Shown: positions 1 through 64,000 of the stretch, in pieces
Position numbering within the stretch: position 1 is the first letter of the stretch
Layout: the number at the start of each line of letters is the position of its first letter
DNA from: Apostichopus japonicus
Taxonomy: Eukaryota; Echinodermata; Holothuroidea; Aspidochirotida; Stichopodidae
NCBI RefSeq assembly: GCF_037975245.1
Contig: NC_092578.1
Location: 19,381,321 to 19,445,320, forward strand
Length of the DNA stretch: 64,000 nt
Reading direction: 5' to 3'
Program-made: the position numbers and the translations under genes
Notes under the pieces: generated by a model
The model's input: the letters and a program-made list of their open reading frames with translations, nothing else
Told to the model about the DNA's origin: nothing
The model's database searches: none

Positions 1-2755
1 TCTTATCGCCAAGTTGCCAACGGTTGCTGCCACCATTTATCGCAACCTCTACAGAGAAGGCAGTAGCGTCTGTCCCATAAACACTGACCTTGATTGGTCT
101 GCCAACTTCTCCGCTATGCTCGGCTACGATGACAAAGATTTTGTAGACCTGTTAAGACTTTACCTCTTTCTTCATAGGTGAGTTAGTTATTTTAGATTTA
201 CATCACTCCTGGTAAAGGGGAGGAGGGGGGGGGGAACTGTGAGAGTAATGAGTAACTTAGTTACTAGTGAGATGTGGTGGTATAAATATAAATTTTAAAC
301 TCCTCTTTCCAATCAATGTCTCTCTTTCAGTGACCACGAGGGCGGTAATGTGAGTGCTCACGCAACGCATCTCATCGGTAGTGCTCTTTCGGATCCATAC
401 CTTAGTTTTGCAGGCGGTATGAACGGTCTCGCAGGACCCCTCCATGGATTAGCCAATCAGGTAAGGCTTAGGATTCCTTTGTCTACTGACCTGGAATTAA
501 ATGGAATTGTGGGCTATGGGTACACCTCATCCTTGTAAAAGGTTGAATTCATGTGGTCTTTTAATTTGCATACCACTTAAAGGAATAAATGCATGAAGCC
601 AATAGATTTGGACACATTGTTATTAAAAATTGTGGTAAAGCTATTTTTATTGCAGGAAGGGTGGGGGGGGGGGTTGGGGATTAAGTTACTCGGCTTTGAG
701 TCACACATTGGGAAGCATATGCATACTGATTCAGTATTTCAATGACAGAAATTATTCTAAAATAACATAAATTTCAGCGGAGACATTCAAAAATGAAATT
801 CATCTCACAAAGGAAAGTGAGTCACAGCCAGTGTTTTTGTTACTTTATATTTTTTACCAAATAATGCAGAAGAAAGTTTCTTTACTTCCTGTTTTTTATC
901 CCCACTTTTAAGGGGGTGGTGTTGGAGTTTACTGTGGGGGGGGGGGTGAAGGCGGTGGCTTGATGGTAGGAGGCTATAAGTTTTCTTAAAGTTATTTAAT
1001 TTTACTATGATTCTGTTTCTTTCCTTTGTTCTTATGTAGGAAGTGTTAGTCTGGATTAGCAAGCTCAGGGAGACCCTCGGTGGGGATGTCTCTGATGACC
1101 AACTAAAGGAATTCATTTGGAACACATTACAATCTGGCCAGGTAAGTGCCGGTGTGGACCTCATTAGGTCTCATGAATATGCAGTCTACCATACTTTCAC
1201 AGCCTGCTTCATAGGTTAGGATCTGTTCATACTGTAAGAATGTGTGCTTAGAAACATGATTTGGGAGGACAGTTAAGAGTGGTATCAGCATAATGTCCCA
1301 ACTGGCTGATTGGGTAGCTAAAGGGGGCTCAATCTCCATCTTCAGCCCCTATTCACTCTGTGGGCGCAGCAGCAAGACTGTGCCTGAAGGAAACACTTTT
1401 TCTACAAACCCCTGAATTATAAACTCAATGAAATCTTTATTACCCATGTACTCGCACCGTGAAAGACTTTAGAACTGCCTATATGCTGATGCACTGGTAT
1501 TCCTGTATGCCATGGTGTATTTTTGCCCAATATCATTCTCGCTGGCTGGAAAGATTGGTGGGGCAAATTGACATTAAAGCATTGCAAATGCTTTGGAAAT
1601 GCCATTGGCAGTTTTGTGACAGTTTGTAAATTCTGCTGCTGCTATGACATTACCAGTAGTAATACTTCTACAATACTTTCCTTTTTCCAGGTCGTACCAG
1701 GATTCGGTCATGCCGTTCTACGTAAGACAGATCCACGATATGTGGCGCAGCGAGAGTTTGCACTCAAGCACATGCCCGAGGACCCTCTATTCAAGCTAAC
1801 CAGCCAATTGTACAAGGTGGTTCCCGATATCCTCCTAAAGCAAGGCAAGGCCAAGAACCCATGGCCAAATGTTGATGCTCACAGCGGTGTCATTCTGTGG
1901 GTAAGTAATGCCTCCTGCTTTTCACCATGACAGCGTTTTCAAAATGAGATGAAAAGTTGATGGAATATCTACTCGGGTGAAGCGTTTACCACATATGTCG
2001 TTGTTAAGCATTTTGGAAACTAAGTTACAGTGTAATAAATAAAGGCTGTAGGAGCTGCAGCAAGGCTCCATTGATAGTCAGCAACAGAAATAGTTACTGT
2101 AGGTCAGCAGTGCCTTATGTGTTACACACTGGTACAAGAGGTAAACATATCCTTTGTATCCAGGACGGGTGTGAATGGCTGACTTTCGATACATTGCCTC
2201 ACTAGTCTGAAGTGGATTCCTCATTTTTGCCAGGAAACTCTCGGACCTGATAAATTATGTTTCTCCCCTAGTGTTGACCTCTCGGATTTAGTAACCCGCA
2301 TCGTGCATTTTAAGGAAGGGATGGCATTTTTAGGGTCCACTCTTGGTTTTAGTGGTTCTATGTTTCAAGGATGATAGTCAAAAACATGGAAATAGGAGCC
2401 TGTTATCAGAAATCAGGAATGTCTGGCCACCTTATTGTATATGAACATTATCCTTTAATTTTCTTTTGTTAATCTTATGTACAACATAACAAGAGTACAA
2501 CAATATTCTCTTACAATGTTTTCATCGATTTCTTTTCATTCTGCTCGGTAGTTGTTGATTTATCCCATTTGTTTTATTTTCTTCTCACAGCATTACGGTC
2601 TAACGGAAATGAATTACTACACAGTAATGTTCGGTGTGTCTAGAGCCTTGGGAACAATGGCGTCACTTATCTGGGATAGAGCCCTAGGGTTCCCCTTGGA
2701 GAGACCAAAGTCGATGAGCACAGAGGGCCTTAAAAAGCTTGTCGGTGCCTCCTAA
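1..2755 (+). CDS. CS: Citrate synthase, mitochondrial (3' part, five exons)
   Basis: Citrate synthase condenses acetyl-CoA and oxaloacetate in the mitochondrial matrix, the entry step of the TCA cycle. Exons read as 1-177 (open at the window edge), 331-460, 1040-1141, 1691-1900 and 2591-2755 (stop TAA 2753-2755), all with GT/AG borders and consistent phase. They encode the C-terminal 260 or so residues of a protein usually about 465 long. All three catalytic residues of the family are visible: the His in NVSAHATHL, the His in [15 protein letters not shown], and the Asp in [11 protein letters not shown]. Other family blocks are [16 protein letters not shown] and [16 protein letters not shown]. 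The protein ends LKKLVGAS, without a peroxisomal SKL-type tail. The 5' exons, including the transit peptide, lie left of the window. Identity is very sure. Confidence 0.97.
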
Positions 2756-3666
2756 GAGTGCACAATGCAATGTCAAAAAGTCATCAGAGGATTTAATCTT
2801 TAATAGAACTGTAATTGGTATTTCCTTAAAACTTAACAAAAGTTTGATGTGTTTTCTAGAATAACTTTGTGGAACAATTAAATTACCAACATGATACTTA
2901 TTTATGACAAAGCTTGTCTATACCCTCCTCTTTTCTACAGTTCTGATGGAGAGAAAAGTTGGGACAGTGTATTTGTTTTAATCCCTGTGCGGTTCAGATA
3001 TTGGTGGTTGTCATGGACGTATATATTTTTTTCCTTATTATCATGATACAAATTGGAGTATGGTACTTAGATTGGAACAAATGGAGGATTTCAATTTGAC
3101 AAATGTTTCTTGGCTACCTCATTCAAAAGTTAGCTAAGTTGCGAACAAAAGTGATGCGTTTTGACAATATGCCCCCCTCCCCCCTGCGAAGGTTGTTCAA
3201 CTTCTTCAAGAGTTATTGCAGTGGGGTGAGGATGGCTGTCGCCAGAGAGGGGATGGAACAGATTTCATTAGACACATTGTCTCTTGATTTTTTCTCACCT
3301 CCCCCACCCCCTCCCCCACCCCCTTGCCTGGTAATACCTGAAGGATCAACTTCCTACAAACAGAGAGGTTCAGCAATGTTTCTTTATAGACTTAAAATGT
3401 TAGTACAATATGAAGACAAAATAAGAGACCCCAGTTGACTGAATGAATATAAAAATGGAGTTTTGTCTTGGCAATGAATTTGATTTACCTGGTTTTGCAA
3501 CTAGGTTTCTTCTATAAACAGAATGGATTGACATGCATTTACCAATGTTGTGTAGTGTTTAGTTGGGATATAATGTGAACTCTATGTAATAGAGTAGAAG
3601 ATGGGTCTCAGTGGCTTCTGTTCATCATCATCACTCACATATCATGTGCATAAACCACCAAGTATT

Positions 3667-3672
3667 AATAAA
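3667..3672 (+). terminator. Candidate poly(A) signal of CS
   Basis: AATAAA lies about 910 bases after the CS stop codon. I saw no other clear AATAAA between the stop and this site, but the 3' end was not proven. Confidence 0.35.
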
Positions 3673-5439
3673 GGCACATAATATTATTTCACAGGGTTGT
3701 TATACATACAACATTTGTAGGTTGGTTAATGGATATCACAGTTATATTTAGTGTAGTTTAAGCAGGGACAACTTTATAATGTAGATGTAAGATTGTGTTG
3801 TTTTTTGCAAAAAAGCCCTCAAGATCTGGGATGTTGAAATTTATATCATAGTCAGGGAGTAATATATTTTATGTATAAAATAGAAATGTATGAAACTGTT
3901 CTGCTGGACAATATTTCAAGTTTTGGTGGATGAATAATTATGCAACATTTGAAGACAGGATGCCAAGTAAGATTAATTCTTGGTGGTGATTGCATGATAC
4001 TATAAGGGATGAAGGGGGGGGTGAAGGGGGTGGATGAGCAGAGGGTGTAGGATGGTAAGAGACAGTGGATGTATTCGTCTTATGCATGTAATGCTATAAT
4101 GATTACTCTCATAAACATGAAAGCAATTACACATCTTAATCTCCGGAAAATGTGCTCTGTAACTTGCATTATGCCTCGGGTAATAATAATAGGACCACCC
4201 CTAAGAGGTGATCACTTATTGAGCTGCATAATAATTGGTGCTACCACCCTCAAATGTGCCTAAATACTTATCATCGGTAATGGTACCAACTCTGCAACGG
4301 AATTGCAAGGACTACCTTCAAATTATTTTCCTTAAAGGGAAACTTAGTTGCCTAAATGAACCATTCCTAGATTCTAGGATTAATGTGGAGAGTGTATTCC
4401 TCTAGGAATGGTTTCCTAAAACCTTGGAACAATTTGTAGTGTGCTGAAAATTAGGGCCAGTAGCAATAAATAGAAATCATACTGCCTTGTAAAAGGCATT
4501 AAAGAATCGTGCACAAAGAAACGTCTCATGCCAGTATCTGACCTAGTTTCGAATGAGGTGTAACATAAGTGTTAGACACCACCATCGATCCCAGAAAATA
4601 CACACACACAGCTTGCTACCGTCAGTCATAAGACACTAGTGCACAGTCAATACATGCAGCTAGGGTCGATACCCACAACACAGTGTGCATAGCAGCGTGG
4701 ACATCTCAGGTCTAGATAAAAGATAACAAGGTATCACGTTTCATTACTGTCTGCATTTTGTAGCGACACAAAAAATACTTCACTTGCAAGATGACGGTTT
4801 CAGATGGCGGTTTGGGGCGAGTCTTCAATGCCTTTAAGCTTTGTGAAAGTTGATTGGTTGTGCGGTTAGTACCTTTTATGCACTACAGAATAATTCCAGA
4901 TGGTAATGGATGGCAGGGACCAAAAGATAGAGGTCCTAGAGAACAGTTAAAGGATGTTACAAATGTTCACAAAACAGCCAGCCTTTGGTCAAAAAGGTGG
5001 TATTGTTTCTGTGACATGAATTATGGCTTGTATTCCTCACATGAAAAGACATTTACAGTGGAATAAATCTACTGATGATGAGAAGAAAGTGTTATCAGTT
5101 CTTTGTTTTGCTGTCTCTCTCTGTTCGCAACAAACTAACCTTGCTCCCCTCCCCCCCCCATCAATTTGATATTCTAACATTTGTAGGACAACAAAATGTC
5201 TTTGACTTTCTCAACAGAAAGAGTTAAAATTGGACAAGTATATAAGACTGGAGAGGACAGATACAAGACATCTATAGCATTGCCTATTTGCCTTGGAATT
5301 TGCTTTCCCTGTAACAACATTCTGTTTCTCCAAGAAAGGAAAATGCCTAGATGAGGAACCTTCATTAGTCAGTTCTACCCAAAAATAAGCAAAAAGGGCA
5401 GTTAAGGTATAGAAATTTATTAAAGAGGCAATAGTTTTT

Positions 5440-6060
5440 AGCTCATACCAGCATGCTGGTGTGAGCTGTTGTTACAGTGCAGCGTCTATCACTCTAACAC
5501 TCTATCCGTCAACAATTGGTAAAACCGCGCCCACTCGCAGTGTTTGATGGAATTTCATGAAACTTGGACACAAGGACCATTGGGTATAGGGCCATCAGAG
5601 ATGGTCCGAAATTTGGGGTCAAAGGTCACCTGTGGGCCGTAATGGGCCATTTTGTGGAAATACGCAAAATGCTTCTCCTACAGATTCCATGGTACAATGT
5701 TGAGGGTTTGTAACGATAGTACTATGGAAGTTTTACCTTCAGGGTGTTCATGAATTTGAGATCAAAGATCAACTAGGGGTCTTTAGTGGCCCGGGCCACG
5801 GCCCTATAATTTCAAATTGCTCCTGTTCGTACAGTGTATGGCCAGTTATAATGAAACTTGGTCACAATGATCCTTGGGATGAGAGTTACGAGGGGTGTTC
5901 GGAAAATTGAGGTCAAATGTTATTTAGGGGGTCATTCTTTGTAATATTTTCAAATATCTCAATCTCCTCAAGATTTTGATGGATCATATTCAAAGTTGAA
6001 CTGATGATTGTTGGATTGTGTATGAAAAAGGTGATGCCTAATAATTTTTGGTCAAAAGTT
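5440..6060. repeat. Palindrome-headed interspersed repeat with two related units
   Basis: The stretch opens with a 28-base palindrome at 5440-5467, whose arms (AGCTCATACCAGCA and TGCTGGTGTGAGCT) differ at one position around GCATGC. Two related units follow, starting near 5568 and 5851. Each has ATGAAACTTGG-CACAA-GA-CCTTGG and later GGTCAAA-GT. Repeats with such AGCTCA...TGAGCT hairpin heads are common in marine invertebrate genomes. The right border is approximate and no protein was recognised. Confidence 0.5.
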
Positions 6061-7980
6061 AATTAATCCCCATTGTTTAAAAAAATCTGAACCTTCACCT
6101 TTTGCCAAAGCTCCTTTAATTTGTCTCCCAGTCTCTGTTTACATTTGTGGTTAAGCTCTGCAGAGGCTGTTAGTGGAATTAAAGCAGGACTGGGAGTTGT
6201 TATTAACTGTTGAACTGTAAGCATAAGAGCCCTATAGCCAATCAGCACCTGCCGATTCTTAGAAGTCTTTGAGCCTGAGGTATGTAGGCAGCCAGCCAAA
6301 ATTTTGGCAAGGAGTGCTTCAGGTCTGCTCTGGTAGAGGGGAGAAAGTTTAACAGGGTAGGTCCAGGGAGTCAGTGGTATTGTTTGAGAGAGAGGGTAAA
6401 ATAGGATTTAAAGGGGGAAAGTAGGAATTACAGCCAGTGGTGTGGCCAGGGTTCTGCTAACGGAGGGGGGGGGGGGGTTATCCCTCATGGGCCCAAAATT
6501 GGTGGAATCTGAAAAATGGCCTGAAATTTGGTGCGCAATAAAGTTTTGTGGGCCCTACATCTTTAAGCTCGAAAAGGTATGAGCTTCTGCACCATTGGTG
6601 CTCTAGTTTTTGAAATGTAGTTTGTGAGAAGCAATTCATTTTCAATATACCAACACCTGTAGTAACATGCTAATTAATTTAAATTACGTATAATTTAGCA
6701 CACGCTTCATTGAACTGACAAGCCAGAGATCTTTTGAAGGCGACTCCTTTTTTGGAGAGGGATGGAAGGGGGGAGGGGTGAGGGTCTTGTGGTTTTACCC
6801 GAGAAAACAAAACTTTAGATAGGAACAGACTGAGACATATTTAGGATATATATCGGGTCCACAATTAGGACTACATGAAAGCTTTCACTAAGTTTGTTTT
6901 GTGTGTGGGGAACAAACTCCCTCCTTGGATCTGCCTGACACTCCACCACTAACCAGTCATGCTCTTTTCCTTGAACAGCCAATATTTGGGAGGGGCACAG
7001 CTACTTAAGCTGTGTAGTATATATGGGATTTTCGATCCACACTTAATGCTTGGAGGAAGGCACAACACTTGATTATTGTATCAATACTGTAAAAAATACA
7101 CAACAGATCAAACATGTATCTTGTTTTTATTTATTGCCCTCAGGACTCTTGAAATTGAATTCCATAATTGCTTCCCCATCATCATCTTCCTCCTCCAGCT
7201 AACAATGGCAAGTTCATCCAATCTTCTGTTCAAATGACCGCAGCAACAAGATTTTGTCTCAACAGTATCAAGAGTAGAAGTGATATCTCAAGCATGCAGA
7301 ACAGGTGGTAGCTCGTTACTTGCTGTTAATGATCTTAATCAATTATTCTTCAAGAGGTGTAGATTTATCCACAGAGTATTCCACACTTTAATCTGATCCA
7401 GTTATTAAAGTCTAATGTTACTTAGTCCATAAAGAAACATTTCTTCACATCTTTGCCTCTTTACTTCACTTTATATTTGTTATTACCCATTAACTGATTT
7501 GTATTGAAGTCATTTTACTAATGCCTCTGAGAAACATGCTATCAAACTGAAGGATCCAGAGTACAAATGGATAAAAAAAAAAAAAAGCATTTTGATGAAA
7601 AACAAACATCCAAAGGTCATCACCCAAAGCAGTGTTGAATGTTTTCACACAAGAAATGTAGAAGTACCTAATTTTGCTCTTTAGAGAAACACAATCAAGA
7701 TATATACAGGTTAAGATGGATGAATGATGCCTGAAAGTATTATCAGTAACAAAACTAACTTCTCAATCCAATTTTACTTCTTTCCCTTTTGTCCATGCAA
7801 TTTTGGCATTTTGCCTCCAAAAGATATAAGGACCACAAGTATGGGCACTACTACGTACCTTAACTCTCTGAAGAAAATAAAAAAGTCTGAAATTTCATCA
7901 CCATTTGCCATTGTAGTGGTAAGTTGGTGTTTACTATAACAGCTCATCCATGTTGCCCTTTCCACTCGATGCAATACATT

Positions 7981-7986
7981 TTTATT
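7981..7986 (-). terminator. Candidate poly(A) signal of HSPE1
   Basis: TTTATT on the plus strand reads AATAAA on the minus strand, 265 bases beyond the HSPE1 stop. A second candidate pair lies at 7126-7135, which would give a much longer 3' UTR. Confidence 0.4.
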
Positions 7987-8250
7987 AAAGCTTTAATTAT
8001 ATACTTCCCAGTTGACAGCACATTGTTTTGTTACCTTATTTGATAATGAATGATACATGAAAATGAATATTCAGGGAAACATCCAAGTCACATGAGAGAG
8101 GCCATCTTAAAATATCTCACACGATCGATTGCTCTTCAAAGGCAGTTATTGTCACAAGTTGAAAACCTGAAAATAACTTTGAAAAGTTGACTATGCCATC
8201 TGTGAACTGCTTTAATGATTGATGCATACTCCCAACTATTGCTTTTGGTC

Positions 8251-10479
8251 TCATGAATCTTGTTCCCATTTGGCCAGGATATCTCCTTCCCTGAAGAGGT
8301 GGAATTCCTGAGAAAATTATAAAATACAAAAGGAAAAAAATGAGAAGGAAGGAAATATTGCTCCCCAGAAAATAATGGTGAGAAAAGTAATTGACTTTTG
8401 CAAGTTATGTTGGTACAATCTGAATCAGTTCAAGTTTGGATGCTCTCTTACAAAATAATTAAGCATTTACACACCATCAACCTGGCAAGGAAAATAGATG
8501 ACATTATGTGATAATGACCAAATGTGAACCTTAAAGGGACTAGAGTTTTTCACAACTGAAGGTTACCAGAAAAGGGTGAAATATAAGATAGCATTCAATA
8601 ATGGAACAGAACCCCAAACAGCATTGCAATTGTGGGGACCAGAGATCTCCTACTGTATGGATATTATTATCTCTGATACTACAATGTTCTGAGCTATAAT
8701 GTCTGTAACATTCATCTTATGAGTGGGCCAGCAGTATCAATAATTATCACTCACTTGCCCTCCTAAGGCAGTGGGAAGGGTGAGAGCTAACACCATATTT
8801 CATTGTTTACCACACATCCCACTAACAAATCACCTGTCTAGCATTCATCCCCATGTATTCTCTAGTGCACCTCCCCAACCCCCACCTCCCTCTCCCTACA
8901 ATCACCCTCTCACTCTACACAATATTAAGCTTTTCTGGAGAGAAGTTCTCTATTTTAATGGACATTAAAGACATAGAAAATGAACTCTAACAGAAAACAT
9001 TTATCAAGACTCTTTTCACCATTAATCTTCCTAATGTACATGTAATGAACAAAACGACAAGATTGACAAACCCTTACTTACATGTACAGAAAAGTAAACT
9101 GAAGCGAAAATAAATGTGTTTTCACCTCCACACAGGGTTAACTTACTTTGTCTTCAATTTCCACTTTGGTGCCGCCATACTCTGGAAGGAGGACCCTATC
9201 ACCTACACCCACTGTCATAGCTGTAAAGGTACCATCCTGAGTGCAAAAAAGCCAAGAATCAAAATCACCACAAATCAATTGCCATGCAGTCAAAACTAGA
9301 AATAGAACAAGTCAAATTTCCCAAACCCAAGGGGTGCCAATAACACATAAAGTTCATTTTGTAAATATATATTTAACTGAAGTGCATGTTTTGAATCTCT
9401 GCCATGAAACAGCTTTCTGCTTCAAATAGCTTTGAAATAGACAGTTTAGAACGCCAAAACATTTGTATGTTTTTAAAATACACTGCATGAACCTGCCTTT
9501 CTTTTTAAGAAAATCGCACTTAAACAAATTACTTAGCTTCTGACATGTCTCAAAATAATATATTTTGATGAATATTGTACAAGATTGAAGTTGTATACAA
9601 TTTTTCTTGTTTCTTTTGTCTTCACTGCACTGATTTTTAACAATGGAAGGGTTGTTCATCCAGAAGTATAATTACAACTCTAACCAAATGTGTGCAGTAA
9701 ACACTCTTCAAGACCAACAGATCTCATAGCAATTTACCTCCTTCCTGAGTCCAGAGCCAACAGCTACAACTGTGGCATCAAGGACTTTAGCTTGAGCTTT
9801 TTCTGGGATCAGCAAACCTCCTTTGGTTTTCAGCTCTGGTGTAAATCTTTCAACAAGGATTCTGTCAAATAGTGGTTTGAATCTTCTTAGTGCAGCAGCC
9901 TTTGTATAAGAAATGAAAAACAGAAAGAATAGGAAAAAAGATTTTGCACATGTCTGCAGATATAGTGGAACATAATATTACCTGTACAAAAGCCCCCACG
10001 TATCCAGGTACCCTCCACCAACTCTTGACACGTTCATCACATACATATATGCCTACATCACTTGTACTTGAAAGTTGTATAATCTGAACTAGCTCAGAAA
10101 GTCTACCCCATTCCCCTCCACTTAACCTCAGCTGCTCTGTAATATTACAACAGTTTGGCCCAGGCCTTTTCCTGCCTGAATTACAGGCTTGTAGTTGCAC
10201 GTTGGTCTATGCTAACTGTTCCTGTGCATTAGACGTAATTATAGTTTAAGGCATAGGCCTAGCCTGTAACTTTTTAGTGAGTCCTAACACTAACACAGTT
10301 AGGCCTGGTCAAGGCCTAATCATAGGTAACACCGACAACGCGTTAGACATTAAGTTCACTTAGCCTACTGCCTGTCGAGGTATGGTTAACATGAGAAAAA
10401 CATTAACGTAATTAAACTGGCATCATTTCTAGCATCCATTCGATATGTACCATTAGGAGATTAAGATAGAACTAACCAT
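8251..10479 (-). CDS. HSPE1: 10 kDa heat shock protein, mitochondrial (HSP10, GroES-type co-chaperonin)
   Basis: HSP10 forms the seven-subunit lid of the mitochondrial HSP60 folding chamber. Coding exons in transcript order are 10477-10479 (only the ATG, then donor GTTAGT), 9738-9899, 9147-9236 and 8251-8307 (stop TGA 8251-8253). They give 103 residues against about 102 in the family, with phase 0 at every junction. Landmarks are FKPLFDRILVER near residue 10, KTKGGLLIPEKAQAK (the mobile loop that binds HSP60) near 25-39, ATVVAVGSG, GDRVLLPEYGGTKV and the end LFREGDILAKW. Putting only the start codon in exon 1 is unusual, but frame and family length both require it. HSPD1 lies head-to-head 2.7 kb away and encodes the partner, so shared heat-shock control is likely (see 10533-10547). 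Confidence 0.95.
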
Positions 10480-10532
10480 TTTAAAGTACGATATTGAGAG
10501 CTGCAGTAGGTCTACGATGTCAGGCCTTCCAA

Positions 10533-10547
10533 ATTCGAGAAAGTTCG
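10533..10547. promoter_or_regulatory. Heat-shock element, three perfect alternating pentamers
   Basis: ATTCG-AGAAA-GTTCG fits the HSF1 consensus nTTCn-nGAAn-nTTCn with no mismatch. It lies 54 bases upstream of the HSPE1 ATG, close to the likely transcription start, inside the HSPE1/HSPD1 intergenic region. A weaker two-pentamer site, GGAAG-CTTCC, lies near 10795-10804. HSF control of HSP10/HSP60 is established in animals; use of this site is inferred. Confidence 0.65.
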
Positions 10548-13143
10548 CTGATCTAATACTAAAGCACACTTAGTGGCATGTTAGTGTGTTCGTATTTTCT
10601 ATGGCATCGACACCACACAATATGCATTACACAACTCAACACGGTGAACATGTGCAGATTGTTCAATTACGCATGCGTTTTACCAATTCCAGGGATCGCG
10701 TGAAAAATAATGTCCAACTTAGCTTAGTAGGTTGTGAAAGAGCAGCAAATCAGTATGTAGCACGTACTTATATGAGCAAATTAAGCCTGCATGTAGGAAG
10801 CTTCCAAAAAGTGTGGGGGGGGGGGGGGTGGCACAACACCAGAGGGGCACTTTCTCTTTCCACAACCACCACTCGTTATGCTATAAACCGATACACACCG
10901 GCCATATCACTTAATATATGTGTTAGTGCTATCAATACTGTTATGGTGCACGTCAATAATTCAAATAAATTATAATTAACAAAGGCTTAAGATATCCAAA
11001 AGGCAGTTCTTCATCAAAGGGGGCACATTTTATTTGCCAGTAGGGCACATTTGCTATTTTGGAAAAAAAGTGGGGGGGGGGGAGGGCACGTGCCCCCAGT
11101 GCCCTGGCTACTACCCCCTGTGCATGCATGTGCTATTTTGACTGATTATGTCAATATCGAGAAGCAGTCGCACACATTTTCGATATTTTCAAGTCACTTG
11201 TCACCCTTCAATTCCTCGAGCTGACAGTATGGCATTTGATGGACCCTTTATCCAATGTGAACTGGCCCATAATAGTCATATGATGTCAGTAAAAGTAATC
11301 TAAGAGAAACGGTGGCATATGCTGATCAGTGACTACTAATGAAAGGATCCACTCCCTGGGCTCGTACCGGGCTACCCGGTATCTTATAGTTTAGCGTGTT
11401 GATGTCATGTGTATAAGTTAAGGTGTTACATTATCAGCTCATGTTTTGCTTGTGTCAGCTATTTGAGATTTTCCTCTGAGCAATTTGCCCGTGCGATATG
11501 GCCTACAGTAGTGTAGTTTCGCTCAAGGACCATAAACCTGTAGGCTTTTGCTGCATCGGGGTAGATGGGAGAAGTTAACATATTCTTAATGAAGTTGACT
11601 TTTATTCGGGTCATAACAATATGGGAACCAGTGCATTCAACTACATAATCCTGGTGAACTTGACCGGAGTCTGGCGGGCCAAGTTGTCTTTAGTCACGCG
11701 AGAATCCAGGTGGTGTGTGATTATTCCATAAACTTGTTTTATCAATCCGCATACACATGAATCAGTGGGGAAATACGTGTCGTGAATAGATAAACCTTTA
11801 TTTTCGATTGAAAAATCAGCAGTATTTTGATGAATCAAGTTATTCATTTGTAGAAAAAGAAAAGAAGTAGAAAAAAGTTTATCGTTATCTGTCTTCCGAT
11901 TGTAGACAGTATTTCAATTGTTGACTTTTTGCCTTTGGCGATCCCTGACTAAAAGATCCTGATTTGCATATAGCAGACGACAAAGATTGCATAATTATTC
12001 TGGTAATTTCGTAGATACAAGCTTGTCGGTTGCGCAGCCCACGTGAGTCTCCTTGTAAACCAAACGGCATCAGAAGCAGGGAAAATCTTCTGATAATTTT
12101 GTCGAATTAACCGCAAAACATTGCATACTGGTAAGTGATTATGTAGTATAGATTTCAGAGGGATTAAATTGAAAATATGTGAATGGAAGAACATGGGTTC
12201 AGACCGGGTAGTTGATCGGCTTCGCCTTTACAATGCTCGTGCTAAATATATGGCCATGCATTACACAAGTTATTGATGGTGACTTGTAATTTGTATTCAG
12301 TGTTTAGTACAAGGCCTATGTTAGCCTAATATTTGTAAATAGAGCCTAACACTAAAAGTGGTAGGCTGTAGGCCAAAGGTGCTGCTTGTGATAATCCGTG
12401 TAACCTGGGCATTGCATTTGATATTTATAAACTGTCATTTATGAAGACTGTGTAAATGCAGTGAATACAATAGTGGAAATTTTAGGCCGAACTCAATAAT
12501 CATCATATACAAATTGCTAACTGGGCTAGGTCTAGGCAACATTTCAGGTACTTCCATTATTTGCCAAGTAGTGCTTATATTTAGAAAAGTATCACACTGG
12601 TACTGGTACTAGTAGGGCCTAGGCAATGTAAGACTAACCCTAGGTCCAAAAATTTTGAGCCCGTATTACAGCATGAATTTTCCTTTCAGGAACTTACAGC
12701 AAAAATGCCACATACTGAGTCCATCAATAGATCAACAGTCTTCAGACAGCCAATGTGTTTTTTGGCAGTAAAAGATTACAAAGTCATCAGACCTAAGTTT
12801 CTTAGTGTTTGAATAATTGCTTGCTAAAGTGCAGAATAACCGCACCTCTTGAATCTCACAAGTTATGACCGAAAGTCTCTATAAGAAGCAATGTATTTTC
12901 CTTCTCAAAAAACCCTGTGTGCGAGTTTCAGTGCAATTGCTCCCAATTGCTTAATCCATAATTCATTTTCTAATTTCTCTTCAGTATAGTCTACCCACAC
13001 ATAATGAATAGTCTTATTCATATTTACAAAGTAATCAGTGTGACAGGATAACAGGTATCTCATGTTTTAATATCCAAGTCACTGTTTATTTACCCACATA
13101 TAACATTATAGGCTATTGCTTTTGAAATTTTCCAAACTTACAG
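10548..13143. other. HSPE1-HSPD1 divergent intergenic region and HSPD1 5' leader
   Basis: This region separates two divergently transcribed partner genes. It contains a G-run repeat remnant (10814-10828), a second one with GGGCACGTGCCC near 11085, and an AGGCCTA-rich part around 12310-12640. Only the probable HSPD1 leader splice signals suggest transcription. No other gene was recognised; the open frame at 10586-10975 has no family features. Confidence 0.55.
12131..13143 (+). other. Probable 5' UTR intron of HSPD1
   Basis: A consensus donor (CTG then GTAAGTGATT at 12131) and an acceptor (AAACTTACAG ending 13143) bracket a 1013-base interval just before the HSPD1 ATG at 13155. This suggests an untranslated first exon ending at 12130, as in many HSP60 genes. 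An in-frame ATG at 13116 lies upstream of this acceptor and would be removed by the splice, which favours the 13155 start. Confidence 0.5.
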
Positions 13144-13154
13144 GTACTAGCATC

Positions 13155-16100
13155 ATGTATAGACTTCCAAGTGTATTACGTCCAGTGGCATCACATGTAC
13201 TGAGGCCCTCAATCCAGAGATCTTTAGCTCCTTCCTTGACAAGAAGCTATGCTAAAGATATCAAATTTGGTGCAGAAGCAAGAGCATTGATGTTGCAGGG
13301 AGTTGATCTCTTAGCTGATGCAGTTGCTGTTACATTAGGACCTAAGGTAAAGTTGCAAATAATGTAGGGACATTACATAAAGATTGAAACATACATCTAG
13401 GTTCATGAATCTTACCGAGTTTTGATGGAATCATGTTCTTTCATAATGCTGTAAACTGTATCCCCACATTAAGTTTATCCACCAGTTGTGATCCATGCTA
13501 TTGTACATACACACTGATATATGCTCCTCTGAATTCTAGGAAGTCACAAAGATTCTTGCTGGCAAAATCTTCAGAATTTGGTGTAATATAAATATATAAG
13601 TATCCCAGTGACCATTAATCCTGTTGCAATTTTTCTGATGTGCCATGCTAATCCCTTGGCGTAGTTAAGGGTTGGGGGTAACCAATTATTTCAAATCATT
13701 TTACATAATCATAAGTCTATTACCAAGTGCAAGAGTAGTGGATTTAAGTTCATTTCAACGTGCAATGGTGAATTAATGAGGACTAGCTTTGTTTTCACAG
13801 GGTAGAAATGTCATTATTGAACAAAGCTGGGGTGGCCCCAAGATTACCAAGGATGGGGTGACAGTAGCCAAAGCAATAGAACTCAAAGACAGATGGCAGA
13901 ATGTTGGCGCCAAACTGGTTCAAGACGTCGCAAACAGTGCGAATGAGGAAGCAGGGGACGGTACGACTACCGCCACAGTCCTTGCCAGGGCAATTGCAAA
14001 GGAAGGCTTTGAAAAGATCAGCAAGGGCGCCAACCCAGTTGAGGTTAGGAGGGGCATAATGCAAGCCGTTGAAGTGGTGGTGGAACATCTAAAGAAGAAC
14101 TCCAGACCTGTCACAACACCTGAAGAAATCGCTCAGGTGAGTTGTTATTCTATGTAAGGGGAAGAAAGACCGTTGCAAAGAATAATGTACATAGTGTTCA
14201 AATTTTGTGTAGTAGCTAGTTTAATTCTCTGAACTTTTTTTTCAAACTTCTATTGTTCCTTTGTACAAAACTTGCAATACTTCAGGCTTGCACTTGTGTG
14301 GCATTTGTCAGTTTTAATAGCATTTTGCTATACAGTGATACCAGACAAATGATTTCTTGCATTGAATTGGTTGGAATAATATACATATCTTTGTGATACA
14401 AACTTTGTTAAGAATGAATGGGAAAACTTAAACCCAACAGGGATGATTTGACAAATAAAGTGTGTTCAAATAGTCAAACTTTTACAAAGTTACTCAAGTC
14501 TCTGACGTTCAGAAGCCTCATCTATACCTGCTATAATATGGCATGCATTTTAAAGAGGAATGTTCATCATTTAATTCAACTAGAGAAACTACTGGTCATT
14601 TTTTTAAGTTTCATTTTAATTTTGTGACAGGTGGCAACCATATCGGCAAACGGAGACACAGTGATTGGTGATCTCATCTCCAAGGCCATGAAGACTGTTG
14701 GTAGGTACGGAGTCATCACAGTGAAAGATGGCAAAACTTTGAACGACGAATTAGAAATCATTGAGGGTCTCAAGTTTGACAGAGGGTACATCTCACCATA
14801 TTTCATCAACACACCAAAAGGTAAAGAAAATCATTTCAGTTTTGTCTGAAGGTATTCACATGCTTGAGTTTGCATTTAATTTAGTGGTACCATACATGAA
14901 TATAAAGTAGAGATAAGTAGAGATAAAGATACCTGTGCACAGGTGTTACTGTAGGCTGTTGTACTTGCATCTCTGTGATGTTAAACTTTGTCTCAGATGT
15001 GTAATTTATGCAGTCTCATATTATGATTTGAAGTGAGGAAAGGTATAGTAAAGAACAAGGGAAAAGGAGGGGAAGAACAAGGGAGGGAGAAGTGGGGGGG
15101 GGGTGCTAGTGTCAGTGTTGACTCTTAGCGTGCCATCTTTCTTGCAAGTTCTAGAATATTATTCATAAATCTCGATATTATATTTGCATTCATGCTTCAT
15201 GTTGTGGATTTGTTCAATCATTCACAGGACAAAAGGTAGAATACCAGGATGCTCTCCTCCTACTCTGTGAAAAGAAAATTTCAAACATCCAATCAGTAAT
15301 ACCAGCACTAGAGCTTGCCAATGCTCAGAAAAGACCCTTGGTCATCATTGCAGAGGATGTTGATGGTGAGGCTCTCACGACTCTTGTATTGAACAGGTGA
15401 GTTGAAGTGGGCTGAGGGAGGCTATGAAGGAGGCTGAGGGGTGGGGAAGAGGAGTAGTGGAGGGGCAGGGGGGTTTAAGTGAAGGAAATGAAGTTAAAAA
15501 GAAACTGGATAAACAGTGACAAAACCAAACAATCACATTATTGCTAGAACCTTAAGAAACCAAACTTCCTAAGTAAATATAAAGTATATTGGAATGGTCC
15601 TTGCTGGTCAAAAAGGGTTCTTTCTTCTCTTTGAGGTACAAGTGCAATGCAACATGTTGACTCATTTGTGTACTTTGACCATTAGCTTCTACATGTGTGT
15701 ACATTTAAAGATCAAATCAAGTTTAGCCAAGTGGAAATCCTACAATGTGGAGAAGGTTTTAACTTTGGTTGATAGGTGAAATTCATTCTTTGGTTTCTTT
15801 GGGAAATGCATCTGGAACATAGTTTTTCTCTTGCTGAAATTGCAGTCTTATTGTGTATATTAATGGTTGCATATATTAATGGTTGCATATATTAATGGTT
15901 GCATATATTAATGGTTGCATATATGTTAATGGTTGCATATATAATGGTTGCATATATTAATGGTTGTTTAATGTTCTTATTTGTATTAAAGGTTGAAGGT
16001 TGGTCTTCAGGTGTGTGCAGTGAAGGCTCCTGGTTTTGGTGACAACAGGAAGAACCAATTACATGATATGGCTGTAGCATCTGGAGGCATTGTAAGCATT

Positions 16101-19100
16101 CATCATCTTTATTTGCAATCAGCAAACTTATGATTATGATATGATTATGATTATGATAAGGAATAAAAGTTTCATTCCCAGCCTTTGTAAACAAATTGGA
16201 AATAATTTATTTCATCATCTTTATTTGCAATCAGCAAACTTATTATAATAAGGAATAATAGTTTCATTCACAGCCTTTGTAAGCAATTTGGAAATAATTA
16301 ATAGCAGCAAATTTAATGAAAAGTGTACAAAGATATTGGTGCTTTTGTTGTTTCATGCTGTGAGATGAAATCTGTGCAAGGATTTAATATACAAACTAGA
16401 CAACATTCTGCTTTAATGAAATCCTTAGGTTTGCCGATCTTGGATCAAATTTGGATCATCCACATTAGTTACAGATATCAGTACTAGTATGATACTTTTG
16501 TGCTACAATATTAGCTGTACAGTTTTAGTGATGCAAATTGTCGATTTATTTCTAACAGGTGTTTGGAGATGAAGCTGTGGATGTAAAACTTGAAGAAGTG
16601 CAATTCCAGGATCTGGGTAAAGTCGGTGAGATATCCATTACCAAAGATGACACTCTTATACTCAAGGTGAGCTACACGTCATATAACACATTTTCACTGT
16701 ACTCTTTGCTGTTGATTTAATGTTCTATGCTGTAATAGGTGTTACAAAGTTAGGTGTTAAAGGTAATAGCCTCAAAATGCCATCGACTCCACTCTCCTAC
16801 CCCACCTCCCCACCCCCACCCCAAATGAAAGTTTTTAAAAATGTACTTCATTTTTCACACTTATAATGGACATTACAAACTTAACCCCCATTTTGGTAGG
16901 GAGGGTTGGGGGGGGGTGGAGTTTGGAGGAGAGGGCGGGAGTGACTGTACCAAATTGTCATATTTTTCTACCATTAGTGCCTTTGCTGTCAATGTTGTTT
17001 CATGTGTGTGTTGTCAGTTATGTGTATCTCAATGTGTAATTTTCTGTAACATTTCTTGCTTGTCTTCTACTCAATGTCAGGGCAAAGGAGACAAAGAAGC
17101 TATCGAGAGGCGGGTAGCTCTTATCAAGGAGGAAATGGAAAGCACAAATTCTGAATATGAGAAGGAGAAATTGTCAGAGAGATTGGCCAAGTTATCAGAT
17201 GGTGTGGCAGTCTTGAAGGTTAGAGAAGATTTGCATATTACTTACAACTGTTGATGTATAGAAGAATGTCTTCATGAATATGCATGTATCACTATCAGAT
17301 CTTTGCAGCAGTTCCTTTAATAGTAGGTGTGATGTAAAAACACTTGGATATGCTCAATAAATGTCCTTAGGCACAAAATTAGATTGGATGTATTTATAAT
17401 TTTAAAATTCTTGATAGTAATGCTAGGCAGTGATACCTAAAATAACATGTTTCCAATAAACTGTAGAGGCTTCTCTTGTGATTAATCTCGAGCAGTTGTG
17501 GCATGAGTCTGTGAGTCTAATAGACCGCATGTTTCTCTGACAGGTCGGGGGCTCTAGTGAGGTTGAAGTTAACGAGAAGAAGGATCGTGTAAACGATGCC
17601 TTGTGTGCCACCCGAGCTGCAGTTGAGGAGGGTATCGTTCTCGGTGGCGGTGTTGCACTGCTCAGATGTATTCCAGCTTTAGATAATGTTCCAACCGCAA
17701 ACGATGACCAAAAGACAGGTAGGTTGATACCTGGATCTCGACACCTCTTTTACTTAGGGTTACCGGACATCCAGATAAATGATGTATTTGCAACAAAAAC
17801 ATGTCCTTCCGCTGGCAAACTAAATTTTCTTATAGGTCTTTGTGTAAGGTTTAAAATTGTCATGTTTTTAGGATGTGCACGCATTCAGGGGGGTTAATTT
17901 GACTAACGTTTAAGTGACCATGTAAGAAGTGAAATATAATCGTTATCTACACACAAACATTAGTGATGGCTGCATATTTGCTTTACAAGCGTGGTGGGAA
18001 AAGCTCAGTAATTTGTGCTACATAGTTGTAACAAGTACTAGGGCTGACAAACATTTGTAAACAAGTGTATTAATTTAGATGGTCAATATCATTATCAGCT
18101 ATATAGAGGTTGTGCAAGGCTCCAAATAGTCAAGTATTAACTTGGCAGTGGTTTTGTTTTTGGTGAGCCAAGTTTATGTCTTCTACTTGTTCTCTGGGTT
18201 AATTAGTTACATTGTTGTAACCAAACCTCAAAGGACTTAAACAGCTACCAATCTTATCTGAGACAGGAGCTTGCTACATCCGTTGTGTACATACTGGATA
18301 GCTTGTGGTTGCCTTGTTATCAGGACTCGATAGGTTAGAGTTATCCCTGTAGGAATCATTTTGGGGTTTGGTTGAAAAGTTAAATAGCAAATGATCAAAT
18401 CAATCCACCCTCCAATAATTTGTCACAGAGTGAATGTGAATGTCCAAGAACTAATCATTTAGCTCTGATCTAAAAAGTGTGTTGCCAAGGCCAATCTGCA
18501 TAGTAGTCGGAATAGACTCAACAAATAGCAGATCCAAAATTTTCTTTATCTTTACTGAGTGAACCCTTTACTAAATTACACAAGTTCTTGATCCCACCAT
18601 GATGGACTGAGCCCACCTGATATAATTTCTGAAAAGATTGTACATCTTCCTTGACATTTTTATTCCAAATAAATTCTCATAGATATGTCACCTTACTACA
18701 GAGCAAACTTTGGTAACATGGGCCTTGATAACATTCTGTCAATTAGCTGGGCTGGATTGGATAACAGAGGGGAGGGGGAGGTGCAGGGTGAGGATGCTGG
18801 ATTGGATAACAGAGGGGAGGGGGAGGTGCAGGGTGAGGATGCTGGATTGGATAACAGAGGGGAGGGGGTGAGATGCAGGGTGAGAATGCTGGATTGGATA
18901 ACAGAGGGGAGGGGGGAGGTGCAGGGTGAGGATGCTGGATTGGATAACAGAGGGGTGTGGGTGAGGTGCAGGGTGAGAATGCTTGGTTTTTAATTTTGTT
19001 TATGATTTTGCCTATGTGTTGATTACAGTAATTCTTTATCTTTTGTTTCAGGTGTTGAAATTGTTAGGAGATCCCTGAAGATCCCTTGCCAGACGATTGC

Positions 19101-19922
19101 ATTAAATGCTGGTCTAGAGGGCTCCCTGGTGGTAGAGAAGATCATCTCATCATCGGAAGAGATCGGATACGATGCTCTTAAAGGAGAATACGTAGATATG
19201 GTGAAGAAAGGCATTATTGATCCTACCAAGGTATGACTCAACACTTGATACTCTCATTGTTCTAGCCAAAACTGTCTGTTGTTAGGGTTATAAGTTTATT
19301 TATGATTTCCAACTGGGTTTTCAGTTCTTGGTTTACCTGCATAAATGCTTCATAAATTTATGGGTGTATCAGAACACATCATTATTTATCCCTGGCCTGG
19401 CCCCCTAATTGAATGTGGACCCCGGCTGTAGCCCAACCTGACCCTCCTTATCTGCCCTGCTAGTATACATATACATATTAGATTCCAATATGCCAACAGT
19501 ATGAGTACAAATCCATGCGGAAGAGTTCAAAGCAAAAGCAACTCTGCGAGAATATGATTAAAAGGACTCTCATGTCAACCTCAGTGTAAAATCCAATTTA
19601 AAATCAAGATATGTAGTATTCTATACATCTATGTGATGGTTTGACTAGCAAAATCATAGTAAGAATGTACACTGTGTTCATTTAGCATGCTCTTGATATT
19701 ATTGAACTTATACAGTAATAGAATTTAAACTTTGTGTTTCTCCTTCAGGTGGTAAGGACAGCGCTGATTGACGCCTCTGGTGTAGCATCCCTCCTCGCAA
19801 CCGCCGAGTGTCTGGTGACTGAAATTCCCAAGGAGGATAAAACGGATCCCATGGCAGGAATGGGTGGTATGGGTGGTATGGGTGGCATGGGTGGCATGGG
19901 GGGTATGGGAGGAATGATGTAG
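13155..19922 (+). CDS. HSPD1: 60 kDa heat shock protein, mitochondrial (HSP60, group I chaperonin)
   Basis: HSP60 is the ATP-driven double-ring folding chamber of the mitochondrial matrix and partner of HSP10. Ten coding exons: 13155-13346, 13801-14136, 14631-14820, 15228-15396, 15992-16091, 16559-16666, 17081-17218, 17544-17718, 19052-19230 and 19749-19922 (TAG). They sum to 1761 bases, 586 residues (human 573). Residues 1-33 are an Arg/Ser-rich transit peptide ending [12 protein letters not shown], matching the known cleavage zone. Nucleotide-binding blocks are visible: [29 protein letters not shown], and [12 protein letters not shown] in the C-terminal equatorial half. The apical and intermediate parts include [11 protein letters not shown] and [19 protein letters not shown]. 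The C-terminus is the group-specific GGM tail, about six repeats ending GGMM. Introns carry several tandem repeats listed separately. Confidence 0.97.
15856..15967. repeat. 16-bp tandem repeat in HSPD1 intron
   Basis: About seven copies of TTAATGGTTGCATATA-type units, slightly variable in length, end 24 bases before the acceptor of the exon at 15992. Confidence 0.8.
16098..16290. repeat. Direct duplication in HSPD1 intron
   Basis: A segment starting TTCATCATCTTTATTTGC and ending near CAGCCTTTGTAA is present twice, from about 16100 and from about 16213. The first copy also has a short GATTAT microsatellite. This looks like a recent tandem duplication. Confidence 0.75.
17756..17890. mobile_element. 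Possible hAT-like element end in HSPD1 intron
   Basis: TTAGGGTTACCGGACATCC resembles the GGTGACCAGA-ATCC end sequences of non-autonomous DNA transposons. A related end, read on the minus strand, occurs near 21405-21437. No second terminus was found for either, so borders are guesses. Confidence 0.25.
18747..18985. repeat. 45-bp minisatellite in HSPD1 intron
   Basis: About five copies of a purine-rich unit starting CTGGATTGGATAACAGAGG and ending GCAGGGTGAGGATG. It keeps an open reading frame by chance (18685-18993), which should not be read as a gene. It lies about 65 bases before the acceptor of the exon at 19052. Confidence 0.85.
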
Positions 19923-20551
19923 AGAACTCACTGATGACTATAACTAAAACCAATATATGATGTGAAATGTCAAAACAGTCCAGTGTGAAATGAGATTGTA
20001 GCTATTGGATGAAAATCCCCTTTAAGCTCCAAGAGACATTTGAGGAAACTTTTATATTCTAGAGCAAATGGACCATGAACCTGGTGTATCGCTTTTGTAA
20101 CCCTTGTGCTCTCAGTTTTTGTATTGGATGAAAATTAAACAGAGTTTGGTGATTCTGCTTGTGAAGCTGTTCTTTGCTGCATTGGGGATGATTCATAATT
20201 AATGTGCAAGCTATGATAAAGGAGACAGACATCCCATCTAGGATCTCAGAGATAAGCATTTCTTTTCCCCACCCACTTATCAGGAGGTAAAATAATTTGA
20301 GGAGAAGAGAAAATCTGTGATTTATACCAATCATTTCTTCTATCCTTGCTTTGCATCTGGTCAAACTGTGATATTTAAATCAAGTTTTTTAACGAAGTAA
20401 TCATTGATCGATTGACTTTTCATATACAGTCTCCTATGTATTTGGACAGGGTGTGATGCTTTTGCTCTCCTCTCTCCACATGTATGAGAGCTGGCAACTT
20501 GGTGAAGCCAGATTAATGAAAGATATTCAAATGTACAAGTTTGAGGACAAA

Positions 20552-20557
20552 AATAAA
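20552..20557 (+). terminator. Candidate poly(A) signal of HSPD1
   Basis: AATAAA lies 630 bases after the HSPD1 stop and is followed by ATATAAAG and a GT-rich stretch (TGTGTTTTGTTTTA from 20580) that could serve as the downstream element. Confidence 0.55.
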
Positions 20558-21477
20558 GAAATATAAAGTACAAAGAAAAGTGTGTTTTGTTTTATATATT
20601 ACAAGCAAATGACAGTATCATTGAAAATAACAATAAAGACATATTTTGGAGTAGCCAAAATAACCATTAATAGGATCACTTTACATACTCTACAGTAAAG
20701 GTAGTAAGAGAACTACAGATATAATGTAAACTCATTATTCCCAGTGACTCTAATTGAAAAAATCTGACATCCTGTTGAAATAGCTAACAACCAATAGTGA
20801 AAAAAGGTTATAGGTGAAACATACAAACAGCATTAGACTGGTGGAGTGAACAGTTGAAACATAAATTGGAAAATGATTCTATTTTTGCAATTCTTTGTGT
20901 CAAAAACTAAGAAAAACAGAAAGCCATGAGGCTGCATTCGATATATGCGAAAATTGAATGTTAACAGTGCATGCAAGGTTCTCTGTTGACTCCATCATAT
21001 CGACATCATGAGTTGTGTTACTGCAGACTGGATGTTTAAAGGGAGTGGTAGAATTTTTGTTTCAAGGATTATGGTCAAATGTCTCAGTTTTGAATACCAG
21101 CTAAGAAATCTGGTTTTAGTACTGGATTACGTTTGTAATTGTAAACAACCCAAGCTTGCTTTCATGCTGTCCCAATATACAAATGGAAGCACAAACATGT
21201 ACTATTCATATTATTCAGGGCCTAAATATTTGGGCCATTCCTAGGAACATGAAGTCGGGGGACATTTCAAGAACTTTAAATTGCAATTATTCAGGGTCTT
21301 TCTAAAAATTTGGGCCATTCTTAGGACAGAACCTTAAGTCGTGCGTTATTTCCGCAGGCCTTTTTTTCTTATCCTTGGACGGCCCATGAAATCTGGGGAC
21401 TGTCCCTAATTTCCAGGGATATCTGGTCACCTTAGTTAAAACCCCAGAGATGGCAGTTTGAATATTTTGCCCCCCAG

Positions 21478-22075
21478 CAGTTGAAATATTAGATATGTGC
21501 ATTATTTCAAAACAGTGACTGTGGTGCAGTTGGTAGTGCTCTGTAACTGAGGGAGTGAAACTCCATGCCTAGGGTTCTAACCCCAGAGAGATCATTTTTA
21601 ATTTTCTGCTCTTTTCCTCCTTCCATTCTGAAGTTGAAATATTAGAAACGAGCAATATTTCTTAACAGTTACTGTGGCGCAGTTGGTAGTGCTCTGTAAC
21701 TGACAGAGTCAGATAAACTCCATGTCTAGGGTTCAAATACCAGAGAGAGCATTTTAAATTTTCTGCTCTTTTCCTCCTTCCATTCTGAAGTTGAAATATT
21801 AGAAACGAGCAATATTTCTCAACAGTTACTGTGGCGCAGTTGGTAGTGCTCTGTAACTGAGTCAGATAAACGCCATGTCTAGGGTTCAAACACCAGAGAG
21901 ATCATTTTTTATTTTCTGCTCCTTTCCTCCTTCCATTCTGAGGTTGAAATATTAGAAACGAGCAGTATTTCTTAACAGTTACTGTGGTGCAGTTGGTAGT
22001 GCTCTGGACTGGAGAGAGTCAGACAAACTCTATGTCTGCGGTTCAAGTCCAGCTGGAGCCTTTTAATTTTCTGTT
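21478..22075 (+). repeat. Tandem array of four tRNA-like units (SINE-type)
   Basis: Units of about 143-157 bases repeat four times. Each carries an A-box-like TGGYGCAGTTG (21532, 21675, 21832, 21985) in the context GTGGCGCAGTTGGTAGTGCT. In unit 4 a canonical B box GGTTCAAGTCC follows at 22040-22050; units 1-3 have degraded B boxes. Between tRNA-like parts is a shared tail with TTGAAATATTAGAAACGAGC and TTTTCCTCCTTCCATTCTG. The acceptor ends do not pair, so these are tRNA-derived repeats, not functional tRNA genes. Confidence 0.7.
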
Positions 22076-22130
22076 CTTTGGAGCAGGTGGAAGTATAAAG
22101 GTAAGAAACAAAGTTTATTTCATTGGGAAC

Positions 22131-22200
22131 CAAAATGGTGTAATGGGTAGTTCCGTTGATTAGAAGTTTCTGATCAGCTCGGTTCAAGCCCTGGCTTGGT
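22131..22200 (+). repeat. tRNA-like segment with A and B boxes
   Basis: An A-box-like TGGTGTAATGG (22136-22146) and B box GGTTCAAGCCC (22181-22191) sit at near tRNA spacing. The sequence differs from the array next to it, so it is a separate tRNA-derived family. No cloverleaf acceptor stem was found. Confidence 0.45.
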
Positions 22201-22235
22201 TTTGATCTTGGGTGAGTAATCACTGTAAAAGAACA

Positions 22236-22412
22236 TCCCCCTCCCTGACAAGGTTTCCAAGTGGTCAGGGTGGATTCCGATACCCCCCTCTCCCTGATGC
22301 AAAGTGGCCAGGGAGGCAAGTGGACAAGGTGGGTTCCGCGGCACCCCTCTCCCTGACAAGGTTCCCAAGGGGACTAGGTGAGTTCCGCGCCTCCCTGCTC
22401 CCTGACCAGGAT
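22236..22412. repeat. GC-rich tandem repeat of CTCCCTGACAAGG units
   Basis: Related segments containing CTCCCTGA, AAGT/GGG, CAGG and GGTGGRTTCCG recur about three times at roughly 55-75 base spacing. It lies between two tRNA-like segments and may be the body of one composite repeat. Confidence 0.5.
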
Positions 22413-22494
22413 CAGGTGAGGAAATGTTTTAAAAAACGCCAAAGTCCAAACAATTGGATCTTTAAATCTTTGAAAAGCATCCTACAACAGGGTC

Positions 22495-22560
22495 TCACCT
22501 AACGGTCTAGTGGTTAAAAATTTTTTTGTCATCACAAGGTCCCAGGTTCAATCCCAACTT
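22495..22560 (+). repeat. tRNA-like segment (TCTAGTGGTTA type)
   Basis: TCTAGTGGTTA (22506-22516) resembles the D-arm/A-box region of Glu/Asp/Gly-type tRNAs, and GGTTCAATCCC (22545-22555) is a good B box. The anticodon region is an A/T run and the acceptor stem does not pair, so this is a pseudogene or SINE head. Confidence 0.45.
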
Positions 22561-23471
22561 CTGCTTTCCTTTTACTAGTCCTCAAGTAAAAGACACAAGA
22601 AAACAAAATAGAGTACACCATTACGCCAACAGGCTTATTAATTCATTGCCACATTTTAAAACATTTTAATGTAAACAGTGCACACACCTAGTTCCTTTTA
22701 CTTAATAAGGAGGACCCACATAACCAAGTGAGCAGTTTCGAATTGATCTTGTTTACAAGGTTTTTAGACTTTTAATTTACACTTGGTCTTGTATTAAAAT
22801 GAACCATTTTCCATTTACTTTTGAGTGAGCCATGAAATATTTCTACATAATCTGAAACCTTCACCCTCAATCTATTTACAGAGATCTATGTAATAACAAT
22901 CATGTTGCTGTTCTTATATCAACCTTCTACATCCAACCTTTTCAAATGTTGTCTCTCACATATTAAGTGTAATAACTTTGTCGCTTAACTTCCGAACATA
23001 ACACAGTACATTAAATTTGAACAATCTTGATGGAATAAGGTGGCGTTATGTTTTCAAACTAGGGAATGGTTTCAACCCTAACTGGGACATACATAGCTGA
23101 CAATGGACGAAGAGAGAGATCCTACCAGAGATTTTAAAAGAAAAGCGACATTAAATTTTCAGGTCTCACTCTGCTAAACATTTAAAAAGATTTTTGTGTT
23201 GACTTAAACGAATTTTATGACAATCTTTAATACCATGATCCCATAACAATAAAGGTCAATACAGCTTCACTAGTTTTATTAAGATTCACTCCATCACACA
23301 TACAAACACACATTCTTTTAAAGACACAAATTAACTCATTGTAACTTTTACCTTCATAAAAGTGTTTTTTATAAACAAATGGATTATTTGCAGGGTATTT
23401 TCTTCTAAGTTAAAGTACTACAGACACCTAGCCAATTTGCCCCATATCCAGTACATTTGTTGTGTGATCAT

Positions 23472-23477
23472 TTTATT
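23472..23477 (-). terminator. Candidate poly(A) signal of SF3B1
   Basis: Plus-strand TTTATT reads AATAAA on the minus strand, about 840 bases beyond the SF3B1 stop. It is the nearest perfect signal I found; another is at 23275-23280. Confidence 0.35.
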
Positions 23478-24314
23478 CAAAATCTGTTGAAATATTTAGG
23501 AAACCTTTTTACGTTTCCAAGATATACACATTTGCAGTTTTGATAAACCTGGGCAACTCATTAAATGTGTGCAACTATGACGTGGAGTGTTGCGCACATC
23601 AATTTTTTTTTTAGGCCTTAATAAGTTACAAGCCTGCATACATCATTTGAATAATGTGATGTACTTCTTTTCAAAGAAGACAATAAAATATTTCCAAAAA
23701 TTGCCTTCCGCTACAAAGTTGTGTTCACTGTCTTTGAAACGAAGGTTGTAAACACAAAGGAATAAAACATAACAGAAAATTAGGCAGTCACTCCCCTTTA
23801 CATCATCAATGTGCATAACTAGCTAATGTCCATTCATACATAAAACTAGAATTACTAATAAAAATGAAATGGTCAATTTTTGATGGATTTTGATGGTCGT
23901 TGCAGATTTTGGCATGATTTCTAAGGCCTATTTGAGTGTTTAGGACAACATTGTTCATAGGTGTCCGAAGACCTTTAAGAAATAATATAGCGCTGTGCCT
24001 TCCAAAATAATGAACTCAGAGAAAGTATTTGCAATTGTCTGGTAATCTCTGCTGACATGGCAATGCGTACTCCTCCTACTAAGTAGAGAGTGGAAACAGA
24101 GGCGGGAGGGTGCGGCAGCCACTTCATGGACAGAGTTGGTTTCCATCTTTCACCGGTCTGTGAGTTTCCTAGGTTGATTCCCTATGGTACAATTCATCTC
24201 TTCCTAAACTCATCCAGGTAATGGAAACGTAACTGTTAGGATTGCTGAAGTACCCCACCCTCCCTGGTAGTAAGCCATCCGTACCAATGACTCAGTTACT
24301 TTTATCTGATATTT

Positions 24315-27300
24315 CTACAAGAAGTAGTCCATCTCGTATCTCACGTACTGATTCTTTTCATCGTTGGGCACCCTGGGATATGACATCACCATGGTATCCT
24401 GTGAACCAATGTATAACGTATTGTACACTCTCCAGTAAGTGTCACGGACCTTCCTTGCTGGATGAAATAAGCCCTGAAAAAGAAAAAAGACGGAAAAAAC
24501 CAAGAAATATATCAATCTTTGCTGTCATTAAAAGGTAATTGAAAGACAACATTCACTCTTAATTTGGAAAGATTACGTAGATATTAGTTTTTGTAAAGTG
24601 GCTATTATAGGTTTAATCCTCCAATGACTACACTTCAACATTTAGTAATGATGTGGGCAGCAGCATTTTACAATCATGAGGAGGGCATAAATTATTTGAT
24701 AGTTAGAGGAGGGCAGCATTGTTTAATTCTGGTCCACCCCTCTCCCCTCCCAAAAAACAGTAATATTTCAGGTAATGGTTCATGGACAGCTTCTTGAGGA
24801 ACCTTAATAATAATCAATACAACATATCTGATATTCATCTTCCATAAATAACAGAAGTGTTTGATGAGCATTGCCATTTTGAATATCTTGTCTTTTCTAG
24901 CTGAAATATTTAATTGTCAATGTTAACACTTCTCATCGTGGGGACATTACCTTGCAGAGGTAGAAAATCCAAGGAAAAAATTGAGTTGGCACCTGTACCA
25001 CATTTCAACATTTTCAAATTTGGGGACATTTGTGATTGAATAAATGATTTCATAAATAATATCTTGCTAAGACAGCTGGTACCATTGTTTTCCTTAAAAG
25101 TGATGGAAAGACCACCCAAACAACAAAATTACTCTTAAGAGCTTCTCACCTGTACACAATACTGTAAGAGTTTGCCAGGACCAAGACCCACCCTGAGTCC
25201 TTCACAGGCTTCCATCACCGCCTGGATCACATGTGGAGATGTCTCAAAGATGTTTGGCCAAACAAAGTTCAAGAGATGGACCAATGAGTCCTCACAGCCG
25301 AAGCCAAAGACCCCAAGAGCCATATGCTTAATGGCAGTGCAGGCTGTTTGCCTGTGGACTAGATCCCTGTGTATAAAAAGAGGTAAACAAACATTCACTT
25401 TTGGAGAACAGTTACACTTGCGGGCTGGGATGGACAGGATACATTAAAAGTAGATTGACAGAGACACATGTTAAAGCAAATTAACAACTGAAAAACTGAC
25501 TGGGTAAAGTTAAATAAAGTTTGCTTGACATTTATGAGTAGTAACTGATCTATCTATATCATGTGTAACTTTAAGATACTGAGGCTGACAATGGTTGATA
25601 CCTACATCTTCCCATTAATTTCTACTTTGACAAAGCTACTTTTAGCATTCACCCTTCAGATTGCTTCTATTGAATATACCAGCATAGAAAATTCCCCAGA
25701 ATTTGGATCCAAAAAATCCTATGAAGCAAAATGCATCAACCTTACTAATTATGGAATATAGAGAACTGGGACAGTTGATTTTTCGTGAATTTTTTTTGAA
25801 CGTCATCCATATTTACCCCAAATATGTTAAAAAAGTATTTAAAAAAAAATGTAAAAAAAAAATGATCACTGATGTTAAGTTTCAACAAGCCACACCCACA
25901 AAGAGAATTTTGCTTCACAGAGATGTTAAATGAACAATTGGATTTTCACAATGTCCATGCATAATTCAGACGGTTGGAAGGATCCATATGGAAACTACTT
26001 GTCAAACATATTAGCAATATTTGAATGCTAAAGTTTGGAGTTAACAGTGGTAATTACTTCATTGATCCACTCACCTGTCCATTAGGGCGTCTTCCAAGAG
26101 AGGAGTCACAGCGTAGATGTAATCTTTGCCCATCTCACCGATGTACTCAAACAGGAAAGACAGTGACTTCAGAACACCATTCTGCACGTTCAGCTCCGGT
26201 ACTCTGTACTCATTCATCAAGGCAGGGAGGACTGTGAATGGCGAGCAGGTCTCTGCCACGATGGCGATCGCCACAGTGGTGCAGACACGGTTCTGACGTT
26301 CTTGTACTTTGAGGTTGTTCAACAGTGTGGCGAGGACATCATGAGGTCTGTGAGGTGATAACGGATAGCATAAATTAATCAAGCAGGTAATATTTTAAAA
26401 TGCAAACGAGACAGTACTCGTGTTTGACAGTGATGAAGACCCACAAGTCCTACAAACTTCATGCTTGCTTCAAGTCACCAGTACTCGTTGGTCACTTGCC
26501 AAATAGTTTCGCCATGATTGTCTACATCTGTTGAAGCTTGGTATGAACTGCTACACATTGCACAGACAGTCAGGCCATTGGACAATGTTGGGTTGGCCCG
26601 ACTGTAGCGGACAAGACTTCCAAATGGCAACATCTTTATTAGGTGGAAGTCTTTCAAAGACGACCAGATTACTCATTCTCAATGTCAGTATGGTCTGGCT
26701 TGAAGTCACTACAACTAATTATCAAGTCACCTTTGCAACTTCAAACTATGTCTCTAGCAAGTTCAAACACAAAGGAAGTTAAACTTACCCGATAGCCTTT
26801 GCAATGTAACCGAATGTGCTGACTGTATTAAACTTGCCCGATAGCCTTTGCAATGTAACCGAATGTGTTGACTGTATTAAACTTACCCGATAGCCTTTGC
26901 AATGTAACCGAATGTGTTGACTGTATTAAACTTACCCGATAGCCATTGCAATGTAACCGAATGTGTCGACTGTATTAAACTTACCCGATAGCCTTTGCAA
27001 TGTAACCGAATGTGTCGACTGTATTAAACTTACCCGATAGCCTTTGCAATGTAACCGAATGTGTTGACTGTAGCTCTTCTGATGGATTTCTTGTGAGCCT
27101 TGAGTAGTTCCAGCAGCTCAAAACAGATTCTCATCCACTCCCGAGCAGACACGTACTCTGCTCCCCGGTCAGCGATACGACCAACCAGGTCAATGCAGTT
27201 CTCTTGTACTTTCTCATGTCTGAAGGCAAATAAACAAACTGCATATCACTCACTATCAACAGTTTAATCTCTTAGGTAGCTGGCAACTTTTGAAACAGCA

Positions 27301-30300
27301 TGCTAACCTCACCAGATTCACGCAAGTTACTTGAGGAATATCCTACACCAAGTGTACGAAGCTTTCATATTTGTCGGCAATTTCACAGATAGTTAGCCTC
27401 AGAGGTAAATGATAGTAACTACTTCAGCCCTGATTCTTATATATATATATATAGTAGGTTAGGCTATACACTTTCCCTATCAATAGTGTGGTAGGTCTAA
27501 ACTAAGTGTTCATGTTTGTTTTGAAAAGCAACAGACTCGCTCACAATTTATAGCATATGTTATGATTCTAAAGCAACAATACAACAAAATAAGTTCTGTT
27601 CAAGTTTATTTGATGGTAAGATAATTATTTTGAATTCTTACTATTTTAAAATATTTTTGCAACGCAGCAACCAGCTAACAGCCTATACTCAAGCAAGCTG
27701 CGTTATGGTACCAAATAGTGAATTTATAGAGACACTTTTCTGGTCGTCTCCCTGACACCCTTGAGGTACTCTTCATGAGGTCAACTTGCACAACAAATTG
27801 AAGATATTATCGCAGACAGAAGCAAGTGTGATCAACCGGGTATCTTACTAAGGGGTGATAGTATGACAGTGCTAGCACCTCTTAGCCTGGGAGACAATTC
27901 CGTCATCAAATGGTGAAACCTAAAGGGCTTTGACAGAATACACTAAACATTGGGCAACAAGTCATATTGGCAGTTTCAGCTTGTTTTGGATCATTAGTTT
28001 TCCTGGCAGAACAGACCCTTGGTGTTCTTTAAATATTGCTCTGCTGCCTCATCTTACCTGTTTTTAAGGATTGGAGTCAGTCTTGGTAGGAGGTCCTTGA
28101 TTGGTGGAGTCATCTTGTGCATACCAATGACATTTACGATGGATTTCAAAGCCCCAAGAATACTACCGAGGACCTCTGGGTACTCTTCTCCAAGGTACTC
28201 ATATAACACAACTCCAAGATGTCCCATCAATTTTTCCTTTGATAAAATAAGAGGAAAGAAATTTATAAATTACTAACTAGCCAACTGGATATTACGTGGT
28301 TGACACCACCAATGAACGGTGAAATCTAAAACAGGAAAGGTTTCAACTCATTCATGGTGAACTAATTGAACTTATTCCCAAAACATAACAACGATAAGAA
28401 GGATGACGATAGATTATCTAATGATAATATATAATTCGTTGAAATAAGTACAACAGATGTAAGAAATCATAAATGGAAACCAGCGACTGTGTGAACCTGA
28501 AAAGGGAACTAATCCATGAGTGAAGGAACAGGTACACTTGACAAGAAAGATACAACTGAAAGAATAAATTAACTGGAAGAAATATGATGGTGATAAATAT
28601 GAAGGTGATAAATATGAAGGTGATAAATATGATGGTGATATAATTACCTCTTGACAGGTCTTCATGACGATGGCGATTCTTGAGATGAGGTCAGCAGCCT
28701 GCTGCCTGACCTTTGCAGCTTTGTTATTGAGACGCCAGAGGATGGTACCGCAGATCTGGGGCAGGTAAGGCTTACATCTCTTACCAAGGGCATTCACAAT
28801 CGTTCCAAACCCATTCAACATCACAGAATCCTGTCAGAAATGAATATCCCAAGGTAAAATGTCACTGAATTATTGCTCATTAATTTACTGAATCAAAGAC
28901 TATCTACCAGTTGTCAAAAGGCGTTGTATCATAGAAAGCAGTTTCAACGATTGTTGAGTTTTGCTTGTTATAAAATTGATGTGAGGAATTTTTCTATCTG
29001 GCAACTAATTTCCAGATAGCACCAGATCAAGAATTCTTTGCAGAAGATTTAAAGTGACTGCACAAATGCAAATTTGTGCATTGCTTTTGGTAAAAAGTTT
29101 GCTAATATATGACACTAAAATCACTTCTTTCAATTCAAACAATGAAGTGAAACTTCAGTAAATTGGTAACCTCTGATCAGGCTTAGTGCAAGTGACAATA
29201 CCAATACGAAAAAGTGTCTGAGGCAGATTGTAAAATTTAAGATGTCTTTTCTTGACCTCCAAACTTGCTTACCTCTGTGGTCTGTTCTTGAAAAGCGTAG
29301 AGGATTCCATCAATCAGCTGTTCCTCAAGTCTAGAGTCGATGTCAGAAGCTCCAAGGTTAGCCATGATCTTTTCGATGGTCTCCATCACCATCTTACGGT
29401 ACTGCTCGGCCTCATCCTTCAGGTCATCTTTGATTCTTCCTACAATCTCTCCTGCTCCTACCTTGTTGGCAATCTCCACAGTCGTGTCCACCAACTGAAA
29501 TGATTCATGTCAAATGGTGTTGACTTCTTCATTACTGTGATACAATGATACACTGGACAGGGAATATGTTTTCCTCTCAGACTAAAAAGACACAACACTA
29601 TAATAACAACAATAATAAACCCTAACTAATAACACTAAAATGGAAAACACTATATAATGAACACTAAGTAATAGCACCAAATAATAAACACTAACTAATA
29701 ATACAAAAAGACATAACAGTAACTTTTAACTTCTGTCCCTTACTATAGGCAATAAGCTCAGCATTTCAATTCACTTCTCTGTTCCTTACTAGGGGCAATA
29801 AGCTCAGCATTTCAATTCACTTCTCTGTTCCTTACTAGGGGCAATAAGCTCAGCATTTCAATTCACTTCTCTGTTCCTTACTAGGGGCAATAAGCTCAGC
29901 ATTTCAATTCATTTCCTGTTCCTATCTAGGGGTAAAGCTCAGCACTTCAATTTACTTCTCTGTTGCTTACTAGGGGCAATAAGCTCAGCATTTCAATTCA
30001 ATTCTCTGTCCCTTACTAGGGGCAATAAACTCAGCATTTCAATTCACTTCTCTGTTGCTTACTAGGGGCAATAATCTCAGCATTTCAATTCAGTTCTCTG
30101 TCCCTTACTAGGGGCAATAAACTCAGCATTTCAATTCACTTCTCTGTTGCTTACTAGGGGCAATAATCTCAGCATTTCAATTCACTCCTCTGTTGCATAC
30201 TAGGGGCAATAAACTCAGCACTTCACTTCTCTCTTTCTGTAAACTTACTACTCACTATTGCATTCTGCAACACAATGACATGAGTAAGGCATGTTATACT

Positions 30301-33300
30301 GATTTCCTTTTTTATCTATGACTTGGCATGACTATGATTTCTTACCTGTCTGTAGTTTCGGCGATCCAGCGCCATTCTATGCTGCCAGAAATGCTTAAAG
30401 AAAGAGGGCAGCACCTCATCTCTGATGTACTGAGCTTCCACACCATCCGTAGCACAACACTGCTTCACCACCTACGAAACAGGAAAAGAACAACAGATAG
30501 ATACTTTATGTGAGAGGAAGAAGCAGTAGGTTAGAATGAGTACACTATTAACTAAGACTTGTGATCATGAATGTGTGTCTCCTATCCATAGGAAATGTTC
30601 TTGAATGTAAAAGATATAACCTTAACTTTAAGCCTTATTGTAATAAATATGGTATTATCAGTAGCATATGTTGAAACTATAAAGCGAGGGAGGAATTTAC
30701 CTTGAGGACAATCTTCTTCATTTCTTCATCTGGAGACTGGAACTCACGAATGAGAATCAACATAACCTCCCTGGTGTAGTAGTTAGCGTACTCTGGGTCC
30801 ATCAAAGGAATGAGATAACCAATGGCTTTCAGGAAAGCTGCCAGACCCTGAATAAACCAAGGAAAATGGAAAGTTATTTATTTGAACTTCAACAAGATTG
30901 TAAACCCACACCACTCTCTCTTGCCTTACTGTAATGATAAACATAGAACAGTTGAACCACAATCTTTCACTCATCAGGTCTACAGAACGCTTAAGCTTTA
31001 GGATGAGGGCACCCTAACGACCTAGCCTGCACATTAGCAGAATAGAATGAACAAGTCTAGCACACTTAAGATTTTAATGCACAGCCAATGACCTTTACCA
31101 CAATGAATACAGAATAAGTTCTCACCTTTCCCCTGTGTTGTCTGATACCCTTCCATAGGGGCTTGAGTACACTATCAAAGGATTCGATACCATATGGAGT
31201 AGCTGCCTCTGCCAGGGCGGCTACGGCCAAAGCTGTGATGGTTCGTACCTTCTGCTGTTCGTCCACCAGACCTAGAGTGGAATCAAACGGATGAAAAAAC
31301 GTTTGTTGTCAACGACACAGTACGGAAACGTGAACTTCAGCAATTGCTGCTTTGAATTAAATTATTGGTCATTCATTTATTGGAAACTTTTCTTTTCCTC
31401 AATTCCAAAATACTGCGAATGAAGCAAGCCATACCTAATTTAAGGTAAACTTTATCAGTTAAATAAATGGAAAAGGTCGAGATTCAAATTCCAGCTGGCA
31501 CTTTGATATTTCTTTACTATCAGTTAGTGAAAATGATTACATCATGATAACTCAGACTTGAGCGCATTCTCACAAATCGTAGATTTAAAATGGTCACACT
31601 CACCATGTTCAATAATTTCCACCAGGTTCTTCAAGTGAGGCAATATGGCGCATCCCATCAGGATGGCAATCTGCTGGACGATCTTGATGCCAGTATGGCG
31701 AGCCTGCCATGACTTCTTACTCTTACAGACAGCCTTCAGGAAAGGCAGGAGGGCTGGGATACCCAGGGCGGACGCCACCACGGCAAAAGCACGGGCGGTG
31801 GTGTTACGGACGTACTCGTCCAAGTTGTCGATGTCTGGTCTCATGGTGGAGATCATAGTAGCTAAACCGGCAGCCTTGGCCAGGTTGGAGATGATCTCCC
31901 TGCCTTCCACACGGGCGTAGTAATCCTCGTCGATCAGAAGGGGTTCAATGACCACGAGGATCTGAAAAGGAATTAATTAGTATAGAGTAATGAGAGGATC
32001 TTCAAACCCCTCTCTCCACTTCTCCGCCCCCCTCCCCTATTCAGAAGGAAAATTTCCAGCAATATAATACAGTTGTCATAGATGCAGCATGATCATTATC
32101 AGGGTTGTCACCACGCCGGGCGGCGCCGGGCGGTGCTACCCAGCTCTCAAAATTTCCGCCCGGTACTCAAGGTCAATTTCAGCCTTACCGCCCGGCACAA
32201 ATTAGCCTACAGTACCGCCAATAAGTAACTTGGTAAAGATTAGCGCGATTCAGTGCAAAACGCAGGTTAACTGTAATTAACCCCGCGGATCACTGTCACA
32301 AATTACCCGGCTCTAAAAATGGTCTGGTGACAACCCTGATCATTATATTTGGGGCTTAAAGGCTATTTGGCTTCTTTAAGGCATCCCTACCATAAATATG
32401 ACGTTAATGATGTCATTACCATTTCATGGAAGGTGAAGAGGTATATTAAGAACCTTTCTGTGCAGACGCAAGGACTGTTAATTATATTTTCACTACATTA
32501 TGCTGCCATCGAGTGACAAAAGTCATTATGTGTTCTTTGAAAGAAGCTATCAAGTGAAGCAACAGCTTCAACACTTCAGTAAAGCCTGGATTGTCTGAAC
32601 ACATTGGGATCAGAGGTTATCTGGATATGATAACATTCTGGATAATTAACTATCCTATACCTCAGCATAGCTTGTCAATTTATTGTCCATAACAAACACG
32701 TGTTTTGTAATGTTAATGATTGTTTAAAGAAAAAAAAGAGTTGTATTTGGCGATGGAATTTCAATGAAATTTTGGCTCAGAGCAGATTGAGTAGACTTGA
32801 TAATTTGCAAGAGTGGGTCACTGTTTCTGTCAGTGGTATAACTACCATTTAACATCTATAGAACTCTTGAAGCAGTGTGGAATACTCACTGTCACGTGCA
32901 GAAAAAACAAGCATAAAGTAAGAACACTAACCTTGTGTACATATGGTCGTACAAGATCATCTAGTTTGTACAGAATGCGATCGATAACTTTCACCAACAG
33001 ATGGCGCTCTTGATCTTCCAATGTCGGAGACATCAGCAATGGGAGGATTTGGTTGAAGAGAGGACCGGCGCCAAACTCCCTGGCCTTGTCAGTGACTTGA
33101 CGGAGGGCAGCTTTACGCATGGGTGGGGTCCCGTTTTTGATCTTTAGGAGCAATTTCATGATCCTTCTCTCCTTCTGCTCCTCAGGGCTCAGCGTGCTTT
33201 CATCAACATCATTCTACATATGGAAATGAGAAACATTACTATAATAACAAAACACAATCACATTCCACTACACTTCATTTTGCTATTACCTAGCTTACGG

Positions 33301-36300
33301 TCAACGAACAGAAAAAAACATTCCCCAAGTTACGACTTGGCCTAGGTGCACAGACTGTGGAAGTACTGCTGGACTAGACTAAGCTGAAATTAATAATTTT
33401 ACATCTACAAAACTGCTTCATTTGGGAAAGCTAAATATCTTCTTTATCGCACTTTCCAAGTCTTTTAAAACTTCCTACTCCCAAGCCCACTCCTCCTGCT
33501 TCAACAAAGGACACAAAACATTTAACAAATAGATCAAATAATCCCAAACACATTTATTAAAGCAGTACTCACCAGAAGTTTGCCAAAGTACTGGGCATCA
33601 TCTGGCTTGAGCATGGGAAGGTTGCCAGCTGGTTGAGCTATGCCTGGATCTACCACAGTACCATCTTGCTGCATAAAGAAACCACTGGTCCCTCCCATCG
33701 GAGTCGGTGTCGATGTCAACTTACGGGCTGGGGTTCTGATTGGAACATAGCCAGCTGGTGGTTGTAGGACCTTAAAAAGGAGAAAAAATAAAAAAAAATG
33801 AAATTTCTGATTTTCAAATTGAAACAAGTATACCTCCTTTTTCACCAATGGAAAATGTTTTAGTGTCCTTGAAACTTGCATGAGTGCACCAAAACCCAAC
33901 ATCACATCTGAATGCTTTCATACATGTTGATTAACAATTTGAAACTTGATTTAACTGTTCCGATGCAAAGCGCTTTTGTACAGACTGTATGGCTAAGCTA
34001 ATTCCCTACCACTAATAGAAGATGGCTTACCTTGTATCCATCTGGAAACAAGGCATCCAGTTCTTCATCTGACCATGCCCTGTTTCTCTGGTCAATCTCT
34101 TTCTCCCATCTCCAAGCTTGTAGTTGTTCCGGGGTCATTCTGACCCCTGAAGGTGTAGGGGTACTTTCTGCCATGGCCTTTTGACCTACTGGGGTCACAC
34201 CAGCTCCCAGCATGGGTGTGCTTGGGGTACCAGGGGTCTTAGGTGTGCCAACAGCAGGTGTACGGGGAGTCCCTGGAGTCTGTGACCCTGCGGGTGTTTC
34301 GTCCCATCTGGATCTTCTCTTGGATGCTGGGGTAGGTGTGTCAGATGGATGATCCCCGCCTCTGTCTGTGCGAGGTGTCTCAGCCCACCCTCCACCGTGG
34401 CCAGGTGTTTCTACAAGATTGAACACAAAACACAGAATTATTAACACACAAGGGGGCATGAACACATTAAAGCTACACTTTCTTTTCAATTTTTCCAAAC
34501 ATCTGTTGATAATATACAGTGCTATTAATGAAAAGACCAAGCATCTTGGAAACATGTTTCTTTAGTCTATGTTATCTCACCAATTGAAGCAGACGGTTTT
34601 CAAAACGGTTTGTTGGACAACCATTTAAGTCAGGTTTGTTGGGCAACCATTTAAGTCAAGCTTGTTGGACAACCATTTCAGTCAAGCTTGTTGGACAACC
34701 ATTTAAGTCAAGCTTGTTGGGCAACCATTTAAGTCAAGCTTGTGGGGCAACCATTTAAGTCAAGCTTGTTGGGCAACCATTTAAGCCAGCTTATTTCAGT
34801 CTCACCATTGGAAGGTAAGAGACTCATTATGTACAGTAAACTAGGCATATTTCAGTCTCACCATTGGACAGTAAGAGACTAATGCTGTTAATACCATTGT
34901 CAAACTACTTCTTTTAACCAGTTCTCAGTTTTACCTCGCTCTGTTCTTGGGGTTTCATCCCATCTGTTACGACGTGAGCTCGGTGTTGCCGAGTGACCAG
35001 GGGTAGTATGTCCAGGGGTTGTGTGACCAGGTGTGGCATGCCCAGGGGTGACATGACCAGGGGTAACATGACCTGGGGTGGCATCCCAAATTCTTGTACT
35101 GGCTGTTGGGGTGGCCCCTGGTGTCTCTCCCCCCTTTGGCCGTCCTGGAGTCTCATCCCATCGACTGATAGAGGGAGTGGTGGCCTGCAAGGAAGAATAA
35201 AACATTGACACTGTAAACAGAGACAAAATTATGTTACATGTGATGTTCTCAGCAGGATAGCTTAGAAACAGGAAAGAAGAGAATAAATTTATATCGTCTC
35301 AATTAAGGGAGGAGAGGAGAACTGAAACATTCACAAACAATGAAATCAAGCTACAAGATGAAAGACTTGCAGAGATGACATCATACGTTTAATTTCAATC
35401 TGAATTTGTTTTGGACCTACAATATAGATTGCAATGTTCGTGCCTTTCAATCATAAGGTCCTCGGTTCGAGTCACTCCCAGATTAATGTTTGTCGTCCAG
35501 TTACAGAGTTTTTGACAATTGACAATTCATAATCATTGACGTTAAATATGAATGTAAGAGACTGACTTCGGTCAGCTTGCCGCTTTGATAAGCCAATGAG
35601 GCTTCTTCGCGAGTTCCTGCTGGCAGGAGGATCTAAAATACACACACACACATGTTCTCATTCTTGGCTCAGATAAAAAACATAATTGTTACCTCTTCCT
35701 GGTCCCAACCACTGGCTCTTTTTTTACTTGGAGTTGCTCCAGGTGTCTCATCACCAGCTCCAGACTGATCCCAACGACTGCGTTTAGCTAAAAGTAAAAT
35801 GATTTATGGAAGGTTTAACGATTCATGTAGTGCTAAATGTCTGTTTCTCTCTACTGTAAACCACTATGTTTTTGCCATTTTATCACCAACTTATTTCTGC
35901 AAACTTTAATAAAACTATAGCAGACTACTGAAGACAAGACAGCAATGAGGTGAGAACAGATACCCTCAAGAGACATTTTATCGAACAATTGGCGACTCTT
36001 ATTTCTGTTGCCCTGCCACTATTTCATATCAGCACTGTCCACACGCAAAATGATAATCGGAAATTATCAAACCTTTCAACTTCCATTTCATATTTTGTAA
36101 TTTAATTTTGGCTAGGAAAGCTAATGAACTGGTTCGTCTCCAGATTATAGTATCAAACATTACAAACACAAATCAACACACATTCACACACACCAAAATA
36201 TCCCTTCCGATTTCCAGTGTAAACAATCTTGAAAGCGTCATCAAGAGCAATTTCTTAGTTTTTTTTCCCCCTAAGAATTCGACACCAAAACCCTGGATAT

Positions 36301-39300
36301 AGTATGTCAGTAACGCTACAGTGCATGATGTAGTTTTGAGACTTACATGCTTGCTTCACAGGTGGCTGGGATTCCGGTTGTGCTTGGAGAGTACCATCCT
36401 TGGAACGTTCTTGCATCTGCTGTCGGTAGTCATTCTGAGGATAGATTAGAACAGCAGGGAATCAAAACACTGTACCTTTAATGGTTAGATCACATGATCT
36501 TTGCAGGTTTACAGATATCTTCTAACAAACTTGTGTCGTTAATAATGCTAACTTATTATATAATAAAGGAATGTAAGGGTAACATAGGAATTAGGAGGGG
36601 AGGGGGATGGGGGCCAGAGGGGTAGGCAGAAACTGAATCCTTCACTAACTTCTTGTTATATATCAGTTTTACTGTCCCACTCTATTTTCCATTTCCATTC
36701 AAAAGCACTCCCCCTGCCTCCCTTCTGCCCCTGCTTTCCACATGGATGTTGTTGACCACAACTGACCCAAAGATCACCCCGGCCCCCTCCCCCCGCCCCA
36801 CAACCCCATGCTGCTCTACATTTGTTTCCATGTACCACACGTATCCATATCTGGATGTAACAAAGTGATTCTTACCTGTTGTTTATCGATCATCTGTTGT
36901 CTACGAATATTAGCGTAAGTCCAGGCATTCTGATCTGGTGTTTTGGCTCCTGTTGAGACAAGAAGATGAAGATGGAGAGGAAGAGAGGAGAAAAGACCTC
37001 CCTGGTTAGTTGGGTGACAATCACAAGAGGATTCAATAAATGAATACAGCAAGCATGCAAACAACATCAAGATTATTTTCACCACAATGGATTTGTTTGG
37101 GTTGATATTTCCATGCAAAGAACCCAGGGGTGATTGGTCTACACATCGCCCTTAACTATCTGCCATGAATTTTACTGTGAGTTACTGAGATGCTATACAG
37201 ACTTGGATACTTTGCGCACAGCTATTCATATTTTCTTCTACCTATTAACTTTTTCTTTGTCAATGACAAAAATCTCATGTCTTTCGTTTTTAAGGGCTGC
37301 TCTATGCCACCCCAAGAAAAGATAACATACAAAGACATTTATACATTAACGACCCACTCCCTAAAACACCCCTCCCCCACCGACTCACTCCATAAATTAC
37401 GGACAGCCACGGGAATCAGCCACTGCACTTGAAGGGTTGTACTAATTGGACTTGGTAGGAGTCCATGTTGATTAACTGAGTGTGTGGACATGCAGGGAAT
37501 GTTTACTTTTAACATCTGAACAACAAGGTACGCTCCAATCACAAAGGTATTTAGTCTTTGTCCAGTATTGTTTACAAGGAGTCTAAAACTATTCATTATT
37601 GAAGGTAACATGGTAGTAGTCTGTAGCAGTAAGTAAGCTTCATACAGCCTAATACTACCTCTTTAAATGGTTTCTCTCACTTCTGACAAGTAATTTGGCC
37701 TAACTCAAAGTGTCTCCCTTTTCTTCTTCCTTTTTTTATCTTCTGAAAACCAATCATAACATTCTTTGAAACTCATTGTGGTGAAAATAATTTGAAGGAA
37801 AAAAAAAAAAAACATACCAAAAAAAACAAAGAGAAAATTATTTTACTATTACCAGTTTACAAGCATATATAAAAATTTGAAATTGAAGAAAGGACACCAT
37901 GTTGTTTTGACCGGCAGAGACCAAACCAGAGTTCCACACAAGACTCTGCCTTCGGGGTTATATTATATACGTACTGTTTGGCCATGGCCAGCCCTTGGCA
38001 ATCCAACCGTCACAGCTTAACCTGGAGAAGATGACAATGTGTCTAAAAAGACAAAGCTTTTCACTGTTAGTGCAGTGGTGTTTGCAGATTTGCAAAGAGA
38101 ATTGTTTGATTTGACTTAAAAAGATAACATATTCCTTCTGCTAGCTAAACTTTTCCTCCCTCCCTCCCAATCCTCCTCCCCAACCTCAAGCCTGTTATTC
38201 TCCTCCTTCCGTCAATCTGCGCTTGTATCAATTGAGGCTCGCTGTCTTACATTATAGACGCTGCTGCTGGCAAGAACTTCCAAGAGATTGTACGTACTGT
38301 AAGGATTATCCAGACTGGACACTTTTTAACGTGAGCAAATGGACAATTCCAAAAACAGTTCGAAGCGAGGACAAAACTTTGTCCAAACAGTATTCAAAAC
38401 CTCTCTAACAACTTCCTTTACATTGCTGAACAAAAGAAATGCATCCCTCGACTTGATTCTAACAGGACCTCCACATTGGGCCAAGAAACTACTTTCCTTC
38501 CCTTCTCTATCATTGGACCCATATTCTACTGAAAAGAGCCAATTGAGTTTGAAATAAAAACAAAGGCCGCATTTGCCATATTCTTGTACCACTGCTTCAG
38601 AATTTTGATCGGTACTTCATTTGAACATTCTCACAGCTTTTGACTAAATAAATAAATGTTAGAAAGTATTGAACTTTCAAAACCAGTGATTTTCAAAACA
38701 AATAAACTTGTCCTATTTTCAATACCATAAAGCAAAAGACAAAACAGTAAATATAGGAGCAAGAGGCAAAATTCTTTTGCAACTGTGCAATGTTTCCTTT
38801 CATACTCAATGAGCTCTATGACACAACACTAAAAACTCATGACCAAAGCTATTTGTCACAACAGAGACTATACTGCTGATATCCTACAACTACAATATTG
38901 CTCATTTTTAATATTAATATGACCAAACTTCTTTGATGTACCCTTGACCTAAGTCCCTACAAGACCTAATTGCCTTTTTATTTAATTGGCCAACGACGTC
39001 AGGAGCGATAATGGCACTGTTTGGGAAAGAATGAGAGATTTTAATTAGTCAGGAGTAGTGCAGGAAGGGGTAACTTAACGATTATCACATGAATGGTCAT
39101 GGATACATGGTAACCAACACATGACAACTCGATTCATAGGAAATTCTTCATTCGAGTACTACGCAAGTTTGCTTGCAGTATTGCCAGATGCAATAATCAT
39201 ATACCTTTCATGCTCCTTTGCAACACACAGGTTCTTTTGTTAGACACATATTAATTATGGTCATTCTATTCACAAATTCCTAACCCAAACTAAAACACTG

Positions 39301-42300
39301 ATTCCTTGGGTTGTTGCTAGATTTCCCATTCACAGACATGAAGAAATTGGTAAGTAATTTTATTGGAACCAAATCACATGACCCAGCACTTTTAGTTATC
39401 TCGTTTAACACCAGTTGTGATCCACTAAAAGTATCTCCTGAACTAAAAAAAACCTGCCGGGGTGGTTCATCTCTACAAACCTACCCGATCGCAAATGGTT
39501 AGCTATGATTTCAACTCATCTTGTTAGTATTGATGCCTTCATTTATACATTGAAGCTGTCACCTAGACACCTCTACAGGGTACTTTACTTCACCAGTATT
39601 AATCACTTGAAAACCATTCTTGACTTTTTCTCATCTTTTTATTATGGAAACCAATAAAGTAAAAGGCTTTAAATGAAAATTGTAAATACTAAGAAGAGTG
39701 AAAAATAGGAAGAAAGTAGAAAAGGGAAAAAAATTCACACACCGACTTCAAAAGGATTATGGCGTTCTGGTGAAATCACCATCTGCCGCCTTTTAGCTCT
39801 GTAGTCATCTTCTCTGTCAGCAATTGTGGGCCTCCTCGTCTCTGCAAACGGTTCAAAATCCTGTAAAACAAAAGAGAACGAAAAAAAGTCTTTAAACAAG
39901 ATCTCTGACTCTCCAATGAGAATTACAATTCCAAAACAGTTGAGAGTCACAAAGAACAGCCAATTGTCAAAAAAGATAGAAAAAGAAAATACACACACTC
40001 ACAAAGCTAGCTTTTCCTCAATTTAAATTGCAACAACTTTGCACAAACATACACAAAATAGCTGATTTAAAAGTTATTCACTTATCAACCCAATCTGAAT
40101 TTTACAGCCACAACTTACAAATGGTGCAAGAATTATCATTACAAAAAATTCTAGCAAGTGTCTTGTCAGCACTACATTGATTTTGTATGGATTGAGTCTT
40201 TACAAGTTCAAATTGCTTACCTTTGCTGCTTCTTGATTTTTACTGAACAGGGTGGATGGAGCAGTGTATGTGTTTTTACCCATCAGGGAGTTGGATGTGT
40301 CAACATCATCATCCTATAGTGAGTAATAAAAAGAGATAAGTCAAGATGAAAAGTCAATTATGATTGATAATGATGTACACAACAAGATAATCTGATTGCC
40401 AACTGCAATAAAATGAATGTTCCTCTTGCCTACATACCAGACATAAGGTGCAGAACATTTGACTAAATTTATACTGAATTCAAGTTCTTTGGTTCTAGAA
40501 TCTAAGAAAACTATGTCTCTTTATATGAAACTGACATTAAATATTTAGCAAGCTTACTGATCTTCCACGTTCAATGCCTTTGATTGCAGGTCTGACTTTA
40601 TACATGTTCTACAACATTAAGGCCATCATTCTTACTTAACAACATTTTTCATGGATATACCATATAACTTTTTTTTTCTTTTTTTTTCCTCCCTGCTTCT
40701 TCTTCTATTGGGGTGGGTGGGACTTATATACCTTAAACTTTAGTAATAAGTAAATCAATTAATTATAGAGGTTGGCCTGGAATTTATATATGCATTGCTT
40801 CTGCCAGGTCTCCCCTGCAGTGATAATTACATTGTAAATAAGATTGTTCTTGTGATGACTGTGTGTATACTTCAACATTTTGATGCTTCTGTACTATCTT
40901 CTATGTATTTTTTGTATTATCATCTTGCGGAAATAAAGAGAGAATAAACTGTCAGAATTGTGAGAACTACATGAGGTGTAATCAGCAAAGTAAACATCAA
41001 GATGGTCTTCATTTGACAAAGCAAGACTTGTAAGATGATTATGAAATCAAGATGGTATAACATTTACCTCATCTCCTTCATTAGCTGCAATAGATGTGTC
41101 ATATCCAAAAAATCTACTTCGTGGGGTCTTGGGTTCATAAATCTCTTGATCAAAGTGGCCAGCTTTGGCAAACTCAATTCTTTCTGCTTCTCTGGCTGCA
41201 CCATTGCTTTCTGCATTACTGGTATCTTTCAGGGCATTTGTCCGTGCTTGCAGTTCTTTAATTTGCTGCTCAATGGCTGGAATGAAAAGAAAGAAAGAAA
41301 GGAGAAATATAGTTATGTCATTGCTTGCACTGATTCTGAGGACAAACAAGCAGAACTAGTTTTAACTGATAATTATGATATCGAAATGTTGCAGTTGCAC
41401 CCTTTAATTCTACAGTTTGCACTGAATTTGTGATTTCTTTGTGGTACCATTCCAAACTGATTCTTTCCATTTCATGAACCTGTAAACTATGGCTAACCAG
41501 ATCGTGCAGAAATGAACTCACACAGCAGTGGTACTGGTAGACTACAACAATGTTAATTTGTTTGTGATTTGATTCGAGGAATAGGCTCAACGGAACATAT
41601 CTATTTTACCTGAAAATGGCATACCTAAAGTAATGTGAATATATTCCCTTAGGCCAACACACATGTGTTAGCCAACCTCAAAATAAAAACATTACTTGCA
41701 GTTGATCCTTGAAATCAGTATTTGTATCACGAATAATGGGTGCTGTTTTTGTTTCAAGGAAAACAAATGATGCTAACTTCCCATAGGCTACATAGGCCCA
41801 CAGACACTTGTAACATTAGGCTTTACCTACCAGTATATATAATACTAAGTATTATTTATAATGGACAGTGGTAGGTATAGCCTAATGTTACAAGTGCCTG
41901 TGCATAGGCTAAAAAAATGTATTTCACCAACTTTTGATTGTGACAAATATTACAATACAAAATAAAGCTCCCATGAACTAACAGTTCTTAACAAAGATGT
42001 CACCTGTGGATCGCTATGGCTAACTTGAAAATTTAAAATTGCATTACCCGTAACCTTAAAACAACCAAAAACACGAATGATTAGTCCTAGGCTCGATGTG
42101 TAGTTTCCATTACTAGGCCTACTATTACTAGCCTGTCACTTGTTTGGGCCTGTTAGTGTAGTGTTATTCCAAGCCTAGGCCTTACACAAGTTACAATCGT
42201 AACCTAGCCTAGGTTTTGTCCTTGTTCTATCCACCATCCACATACAAATAACATGAAGTGCAAATGAAGCGAAAGCATTGATGTCTGGACTACATGCTTG

Positions 42301-42379
42301 GTCATTTTATTCAATATTGAAGCTATTAAGAGTATAAATGAAATGATTAAGCACCTTCTCGCGAGGTCACGGCTGCCAT
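24315..42379 (-). CDS. SF3B1: Splicing factor 3B subunit 1 (SF3b155), U2 snRNP
   Basis: SF3B1 is the HEAT-repeat scaffold of SF3b that clamps the branch-point helix in the spliceosome. Twenty-two coding exons in transcript order: 42355-42379, 41068-41276, 40221-40313, 39743-39860, 36876-36949, 36347-36434, 35693-35787, 34935-35184, 34031-34410, 33573-33770, 32932-33213, 31604-31961, 31126-31271, 30701-30847, 30346-30471, 29273-29494, 28648-28830, 28058-28236, 27034-27219, 26075-26347, 25150-25366, 24315-24473. They total 4008 bases, 1335 residues (human 1304). The N-terminal third has RWDETP-type U2AF-ligand motifs ([24 protein letters not shown]) in TPGH-rich repeats. HEAT repeats follow from about residue 510. 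The region altered in human cancers ([18 protein letters not shown]) and the pladienolide-contact region (NRHEKVQ) are unchanged. Exon 1 has a weak donor, GTGCTT, so that exon is less sure. Confidence 0.96.
26779..27072. repeat. 49-bp minisatellite made from an SF3B1 exon-intron boundary
   Basis: There are exactly six 49-base copies. Read on the SF3B1 strand, each holds TACAGTCAACACATTC, the end of the coding exon (..GYIAKAIG) and the donor GTAAGT; copy 2 from the left has GCAAGT instead. The outermost copy at the right (27024-27072) is continuous with the real exon 27034-27219, so its donor at 27028-27033 is the coding-consistent one. Using any later donor would read ATC GGG TAA, an immediate stop. 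Confidence 0.95.
28571..28645. repeat. 15-bp tandem repeat in SF3B1 intron
   Basis: Units of GATGGTGATAAATAT and GAAGGTGATAAATAT repeat about four to five times, ending at the donor of the exon at 28648. Confidence 0.8.
29750..30225. repeat. 46-bp minisatellite in SF3B1 intron
   Basis: About ten copies of a 46-base unit beginning CAATAAGCTCAGCATTTCAA and ending TTACTAGGGG, with small substitutions (AAACTC, AATCTC, GTTGC/GTTCC). It lies between the exons at 29273-29494 and 30346-30471. Confidence 0.9.
32100..32338. mobile_element. hAT-type MITE (239 bp) in SF3B1 intron
   Basis: Perfect 13-base terminal inverted repeats CAGGGTTGTCACC/GGTGACAACCCTG are flanked by identical 8-base direct repeats ATCATTAT (32092-32099 and 32339-32346). 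An 8-base target duplication and CAGGG ends are hallmarks of the hAT superfamily. The interior is GC-rich (GCCGGGCGGCGCC), unlike the surrounding intron, and encodes no transposase. It is therefore non-autonomous, and the perfect ends suggest a fairly recent insertion. Confidence 0.88.
34599..34885. repeat. 26-bp minisatellite plus a 54-bp direct duplication in SF3B1 intron
   Basis: From 34599 to about 34790, roughly seven copies of CAAGCTTGTTGGGCAACC-ATTTAAGT repeat. They are followed by two copies of a segment starting TATTTCAGTCTCACCATTGG (about 34793 and 34847). All lie within the intron 34411-34934. Confidence 0.85.
35428..35640. repeat. SINE-like repeat in SF3B1 intron
   Basis: A tRNA 3'-half-like part with B box GGTTCGAGTCA (35464 on) is followed by a body with GTTAAATATGAATGTAAGAG and a terminal hairpin CCTGCTGGCAGG near 35617. 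The combination of a tRNA-like head and a conserved tail is typical of SINEs. No clear target duplication was found, and the left part appears truncated. Confidence 0.45.
41789..41911. repeat. Foldback element in SF3B1 intron 1
   Basis: Arms of about 40 bases (41789-41831 and 41871-41911) are inverted copies of each other around an AT-rich 39-base loop. The shared core is CACTTGTAACATTAGGCT. It could be a small palindromic MITE. Confidence 0.7.
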
Positions 42380-42864
42380 TTTGCTAGCGATAACTTTTGT
42401 GAGGCAAACGATTTGGTGCCGAGTGCATAATCACATAAGTTATAAATCAAATATCTGATTAATAAGGCAAAGTAGATTTCATTATAAAGAACTCTGTCAT
42501 TGAAAAGCTGTAAAATATTTTTTATTAATTTGATGATCGCTGCATCTAAGATCAATAAACTTGACGAAACCAGTTTTCGCACAGTGAACACAGAATTTAT
42601 GTGACACAGAATTTATGTGACAGTGACATGACATTGTTTGACCAATGACGTAACATACGCTATCGGCTTTAAGCAGATTTAGCTCTATAGCTAGCAGTTC
42701 TACCTTAAGTTTGGTTACCAAAACTAAATTAATCACGTAATTTTAGAAATTTACCGGCGAGTACGTGATTCCTGAGTTTGCCTGATGTTTGTTAATAGTA
42801 TCGTCTTCTAACCCAATTTTGTCAACTATTTTTTGTTGAAATAAACTATTTTAATGTAGATGTA
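42380..42864. promoter_or_regulatory. Bidirectional promoter region between SF3B1 and COQ10
   Basis: Only 485 bases separate the two start codons, which point away from each other, so both 5' UTRs and core promoters must fit here. The SF3B1 start, CAAAATGGCAGCC, resembles the YY1 motif AANATGGCGGC that often overlaps start codons of housekeeping genes. No clear TATA box was identified on either side. Confidence 0.6.
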
Positions 42865-45774
42865 ATGAATATGACGAATAAAGTTCTGACAGTTTTTTCA
42901 AGAAGATCGCTGCAATTACTTATTACAGAGACGAAACTGATCACAATTAGGTAAGGCCGGGGTAACTAAGACTAACCTTTATTACACTTAGGCTAGGCCT
43001 AAGTTAGATACAGAAACATTACGACCAACGTAAAATACTAAGAAATGTAAGACATTCACTGATTTATATCAGAAATGGCAGTATAGAATTGTCAACATGA
43101 AAAGAAGAAAATTTGAATTTCCAGCCAACAATAGAACTCTTTCCAAATACATTGCTCTGACTGCTGCAGTGTCTTTGCAAATTTGCCACATGTGTTCATT
43201 TTGGATTTGTGGAATTGGTACAGCTACTGTTGCTGTTGGTCAACTAAAATAATTGCTTTCATACAATGTTTTTAGGCACAATAACTTTCTTAGTCTCTGA
43301 AAGGTTGGTTTGTCTGTTTTATCCTCCAAGCAAGTATTTTGGAACATTAAATATGCTGTGTCTTCTTTATTGGCACAAAATTTCAGTCAATGTTCAATTT
43401 CATGTGTTGTTAATGAAGTTAGAAAATTGAATTTCCCACATGGTGGGCTCATAATTGCAGCACTTAAGGATTTGATGAACAATGTCTATATGAGCCTACG
43501 CAATGTACACTTGAGCAGAATTTGACCACAAAATGTCTGCTGTGTCAAGTTCTTTCGTACCCCTACATTGACACATTCGTCGATAAACTAACTGTAGTGT
43601 AGGACTATGAATACACTCATTGACTTTGGATGCTGTTTGCTATGCTCTGAGCCTCCAAGGTCAGGCAGGTCAGGTCCCAGAGGGTAGTGGTATTAAACTG
43701 AGGTAATTTTGGTTAGATTTAGGAAGTAAGATTTCCAAATTCCCAAAATATGTGCAAAACTGGGGGTAGGGTGTTAAAAGCTTGAAAAAAAAAAATTTGA
43801 CTCGCATATACCTGAAATGGATTTAAACTCATGAAATATGTAACTCTGCTTGACTGCAGAAAGTTTAGGTTGGCTGCTGTATCGTTGCTAGTAATATTTG
43901 AAGGTGCGTCAATTACGAAGCATTTACTATACACTTTGTATACAAGTTATTAAACCTTGAGTTAATTTCAAAGTAATTTTTAGGATAAAGGGAGAGTATC
44001 ATCAGAATGCAGTTGAAAAGCATTTCAATGTACTAACTATAATATTAACCATTAATTTATGGTGATTTTAAAATATATTTTCTCTTTCTTTCAGACCGAT
44101 ATGTTTCATGTGTGCTCGTGCTGTACATCACAAACTGTACAATGTCCATCCATGGAAAGTTAACCCTGTCTCAGTATCACACCGGAGTCTCTTTTCAATA
44201 CCAAACCCACTAAATAAAACAAAAGAATACTCAGAGAGAAAAGTTATTGGGTAAATTATATTTTTTTTCCCTTTCCATTATTAAATTAAGTATAACTAAC
44301 AGAATTTACTACTCCCCAGTGTTTCGCTATAAACAGTATCATGAGAAATAATACCTATTTTCCAACTATACTCGATTTGTATTTATATTTTTATTTACAG
44401 TCAGATATTTTACAGTCAGATATGGAATATTATAAGCAAAAAAAACTGAATTGTTCTTGTCAGAAAGTTAGTAGGATGGGATAGCAGCTGGGATGAGAGA
44501 TATAAATGCTGTATACACTTCTGTGAAGTTTTTCTTGGCAAACTTACTACATACACAACTTAGAGCAAAAGGCTCTCACTTGTGTTATTGCTAGCTTGTG
44601 TATATGGTTATGGTAATATATGTAAATTTCAATACCAGTGTTGGTAAGGGGATGCATCTAATTACTCCTAGAGCTACGATTTTTTTCTCTTTCAGGTACT
44701 CAATGCAGGACATGTATGAAGTAGTGTCAAATGTCGAAGACTACAAAGAATTTGTGCCTTGGTGCACACAGTCCAAGATAATACAAAGGAAGGCTGGACA
44801 CTTTAAAGCCCAGCTAGAAATAGGTTTTAATCCACTTGTAGAGAGATATACATCCACAGTGACATTAGCTAAACCACATCTTGTAAAGGTAAGTCACGTT
44901 AATAGTCATCAGTATTCCCTCTACATTATAATTGTTGGCTTCAACAAACCCAGGGCCACCCACCCCCCCCTTATTGGATCTGCCCTCTCCACTTTTCAGA
45001 CTTGACATATTTAGTTTGCATATGTATATATCCAAATGTCTGTTCAATAGATATAACCGTACTTTCTGCTAAGATCCATGTTTGCTTCCTTACATAATAC
45101 AGGCTGTCTGCACTGACGGCAGACTGTTTAATCATCTCATTACGATATGGAGGTTCTCTCCTGGAATCCGAGGCAAGCCAGACACGTGCACTGTAGATTT
45201 TGCTGTAAGTAGTTTCTTTATAAAGAAATTTATATTTTTGGTGATTGAAAGTGATTACCTCTATACTTCATACTGTGGTTATTAAGAAACAGACAATAAC
45301 CAGTTCAGATTTCTTGCAACAGCGTTGATTTTATTAATGAACGCGAGACACTTATGCACGTTTCTTTCAAACTTGTCGTTGGTAATGTCCTTCGTAGATA
45401 ACAACGGTGACACTAGGGCAGTGGGTCTTTTATAAGTATGGCGAGTGAGAGGTTGGATGTGAAGACGGAAGTGCCAGCAAACTGGAAGCGGGCCAGTGTT
45501 TGCAGTTAACCTTAACTTCTTGTCTCTTTATATCAACCCTGCTGCAGTCTGATCATTATTTCAAACCTATATCTACTTACCTCATTTTCTGGCCTTTGTT
45601 CAACAGGTTTCCTTTGAGTTTCGCTCTATCATCCACTCAAATTTATCTACTCTCTTCTTTGACGAAGTTGTGAAACAGATGGTGAAAGCCTTTGAAAAGC
45701 GAGCCGAGAAGCTCTATGGTCCCTCTGCGATGTTGAAAAGTAGCCCAGACTATTCTGTCATGAAGGACCTTTGA
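42865..45774 (+). CDS. COQ10: Coenzyme Q-binding protein COQ10, mitochondrial
   Basis: COQ10 is a START-fold protein of the inner mitochondrial membrane that binds coenzyme Q and supports its use in respiration. Five coding exons: 42865-42950, 44095-44250, 44696-44888, 45103-45204 and 45607-45774 (TGA). They sum to 705 bases, 234 residues, close to human COQ10A/B. Residues 1-75 are basic and poorly conserved, as expected of a transit region. The START core follows: [60 protein letters not shown] and [21 protein letters not shown]. It is the single COQ10 in this window, so neither the A nor the B paralogue name fits. It shares a short divergent promoter with SF3B1, as COQ10B does in humans. 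Start choice between the ATGs at 42865 and 42871 is open. Confidence 0.93.
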
Positions 45775-45946
45775 CATTAAGATATATCTAGGGCTTACTT
45801 TTAATTTAAATACGGTTGCACTCTGTGTGCCAAATCATGCTAGTTCATGTAATAATAAGCCTGCGTTTTAAGCGGTCATGCTGATCAGACGAACTAAATA
45901 TGTGGTGTCTGTATATTTTCCTGTTTATTTTGTATAGATAAAATAT

Positions 45947-45952
45947 ATTAAA
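45947..45952 (+). terminator. Candidate poly(A) signal of COQ10 (ATTAAA)
   Basis: The common variant ATTAAA lies 173 bases after the COQ10 stop in an AT-rich context. The next perfect AATAAA is much farther, at 46975-46980. Confidence 0.4.
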
Positions 45953-46361
45953 AGACTTTTATGAAGATAACGACTTTACATTTTATTAATTTCATATTTA
46001 TACAATATTAGTTATCTTTGAAGCAAATCACTATAGCTTGTTGCATCAGTGTGAGGTGATTACAAACAGATAATTTGATACTGACAAATTACTTTTAAAA
46101 GGTTTTTAAATTCAGGACTTGAAATACACCTGCTTACAGGAACAGCCAATTTTATTGTGGCATAACTGAAAGGATAACCATTCTTATTGCATTTTGAAAC
46201 CTTTGAAAGTGATATCAAATTAGCCTGTGTTAACCAATGTTACTAATGTAAAGCCTTCACAGAAAGACTGTTCATGTGATGATCCTCTATAACTAATAAT
46301 TTTGCTTCAATTGAGATATCGGTTTCAACCAACAAGTTGAACATGTACGTGGTGTAATTAA

Positions 46362-46515
46362 TGATCAATGATAGCATGTGATATGTGACTCGTGTATTAA
46401 AATTCAATGTTAGCAAGTGATATGTGTCTCATGTATTAAAATCCAATGATATTAAGTGACATGTGACATGTATTAAAATTCAATGATATTGAGTGATATG
46501 TGACGTGTAATCAAA
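46362..46515. repeat. Degenerate ~45-bp tandem repeat
   Basis: About three to four copies of a unit containing AATTCAATGATA, GTGATATGTGAC and GTGTATTAAAA, with small indels, follow the COQ10 3' end. Confidence 0.7.
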
Positions 46516-48776
46516 ATGTATAATTACAGTACTTATCATGTATCTAACTATAGGACCTCAATTTTAGGATAAAATAAAAGTGCTGTGAGTTTCCAGAAGT
46601 ACTCTCTAAGAGGTTCTGATGCTTCAAGTAATTTTCCAGACACCGAGGAGTCTAAAATTTAGGTGAAGCAAATTAAACGTCTTAGTTAGGAAAATTGTGT
46701 TGAAAATCGCTGTAAACTGTTTGTTTTTGGTTTAAGCATGTGTGACCATTATTTGACTGTCTAGCAGATTTGTGGACTAATGATGAGCCAATATAGCCTA
46801 GCCTAATATAGCAAGGCAAGGGCCTAAGTTTAGTTTGACCAGTAATTTGTTTCACATTATGCAATCAAATGATTTAAAGTATTTGACTTAGAACATGAAT
46901 TTCTAAGAGCATGACCTTTCACTAAACATGACGTTTACGTTATGCTCCTATACTTCTGGTTCACAATAAAGCAAGTACTAACTTTATGCTGGTGTTCTTT
47001 CAGTTTTTGTTGGCTCCTGTTGAAAGTTACTTAAATGTCTGCTTTGTGGATCAACAGATAACTTAGTAACCAACTGTGCCCCCCCCACTCCCCCCAATCA
47101 ACTTCCTGGCTAGACTTAATGACGGTACCCAGAGCACTCATCACTTGATTTGTGGCAAGACAAGCTAGATGGACATCAGTGACCCTTCACTACAAACTTT
47201 CCAGAGTTACAAAAGTACCTGGTCAAGAAATATTTGAATTCTAAAATGTGTTAGCAAGTGATAGAAATTCCTTTGAAGGCAAGGGGGAGGGGGTGGGTGG
47301 GATTGGATTTATCCTTTATGACTTTCTTCACTGTGAAATCTTTCCAGGGTATTAGCTTTTCAACTGGAGTTGCTTTGCATTGAGAAACACTGAGATTTAT
47401 GATAGGAATGAAGGTAAATCCAATAAAATAATCTGACAATTCTATTCCCCAATACCAGTTACAGAGACAGACAAAATAAATTTGTAGTGACTACGACAAA
47501 GATGCATTTAATTCCGTATATATATTTGCTACATATCACTATTGCTACCTTCTTCAAGACAAAATCATAACAATTAATAGAAAGAATGAGTACATCCCAA
47601 TTATGAAATGTCACCTCATTACAAAAAACAAACAAAAAAGTATACAAATGGCACATAATATGAATTATTGGGATAAAAATCATTTACTGGTTTCCTTTAA
47701 AAAAAAAATTAGTATTTTGAATTTCTCTAAAAATTTGTAAATAACGAACAAGGTTTTATTTTAAAGTCAGGCAATATTCGGTCACTAATTAATGGTCAAC
47801 CCATGTTTCAGTACTTTTTCAAAAGGAGGTAGTAACCCATTGACCACAACCAAACAGCTTGCAAGTTGTCTGAGGAGCCTGGGTGGTCACTTTTGTTGAA
47901 CTTTCTCTTTCTTTGTGATGGTAACAGAGACTACCAATCTGTACTGAAACATACGATGCAGGATTTTTTCAGGATTGAATGCATCAACACGGCCGTAATA
48001 CTTGGAATACTGTATGCAATTGAACAATAACAACATTCACACTCTGGGGTAATGCTGGGAATGTATGCAAACTGTACAATGACAACATTGACAGAAGGAA
48101 ATAAAGCCTCTAGAATGACTGGTTAACAAGGTATTTATCGTAGATATCGGCAGGAAAGCTGTAAAATCTAGGACGTCATTATTCTAAGTTAAGGCAAGCA
48201 TAGCAGCTAGACAGAGTGACCGTGTTTAAACGGTAATTAATATGCTGATTAATAAGTATTTAATATGCAGAAATTAAAAGTCAGAGACAGCTTTATTGAA
48301 ATGTTTGGACCATGGATGAGGTTGGAGTGGCAGTCGATTTGATTTCTGTTTTATACCATTTTTATTCCAGTGTGTGGCATCATCCTTGGCGGGGCCAAGA
48401 TAGATAGCCTGAAATTCAATTGCATGACATACTGCCCTGGATCAATTAGCATCACTATAAAGTCTGCAGTTAGTTTCAATTAGACAAGAATATTGTTCTC
48501 CTTATGAAAGAACATACTCTTCTCTTTTTATTAATTAATAAAAGGAGTACACAGCTGTGGGATATCAATTATAAATTATGCAATTTAAGCGTCTACTTTT
48601 GCTGCATGCATTCAAATTTTCTTTTAGTGTTAAAGCAAGATTAAAATCTTTACAAACCAGGGAAGGTGCAAAAAAAATACGGACGGTGAGAAGCAAAGGG
48701 GATGGCAAAATCGAACAAAAACTGTTCTTACGAATGATACTAAATGAATTTAGAGTGGTCTTCTAAAAAATATTTA

Positions 48777-48815
48777 GCCTCTGAAGAAGATCCTGCTAGG
48801 ATCGAAACGTCAGGC
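48777..48815 (+). other. Hammerhead-ribozyme-like core motif
   Basis: GCCT (48777-48780) pairs with AGGC (48812-48815) as a helix I. CTGAAGA (48781-48787) matches the conserved CUGANGA box. GATCC/GGATC (48789-48793 and 48799-48803) forms helix II around TGCTA, and GAAA (48804-48807) then C-GTC match the second conserved box and cleavage triplet. Against it, one A is bulged before helix II and helix III would have no loop, so cleavage as a monomer is unlikely. Such motifs are known at the ends of Penelope-like retroelements. Confidence 0.35.
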
Positions 48816-49044
48816 CAACTTACTTTTACACAAAAAATATTTACTTTAGAACAGCTCCTAAAGGAAAGTTTGTCTATTACTCAATGAATTATTTATCTTA
48901 AACATTTGTTTCTTTTTCACAGGTACTGTCAAGTAGAGAATTTGAAACCACAAAAAATTACGATACACAATGTTTTGAAAAGAGAATAAGAATATTTTTA
49001 AAATAAACATAAAATTAAACATTAATCACTTTTCAATGTGTTAA

Positions 49045-49455
49045 TAATTTGTAAGAAAATTAATTTGCCTTGACCTGTTGCTTCCCATAATCAATTGATA
49101 CTTCCTTTTATTTTTGTTGAAAACTTGAAATGAATTTTAGTTTCTTTATATTTCAAGCAATACCATTAAAATAGCCAAGAGTGATTAATACAACATTATT
49201 GGTTTCTATCTAATTTGGGGCCAATGAAATTTCTCAACATCATCTTGTCTGTCTAAAAGGCTCAAATAGTCTTCACATGATAAAACATTTCATTTGTCTT
49301 TAATTAGCTTGATTATTCCCAATTTTGAATGTTAACTGATATATATACTCAATTTGTTAAATAATTTGTAATAAAGTTAATTTGCCTTAACCTGTTGCTT
49401 CCCAAAATCAATTGACACTTCCTTTTAGTTTTTTTGGGAAAACTTTAAATGAATT
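49045..49455. repeat. 95-bp direct duplication, copies 316 bp apart
   Basis: Segments from about 49047 and 49363 share TTAATTTGCCTT-ACCTGTTGCTTCCCA-AATCAATTGA-ACTTCCTTTTA with about 90 percent identity by eye. Sequence between the copies is unrelated, so this may be two copies of one dispersed repeat. Confidence 0.6.
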
Positions 49456-50695
49456 TATGTGAACTAATATATATTTAAAGACATGTGTTGTACATAATTT
49501 TACGATACATAAGAATATCCTTACGGCCACAGCCATGTTAAAATGTTTTATGGGCACCAAAAGGTGACTGCACAGCCGCCATCTTGGCAATATCCAAAGG
49601 AGGACAGCACAAAATAAAAATCATCCATAAAGGGAACACTTTTGAGCGGGTTTAACTTTTTTGGAAAACATGGAAAAATAGCCCACTTGACTGTCGGATT
49701 TGATAAAGTTTTTTTTTTCTGAATAAATTAGAGTAAAAAATGATAGAAATCTTCTGACTTGCTGTTTTGTCAAGCAGGATACACAAAGGTGTGCAAACAT
49801 ATCTTTTCTATTTTTCACAGTAAAACCTGGAAAACCAGGCAAATTGAAACCAGAATTTATCCGGATAGGTAAGAAAATAAGTCAGGAATTGAAGTTTCTT
49901 TGTCTTTAGTATCCTCTGCCATTTTATTGTCCCTAAATGGAATATTGTGGTAAGGGTGTGTGGTTTGTAGTGTGAATTCAGCACTTTGAACTAGCCACAG
50001 TAATAATACTTTGTAAGAAAAGTCATTCAATAAAGCTAGAGTCAAGGCACAAAGACCAAAACAACAAGATACACTCTCAACCCCAACCAACCCCCAGACC
50101 CCTCCTCCCCCACCCCCCTTACATGACAACTGTCATTATTTAATCATGACAAAGAAGTATCAAAAGTCCCTTTGAAAGGGAAACTATACTACAATGAAGA
50201 ACTTTGGAAAAACTCAATAAGAGTGGTTTTGTTGTTTGCAGTGGCAAACCATGTTGCCATTTGTAAGTACTGATTTGTTGTGTCATAAAATAAAATGAGT
50301 GCGGCGTGATGCAATGAAGAGTGGTGCAATTAATGGACCTGGATAATCTCGGTGTTGGGATAAAGAGGTCTGGTTAATCCAGGTTTAACTGCATTGCTGT
50401 CTACAAGTGACATTAATGATTATCAACTTCACTTTTTAATGTCAGTATCAATCATAATTAATTGCACTTCTAACATTTGGAACAATTGCTAAGGGAAAGG
50501 ACTACCAACTAAATACACAGAGGTTGTTACACATAAAGAAGCAAAACAACTAAACGAATACAACCAGTTGTTAATTCGAACAAGAACCCCAAAACCACGA
50601 TTTTACTTTTAAAGTCCCCCGGATACTGAGATGAACTGGAAGAGAAGAAACAAGAGAGAAAGTGCTCCGTTAGGATAAGATATCATCCGTCTCTT

Positions 50696-53600
50696 TCAAA
50701 CACCCATGGAAACTTGAATGAACTGCAACAAAAAAACAACATTAAAACAAAATGAGGTATGAGTGATGACAATAAATGGATGTTGAAAGGAGGCTTTCAT
50801 CTGCTACCATTATTTTGATCGTAAGAATAAATCCTTCTTATTCATGATCAAGGAGATACAAACCCAGCTATCATCACTGGATTATTTGATCCTGTGATCA
50901 AGGAGATACAAACCCAGCTATCATCACTGGATTATTTGATCCTGTGATCAAGGAGATACAAACCCAGCTATCATCACTGGATTATTTGATCCTGTGATCA
51001 AGGAGATACAAACCCAGCTATAATAACTGTATTATTTGATCCTGTGATCCTGGAGATACAAACCTAACTATCATCACTGGGTTATTTGATCCTGTGATCA
51101 AGGAGATACAAACCTAACTATCATCACTGGATTACTTGATCCTGTGATCCTGTGATCAAGGAGATATAAACCCCAGCTATCATCACTGGATTATTTGATC
51201 CTGTGATCCATGCAACGCCCACAAGAAGTGTGAAATGCCATAAACCATTCTTAACATCAACCTAGGCTGATGTATGCAGCAGATTTATTGACCATCTATT
51301 CAGTTTTGTCTCTTTTTGTTCTTTAAGAAGTCTTCTCCTGCATTTGAAGACAATCCTTAAAACTTAACCGAGAGAAAGTATTGAGAGATTGAGGTTTCAC
51401 AAAAGTCAGAACGGTTGATCTATTTGTTTGGGTTTGAAAGTCAGACCAGGTGAGGTCAAAACTACTGAGCATCCCTTAAGAGAGGAATACATCCATGCCC
51501 GCAAAAAACTCCTTCTCCCCTCTCCCCCTCCCTCCAACCTACCTGTGTCAGGTAATGAATGGTCATGAAATTCAATGAATATTTATATGGAATGTGATTA
51601 CATTAGTACACAAACATATGAATGTTTGAGCATGCTATTTGCTACATGAAATTAAGATATTTGAGATTGTACATGCTGACAAGATTTCACTGAGCAATGC
51701 CCGTTATGAAATGGACTACAAGATGATATTATTATTATGCTGTGTTTATAATTGGTCAGATTCTTCTGGTAAATTTCCCACAGTCAACACAAACAAACAA
51801 TCCTGGTAATTTTTAAGTTCCTAATTCCTCTGGATGACTAAACGTAAGGGACGATCACGTGTGACGTATTTTGTGCTTCATCATCTTTTGTCTGGAAGCA
51901 GTTTCTCTGTATCTCTTAATATTTCTGATTAATGAAGATATGTCCAAGGACCATTGTGAATGATGATGATCATCATAATAATAATAATCATAAGCAGTTA
52001 TTTTTACGACGCTTAGGCGGTCACAAATGTGGGAGAAACCCGCAAGGGCTTATGGATTACAACTTACACATCAGATGGCTTCCAATTCAACAGTTTAACT
52101 CATATTTGGAATCTTTTCAATTTTAGAAAGTCATATCTGATGGGAAACCATATATTGCTCTTGGATGAAAAACCCACCTTACTATAACCCGGCCGGGAAT
52201 TGAACCCCCGAACCTCCCGATTGCCAAGCCTCATTGCTTGAAATGCCACGGCCTTTATCCACTCGGCCACAGCACCTAACACTGTTATCTATCTTTCTGT
52301 GTTTTGGTCCATCTTTAAATTGTCATACTATCATTATAATACTTAGATCTATGAAAGTTGTCTACACTGCTAACCTCTCTTAGAATTTAAGAAGATAGTA
52401 TACAAATAATGAATGGTTATGAGTGCAATAGTGCAAATATTTCATGAGTTGAAAGATGGAATGTTCCATTCAACTCGGCTGCGCCTCGTTGAATGGAACA
52501 AATTACATCTTTCAACGAATGAAATATTTGCACTATTGCACGAATGGAAACCATTCATTATTTGTTTTATACAACACCTTCAAATTTGGATATAACTGGA
52601 TTTAAAATGCACTCATGCAACAGATTGTTTTGAACAGACAGGTTTCTCTGCTCTCTTACCATTGAAAAAAGTGCTATCAAAAAAGTATAACACATGGTTC
52701 TATTTCATAGAGTGCAATAGAGCGGATTTTGCATGCAATCGATGAGCAATTGACCAATCAAATGGCCGGAATATAATTAGGTGTTGTATAATGATAAATA
52801 CTCACATCATCATACTGAAAGAGTGCTGAGCCATTCTGCTGAGCATCCCTTCGTCTGAACTGATCTGTGAATCATAATAATAACAATAACCATGATGAAA
52901 ACAGCAACAATAAATAATAATAACCACCACAACCACATTAACAATGATTATTTGAACCAAAATAATGAAATATTGTTAGTTGTATCAGTGATATTTTAAA
53001 CACCCATTATAAAGTTACTTTAGGGGGATTTGCCTTACATCTCTGATAACAAACTGTGATTATCATACAACTGACCTATATTGGGTTAAAGCCTAAAGGT
53101 TATATCTCTTATTGTAAGTCTATCTGTGACACGTTTCCAAAACCATTTGAAAGAAGTTGATTCCCTACAACTCTACGGAACAAAAACACTGTCAGCTAAC
53201 CTTATCAGAATAAAAGAATTTGGACTTCAAAGAATTTTGAACACTTGTAAAAGATAACATTGATTGTCCTTTAAACTTCCTTTTGAAGTTTAATACAGTA
53301 ATTACTCTTCTCTATTTGTCTTGTACCTCTCCTTCCCAAATCTTAACCCATAACCTTTCACGGCAGAATTGTAAAATCTCTGACAAACCTGTCAGTGCCC
53401 TGAGTCGGACACAGAGGGCCACAAAGGCGTCGAAGGTGACCTTTCCATTAACTGAGTATCTACGAATCAGACAACCATATGCTTGTGGAGATAGGTTATA
53501 ACCTGATGAAGAAAAGGACACAACAACTGACTCCACACAATCTACACAGTTAATGGTTGCATTGAAAGGACACAACGACCGACTCCACACAATCTACACA

Positions 53601-56600
53601 GTTAATGGTTGCATTGAAAGGACACAACGACTGACTCCACATAGTAAATGGTTGCATTGAAAGGACACAACAACTGACTCCACACAATCTACACAGTTAA
53701 TGGTTGCATTGAAAGTTAAGCTAAAGGTATGTTATAATAATAATATAAACTTCTTATAAAGGGCTTTCCATGAAATCTCGGTGATGCCAATATCTGATCT
53801 TCACTATGTTGGTGAACTTTGCACATTTTTGGGAAGTTCCTGCGGTGTTCATCCGTAGCTTATTTGAAAAGAATTTGTCCTTTAACCATTTCACAAATAT
53901 TACTATGTAAGATAGTCCATTAGATAAAACAGGTGCAGGCCTAAGCTTATTTTGGCTGGTGAGAGAGTAATATATCCAAAGCATCATGGTGAAGTTTGCA
54001 TTCAATTTCTATGTATTGTTTTGGTATGACAACATCTGAAGTTGGCACGCTTTGCATCAAAAGTGAACTTGAAGCAAACAGGTGTAATGTCATAGATACA
54101 CACTGACCATTTTTTTCCCCCTGTTTTTCTTTAAAAAAATCTTGGAAATTGTGATGCATTAACGTAAACATATGTACAGCATGATATCTTTTTTTGGGGG
54201 CTTGCCCGATCAAATGAATGCAAATCTAGTCTACGAACCAAAGCTGGTTAAGGCTTGCTGAAGTTCACTTGGTTCGACTGTTCCAGACCTATCACGATCA
54301 AAATTCATAAAGGTTTGCTTCCACTGGTTCAGTGCTGTCCAGAGTTCTTTAAATTCGTTGAACCCCATCTGACCTGAATAATCTCTCTAAATATGTCAAC
54401 AACGTTAAAGGAAACATGAGGCATGGATTGAAATTGAGTGAATGGGCTTGGAGTAAAGCCAGCATATCAAAGGATAACTTAGCTATCCCCTTACACTTAA
54501 ATTCAGATATGCCTGCTGTAAATCGACAGAGCCATTGGCAAAGAAAAAATAACCTTGCAAAGACAAAAAAGAAATTATCTACCCTTCCCCTCCCTATCCT
54601 CCCTCCCTCCATCCAAAGCAGGTTGATATACATGGAGAGATGTGATTGAGGTTTTGATACTGATCTGTTACAACAGGATGAGGGGAACAGAGGGTTTTGT
54701 GGATCAATCACATAAGAAAAGGCAAAAAAAATACCCCCCAAAAAACTGATCATACTGCAAATCCCTTCAACTAGGTTGAATGAAACATACACTATGTCAG
54801 CTCGATGGTTACTGTACTAACCGAGCGACATGTTTTGTTCGAACATTCAAAGCAATGAGGGAACAGTAATAATGTTGTAATGCATCAAACTCATCACCAG
54901 AATGCAAAAATGCATTGTGGTTTCGATGATGTAACATGAGCAGGTTTCTTCATAAATCTGACGTAATGTATAGTGAGGGTGTACAATGGTTTCACGATTT
55001 GACCTCTGATGACCCCAAATGACATTTGACCTCCAACAAAAAACAATAGGCTTCTTTAACTCAATGTGGTACTTCTACACAGAAAATATGAGGTCGGCCC
55101 AAGCTTCCAGTATTGAGATATCGTGATTACAAGGTATTCACAATTTGACCCCTGGTGACCACAAATGACCTTTGCCCTCCACCAAAAAACAAATGGCTTC
55201 TTTTACAGAATGTGGTACTTCCACACACGAAATATAAAGTTGGTCTGCCCTATCCTTCTTGAGATATCGAGTTTACAAGCTGGGCGTCACAAACGCACGC
55301 ACACATACATGCACACATACGCCATCATGAATGCAAAGGTTACAATTATCATCGACACCAAAAATAGGGAAACCAGACAAAACAATGGATCAAACGGCTA
55401 AAAGAAAACGAAACCTTTGACTTGCCTCGGTGAAGAGACATCACGACGTGACTGTTTTTGTACGATTGTAACAAGTTCCTTAACTTTGAAGGAGGGAGGG
55501 GTCACACTTTGAAACTTCCTCCACTTTATGACCTTTACAGCGTGGTACTGCAAGCACTGAAGTTGACAGTTGATTCCATTGAATGTTAAATATCAAATAC
55601 TAAAAAATTACATTTCTTCTTTAGAAATACAAATATGGACGAGTGTATCAAGGCTGCACTTATCATATGTTTCGTGGCCAACTTTCTTTGAAATTTTCCT
55701 CTTTACTCTCAATAATAAATTACAAAATTTGAGTTTCATAATTTATCACTTTTCTTTTTCTGTGAGATGAAACTCTCCAACCCCATAGTGGAAGCGAAAC
55801 AACTGAGGGAAGACTGGAAAGTGAGGAAATAGTTGTACATCAACAAAGTAGAATTTGTTTTTCTTTTTCGAAATCAGCTTTTTAATCTTTAAGTAAAGGA
55901 TACATCCAGCATGTTGATCATCACAACACAGGTATCTCGACTAAAAGCTGCACAAAGACAAGAAAAGGAAAAAGAAAGAAAGAAACTGTAAGAAAAGTAA
56001 TTTAACAAATATCAATGGTCTCTTCTCTTTTTTTAAAAAAGTTCCCTTCTTTTCAGGATTTGACTGTCAATTACAAACAGATGATATTTTCAATGAGCAG
56101 AACAGGTTTATTCCAAGCTAAGCATCAACAAACTGTCCCAATCTGATCACCTCAGGAATTGTTGAAAGTCCATATGAGTATTCCATTATAGACAGAACTA
56201 CTTACGAACTTCCCAAATGTTTGTACCTCGGACACCCTTTTGATACAAGAATAACATTTATTCAAAGAGCAAATCAAAATATTACAATGTTCGCTCTTCA
56301 TCGTTCCAAATAATGTTATGGTATTTCAGAATGGTATGGTATAAAAAAAATCAAAACGCTGATTTAATACAGAAAGAACAAAAGGTAAAGACTTTTTTGG
56401 TTTAAATCTTACGTTGATAGGTTCCAGCAATGCCAGATGAAGTTAAACATCTTTGAAGCTCGTCTGCGTCAATTTGTCCATCCTGATGAGAAACATTTGA
56501 TATTTGTCAATGAATTAGGTGTCATAACAAAATTGTCTTAGTCTGCCCAAACTACTTGATCAATTAAAGCAGTGGTTCCCAACCTGGGGTTCAAGTATCC

Positions 56601-59600
56601 ACGCTTGCAAGGTGTGGGGGAGGGGGAGGGGGAGGAGGAGGAGTGGAAAGGAAGGTATTAGATCAATTTGTTGGGGATCATACATAGTTCACTGCTGCTG
56701 CTGACAGAACATTTATTGTGGAAACTGAAGGTAGATTCATTGCTTAAGGCCTGTGTGAAGCATTTTCCAATTGTGACTGGTTTTCGAAGATAGGACATAA
56801 GAGGTTATAGGAGAGGGACGAGAGGACACTTTGGCTAGTGGTTGCAATACGGTCGGAAACCATTTCTTGCAAGCATTTAATGACAACCTTAAAGCTTGTC
56901 ATACTCTCCATTTTGCTTACTGAACATGTGATCCAGACCTATGTTCTCTTCATAGAATCAACAGATAACAAATCCTGTCCCCAATTTGTATAAGCTGTAG
57001 TTACATTTGTATAAATGCTCTGGGTTAGGTCTAGGCTTCATATTTCATTTTGCAAAGCAGTAGAGTTTAAAAATTTAATATTAAATCTTGAATCAAGATG
57101 CTAAGTTACTAACCAATAATTTTGTCCTTAAAATTGGCCGAGTTAGTGGGAGACAATATTGGCCTAAACAGGGCCGTTACCCTGAAGCAAACCTAGACTA
57201 CAAAATTACAATGCAGTATTGATAGAAACCAGTTACGATATGAACTTGCCTATATTACATACATATCAAATTTTCAGTATGAGTAACAAGTAAAGAAACA
57301 AATTTCCTAAATGTTAATATTATGACTTCACATTGTTTAAATAAAATTCACAATGTAAATGCTTACCTGACCAGCTACTGCTTGAAAGTAACCAACTAAG
57401 GGATCCTGCTACAGAAAAAAAAAACAAAAAAAAAACTTGTAAGTGAAAAGACATTGCAACTACTTGTATTTTTCTACTAATTTTATTAAATGCACTCACA
57501 CAAAGCAAATAGAATTTAACGATGATTTATTCAACCAACTATTATGGCAGTATGTACCTATGGAGGAATGGCACCTGATCCCACACAAACCATGCTCAAT
57601 AATTTTGCTCTTTCTTTTTGCATTGAGAGTGTTTGAATAAACTTTGCATTCATACTGCAATAATTTCTTAGTTGCAAACCTACCTAATGAAAAAAACCAA
57701 TATTGCATAAATTATATTAATTTACTATATATACTGTAATGGGAATGGAGTTGGAACAAACTGGGGTGAACTGACTAGTCCCATCAATGAATAAATGAGG
57801 AAATTCCATTTTAAGAACAAAATTACACATGAAAGGGGGAATGTTGGCTTAAAACAGGAGATGAAAAAGATTTTGAGCTTGGAAACTGTACACCTATTGG
57901 ACAAGGGGTCTGGTCTTCTGCCATTCTGGTATATCCCAAGTTTCCAACACTACCATAGTATATTGGATAACCAGGCTGCGAATTTTTTTATCCCAAACAG
58001 GTTTGCAATTGCGTGGTTTTCCGCCAATCAGATTGCTCGTGACGTCAATATCAATAATGGGCATCGCTTCGAGTTACACACTGACACTTAATTAAGTCTA
58101 GTAACGGGGTTTCCATCAAACGCCCTAACTGTACTTTTAATGCTTGAATCACATGTTGACCTTACTTATGATACATACACTACATTCTATTGGGTTCGTG
58201 TTTACATTATTCAAGATTTGTGAGCCGTTCTTAACTTCTACTACAATCGGAATTCGTTTCGTGGAATGGGTAGGCCTACACTAAAATCAATCGAGTCTTG
58301 AATGAATATACGCAAACAGTTTAGTGTACAGTATGATATTTTCTGTCACTGCACTGTGTACACAGTTATAATACATATAGGCCACCAGCGCATGTGTGAT
58401 GTACCATGTACGAACATTTCACTGTGCGATGTTATAGATTAATGCCTGCACAGAAAACTTCGATCAAAGTGGATGATCATACCATACTAGTGTGCTCAAT
58501 ATGTCTAAACCAATTCCAAACACATCTACACATATTAAAGAAAAACTTCAGGTAATTTTGAACGCGCATATCTTGGTTGCAATGAATGGATGCAGACACT
58601 TTGGTTACCTGGAATTGAAGGTTTCTATCGTGATGACGTAACTTTTCCGACCAATCACGAGCGCCTATTTACACGCAATTGCAAACCTGTTTGGGAAAAA
58701 AAATTCGCTACCAGGCTATAGACTTAACAGGCTGCAACATGTATTGACTACAACTGCACGTCTTGTAACGAAAACTTATAAACATGAGCACATTACCCCT
58801 GCCATGATTTAGCTCGACTGGCTCCCGATTTATGCGTAAACCACAAACTACTTCTGATTGTGTTCAAATGTCTGCATAACAAGGGCCTAAAGTATCTCTC
58901 TTATTTGTTTCAATATCTGCTGATATCCACACGATCACTCCGTTCTAATTATAATTCATCACAGAAGTTTACTTATATGGCTCAAAATGTTCTCATATAA
59001 TGCTCCTTACTTGTGGAACTCACTTCCAGAACATGTGAAAATGTGCAAGACTGTGAATGGTTTCAAATCAGTTCTCAAGACATATCTTTTTACTAAAACG
59101 TACTGTATATGTTGTAACTATTGTTAAGCGCCACAAGAATTATTTCATAGTTTGTTTGGCGCATATAAATATGATATTTCGATATTATTATTATTACCTA
59201 AGATACTCAAATTTAATACCCTGGTTGAAAAGCACAGAATTTTTCTACAAGCATTTTCTGTAGACCTAGAAAATATGTTTTTTTTACATGGATTTCCGTC
59301 TGGCAGACAATTCATATCCTTTATTGATATACATTAGAGTATTGCCCTACTGTACAATAAATTTACTGCAGTATACATGTGTACATTAAATGATGTGCAG
59401 CTCTGTATGTTTAGTAACTTCATTACCTCGGTGATAATACATGCTTTCATGATCAGTTTGACAGTTGGTCTGCTGCTGTATCTTTGTTATAGCTTACAGC
59501 ATTAATTTTATTGCACATTATACCAAATATAATGCTAGTGTGCCTGGATGCCATTGTGTCAGTTGGGTGCAATATGTCTTTGCACTGAGTGCTCTAGTAT

Positions 59601-60673
59601 GACTATGAGAAATTTAAAACACCTTTACATTACGGATTGGAGACAAACCTTTGCGATGTTTTAAAGTGAAAATTCTTGTTAGTAACGCAAGTAGTACTAC
59701 AACTTCATCATAATGTTTGTTTATGTGTTGGTCCATCAGGCCTACTCTGGTTGAATTTGTGTCCTAGACTAGAGGCTAGAAAGTAGAAGTAGGATGGTGA
59801 CTTCGAAGTTCGGCCACTTAAGACTTAAAACACCCCAAAACTAAATCTTCTGGTATAAATCATTTGAAAATATACTTCATATGGTGGGAGAATTTTGTTA
59901 TAGTACGATACACGGCCAAACTTTCTTTCCTGCAAACTGTTTTCACGTTGTTTTCCAAGAAGATTCTTCGTGATTGTGGAACTGGTATTTCTTGCTAGAG
60001 TATTGCGAAGTTCGGACACGCAACCCACAGTGTGGCGCTGGTAAAAATTGGTGGCGCTGTTGCTCTTTCAGTAATTATAACAGACTTCATAGATCTTCGT
60101 CATTTTATTGACAAATATGTAAGTAATTTCTTGCACACGGGTCATTTTGGAGAGAAAATAACTGTAGCTTCGTACTTTTTGGTGAAATTTGGCTCTTCCT
60201 GTAGGTTTTCATGGTGAAAATCGTGTATTTCTTAGGGTGCCCGAACTTTGCAGTATGGCGAACTTCGCAATACTGACTATACTAAGTTGAAGTAGGCTAA
60301 ATCAATGCACAGTTTATGAATGAGACATGAAACCTACCTTAGCCATGGCCATGACTAGCCAATTTCCAACCCCATGAGTCTGACTGTGAGGCACTGTCTC
60401 GGCAGTAATGTTAGGGCTAGACCATGGTAAGGCTATTTTTCATCAAGGCCGCTCCAACAAATACAAGTTAGGCCTAGGCTAGGCACATAGGCTATAGCGT
60501 AGCGTGGGTATGACCTACTGTACAGTATTTGTTTGTTAGTCTAACTTCAATTTTAGGTACAGTAGTCAGACTAACAGTTAATTACAGTTACTTAGTCTCT
60601 ATGAACTCTTTATGCTTACCACTGGAGGTTGACCAGGATATCCTCCTGGTGCACCGTAACCTGGGTATGCCAT
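50696..60673 (-). CDS. SRI: Sorcin/grancalcin-type penta-EF-hand calcium-binding protein
   Basis: Sorcin and grancalcin are calcium sensors that move to membranes on calcium binding; sorcin modulates ryanodine receptors. Coding exons in transcript order: 60620-60673, 57367-57408, 56413-56482, 55904-55947, 54239-54386, 53389-53502, 52806-52864 and 50696-50722 (TGA). They total 558 bases, 185 residues (human sorcin 198). The start [18 protein letters not shown] is the Gly/Pro-rich tail of this family. EF1 is [16 protein letters not shown]2 [13 protein letters not shown] and EF3 [15 protein letters not shown]4 ([13 protein letters not shown]) and EF5 ([10 protein letters not shown]) are the non-canonical dimer-forming hands. 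QDPLVGYF and [14 protein letters not shown] match sorcin more closely than grancalcin. The donor after 54239 is a poor GTTCGT. The acceptor at 57408 could lie three bases on, giving or dropping one Gln. An alternative first exon is listed separately. Confidence 0.9.
50846..51210. repeat. 50-bp minisatellite in last intron of the sorcin-like gene
   Basis: Seven copies of a 50-base unit beginning GATCAAGGAGATACAAACCC and ending TTATTTGATCCTGT. The first four are nearly identical. They lie about 125 bases from the last coding exon. Confidence 0.9.
52125..52280 (-). repeat. tRNA-derived SINE head (Leu/Ser-type), minus strand
   Basis: On the minus strand, A box TGGCCGAGTGG (52259-52269) and B box GGTTCAATTCC (52196-52206) sit at the spacing of a long-variable-arm tRNA, with GGATAAAGGC after the A box. 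The acceptor ends do not pair and there is an unrelated tail (about 52125-52190), so it is a SINE or tRNA pseudogene. Confidence 0.6.
52402..52565. repeat. Long near-perfect palindrome (foldback element)
   Basis: Outer arms ACAAATAATGAATGGTT (52402-52418) and its complement (52549-52565) are perfect. Inner arms with GCAATAGTGCAAATATTTCAT and GAAAGATG continue to a GC-rich centre near CTCGGCTGCGCCTCG. The whole 164 bases can fold into one hairpin with few mismatches. Confidence 0.85.
52567..52791. mobile_element. Small inverted-repeat element abutting the foldback
   Basis: Perfect 13-base inverted repeats TTATACAACACCT (52567-52579) and AGGTGTTGTATAA (52779-52791) bound a 225-base AT-rich interior without coding capacity. 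The right end stops 14 bases before the exon at 52806, next to that exon's donor. It may form one composite with the palindrome at 52402-52565. Confidence 0.55.
53513..53716. repeat. ~52-bp tandem repeat in intron of the sorcin-like gene
   Basis: Four copies, one shortened, of a unit with AAAGGACACAAC-ACTGACTCCACACAATCTACACAGTTAATGG. It starts 10 bases beyond the exon at 53389-53502, so it occupies the polypyrimidine and branch-point side of that intron. Confidence 0.85.
54984..55280. repeat. Two tandem ~150-bp units of a dispersed repeat
   Basis: The units begin near 54988 and 55138. Each contains CA-ATTTGACC-CTG-TGACC, CAAATGAC-TTTGACCTCCA/GCCCTCCA, ATGGCTTCTTT, TGTGGTACTTC and GAGATATCG. 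An ACGCACACATACATGCACAC run follows the second. The motif resembles repeats widespread in marine invertebrates. No coding function was recognised. Confidence 0.6.
56571..56650. mobile_element. Possible hAT-type terminus
   Basis: CAGTGGTTCCCAACCTGGGG is a typical hAT terminal sequence seen in many animals, here followed by a G-rich run. No matching right terminus was found, so it is probably a truncated copy. Confidence 0.3.
57978..58709. mobile_element. Non-autonomous DNA transposon (~732 bp) with TIRs and 8-bp target duplication
   Basis: Both ends carry inverted copies of about 37 bases with the core CCCAAACAGGTTTGCAATTGCG, starting GCGAATTTTTTT at the left. Identical ACCAGGCT direct repeats flank them (57970-57977 and 58710-58717). 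Farther in, CCAATCA and GTGACGT also recur inverted. No transposase was recognised. The 8-base duplication suggests a hAT-like or similar superfamily, though the ends are not the usual CAGGG. Confidence 0.75.
58724..59196 (+). mobile_element. Degraded LINE 3' end (non-LTR reverse transcriptase C-terminus)
   Basis: Conceptual translation gives AACAGG-frame residues [16 protein letters not shown] and HITPAMI, then LDWLPIYA. After several stops and frame changes it gives [20 protein letters not shown] and [10 protein letters not shown]. This is the standard C-terminal signature of CR1/Jockey-like LINE reverse transcriptases in invertebrates. It ends in an ATTATTATTATTA tail near 59182-59196. The copy is 5'-truncated and decayed, and borders directly on the element at 57978-58717. 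Confidence 0.75.
59999..60274. mobile_element. Small element with 16-bp perfect inverted repeats
   Basis: AGTATTGCGAAGTTCG (59999-60014) and CGAACTTCGCAATACT (60259-60274) are perfect inverse complements 276 bases end to end. Inside the right end, CCCGAACTTTGCAGTATGG is a second partial copy, and GAAGTTCGGCCAC near 59802 outside the left end is related. No target duplication was clear. Confidence 0.6.
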
Positions 60674-61561
60674 CTGATATTAGAGGGAAAATCTCTGCCG
60701 AAGATAAGTTTAGACTGGACTTTTCCTCGAACAAGGGCGACTGACTGTATTAATAACACTAAACAGAACAGCAAGCTTAGGCACGCATGTCCTAATGTTA
60801 GGTATGTATTACTTCCGTAATCGATTTGTTGCCAGCGCCCACTATTTTAACGGTGAACTAGTGAATAATGTCTGGGTGTCCGATGAGGAAATATTTTACA
60901 AGATATTTTGGTCCGGGAGGGGTGTAGTCGAGTGGTCATTGAATCCGACTCCCATGTATATGGGGGGGGGGTCTGTGTGGCCTCCCTCATAATAAAATAT
61001 ACAACGAGCTACAACGAGCTTCATGTCGAAGATTAAAACATGGCGGCCTATACTGAAATATATCATGGACTGATCTCTGCATTTAACTTGGCCGGTGACG
61101 TACAACGAATTCAAATGAATTTCTTTTTACCAAAAGTCATCCTTTTAATCAGCGGTCCGCAAACTGTTTCAGGCCACGACCAGGGAGCTTCCAATTCCAC
61201 GAGGACTGTGCCACGCCCACCGGACCTTCAAAGGGTCGATGTTTACATGCACGGGAAGCTACTTAATTGGAACATGGGCTCGATGTTCAAGTTGTCTGTG
61301 ATGATACTGGTTGTTGATAAGTTTTGGAAATAAGTTATAATTTATAAAATCAAGTGATAAAATTCTGTTTTGTGATGATATTTCTTACTGATAAAAACAA
61401 CAGCTTAAAGGCCGTAAAAAAATCCCCGGCAATTTAAAAACCGTGGAAAGTACATCATTGAACTTTAATCAAAACGACCCACCGAAAACTTTCCGCGACC
61501 CACATTTTGTTCGCGCCCCATTTTCGGGCCGTCGCTTTTATTAAGGACATGCGTTACTCAC

Positions 61562-61660
61562 CGTCCCGTCAGCATCGTCCCCAGCGGTGTAACCTGGAAT
61601 TGCCTGACCAAAGACGCTAACACAATGTGTTAGCAAGATGTAAACTAACAGAACAATCAT
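61562..61660 (-). CDS. Possible alternative first exon with signal peptide, upstream of the sorcin-like gene
   Basis: On the minus strand an ATG (61658-61660) opens 33 codons ending at a consensus donor GTGAGT (61556-61561). The peptide starts MIVLLVYILLTHCVSVFG, a good signal peptide, and continues with QAIPGYTAGDD and ADGT. The exon ends in phase 0. Both the exon at 60620-60673 (preceded by ATATCAG directly before its ATG) and the exon at 57367-57408 would accept it in frame. It could be an alternative promoter giving a secretory form, or exon 1 of a different gene whose other exons I do not recognise. No transcript evidence is available. Confidence 0.4.

Positions 61661-64000
<2,340 letters not shown>

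Follow-up and report, generated by a model that had tools for sequence, protein, structure and literature searches.

Six genes whose human copies are split among chromosomes 2, 7 and 12 lie together in the sea cucumber Apostichopus japonicus, in the signed order CS(+) HSPE1(-) HSPD1(+) SF3B1(-) COQ10(+) sorcin/grancalcin(-), as read from exon open reading frames and sequence matches. The stretch of DNA that we analysed, here called the window, spans 64,000 nucleotides (19,381,321-19,445,320) of C18, a contig of 20.39 Mb. Such a block is a clear case of conserved linkage, which is a known phenomenon; ancient microsynteny was reportedly treated by Irimia et al. 2012. We conclude that it is probably an ancient linked block that keeps the neighbourhood present before the vertebrate duplications, except for an inversion of SF3B1/COQ10, and that its separation from the Hox cluster would correspond to a state before chromosome fusion.

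To identify exons, we started from the listed open reading frames and compared them with Pfam and with the sequences of solved structures. These matches bear out the six genes, their order and their strands as a sequence-only reading of this DNA had given them. The 3' part of CS (citrate synthase) occupies 1..2755 on the plus strand (Pfam PF00285; PDB 1cts, 636 bits). Its 5' exons lie to the left of the window, with the first recognised exon at about -1608, at least 1.6 kb outside, so the start at position 1 previously given for CS is the point where the window edge cuts the gene. HSPE1 (HSP10; 9150..9902, minus strand) matched Pfam Cpn10 and PDB 6mrc (HSP10, 100 bits) and has two recognised coding exons, 9735-9902 and 9150-9239; a search for its first and last exons gave no convincing candidate. 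HSPD1 (HSP60) follows at 13155..19922 on the plus strand, with scores of 804 bits to the 60 kDa chaperonin 7v98 and 800 bits to mitochondrial HSP60 9l8p. SF3B1, at 24315..42379 on the minus strand, scored 2025 bits against PDB 5ife (SF3B1). Its start codon is at 42379, and exon 1 (MAAVTSRE) ends in a split codon that fits an acceptor near 41279. The models of SF3B1, HSPD1 and CS are partial, with some exons of each unlocated.

COQ10 spans 42865..45774 on the plus strand (Pfam PF03364, 1.2e-26; PDB 1t17, 4.7e-11). Its five coding exons, with edges judged by eye, are 42865-~42952, ~44095-44251, 44697-44889, 45104-45207 and 45608-45774; the start codon is at 42865, and the start exon joins exon 2 in frame. 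The last gene, of the sorcin/grancalcin (SRI/GCA) type, lies at 52806..60673 on the minus strand and scored 260 bits against PDB sorcin 1juo. Against chains of like length, it scored 248 bits with sorcin 5mra and 221 bits with grancalcin 1k94. The start codon at 60673 agrees with the one previously proposed, while a short last exon was not found. At gathering thresholds, Rfam gave no matches across the window.

Several repeats lie within these genes. At the end of HSPD1 stands an expanded GGM repeat (19860-19909; nine-base unit, 5.6 copies), and tandem arrays with units of 45-46 bp occupy introns of HSPD1 (18751-18983) and SF3B1 (29732-30229). Also in SF3B1, a 49-bp unit is present in six copies with 97% matches at 26779-27072. 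Read over 26900-27260, this unit duplicates the terminal 3' part of an exon and the splice donor that follows it, which yields a series of near-identical donors.

The order at human 2q33.1 is given in a passage of PMC8319724 as ANKRD44-SF3B1-COQ10B-HSPD1-HSPE1-MOB4, and that at 12q13 in a passage of PMC4938641 as ANKRD52, COQ10A, CS, CNPY2, PAN2, IL23A, STAT2, APOF, TIMELESS. Both passages agree with the human neighbours named in the sequence-only reading, namely SF3B1, COQ10B, HSPD1 and HSPE1 at 2q33 and COQ10A with CS at 12q13. The sea cucumber block thus joins CS, private to the 12q13 locus, with SF3B1, HSPD1 and HSPE1, which are private to 2q33. As in human 2q33.1, SF3B1, COQ10, HSPD1 and HSPE1 adjoin as two head-to-head pairs. 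In contrast to 2q33.1, SF3B1/COQ10 has the opposite orientation with respect to the HSP pair, the block includes CS and the sorcin-type gene, and MOB4 lies 7 Mb away. The likeness to human ANKRD52-COQ10A-CS is the linkage of COQ10 with CS, whereas the 12q13 copy is without SF3B1 and the HSP pair, and its neighbours STAT2 and TIMELESS have relatives on the Hox chromosome of the sea cucumber.

For a comparison of signed orders, we used the human strands of the 2q33 and 12q13 genes. A merged order SF3B1- COQ10+ HSPD1- HSPE1+ CS- accounts for both human loci and their strands through losses of genes and nothing else. From this merged order, the sea cucumber block is at a reversal distance of 1, the single step being an inversion of the SF3B1/COQ10 pair. 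Only 30 of 3840 signed orders are within one inversion of the merged five-gene target, a target that was assembled after the data had been seen; when the target is just the four genes in their human order, distance 1 or less is reached by 20 of 384 signed orders. The inferred breakpoints fall at gene tails and leave both pairs of gene starts whole, in keeping with the earlier claim that SF3B1/COQ10 and HSPE1/HSPD1 are each kept as units. Within 100 kb on either side of the window, queries with MOB4, ANKRD52 and CNPY2 found nothing.

A block that predates the vertebrate duplications should hold single copies of genes that later became paralogues. In a search of the genome (671,581,487 bases in 35 contigs), PF03364 gave one match from two scored candidates, and this match is COQ10 in the window, as expected from the single COQ10 that had been claimed; a divergent copy could be missed by this exon-wise search. 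The sorcin protein gave seven matches, four of which, on C18, represent the window gene (79-93% identity, with ranges that cross exon ends). The other three are distant, one on C3 at 44% and two on C17 at 38-39%, with the same caveat that an exon-wise search could miss a divergent copy. Both genes were therefore detected in one copy each.

COQ10 is 63.9% identical to human COQ10A and 69.3% identical to COQ10B; in a three-sequence comparison with these proteins rather than a tree, 15 of its sites agree with A but not B and 20 with B but not A. Treated in the same way against human sequences, the sorcin-type gene has 69.7% identity with SRI and 63.3% with GCA, with 23 sites common to SRI alone and 15 to GCA alone, again from three sequences and not from a tree. 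These site counts are compatible with genes that would lie outside each vertebrate split. The greater closeness of the sorcin-type gene to SRI than to GCA speaks against a pre-duplication origin.

The sequence-only reading had also taken it as support that the human chromosomes involved carry HOX clusters. A Hox homeodomain query gave at least 32 matches from 81 scored candidates, with at least 10 of them within 6.14-6.93 Mb of C4, a region that we take as the Hox cluster; among the 32 matches listed, none is on C18. Since the block lies at 19.4 Mb of C18 and the cluster on C4, we no longer count Hox linkage as evidence for the block, and the linkage to Hox in human looks secondary. The pre-duplication reading is therefore supported in outline, through the joined private neighbours, the single copies and the one inversion, but without its HOX argument.

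Published linkage groups offer a context for this separation. Passages of Simakov et al. 2020 (PMC7269912) trace CLGB, the chordate group that carries Hox, to three units whose fusion preceded the vertebrates; each is a separate chromosome in amphioxus and has a scallop partner of its own. A section of a hemichordate study (PMC11175523) assigns the ancestral Hox cluster to unit B2, which in Ambulacraria is joined to C2, and a section of a brittle-star study (PMC11310086) describes the 23 groups of the eleutherozoan ancestor as retained in the black sea cucumber. If C18 is B1 or B3, these studies would predict just such a separation of the block (C18) from the Hox cluster (C4), and C18 may be among the units that fused. 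The block resembles the CLGB or Hox paralogon in that its human descendants are on Hox-bearing chromosomes; it differs in that block and Hox cluster are on separate sea cucumber chromosomes, as expected before the fusion.

Eight queries for human 2q/12q genes were used to place markers. Three of them, NAB, TIMELESS and STAT, matched on C4. The match for STAT covers little sequence and is weak (3.2e-8, with one internal stop), and the TIMELESS family match may be either of the two timeless-type genes that invertebrates have. One marker was on C18: over 68 residues, a MOB gene at 12.13 Mb has 91% identity with human MOB4, the neighbour of HSPE1 in human; MOB family matches occur at four places, on C6, C7, C16 and C18. 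The human 2q/12q markers NCKAP1 and CACNB matched outside C4 and C18, on C16 and C23 respectively, so a gene's position in human is not by itself enough to place C18 within CLGB. Queries with glutaminase and ANKRD52 gave no usable answer. With three of eight markers on C4, one on C18, two elsewhere and two unusable, marker genes were rejected as a means of placing C18 in a CLGB unit, and its assignment stays putative. Next to these queries, a RIF1 gene was recognised left of the window at a distance of 73-91 kb; Pfam Rif1_N matched the N-terminal part, and the remainder, which had no Pfam match, was recognised by eye. Human RIF1 is at 2q23.

In human, STAT2 and TIMELESS are four and six genes from CS, as listed in the relevant portion of PMC4938641. 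With relatives of these two genes on C4, while C18 carries CS and COQ10, at least two older chromosomes seem to be mixed in human 12q13, which would agree with the published fusion of three units before the vertebrates.

Together, these observations suggest a course of events whose direction and timing are inferred for the inversion, the losses and the fusion alike. The sea cucumber would have preserved the ancestral neighbourhood apart from one inversion of SF3B1/COQ10. After duplication, one vertebrate copy would have kept SF3B1, COQ10B, HSPD1 and HSPE1 (2q33) and lost CS, while the other would have retained only COQ10A and CS (12q13). SRI (7q21) and GCA (2q24) would both derive from the sorcin gene. 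The position of the block off the Hox chromosome would represent the state before the fusion that made the Hox-bearing vertebrate chromosomes. Duplication and fusion are both usually argued from whole-chromosome statistics, and for duplication the block would offer a compact example at the level of genes, in which one block became 2q33 and 12q13 by loss. It would equally be a gene-level example of the earlier fusion that placed genes of other chromosomes beside Hox. A further lesson is that genes on human Hox-bearing chromosomes need not have been linked to Hox before the vertebrates, as one might easily assume.

We regard this pre-duplication reading as probably right, despite the location of MOB4 7 Mb away, the scatter of NCKAP1 and CACNB and the post hoc choice of the merged order. 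A translocation offers another account of the Hox separation. The block could have been ancestrally on the Hox chromosome, as its human linkage would then still reflect, and have moved to C18 in the echinoderm or sea cucumber line. Room for this is left by the sampling, which comprised only eight marker queries and, on C18, a reading of 264 kb that contains the window and of 350 bases at MOB4. We consider such a move unlikely because MOB4, 7 Mb from the block, and RIF1 are likewise on C18; in addition, ancestral groups are kept in the black sea cucumber according to a section of PMC11310086, and the three-unit origin of the Hox-bearing group described in part of PMC7269912 allows for separation. 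Somewhat less likely still is that CS joined the SF3B1-HSPE1 block independently in two lineages, with the adjacency of COQ10A and CS in human being unrelated. The distance of about 40 kb between CS and COQ10 in the sea cucumber, with three genes between them, would suit independent arrival, as would relative strands of CS and COQ10 that differ from the human arrangement until the inversion is undone. One inversion with losses nevertheless explains all of these features, and it is less likely that CS arrived twice next to one and the same small group of genes. Chance proximity of unrelated housekeeping genes is hardly credible: these gene families are common to animals, but four of the genes adjoin in human too, as a passage of PMC8319724 states.

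Four of the six genes, CS, HSPE1, HSPD1 and COQ10, encode mitochondrial proteins. Selection for joint control of a neighbourhood of nuclear genes for mitochondrial functions is improbable, in our judgement. That idea draws on two divergent start regions that serve three mitochondrial genes and SF3B1, and on an inversion that broke at gene tails. The more specific proposal of the sequence-only reading, that shared promoters hold each pair together, has about even prospects. SF3B1 and COQ10 are divergent, and their start codons, standing in for transcription starts, are 485 bp apart (42380..42864), well under 1 kb. This gap is a candidate shared promoter within a peak of CpG observed/expected (o/e) at 42.3-43.1 kb; values in 500-base windows over 42130-43114 reach 1.12, compared with a mean of 0.40 for the whole window. 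HSPE1 and HSPD1 are likewise divergent, with known coding exons 3.25 kb apart (9903..13154) and the first exon of HSPE1 not found. CpG o/e reaches 1.11 in this interval, where a CpG-retaining stretch at about 11.5-12.3 kb is a candidate promoter. The maxima in the three tail-to-tail intervals are only 0.55-0.73.

Random placement equalled the CpG values of SF3B1/COQ10 and HSPE1/HSPD1 in 3.6% and 13.6% of trials, respectively, and comparable peaks near 58.0 and 62.5 kb do not coincide with known gene starts. For these reasons, the CpG data are supportive of promoters but not strong. HSPD1 probably has a 5'UTR intron, with an acceptor at about 13143 and a candidate donor after 12130. Heat-shock elements were represented by one plain-consensus match (10534), which is not clearly above chance. 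Human SF3B1 and COQ10B are about 18 kb apart; a shared core promoter therefore cannot be what keeps them adjacent in human, and a compact promoter is not needed for adjacency. The proximity of the start codons in the sea cucumber thus favours the proposal, whereas the human distance does not, and shared promoters, as predicted from sequence, are plausible but unproven. For the HSP pair, a bidirectional promoter of human HSP60/HSP10 has been published (Hansen 2003, as cited in passages of PMC2871058 and PMC2670823), and conservation of the divergent pair across metazoa is stated in part of PMC2871058. The sea cucumber pair shares the head-to-head orientation but differs in the 3.25 kb between coding exons, the probable 5'UTR intron of HSPD1 and a predicted promoter that is only roughly placed.

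Among the papers covered by a text search, there is none in which SF3B1, COQ10B and the phrase 'bidirectional promoter' co-occur. The titles and beginnings of abstracts that were surveyed held no account of this block in invertebrates, and the text of PMC8851819 had no occurrences of the block gene names that were searched for.

Other observations concern the flank and the rest of the genome. Beyond the start of the sorcin-type gene, CpG o/e reaches 1.33 and exceeds 1.1 over the stretch at 61.0-61.5 kb, and a pure (AT)55 run lies at 62513-62622, about 2 kb from that start. Reverse-transcriptase-like open frames, recognised by eye only, are present in the right flank at window positions +84515 to +85289, about 20 kb beyond the window. 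The mitochondrial contig is C35 (16,099 bp). In 1,341 bases of its COX1, 9 AAA, 22 ATA and 5 AGA codons agree with conserved residues when translated as asparagine, isoleucine and serine, in keeping with the echinoderm code (table 9; table 14 would yield an identical COX1 product). The frames and tRNAs, with rRNAs placed in the gaps, give the order COX1-ND4L-COX2-ATP6-COX3-ND3-ND4-ND5-(ND6)-CYTB-tRNA cluster-ND1-ND2, an arrangement typical of sea urchins and sea cucumbers. On C29 (31,219 bp), pieces of COX1 occur at two places about 15 kb apart, as in a doubled mitochondrial genome, which is perhaps an assembly by-product.
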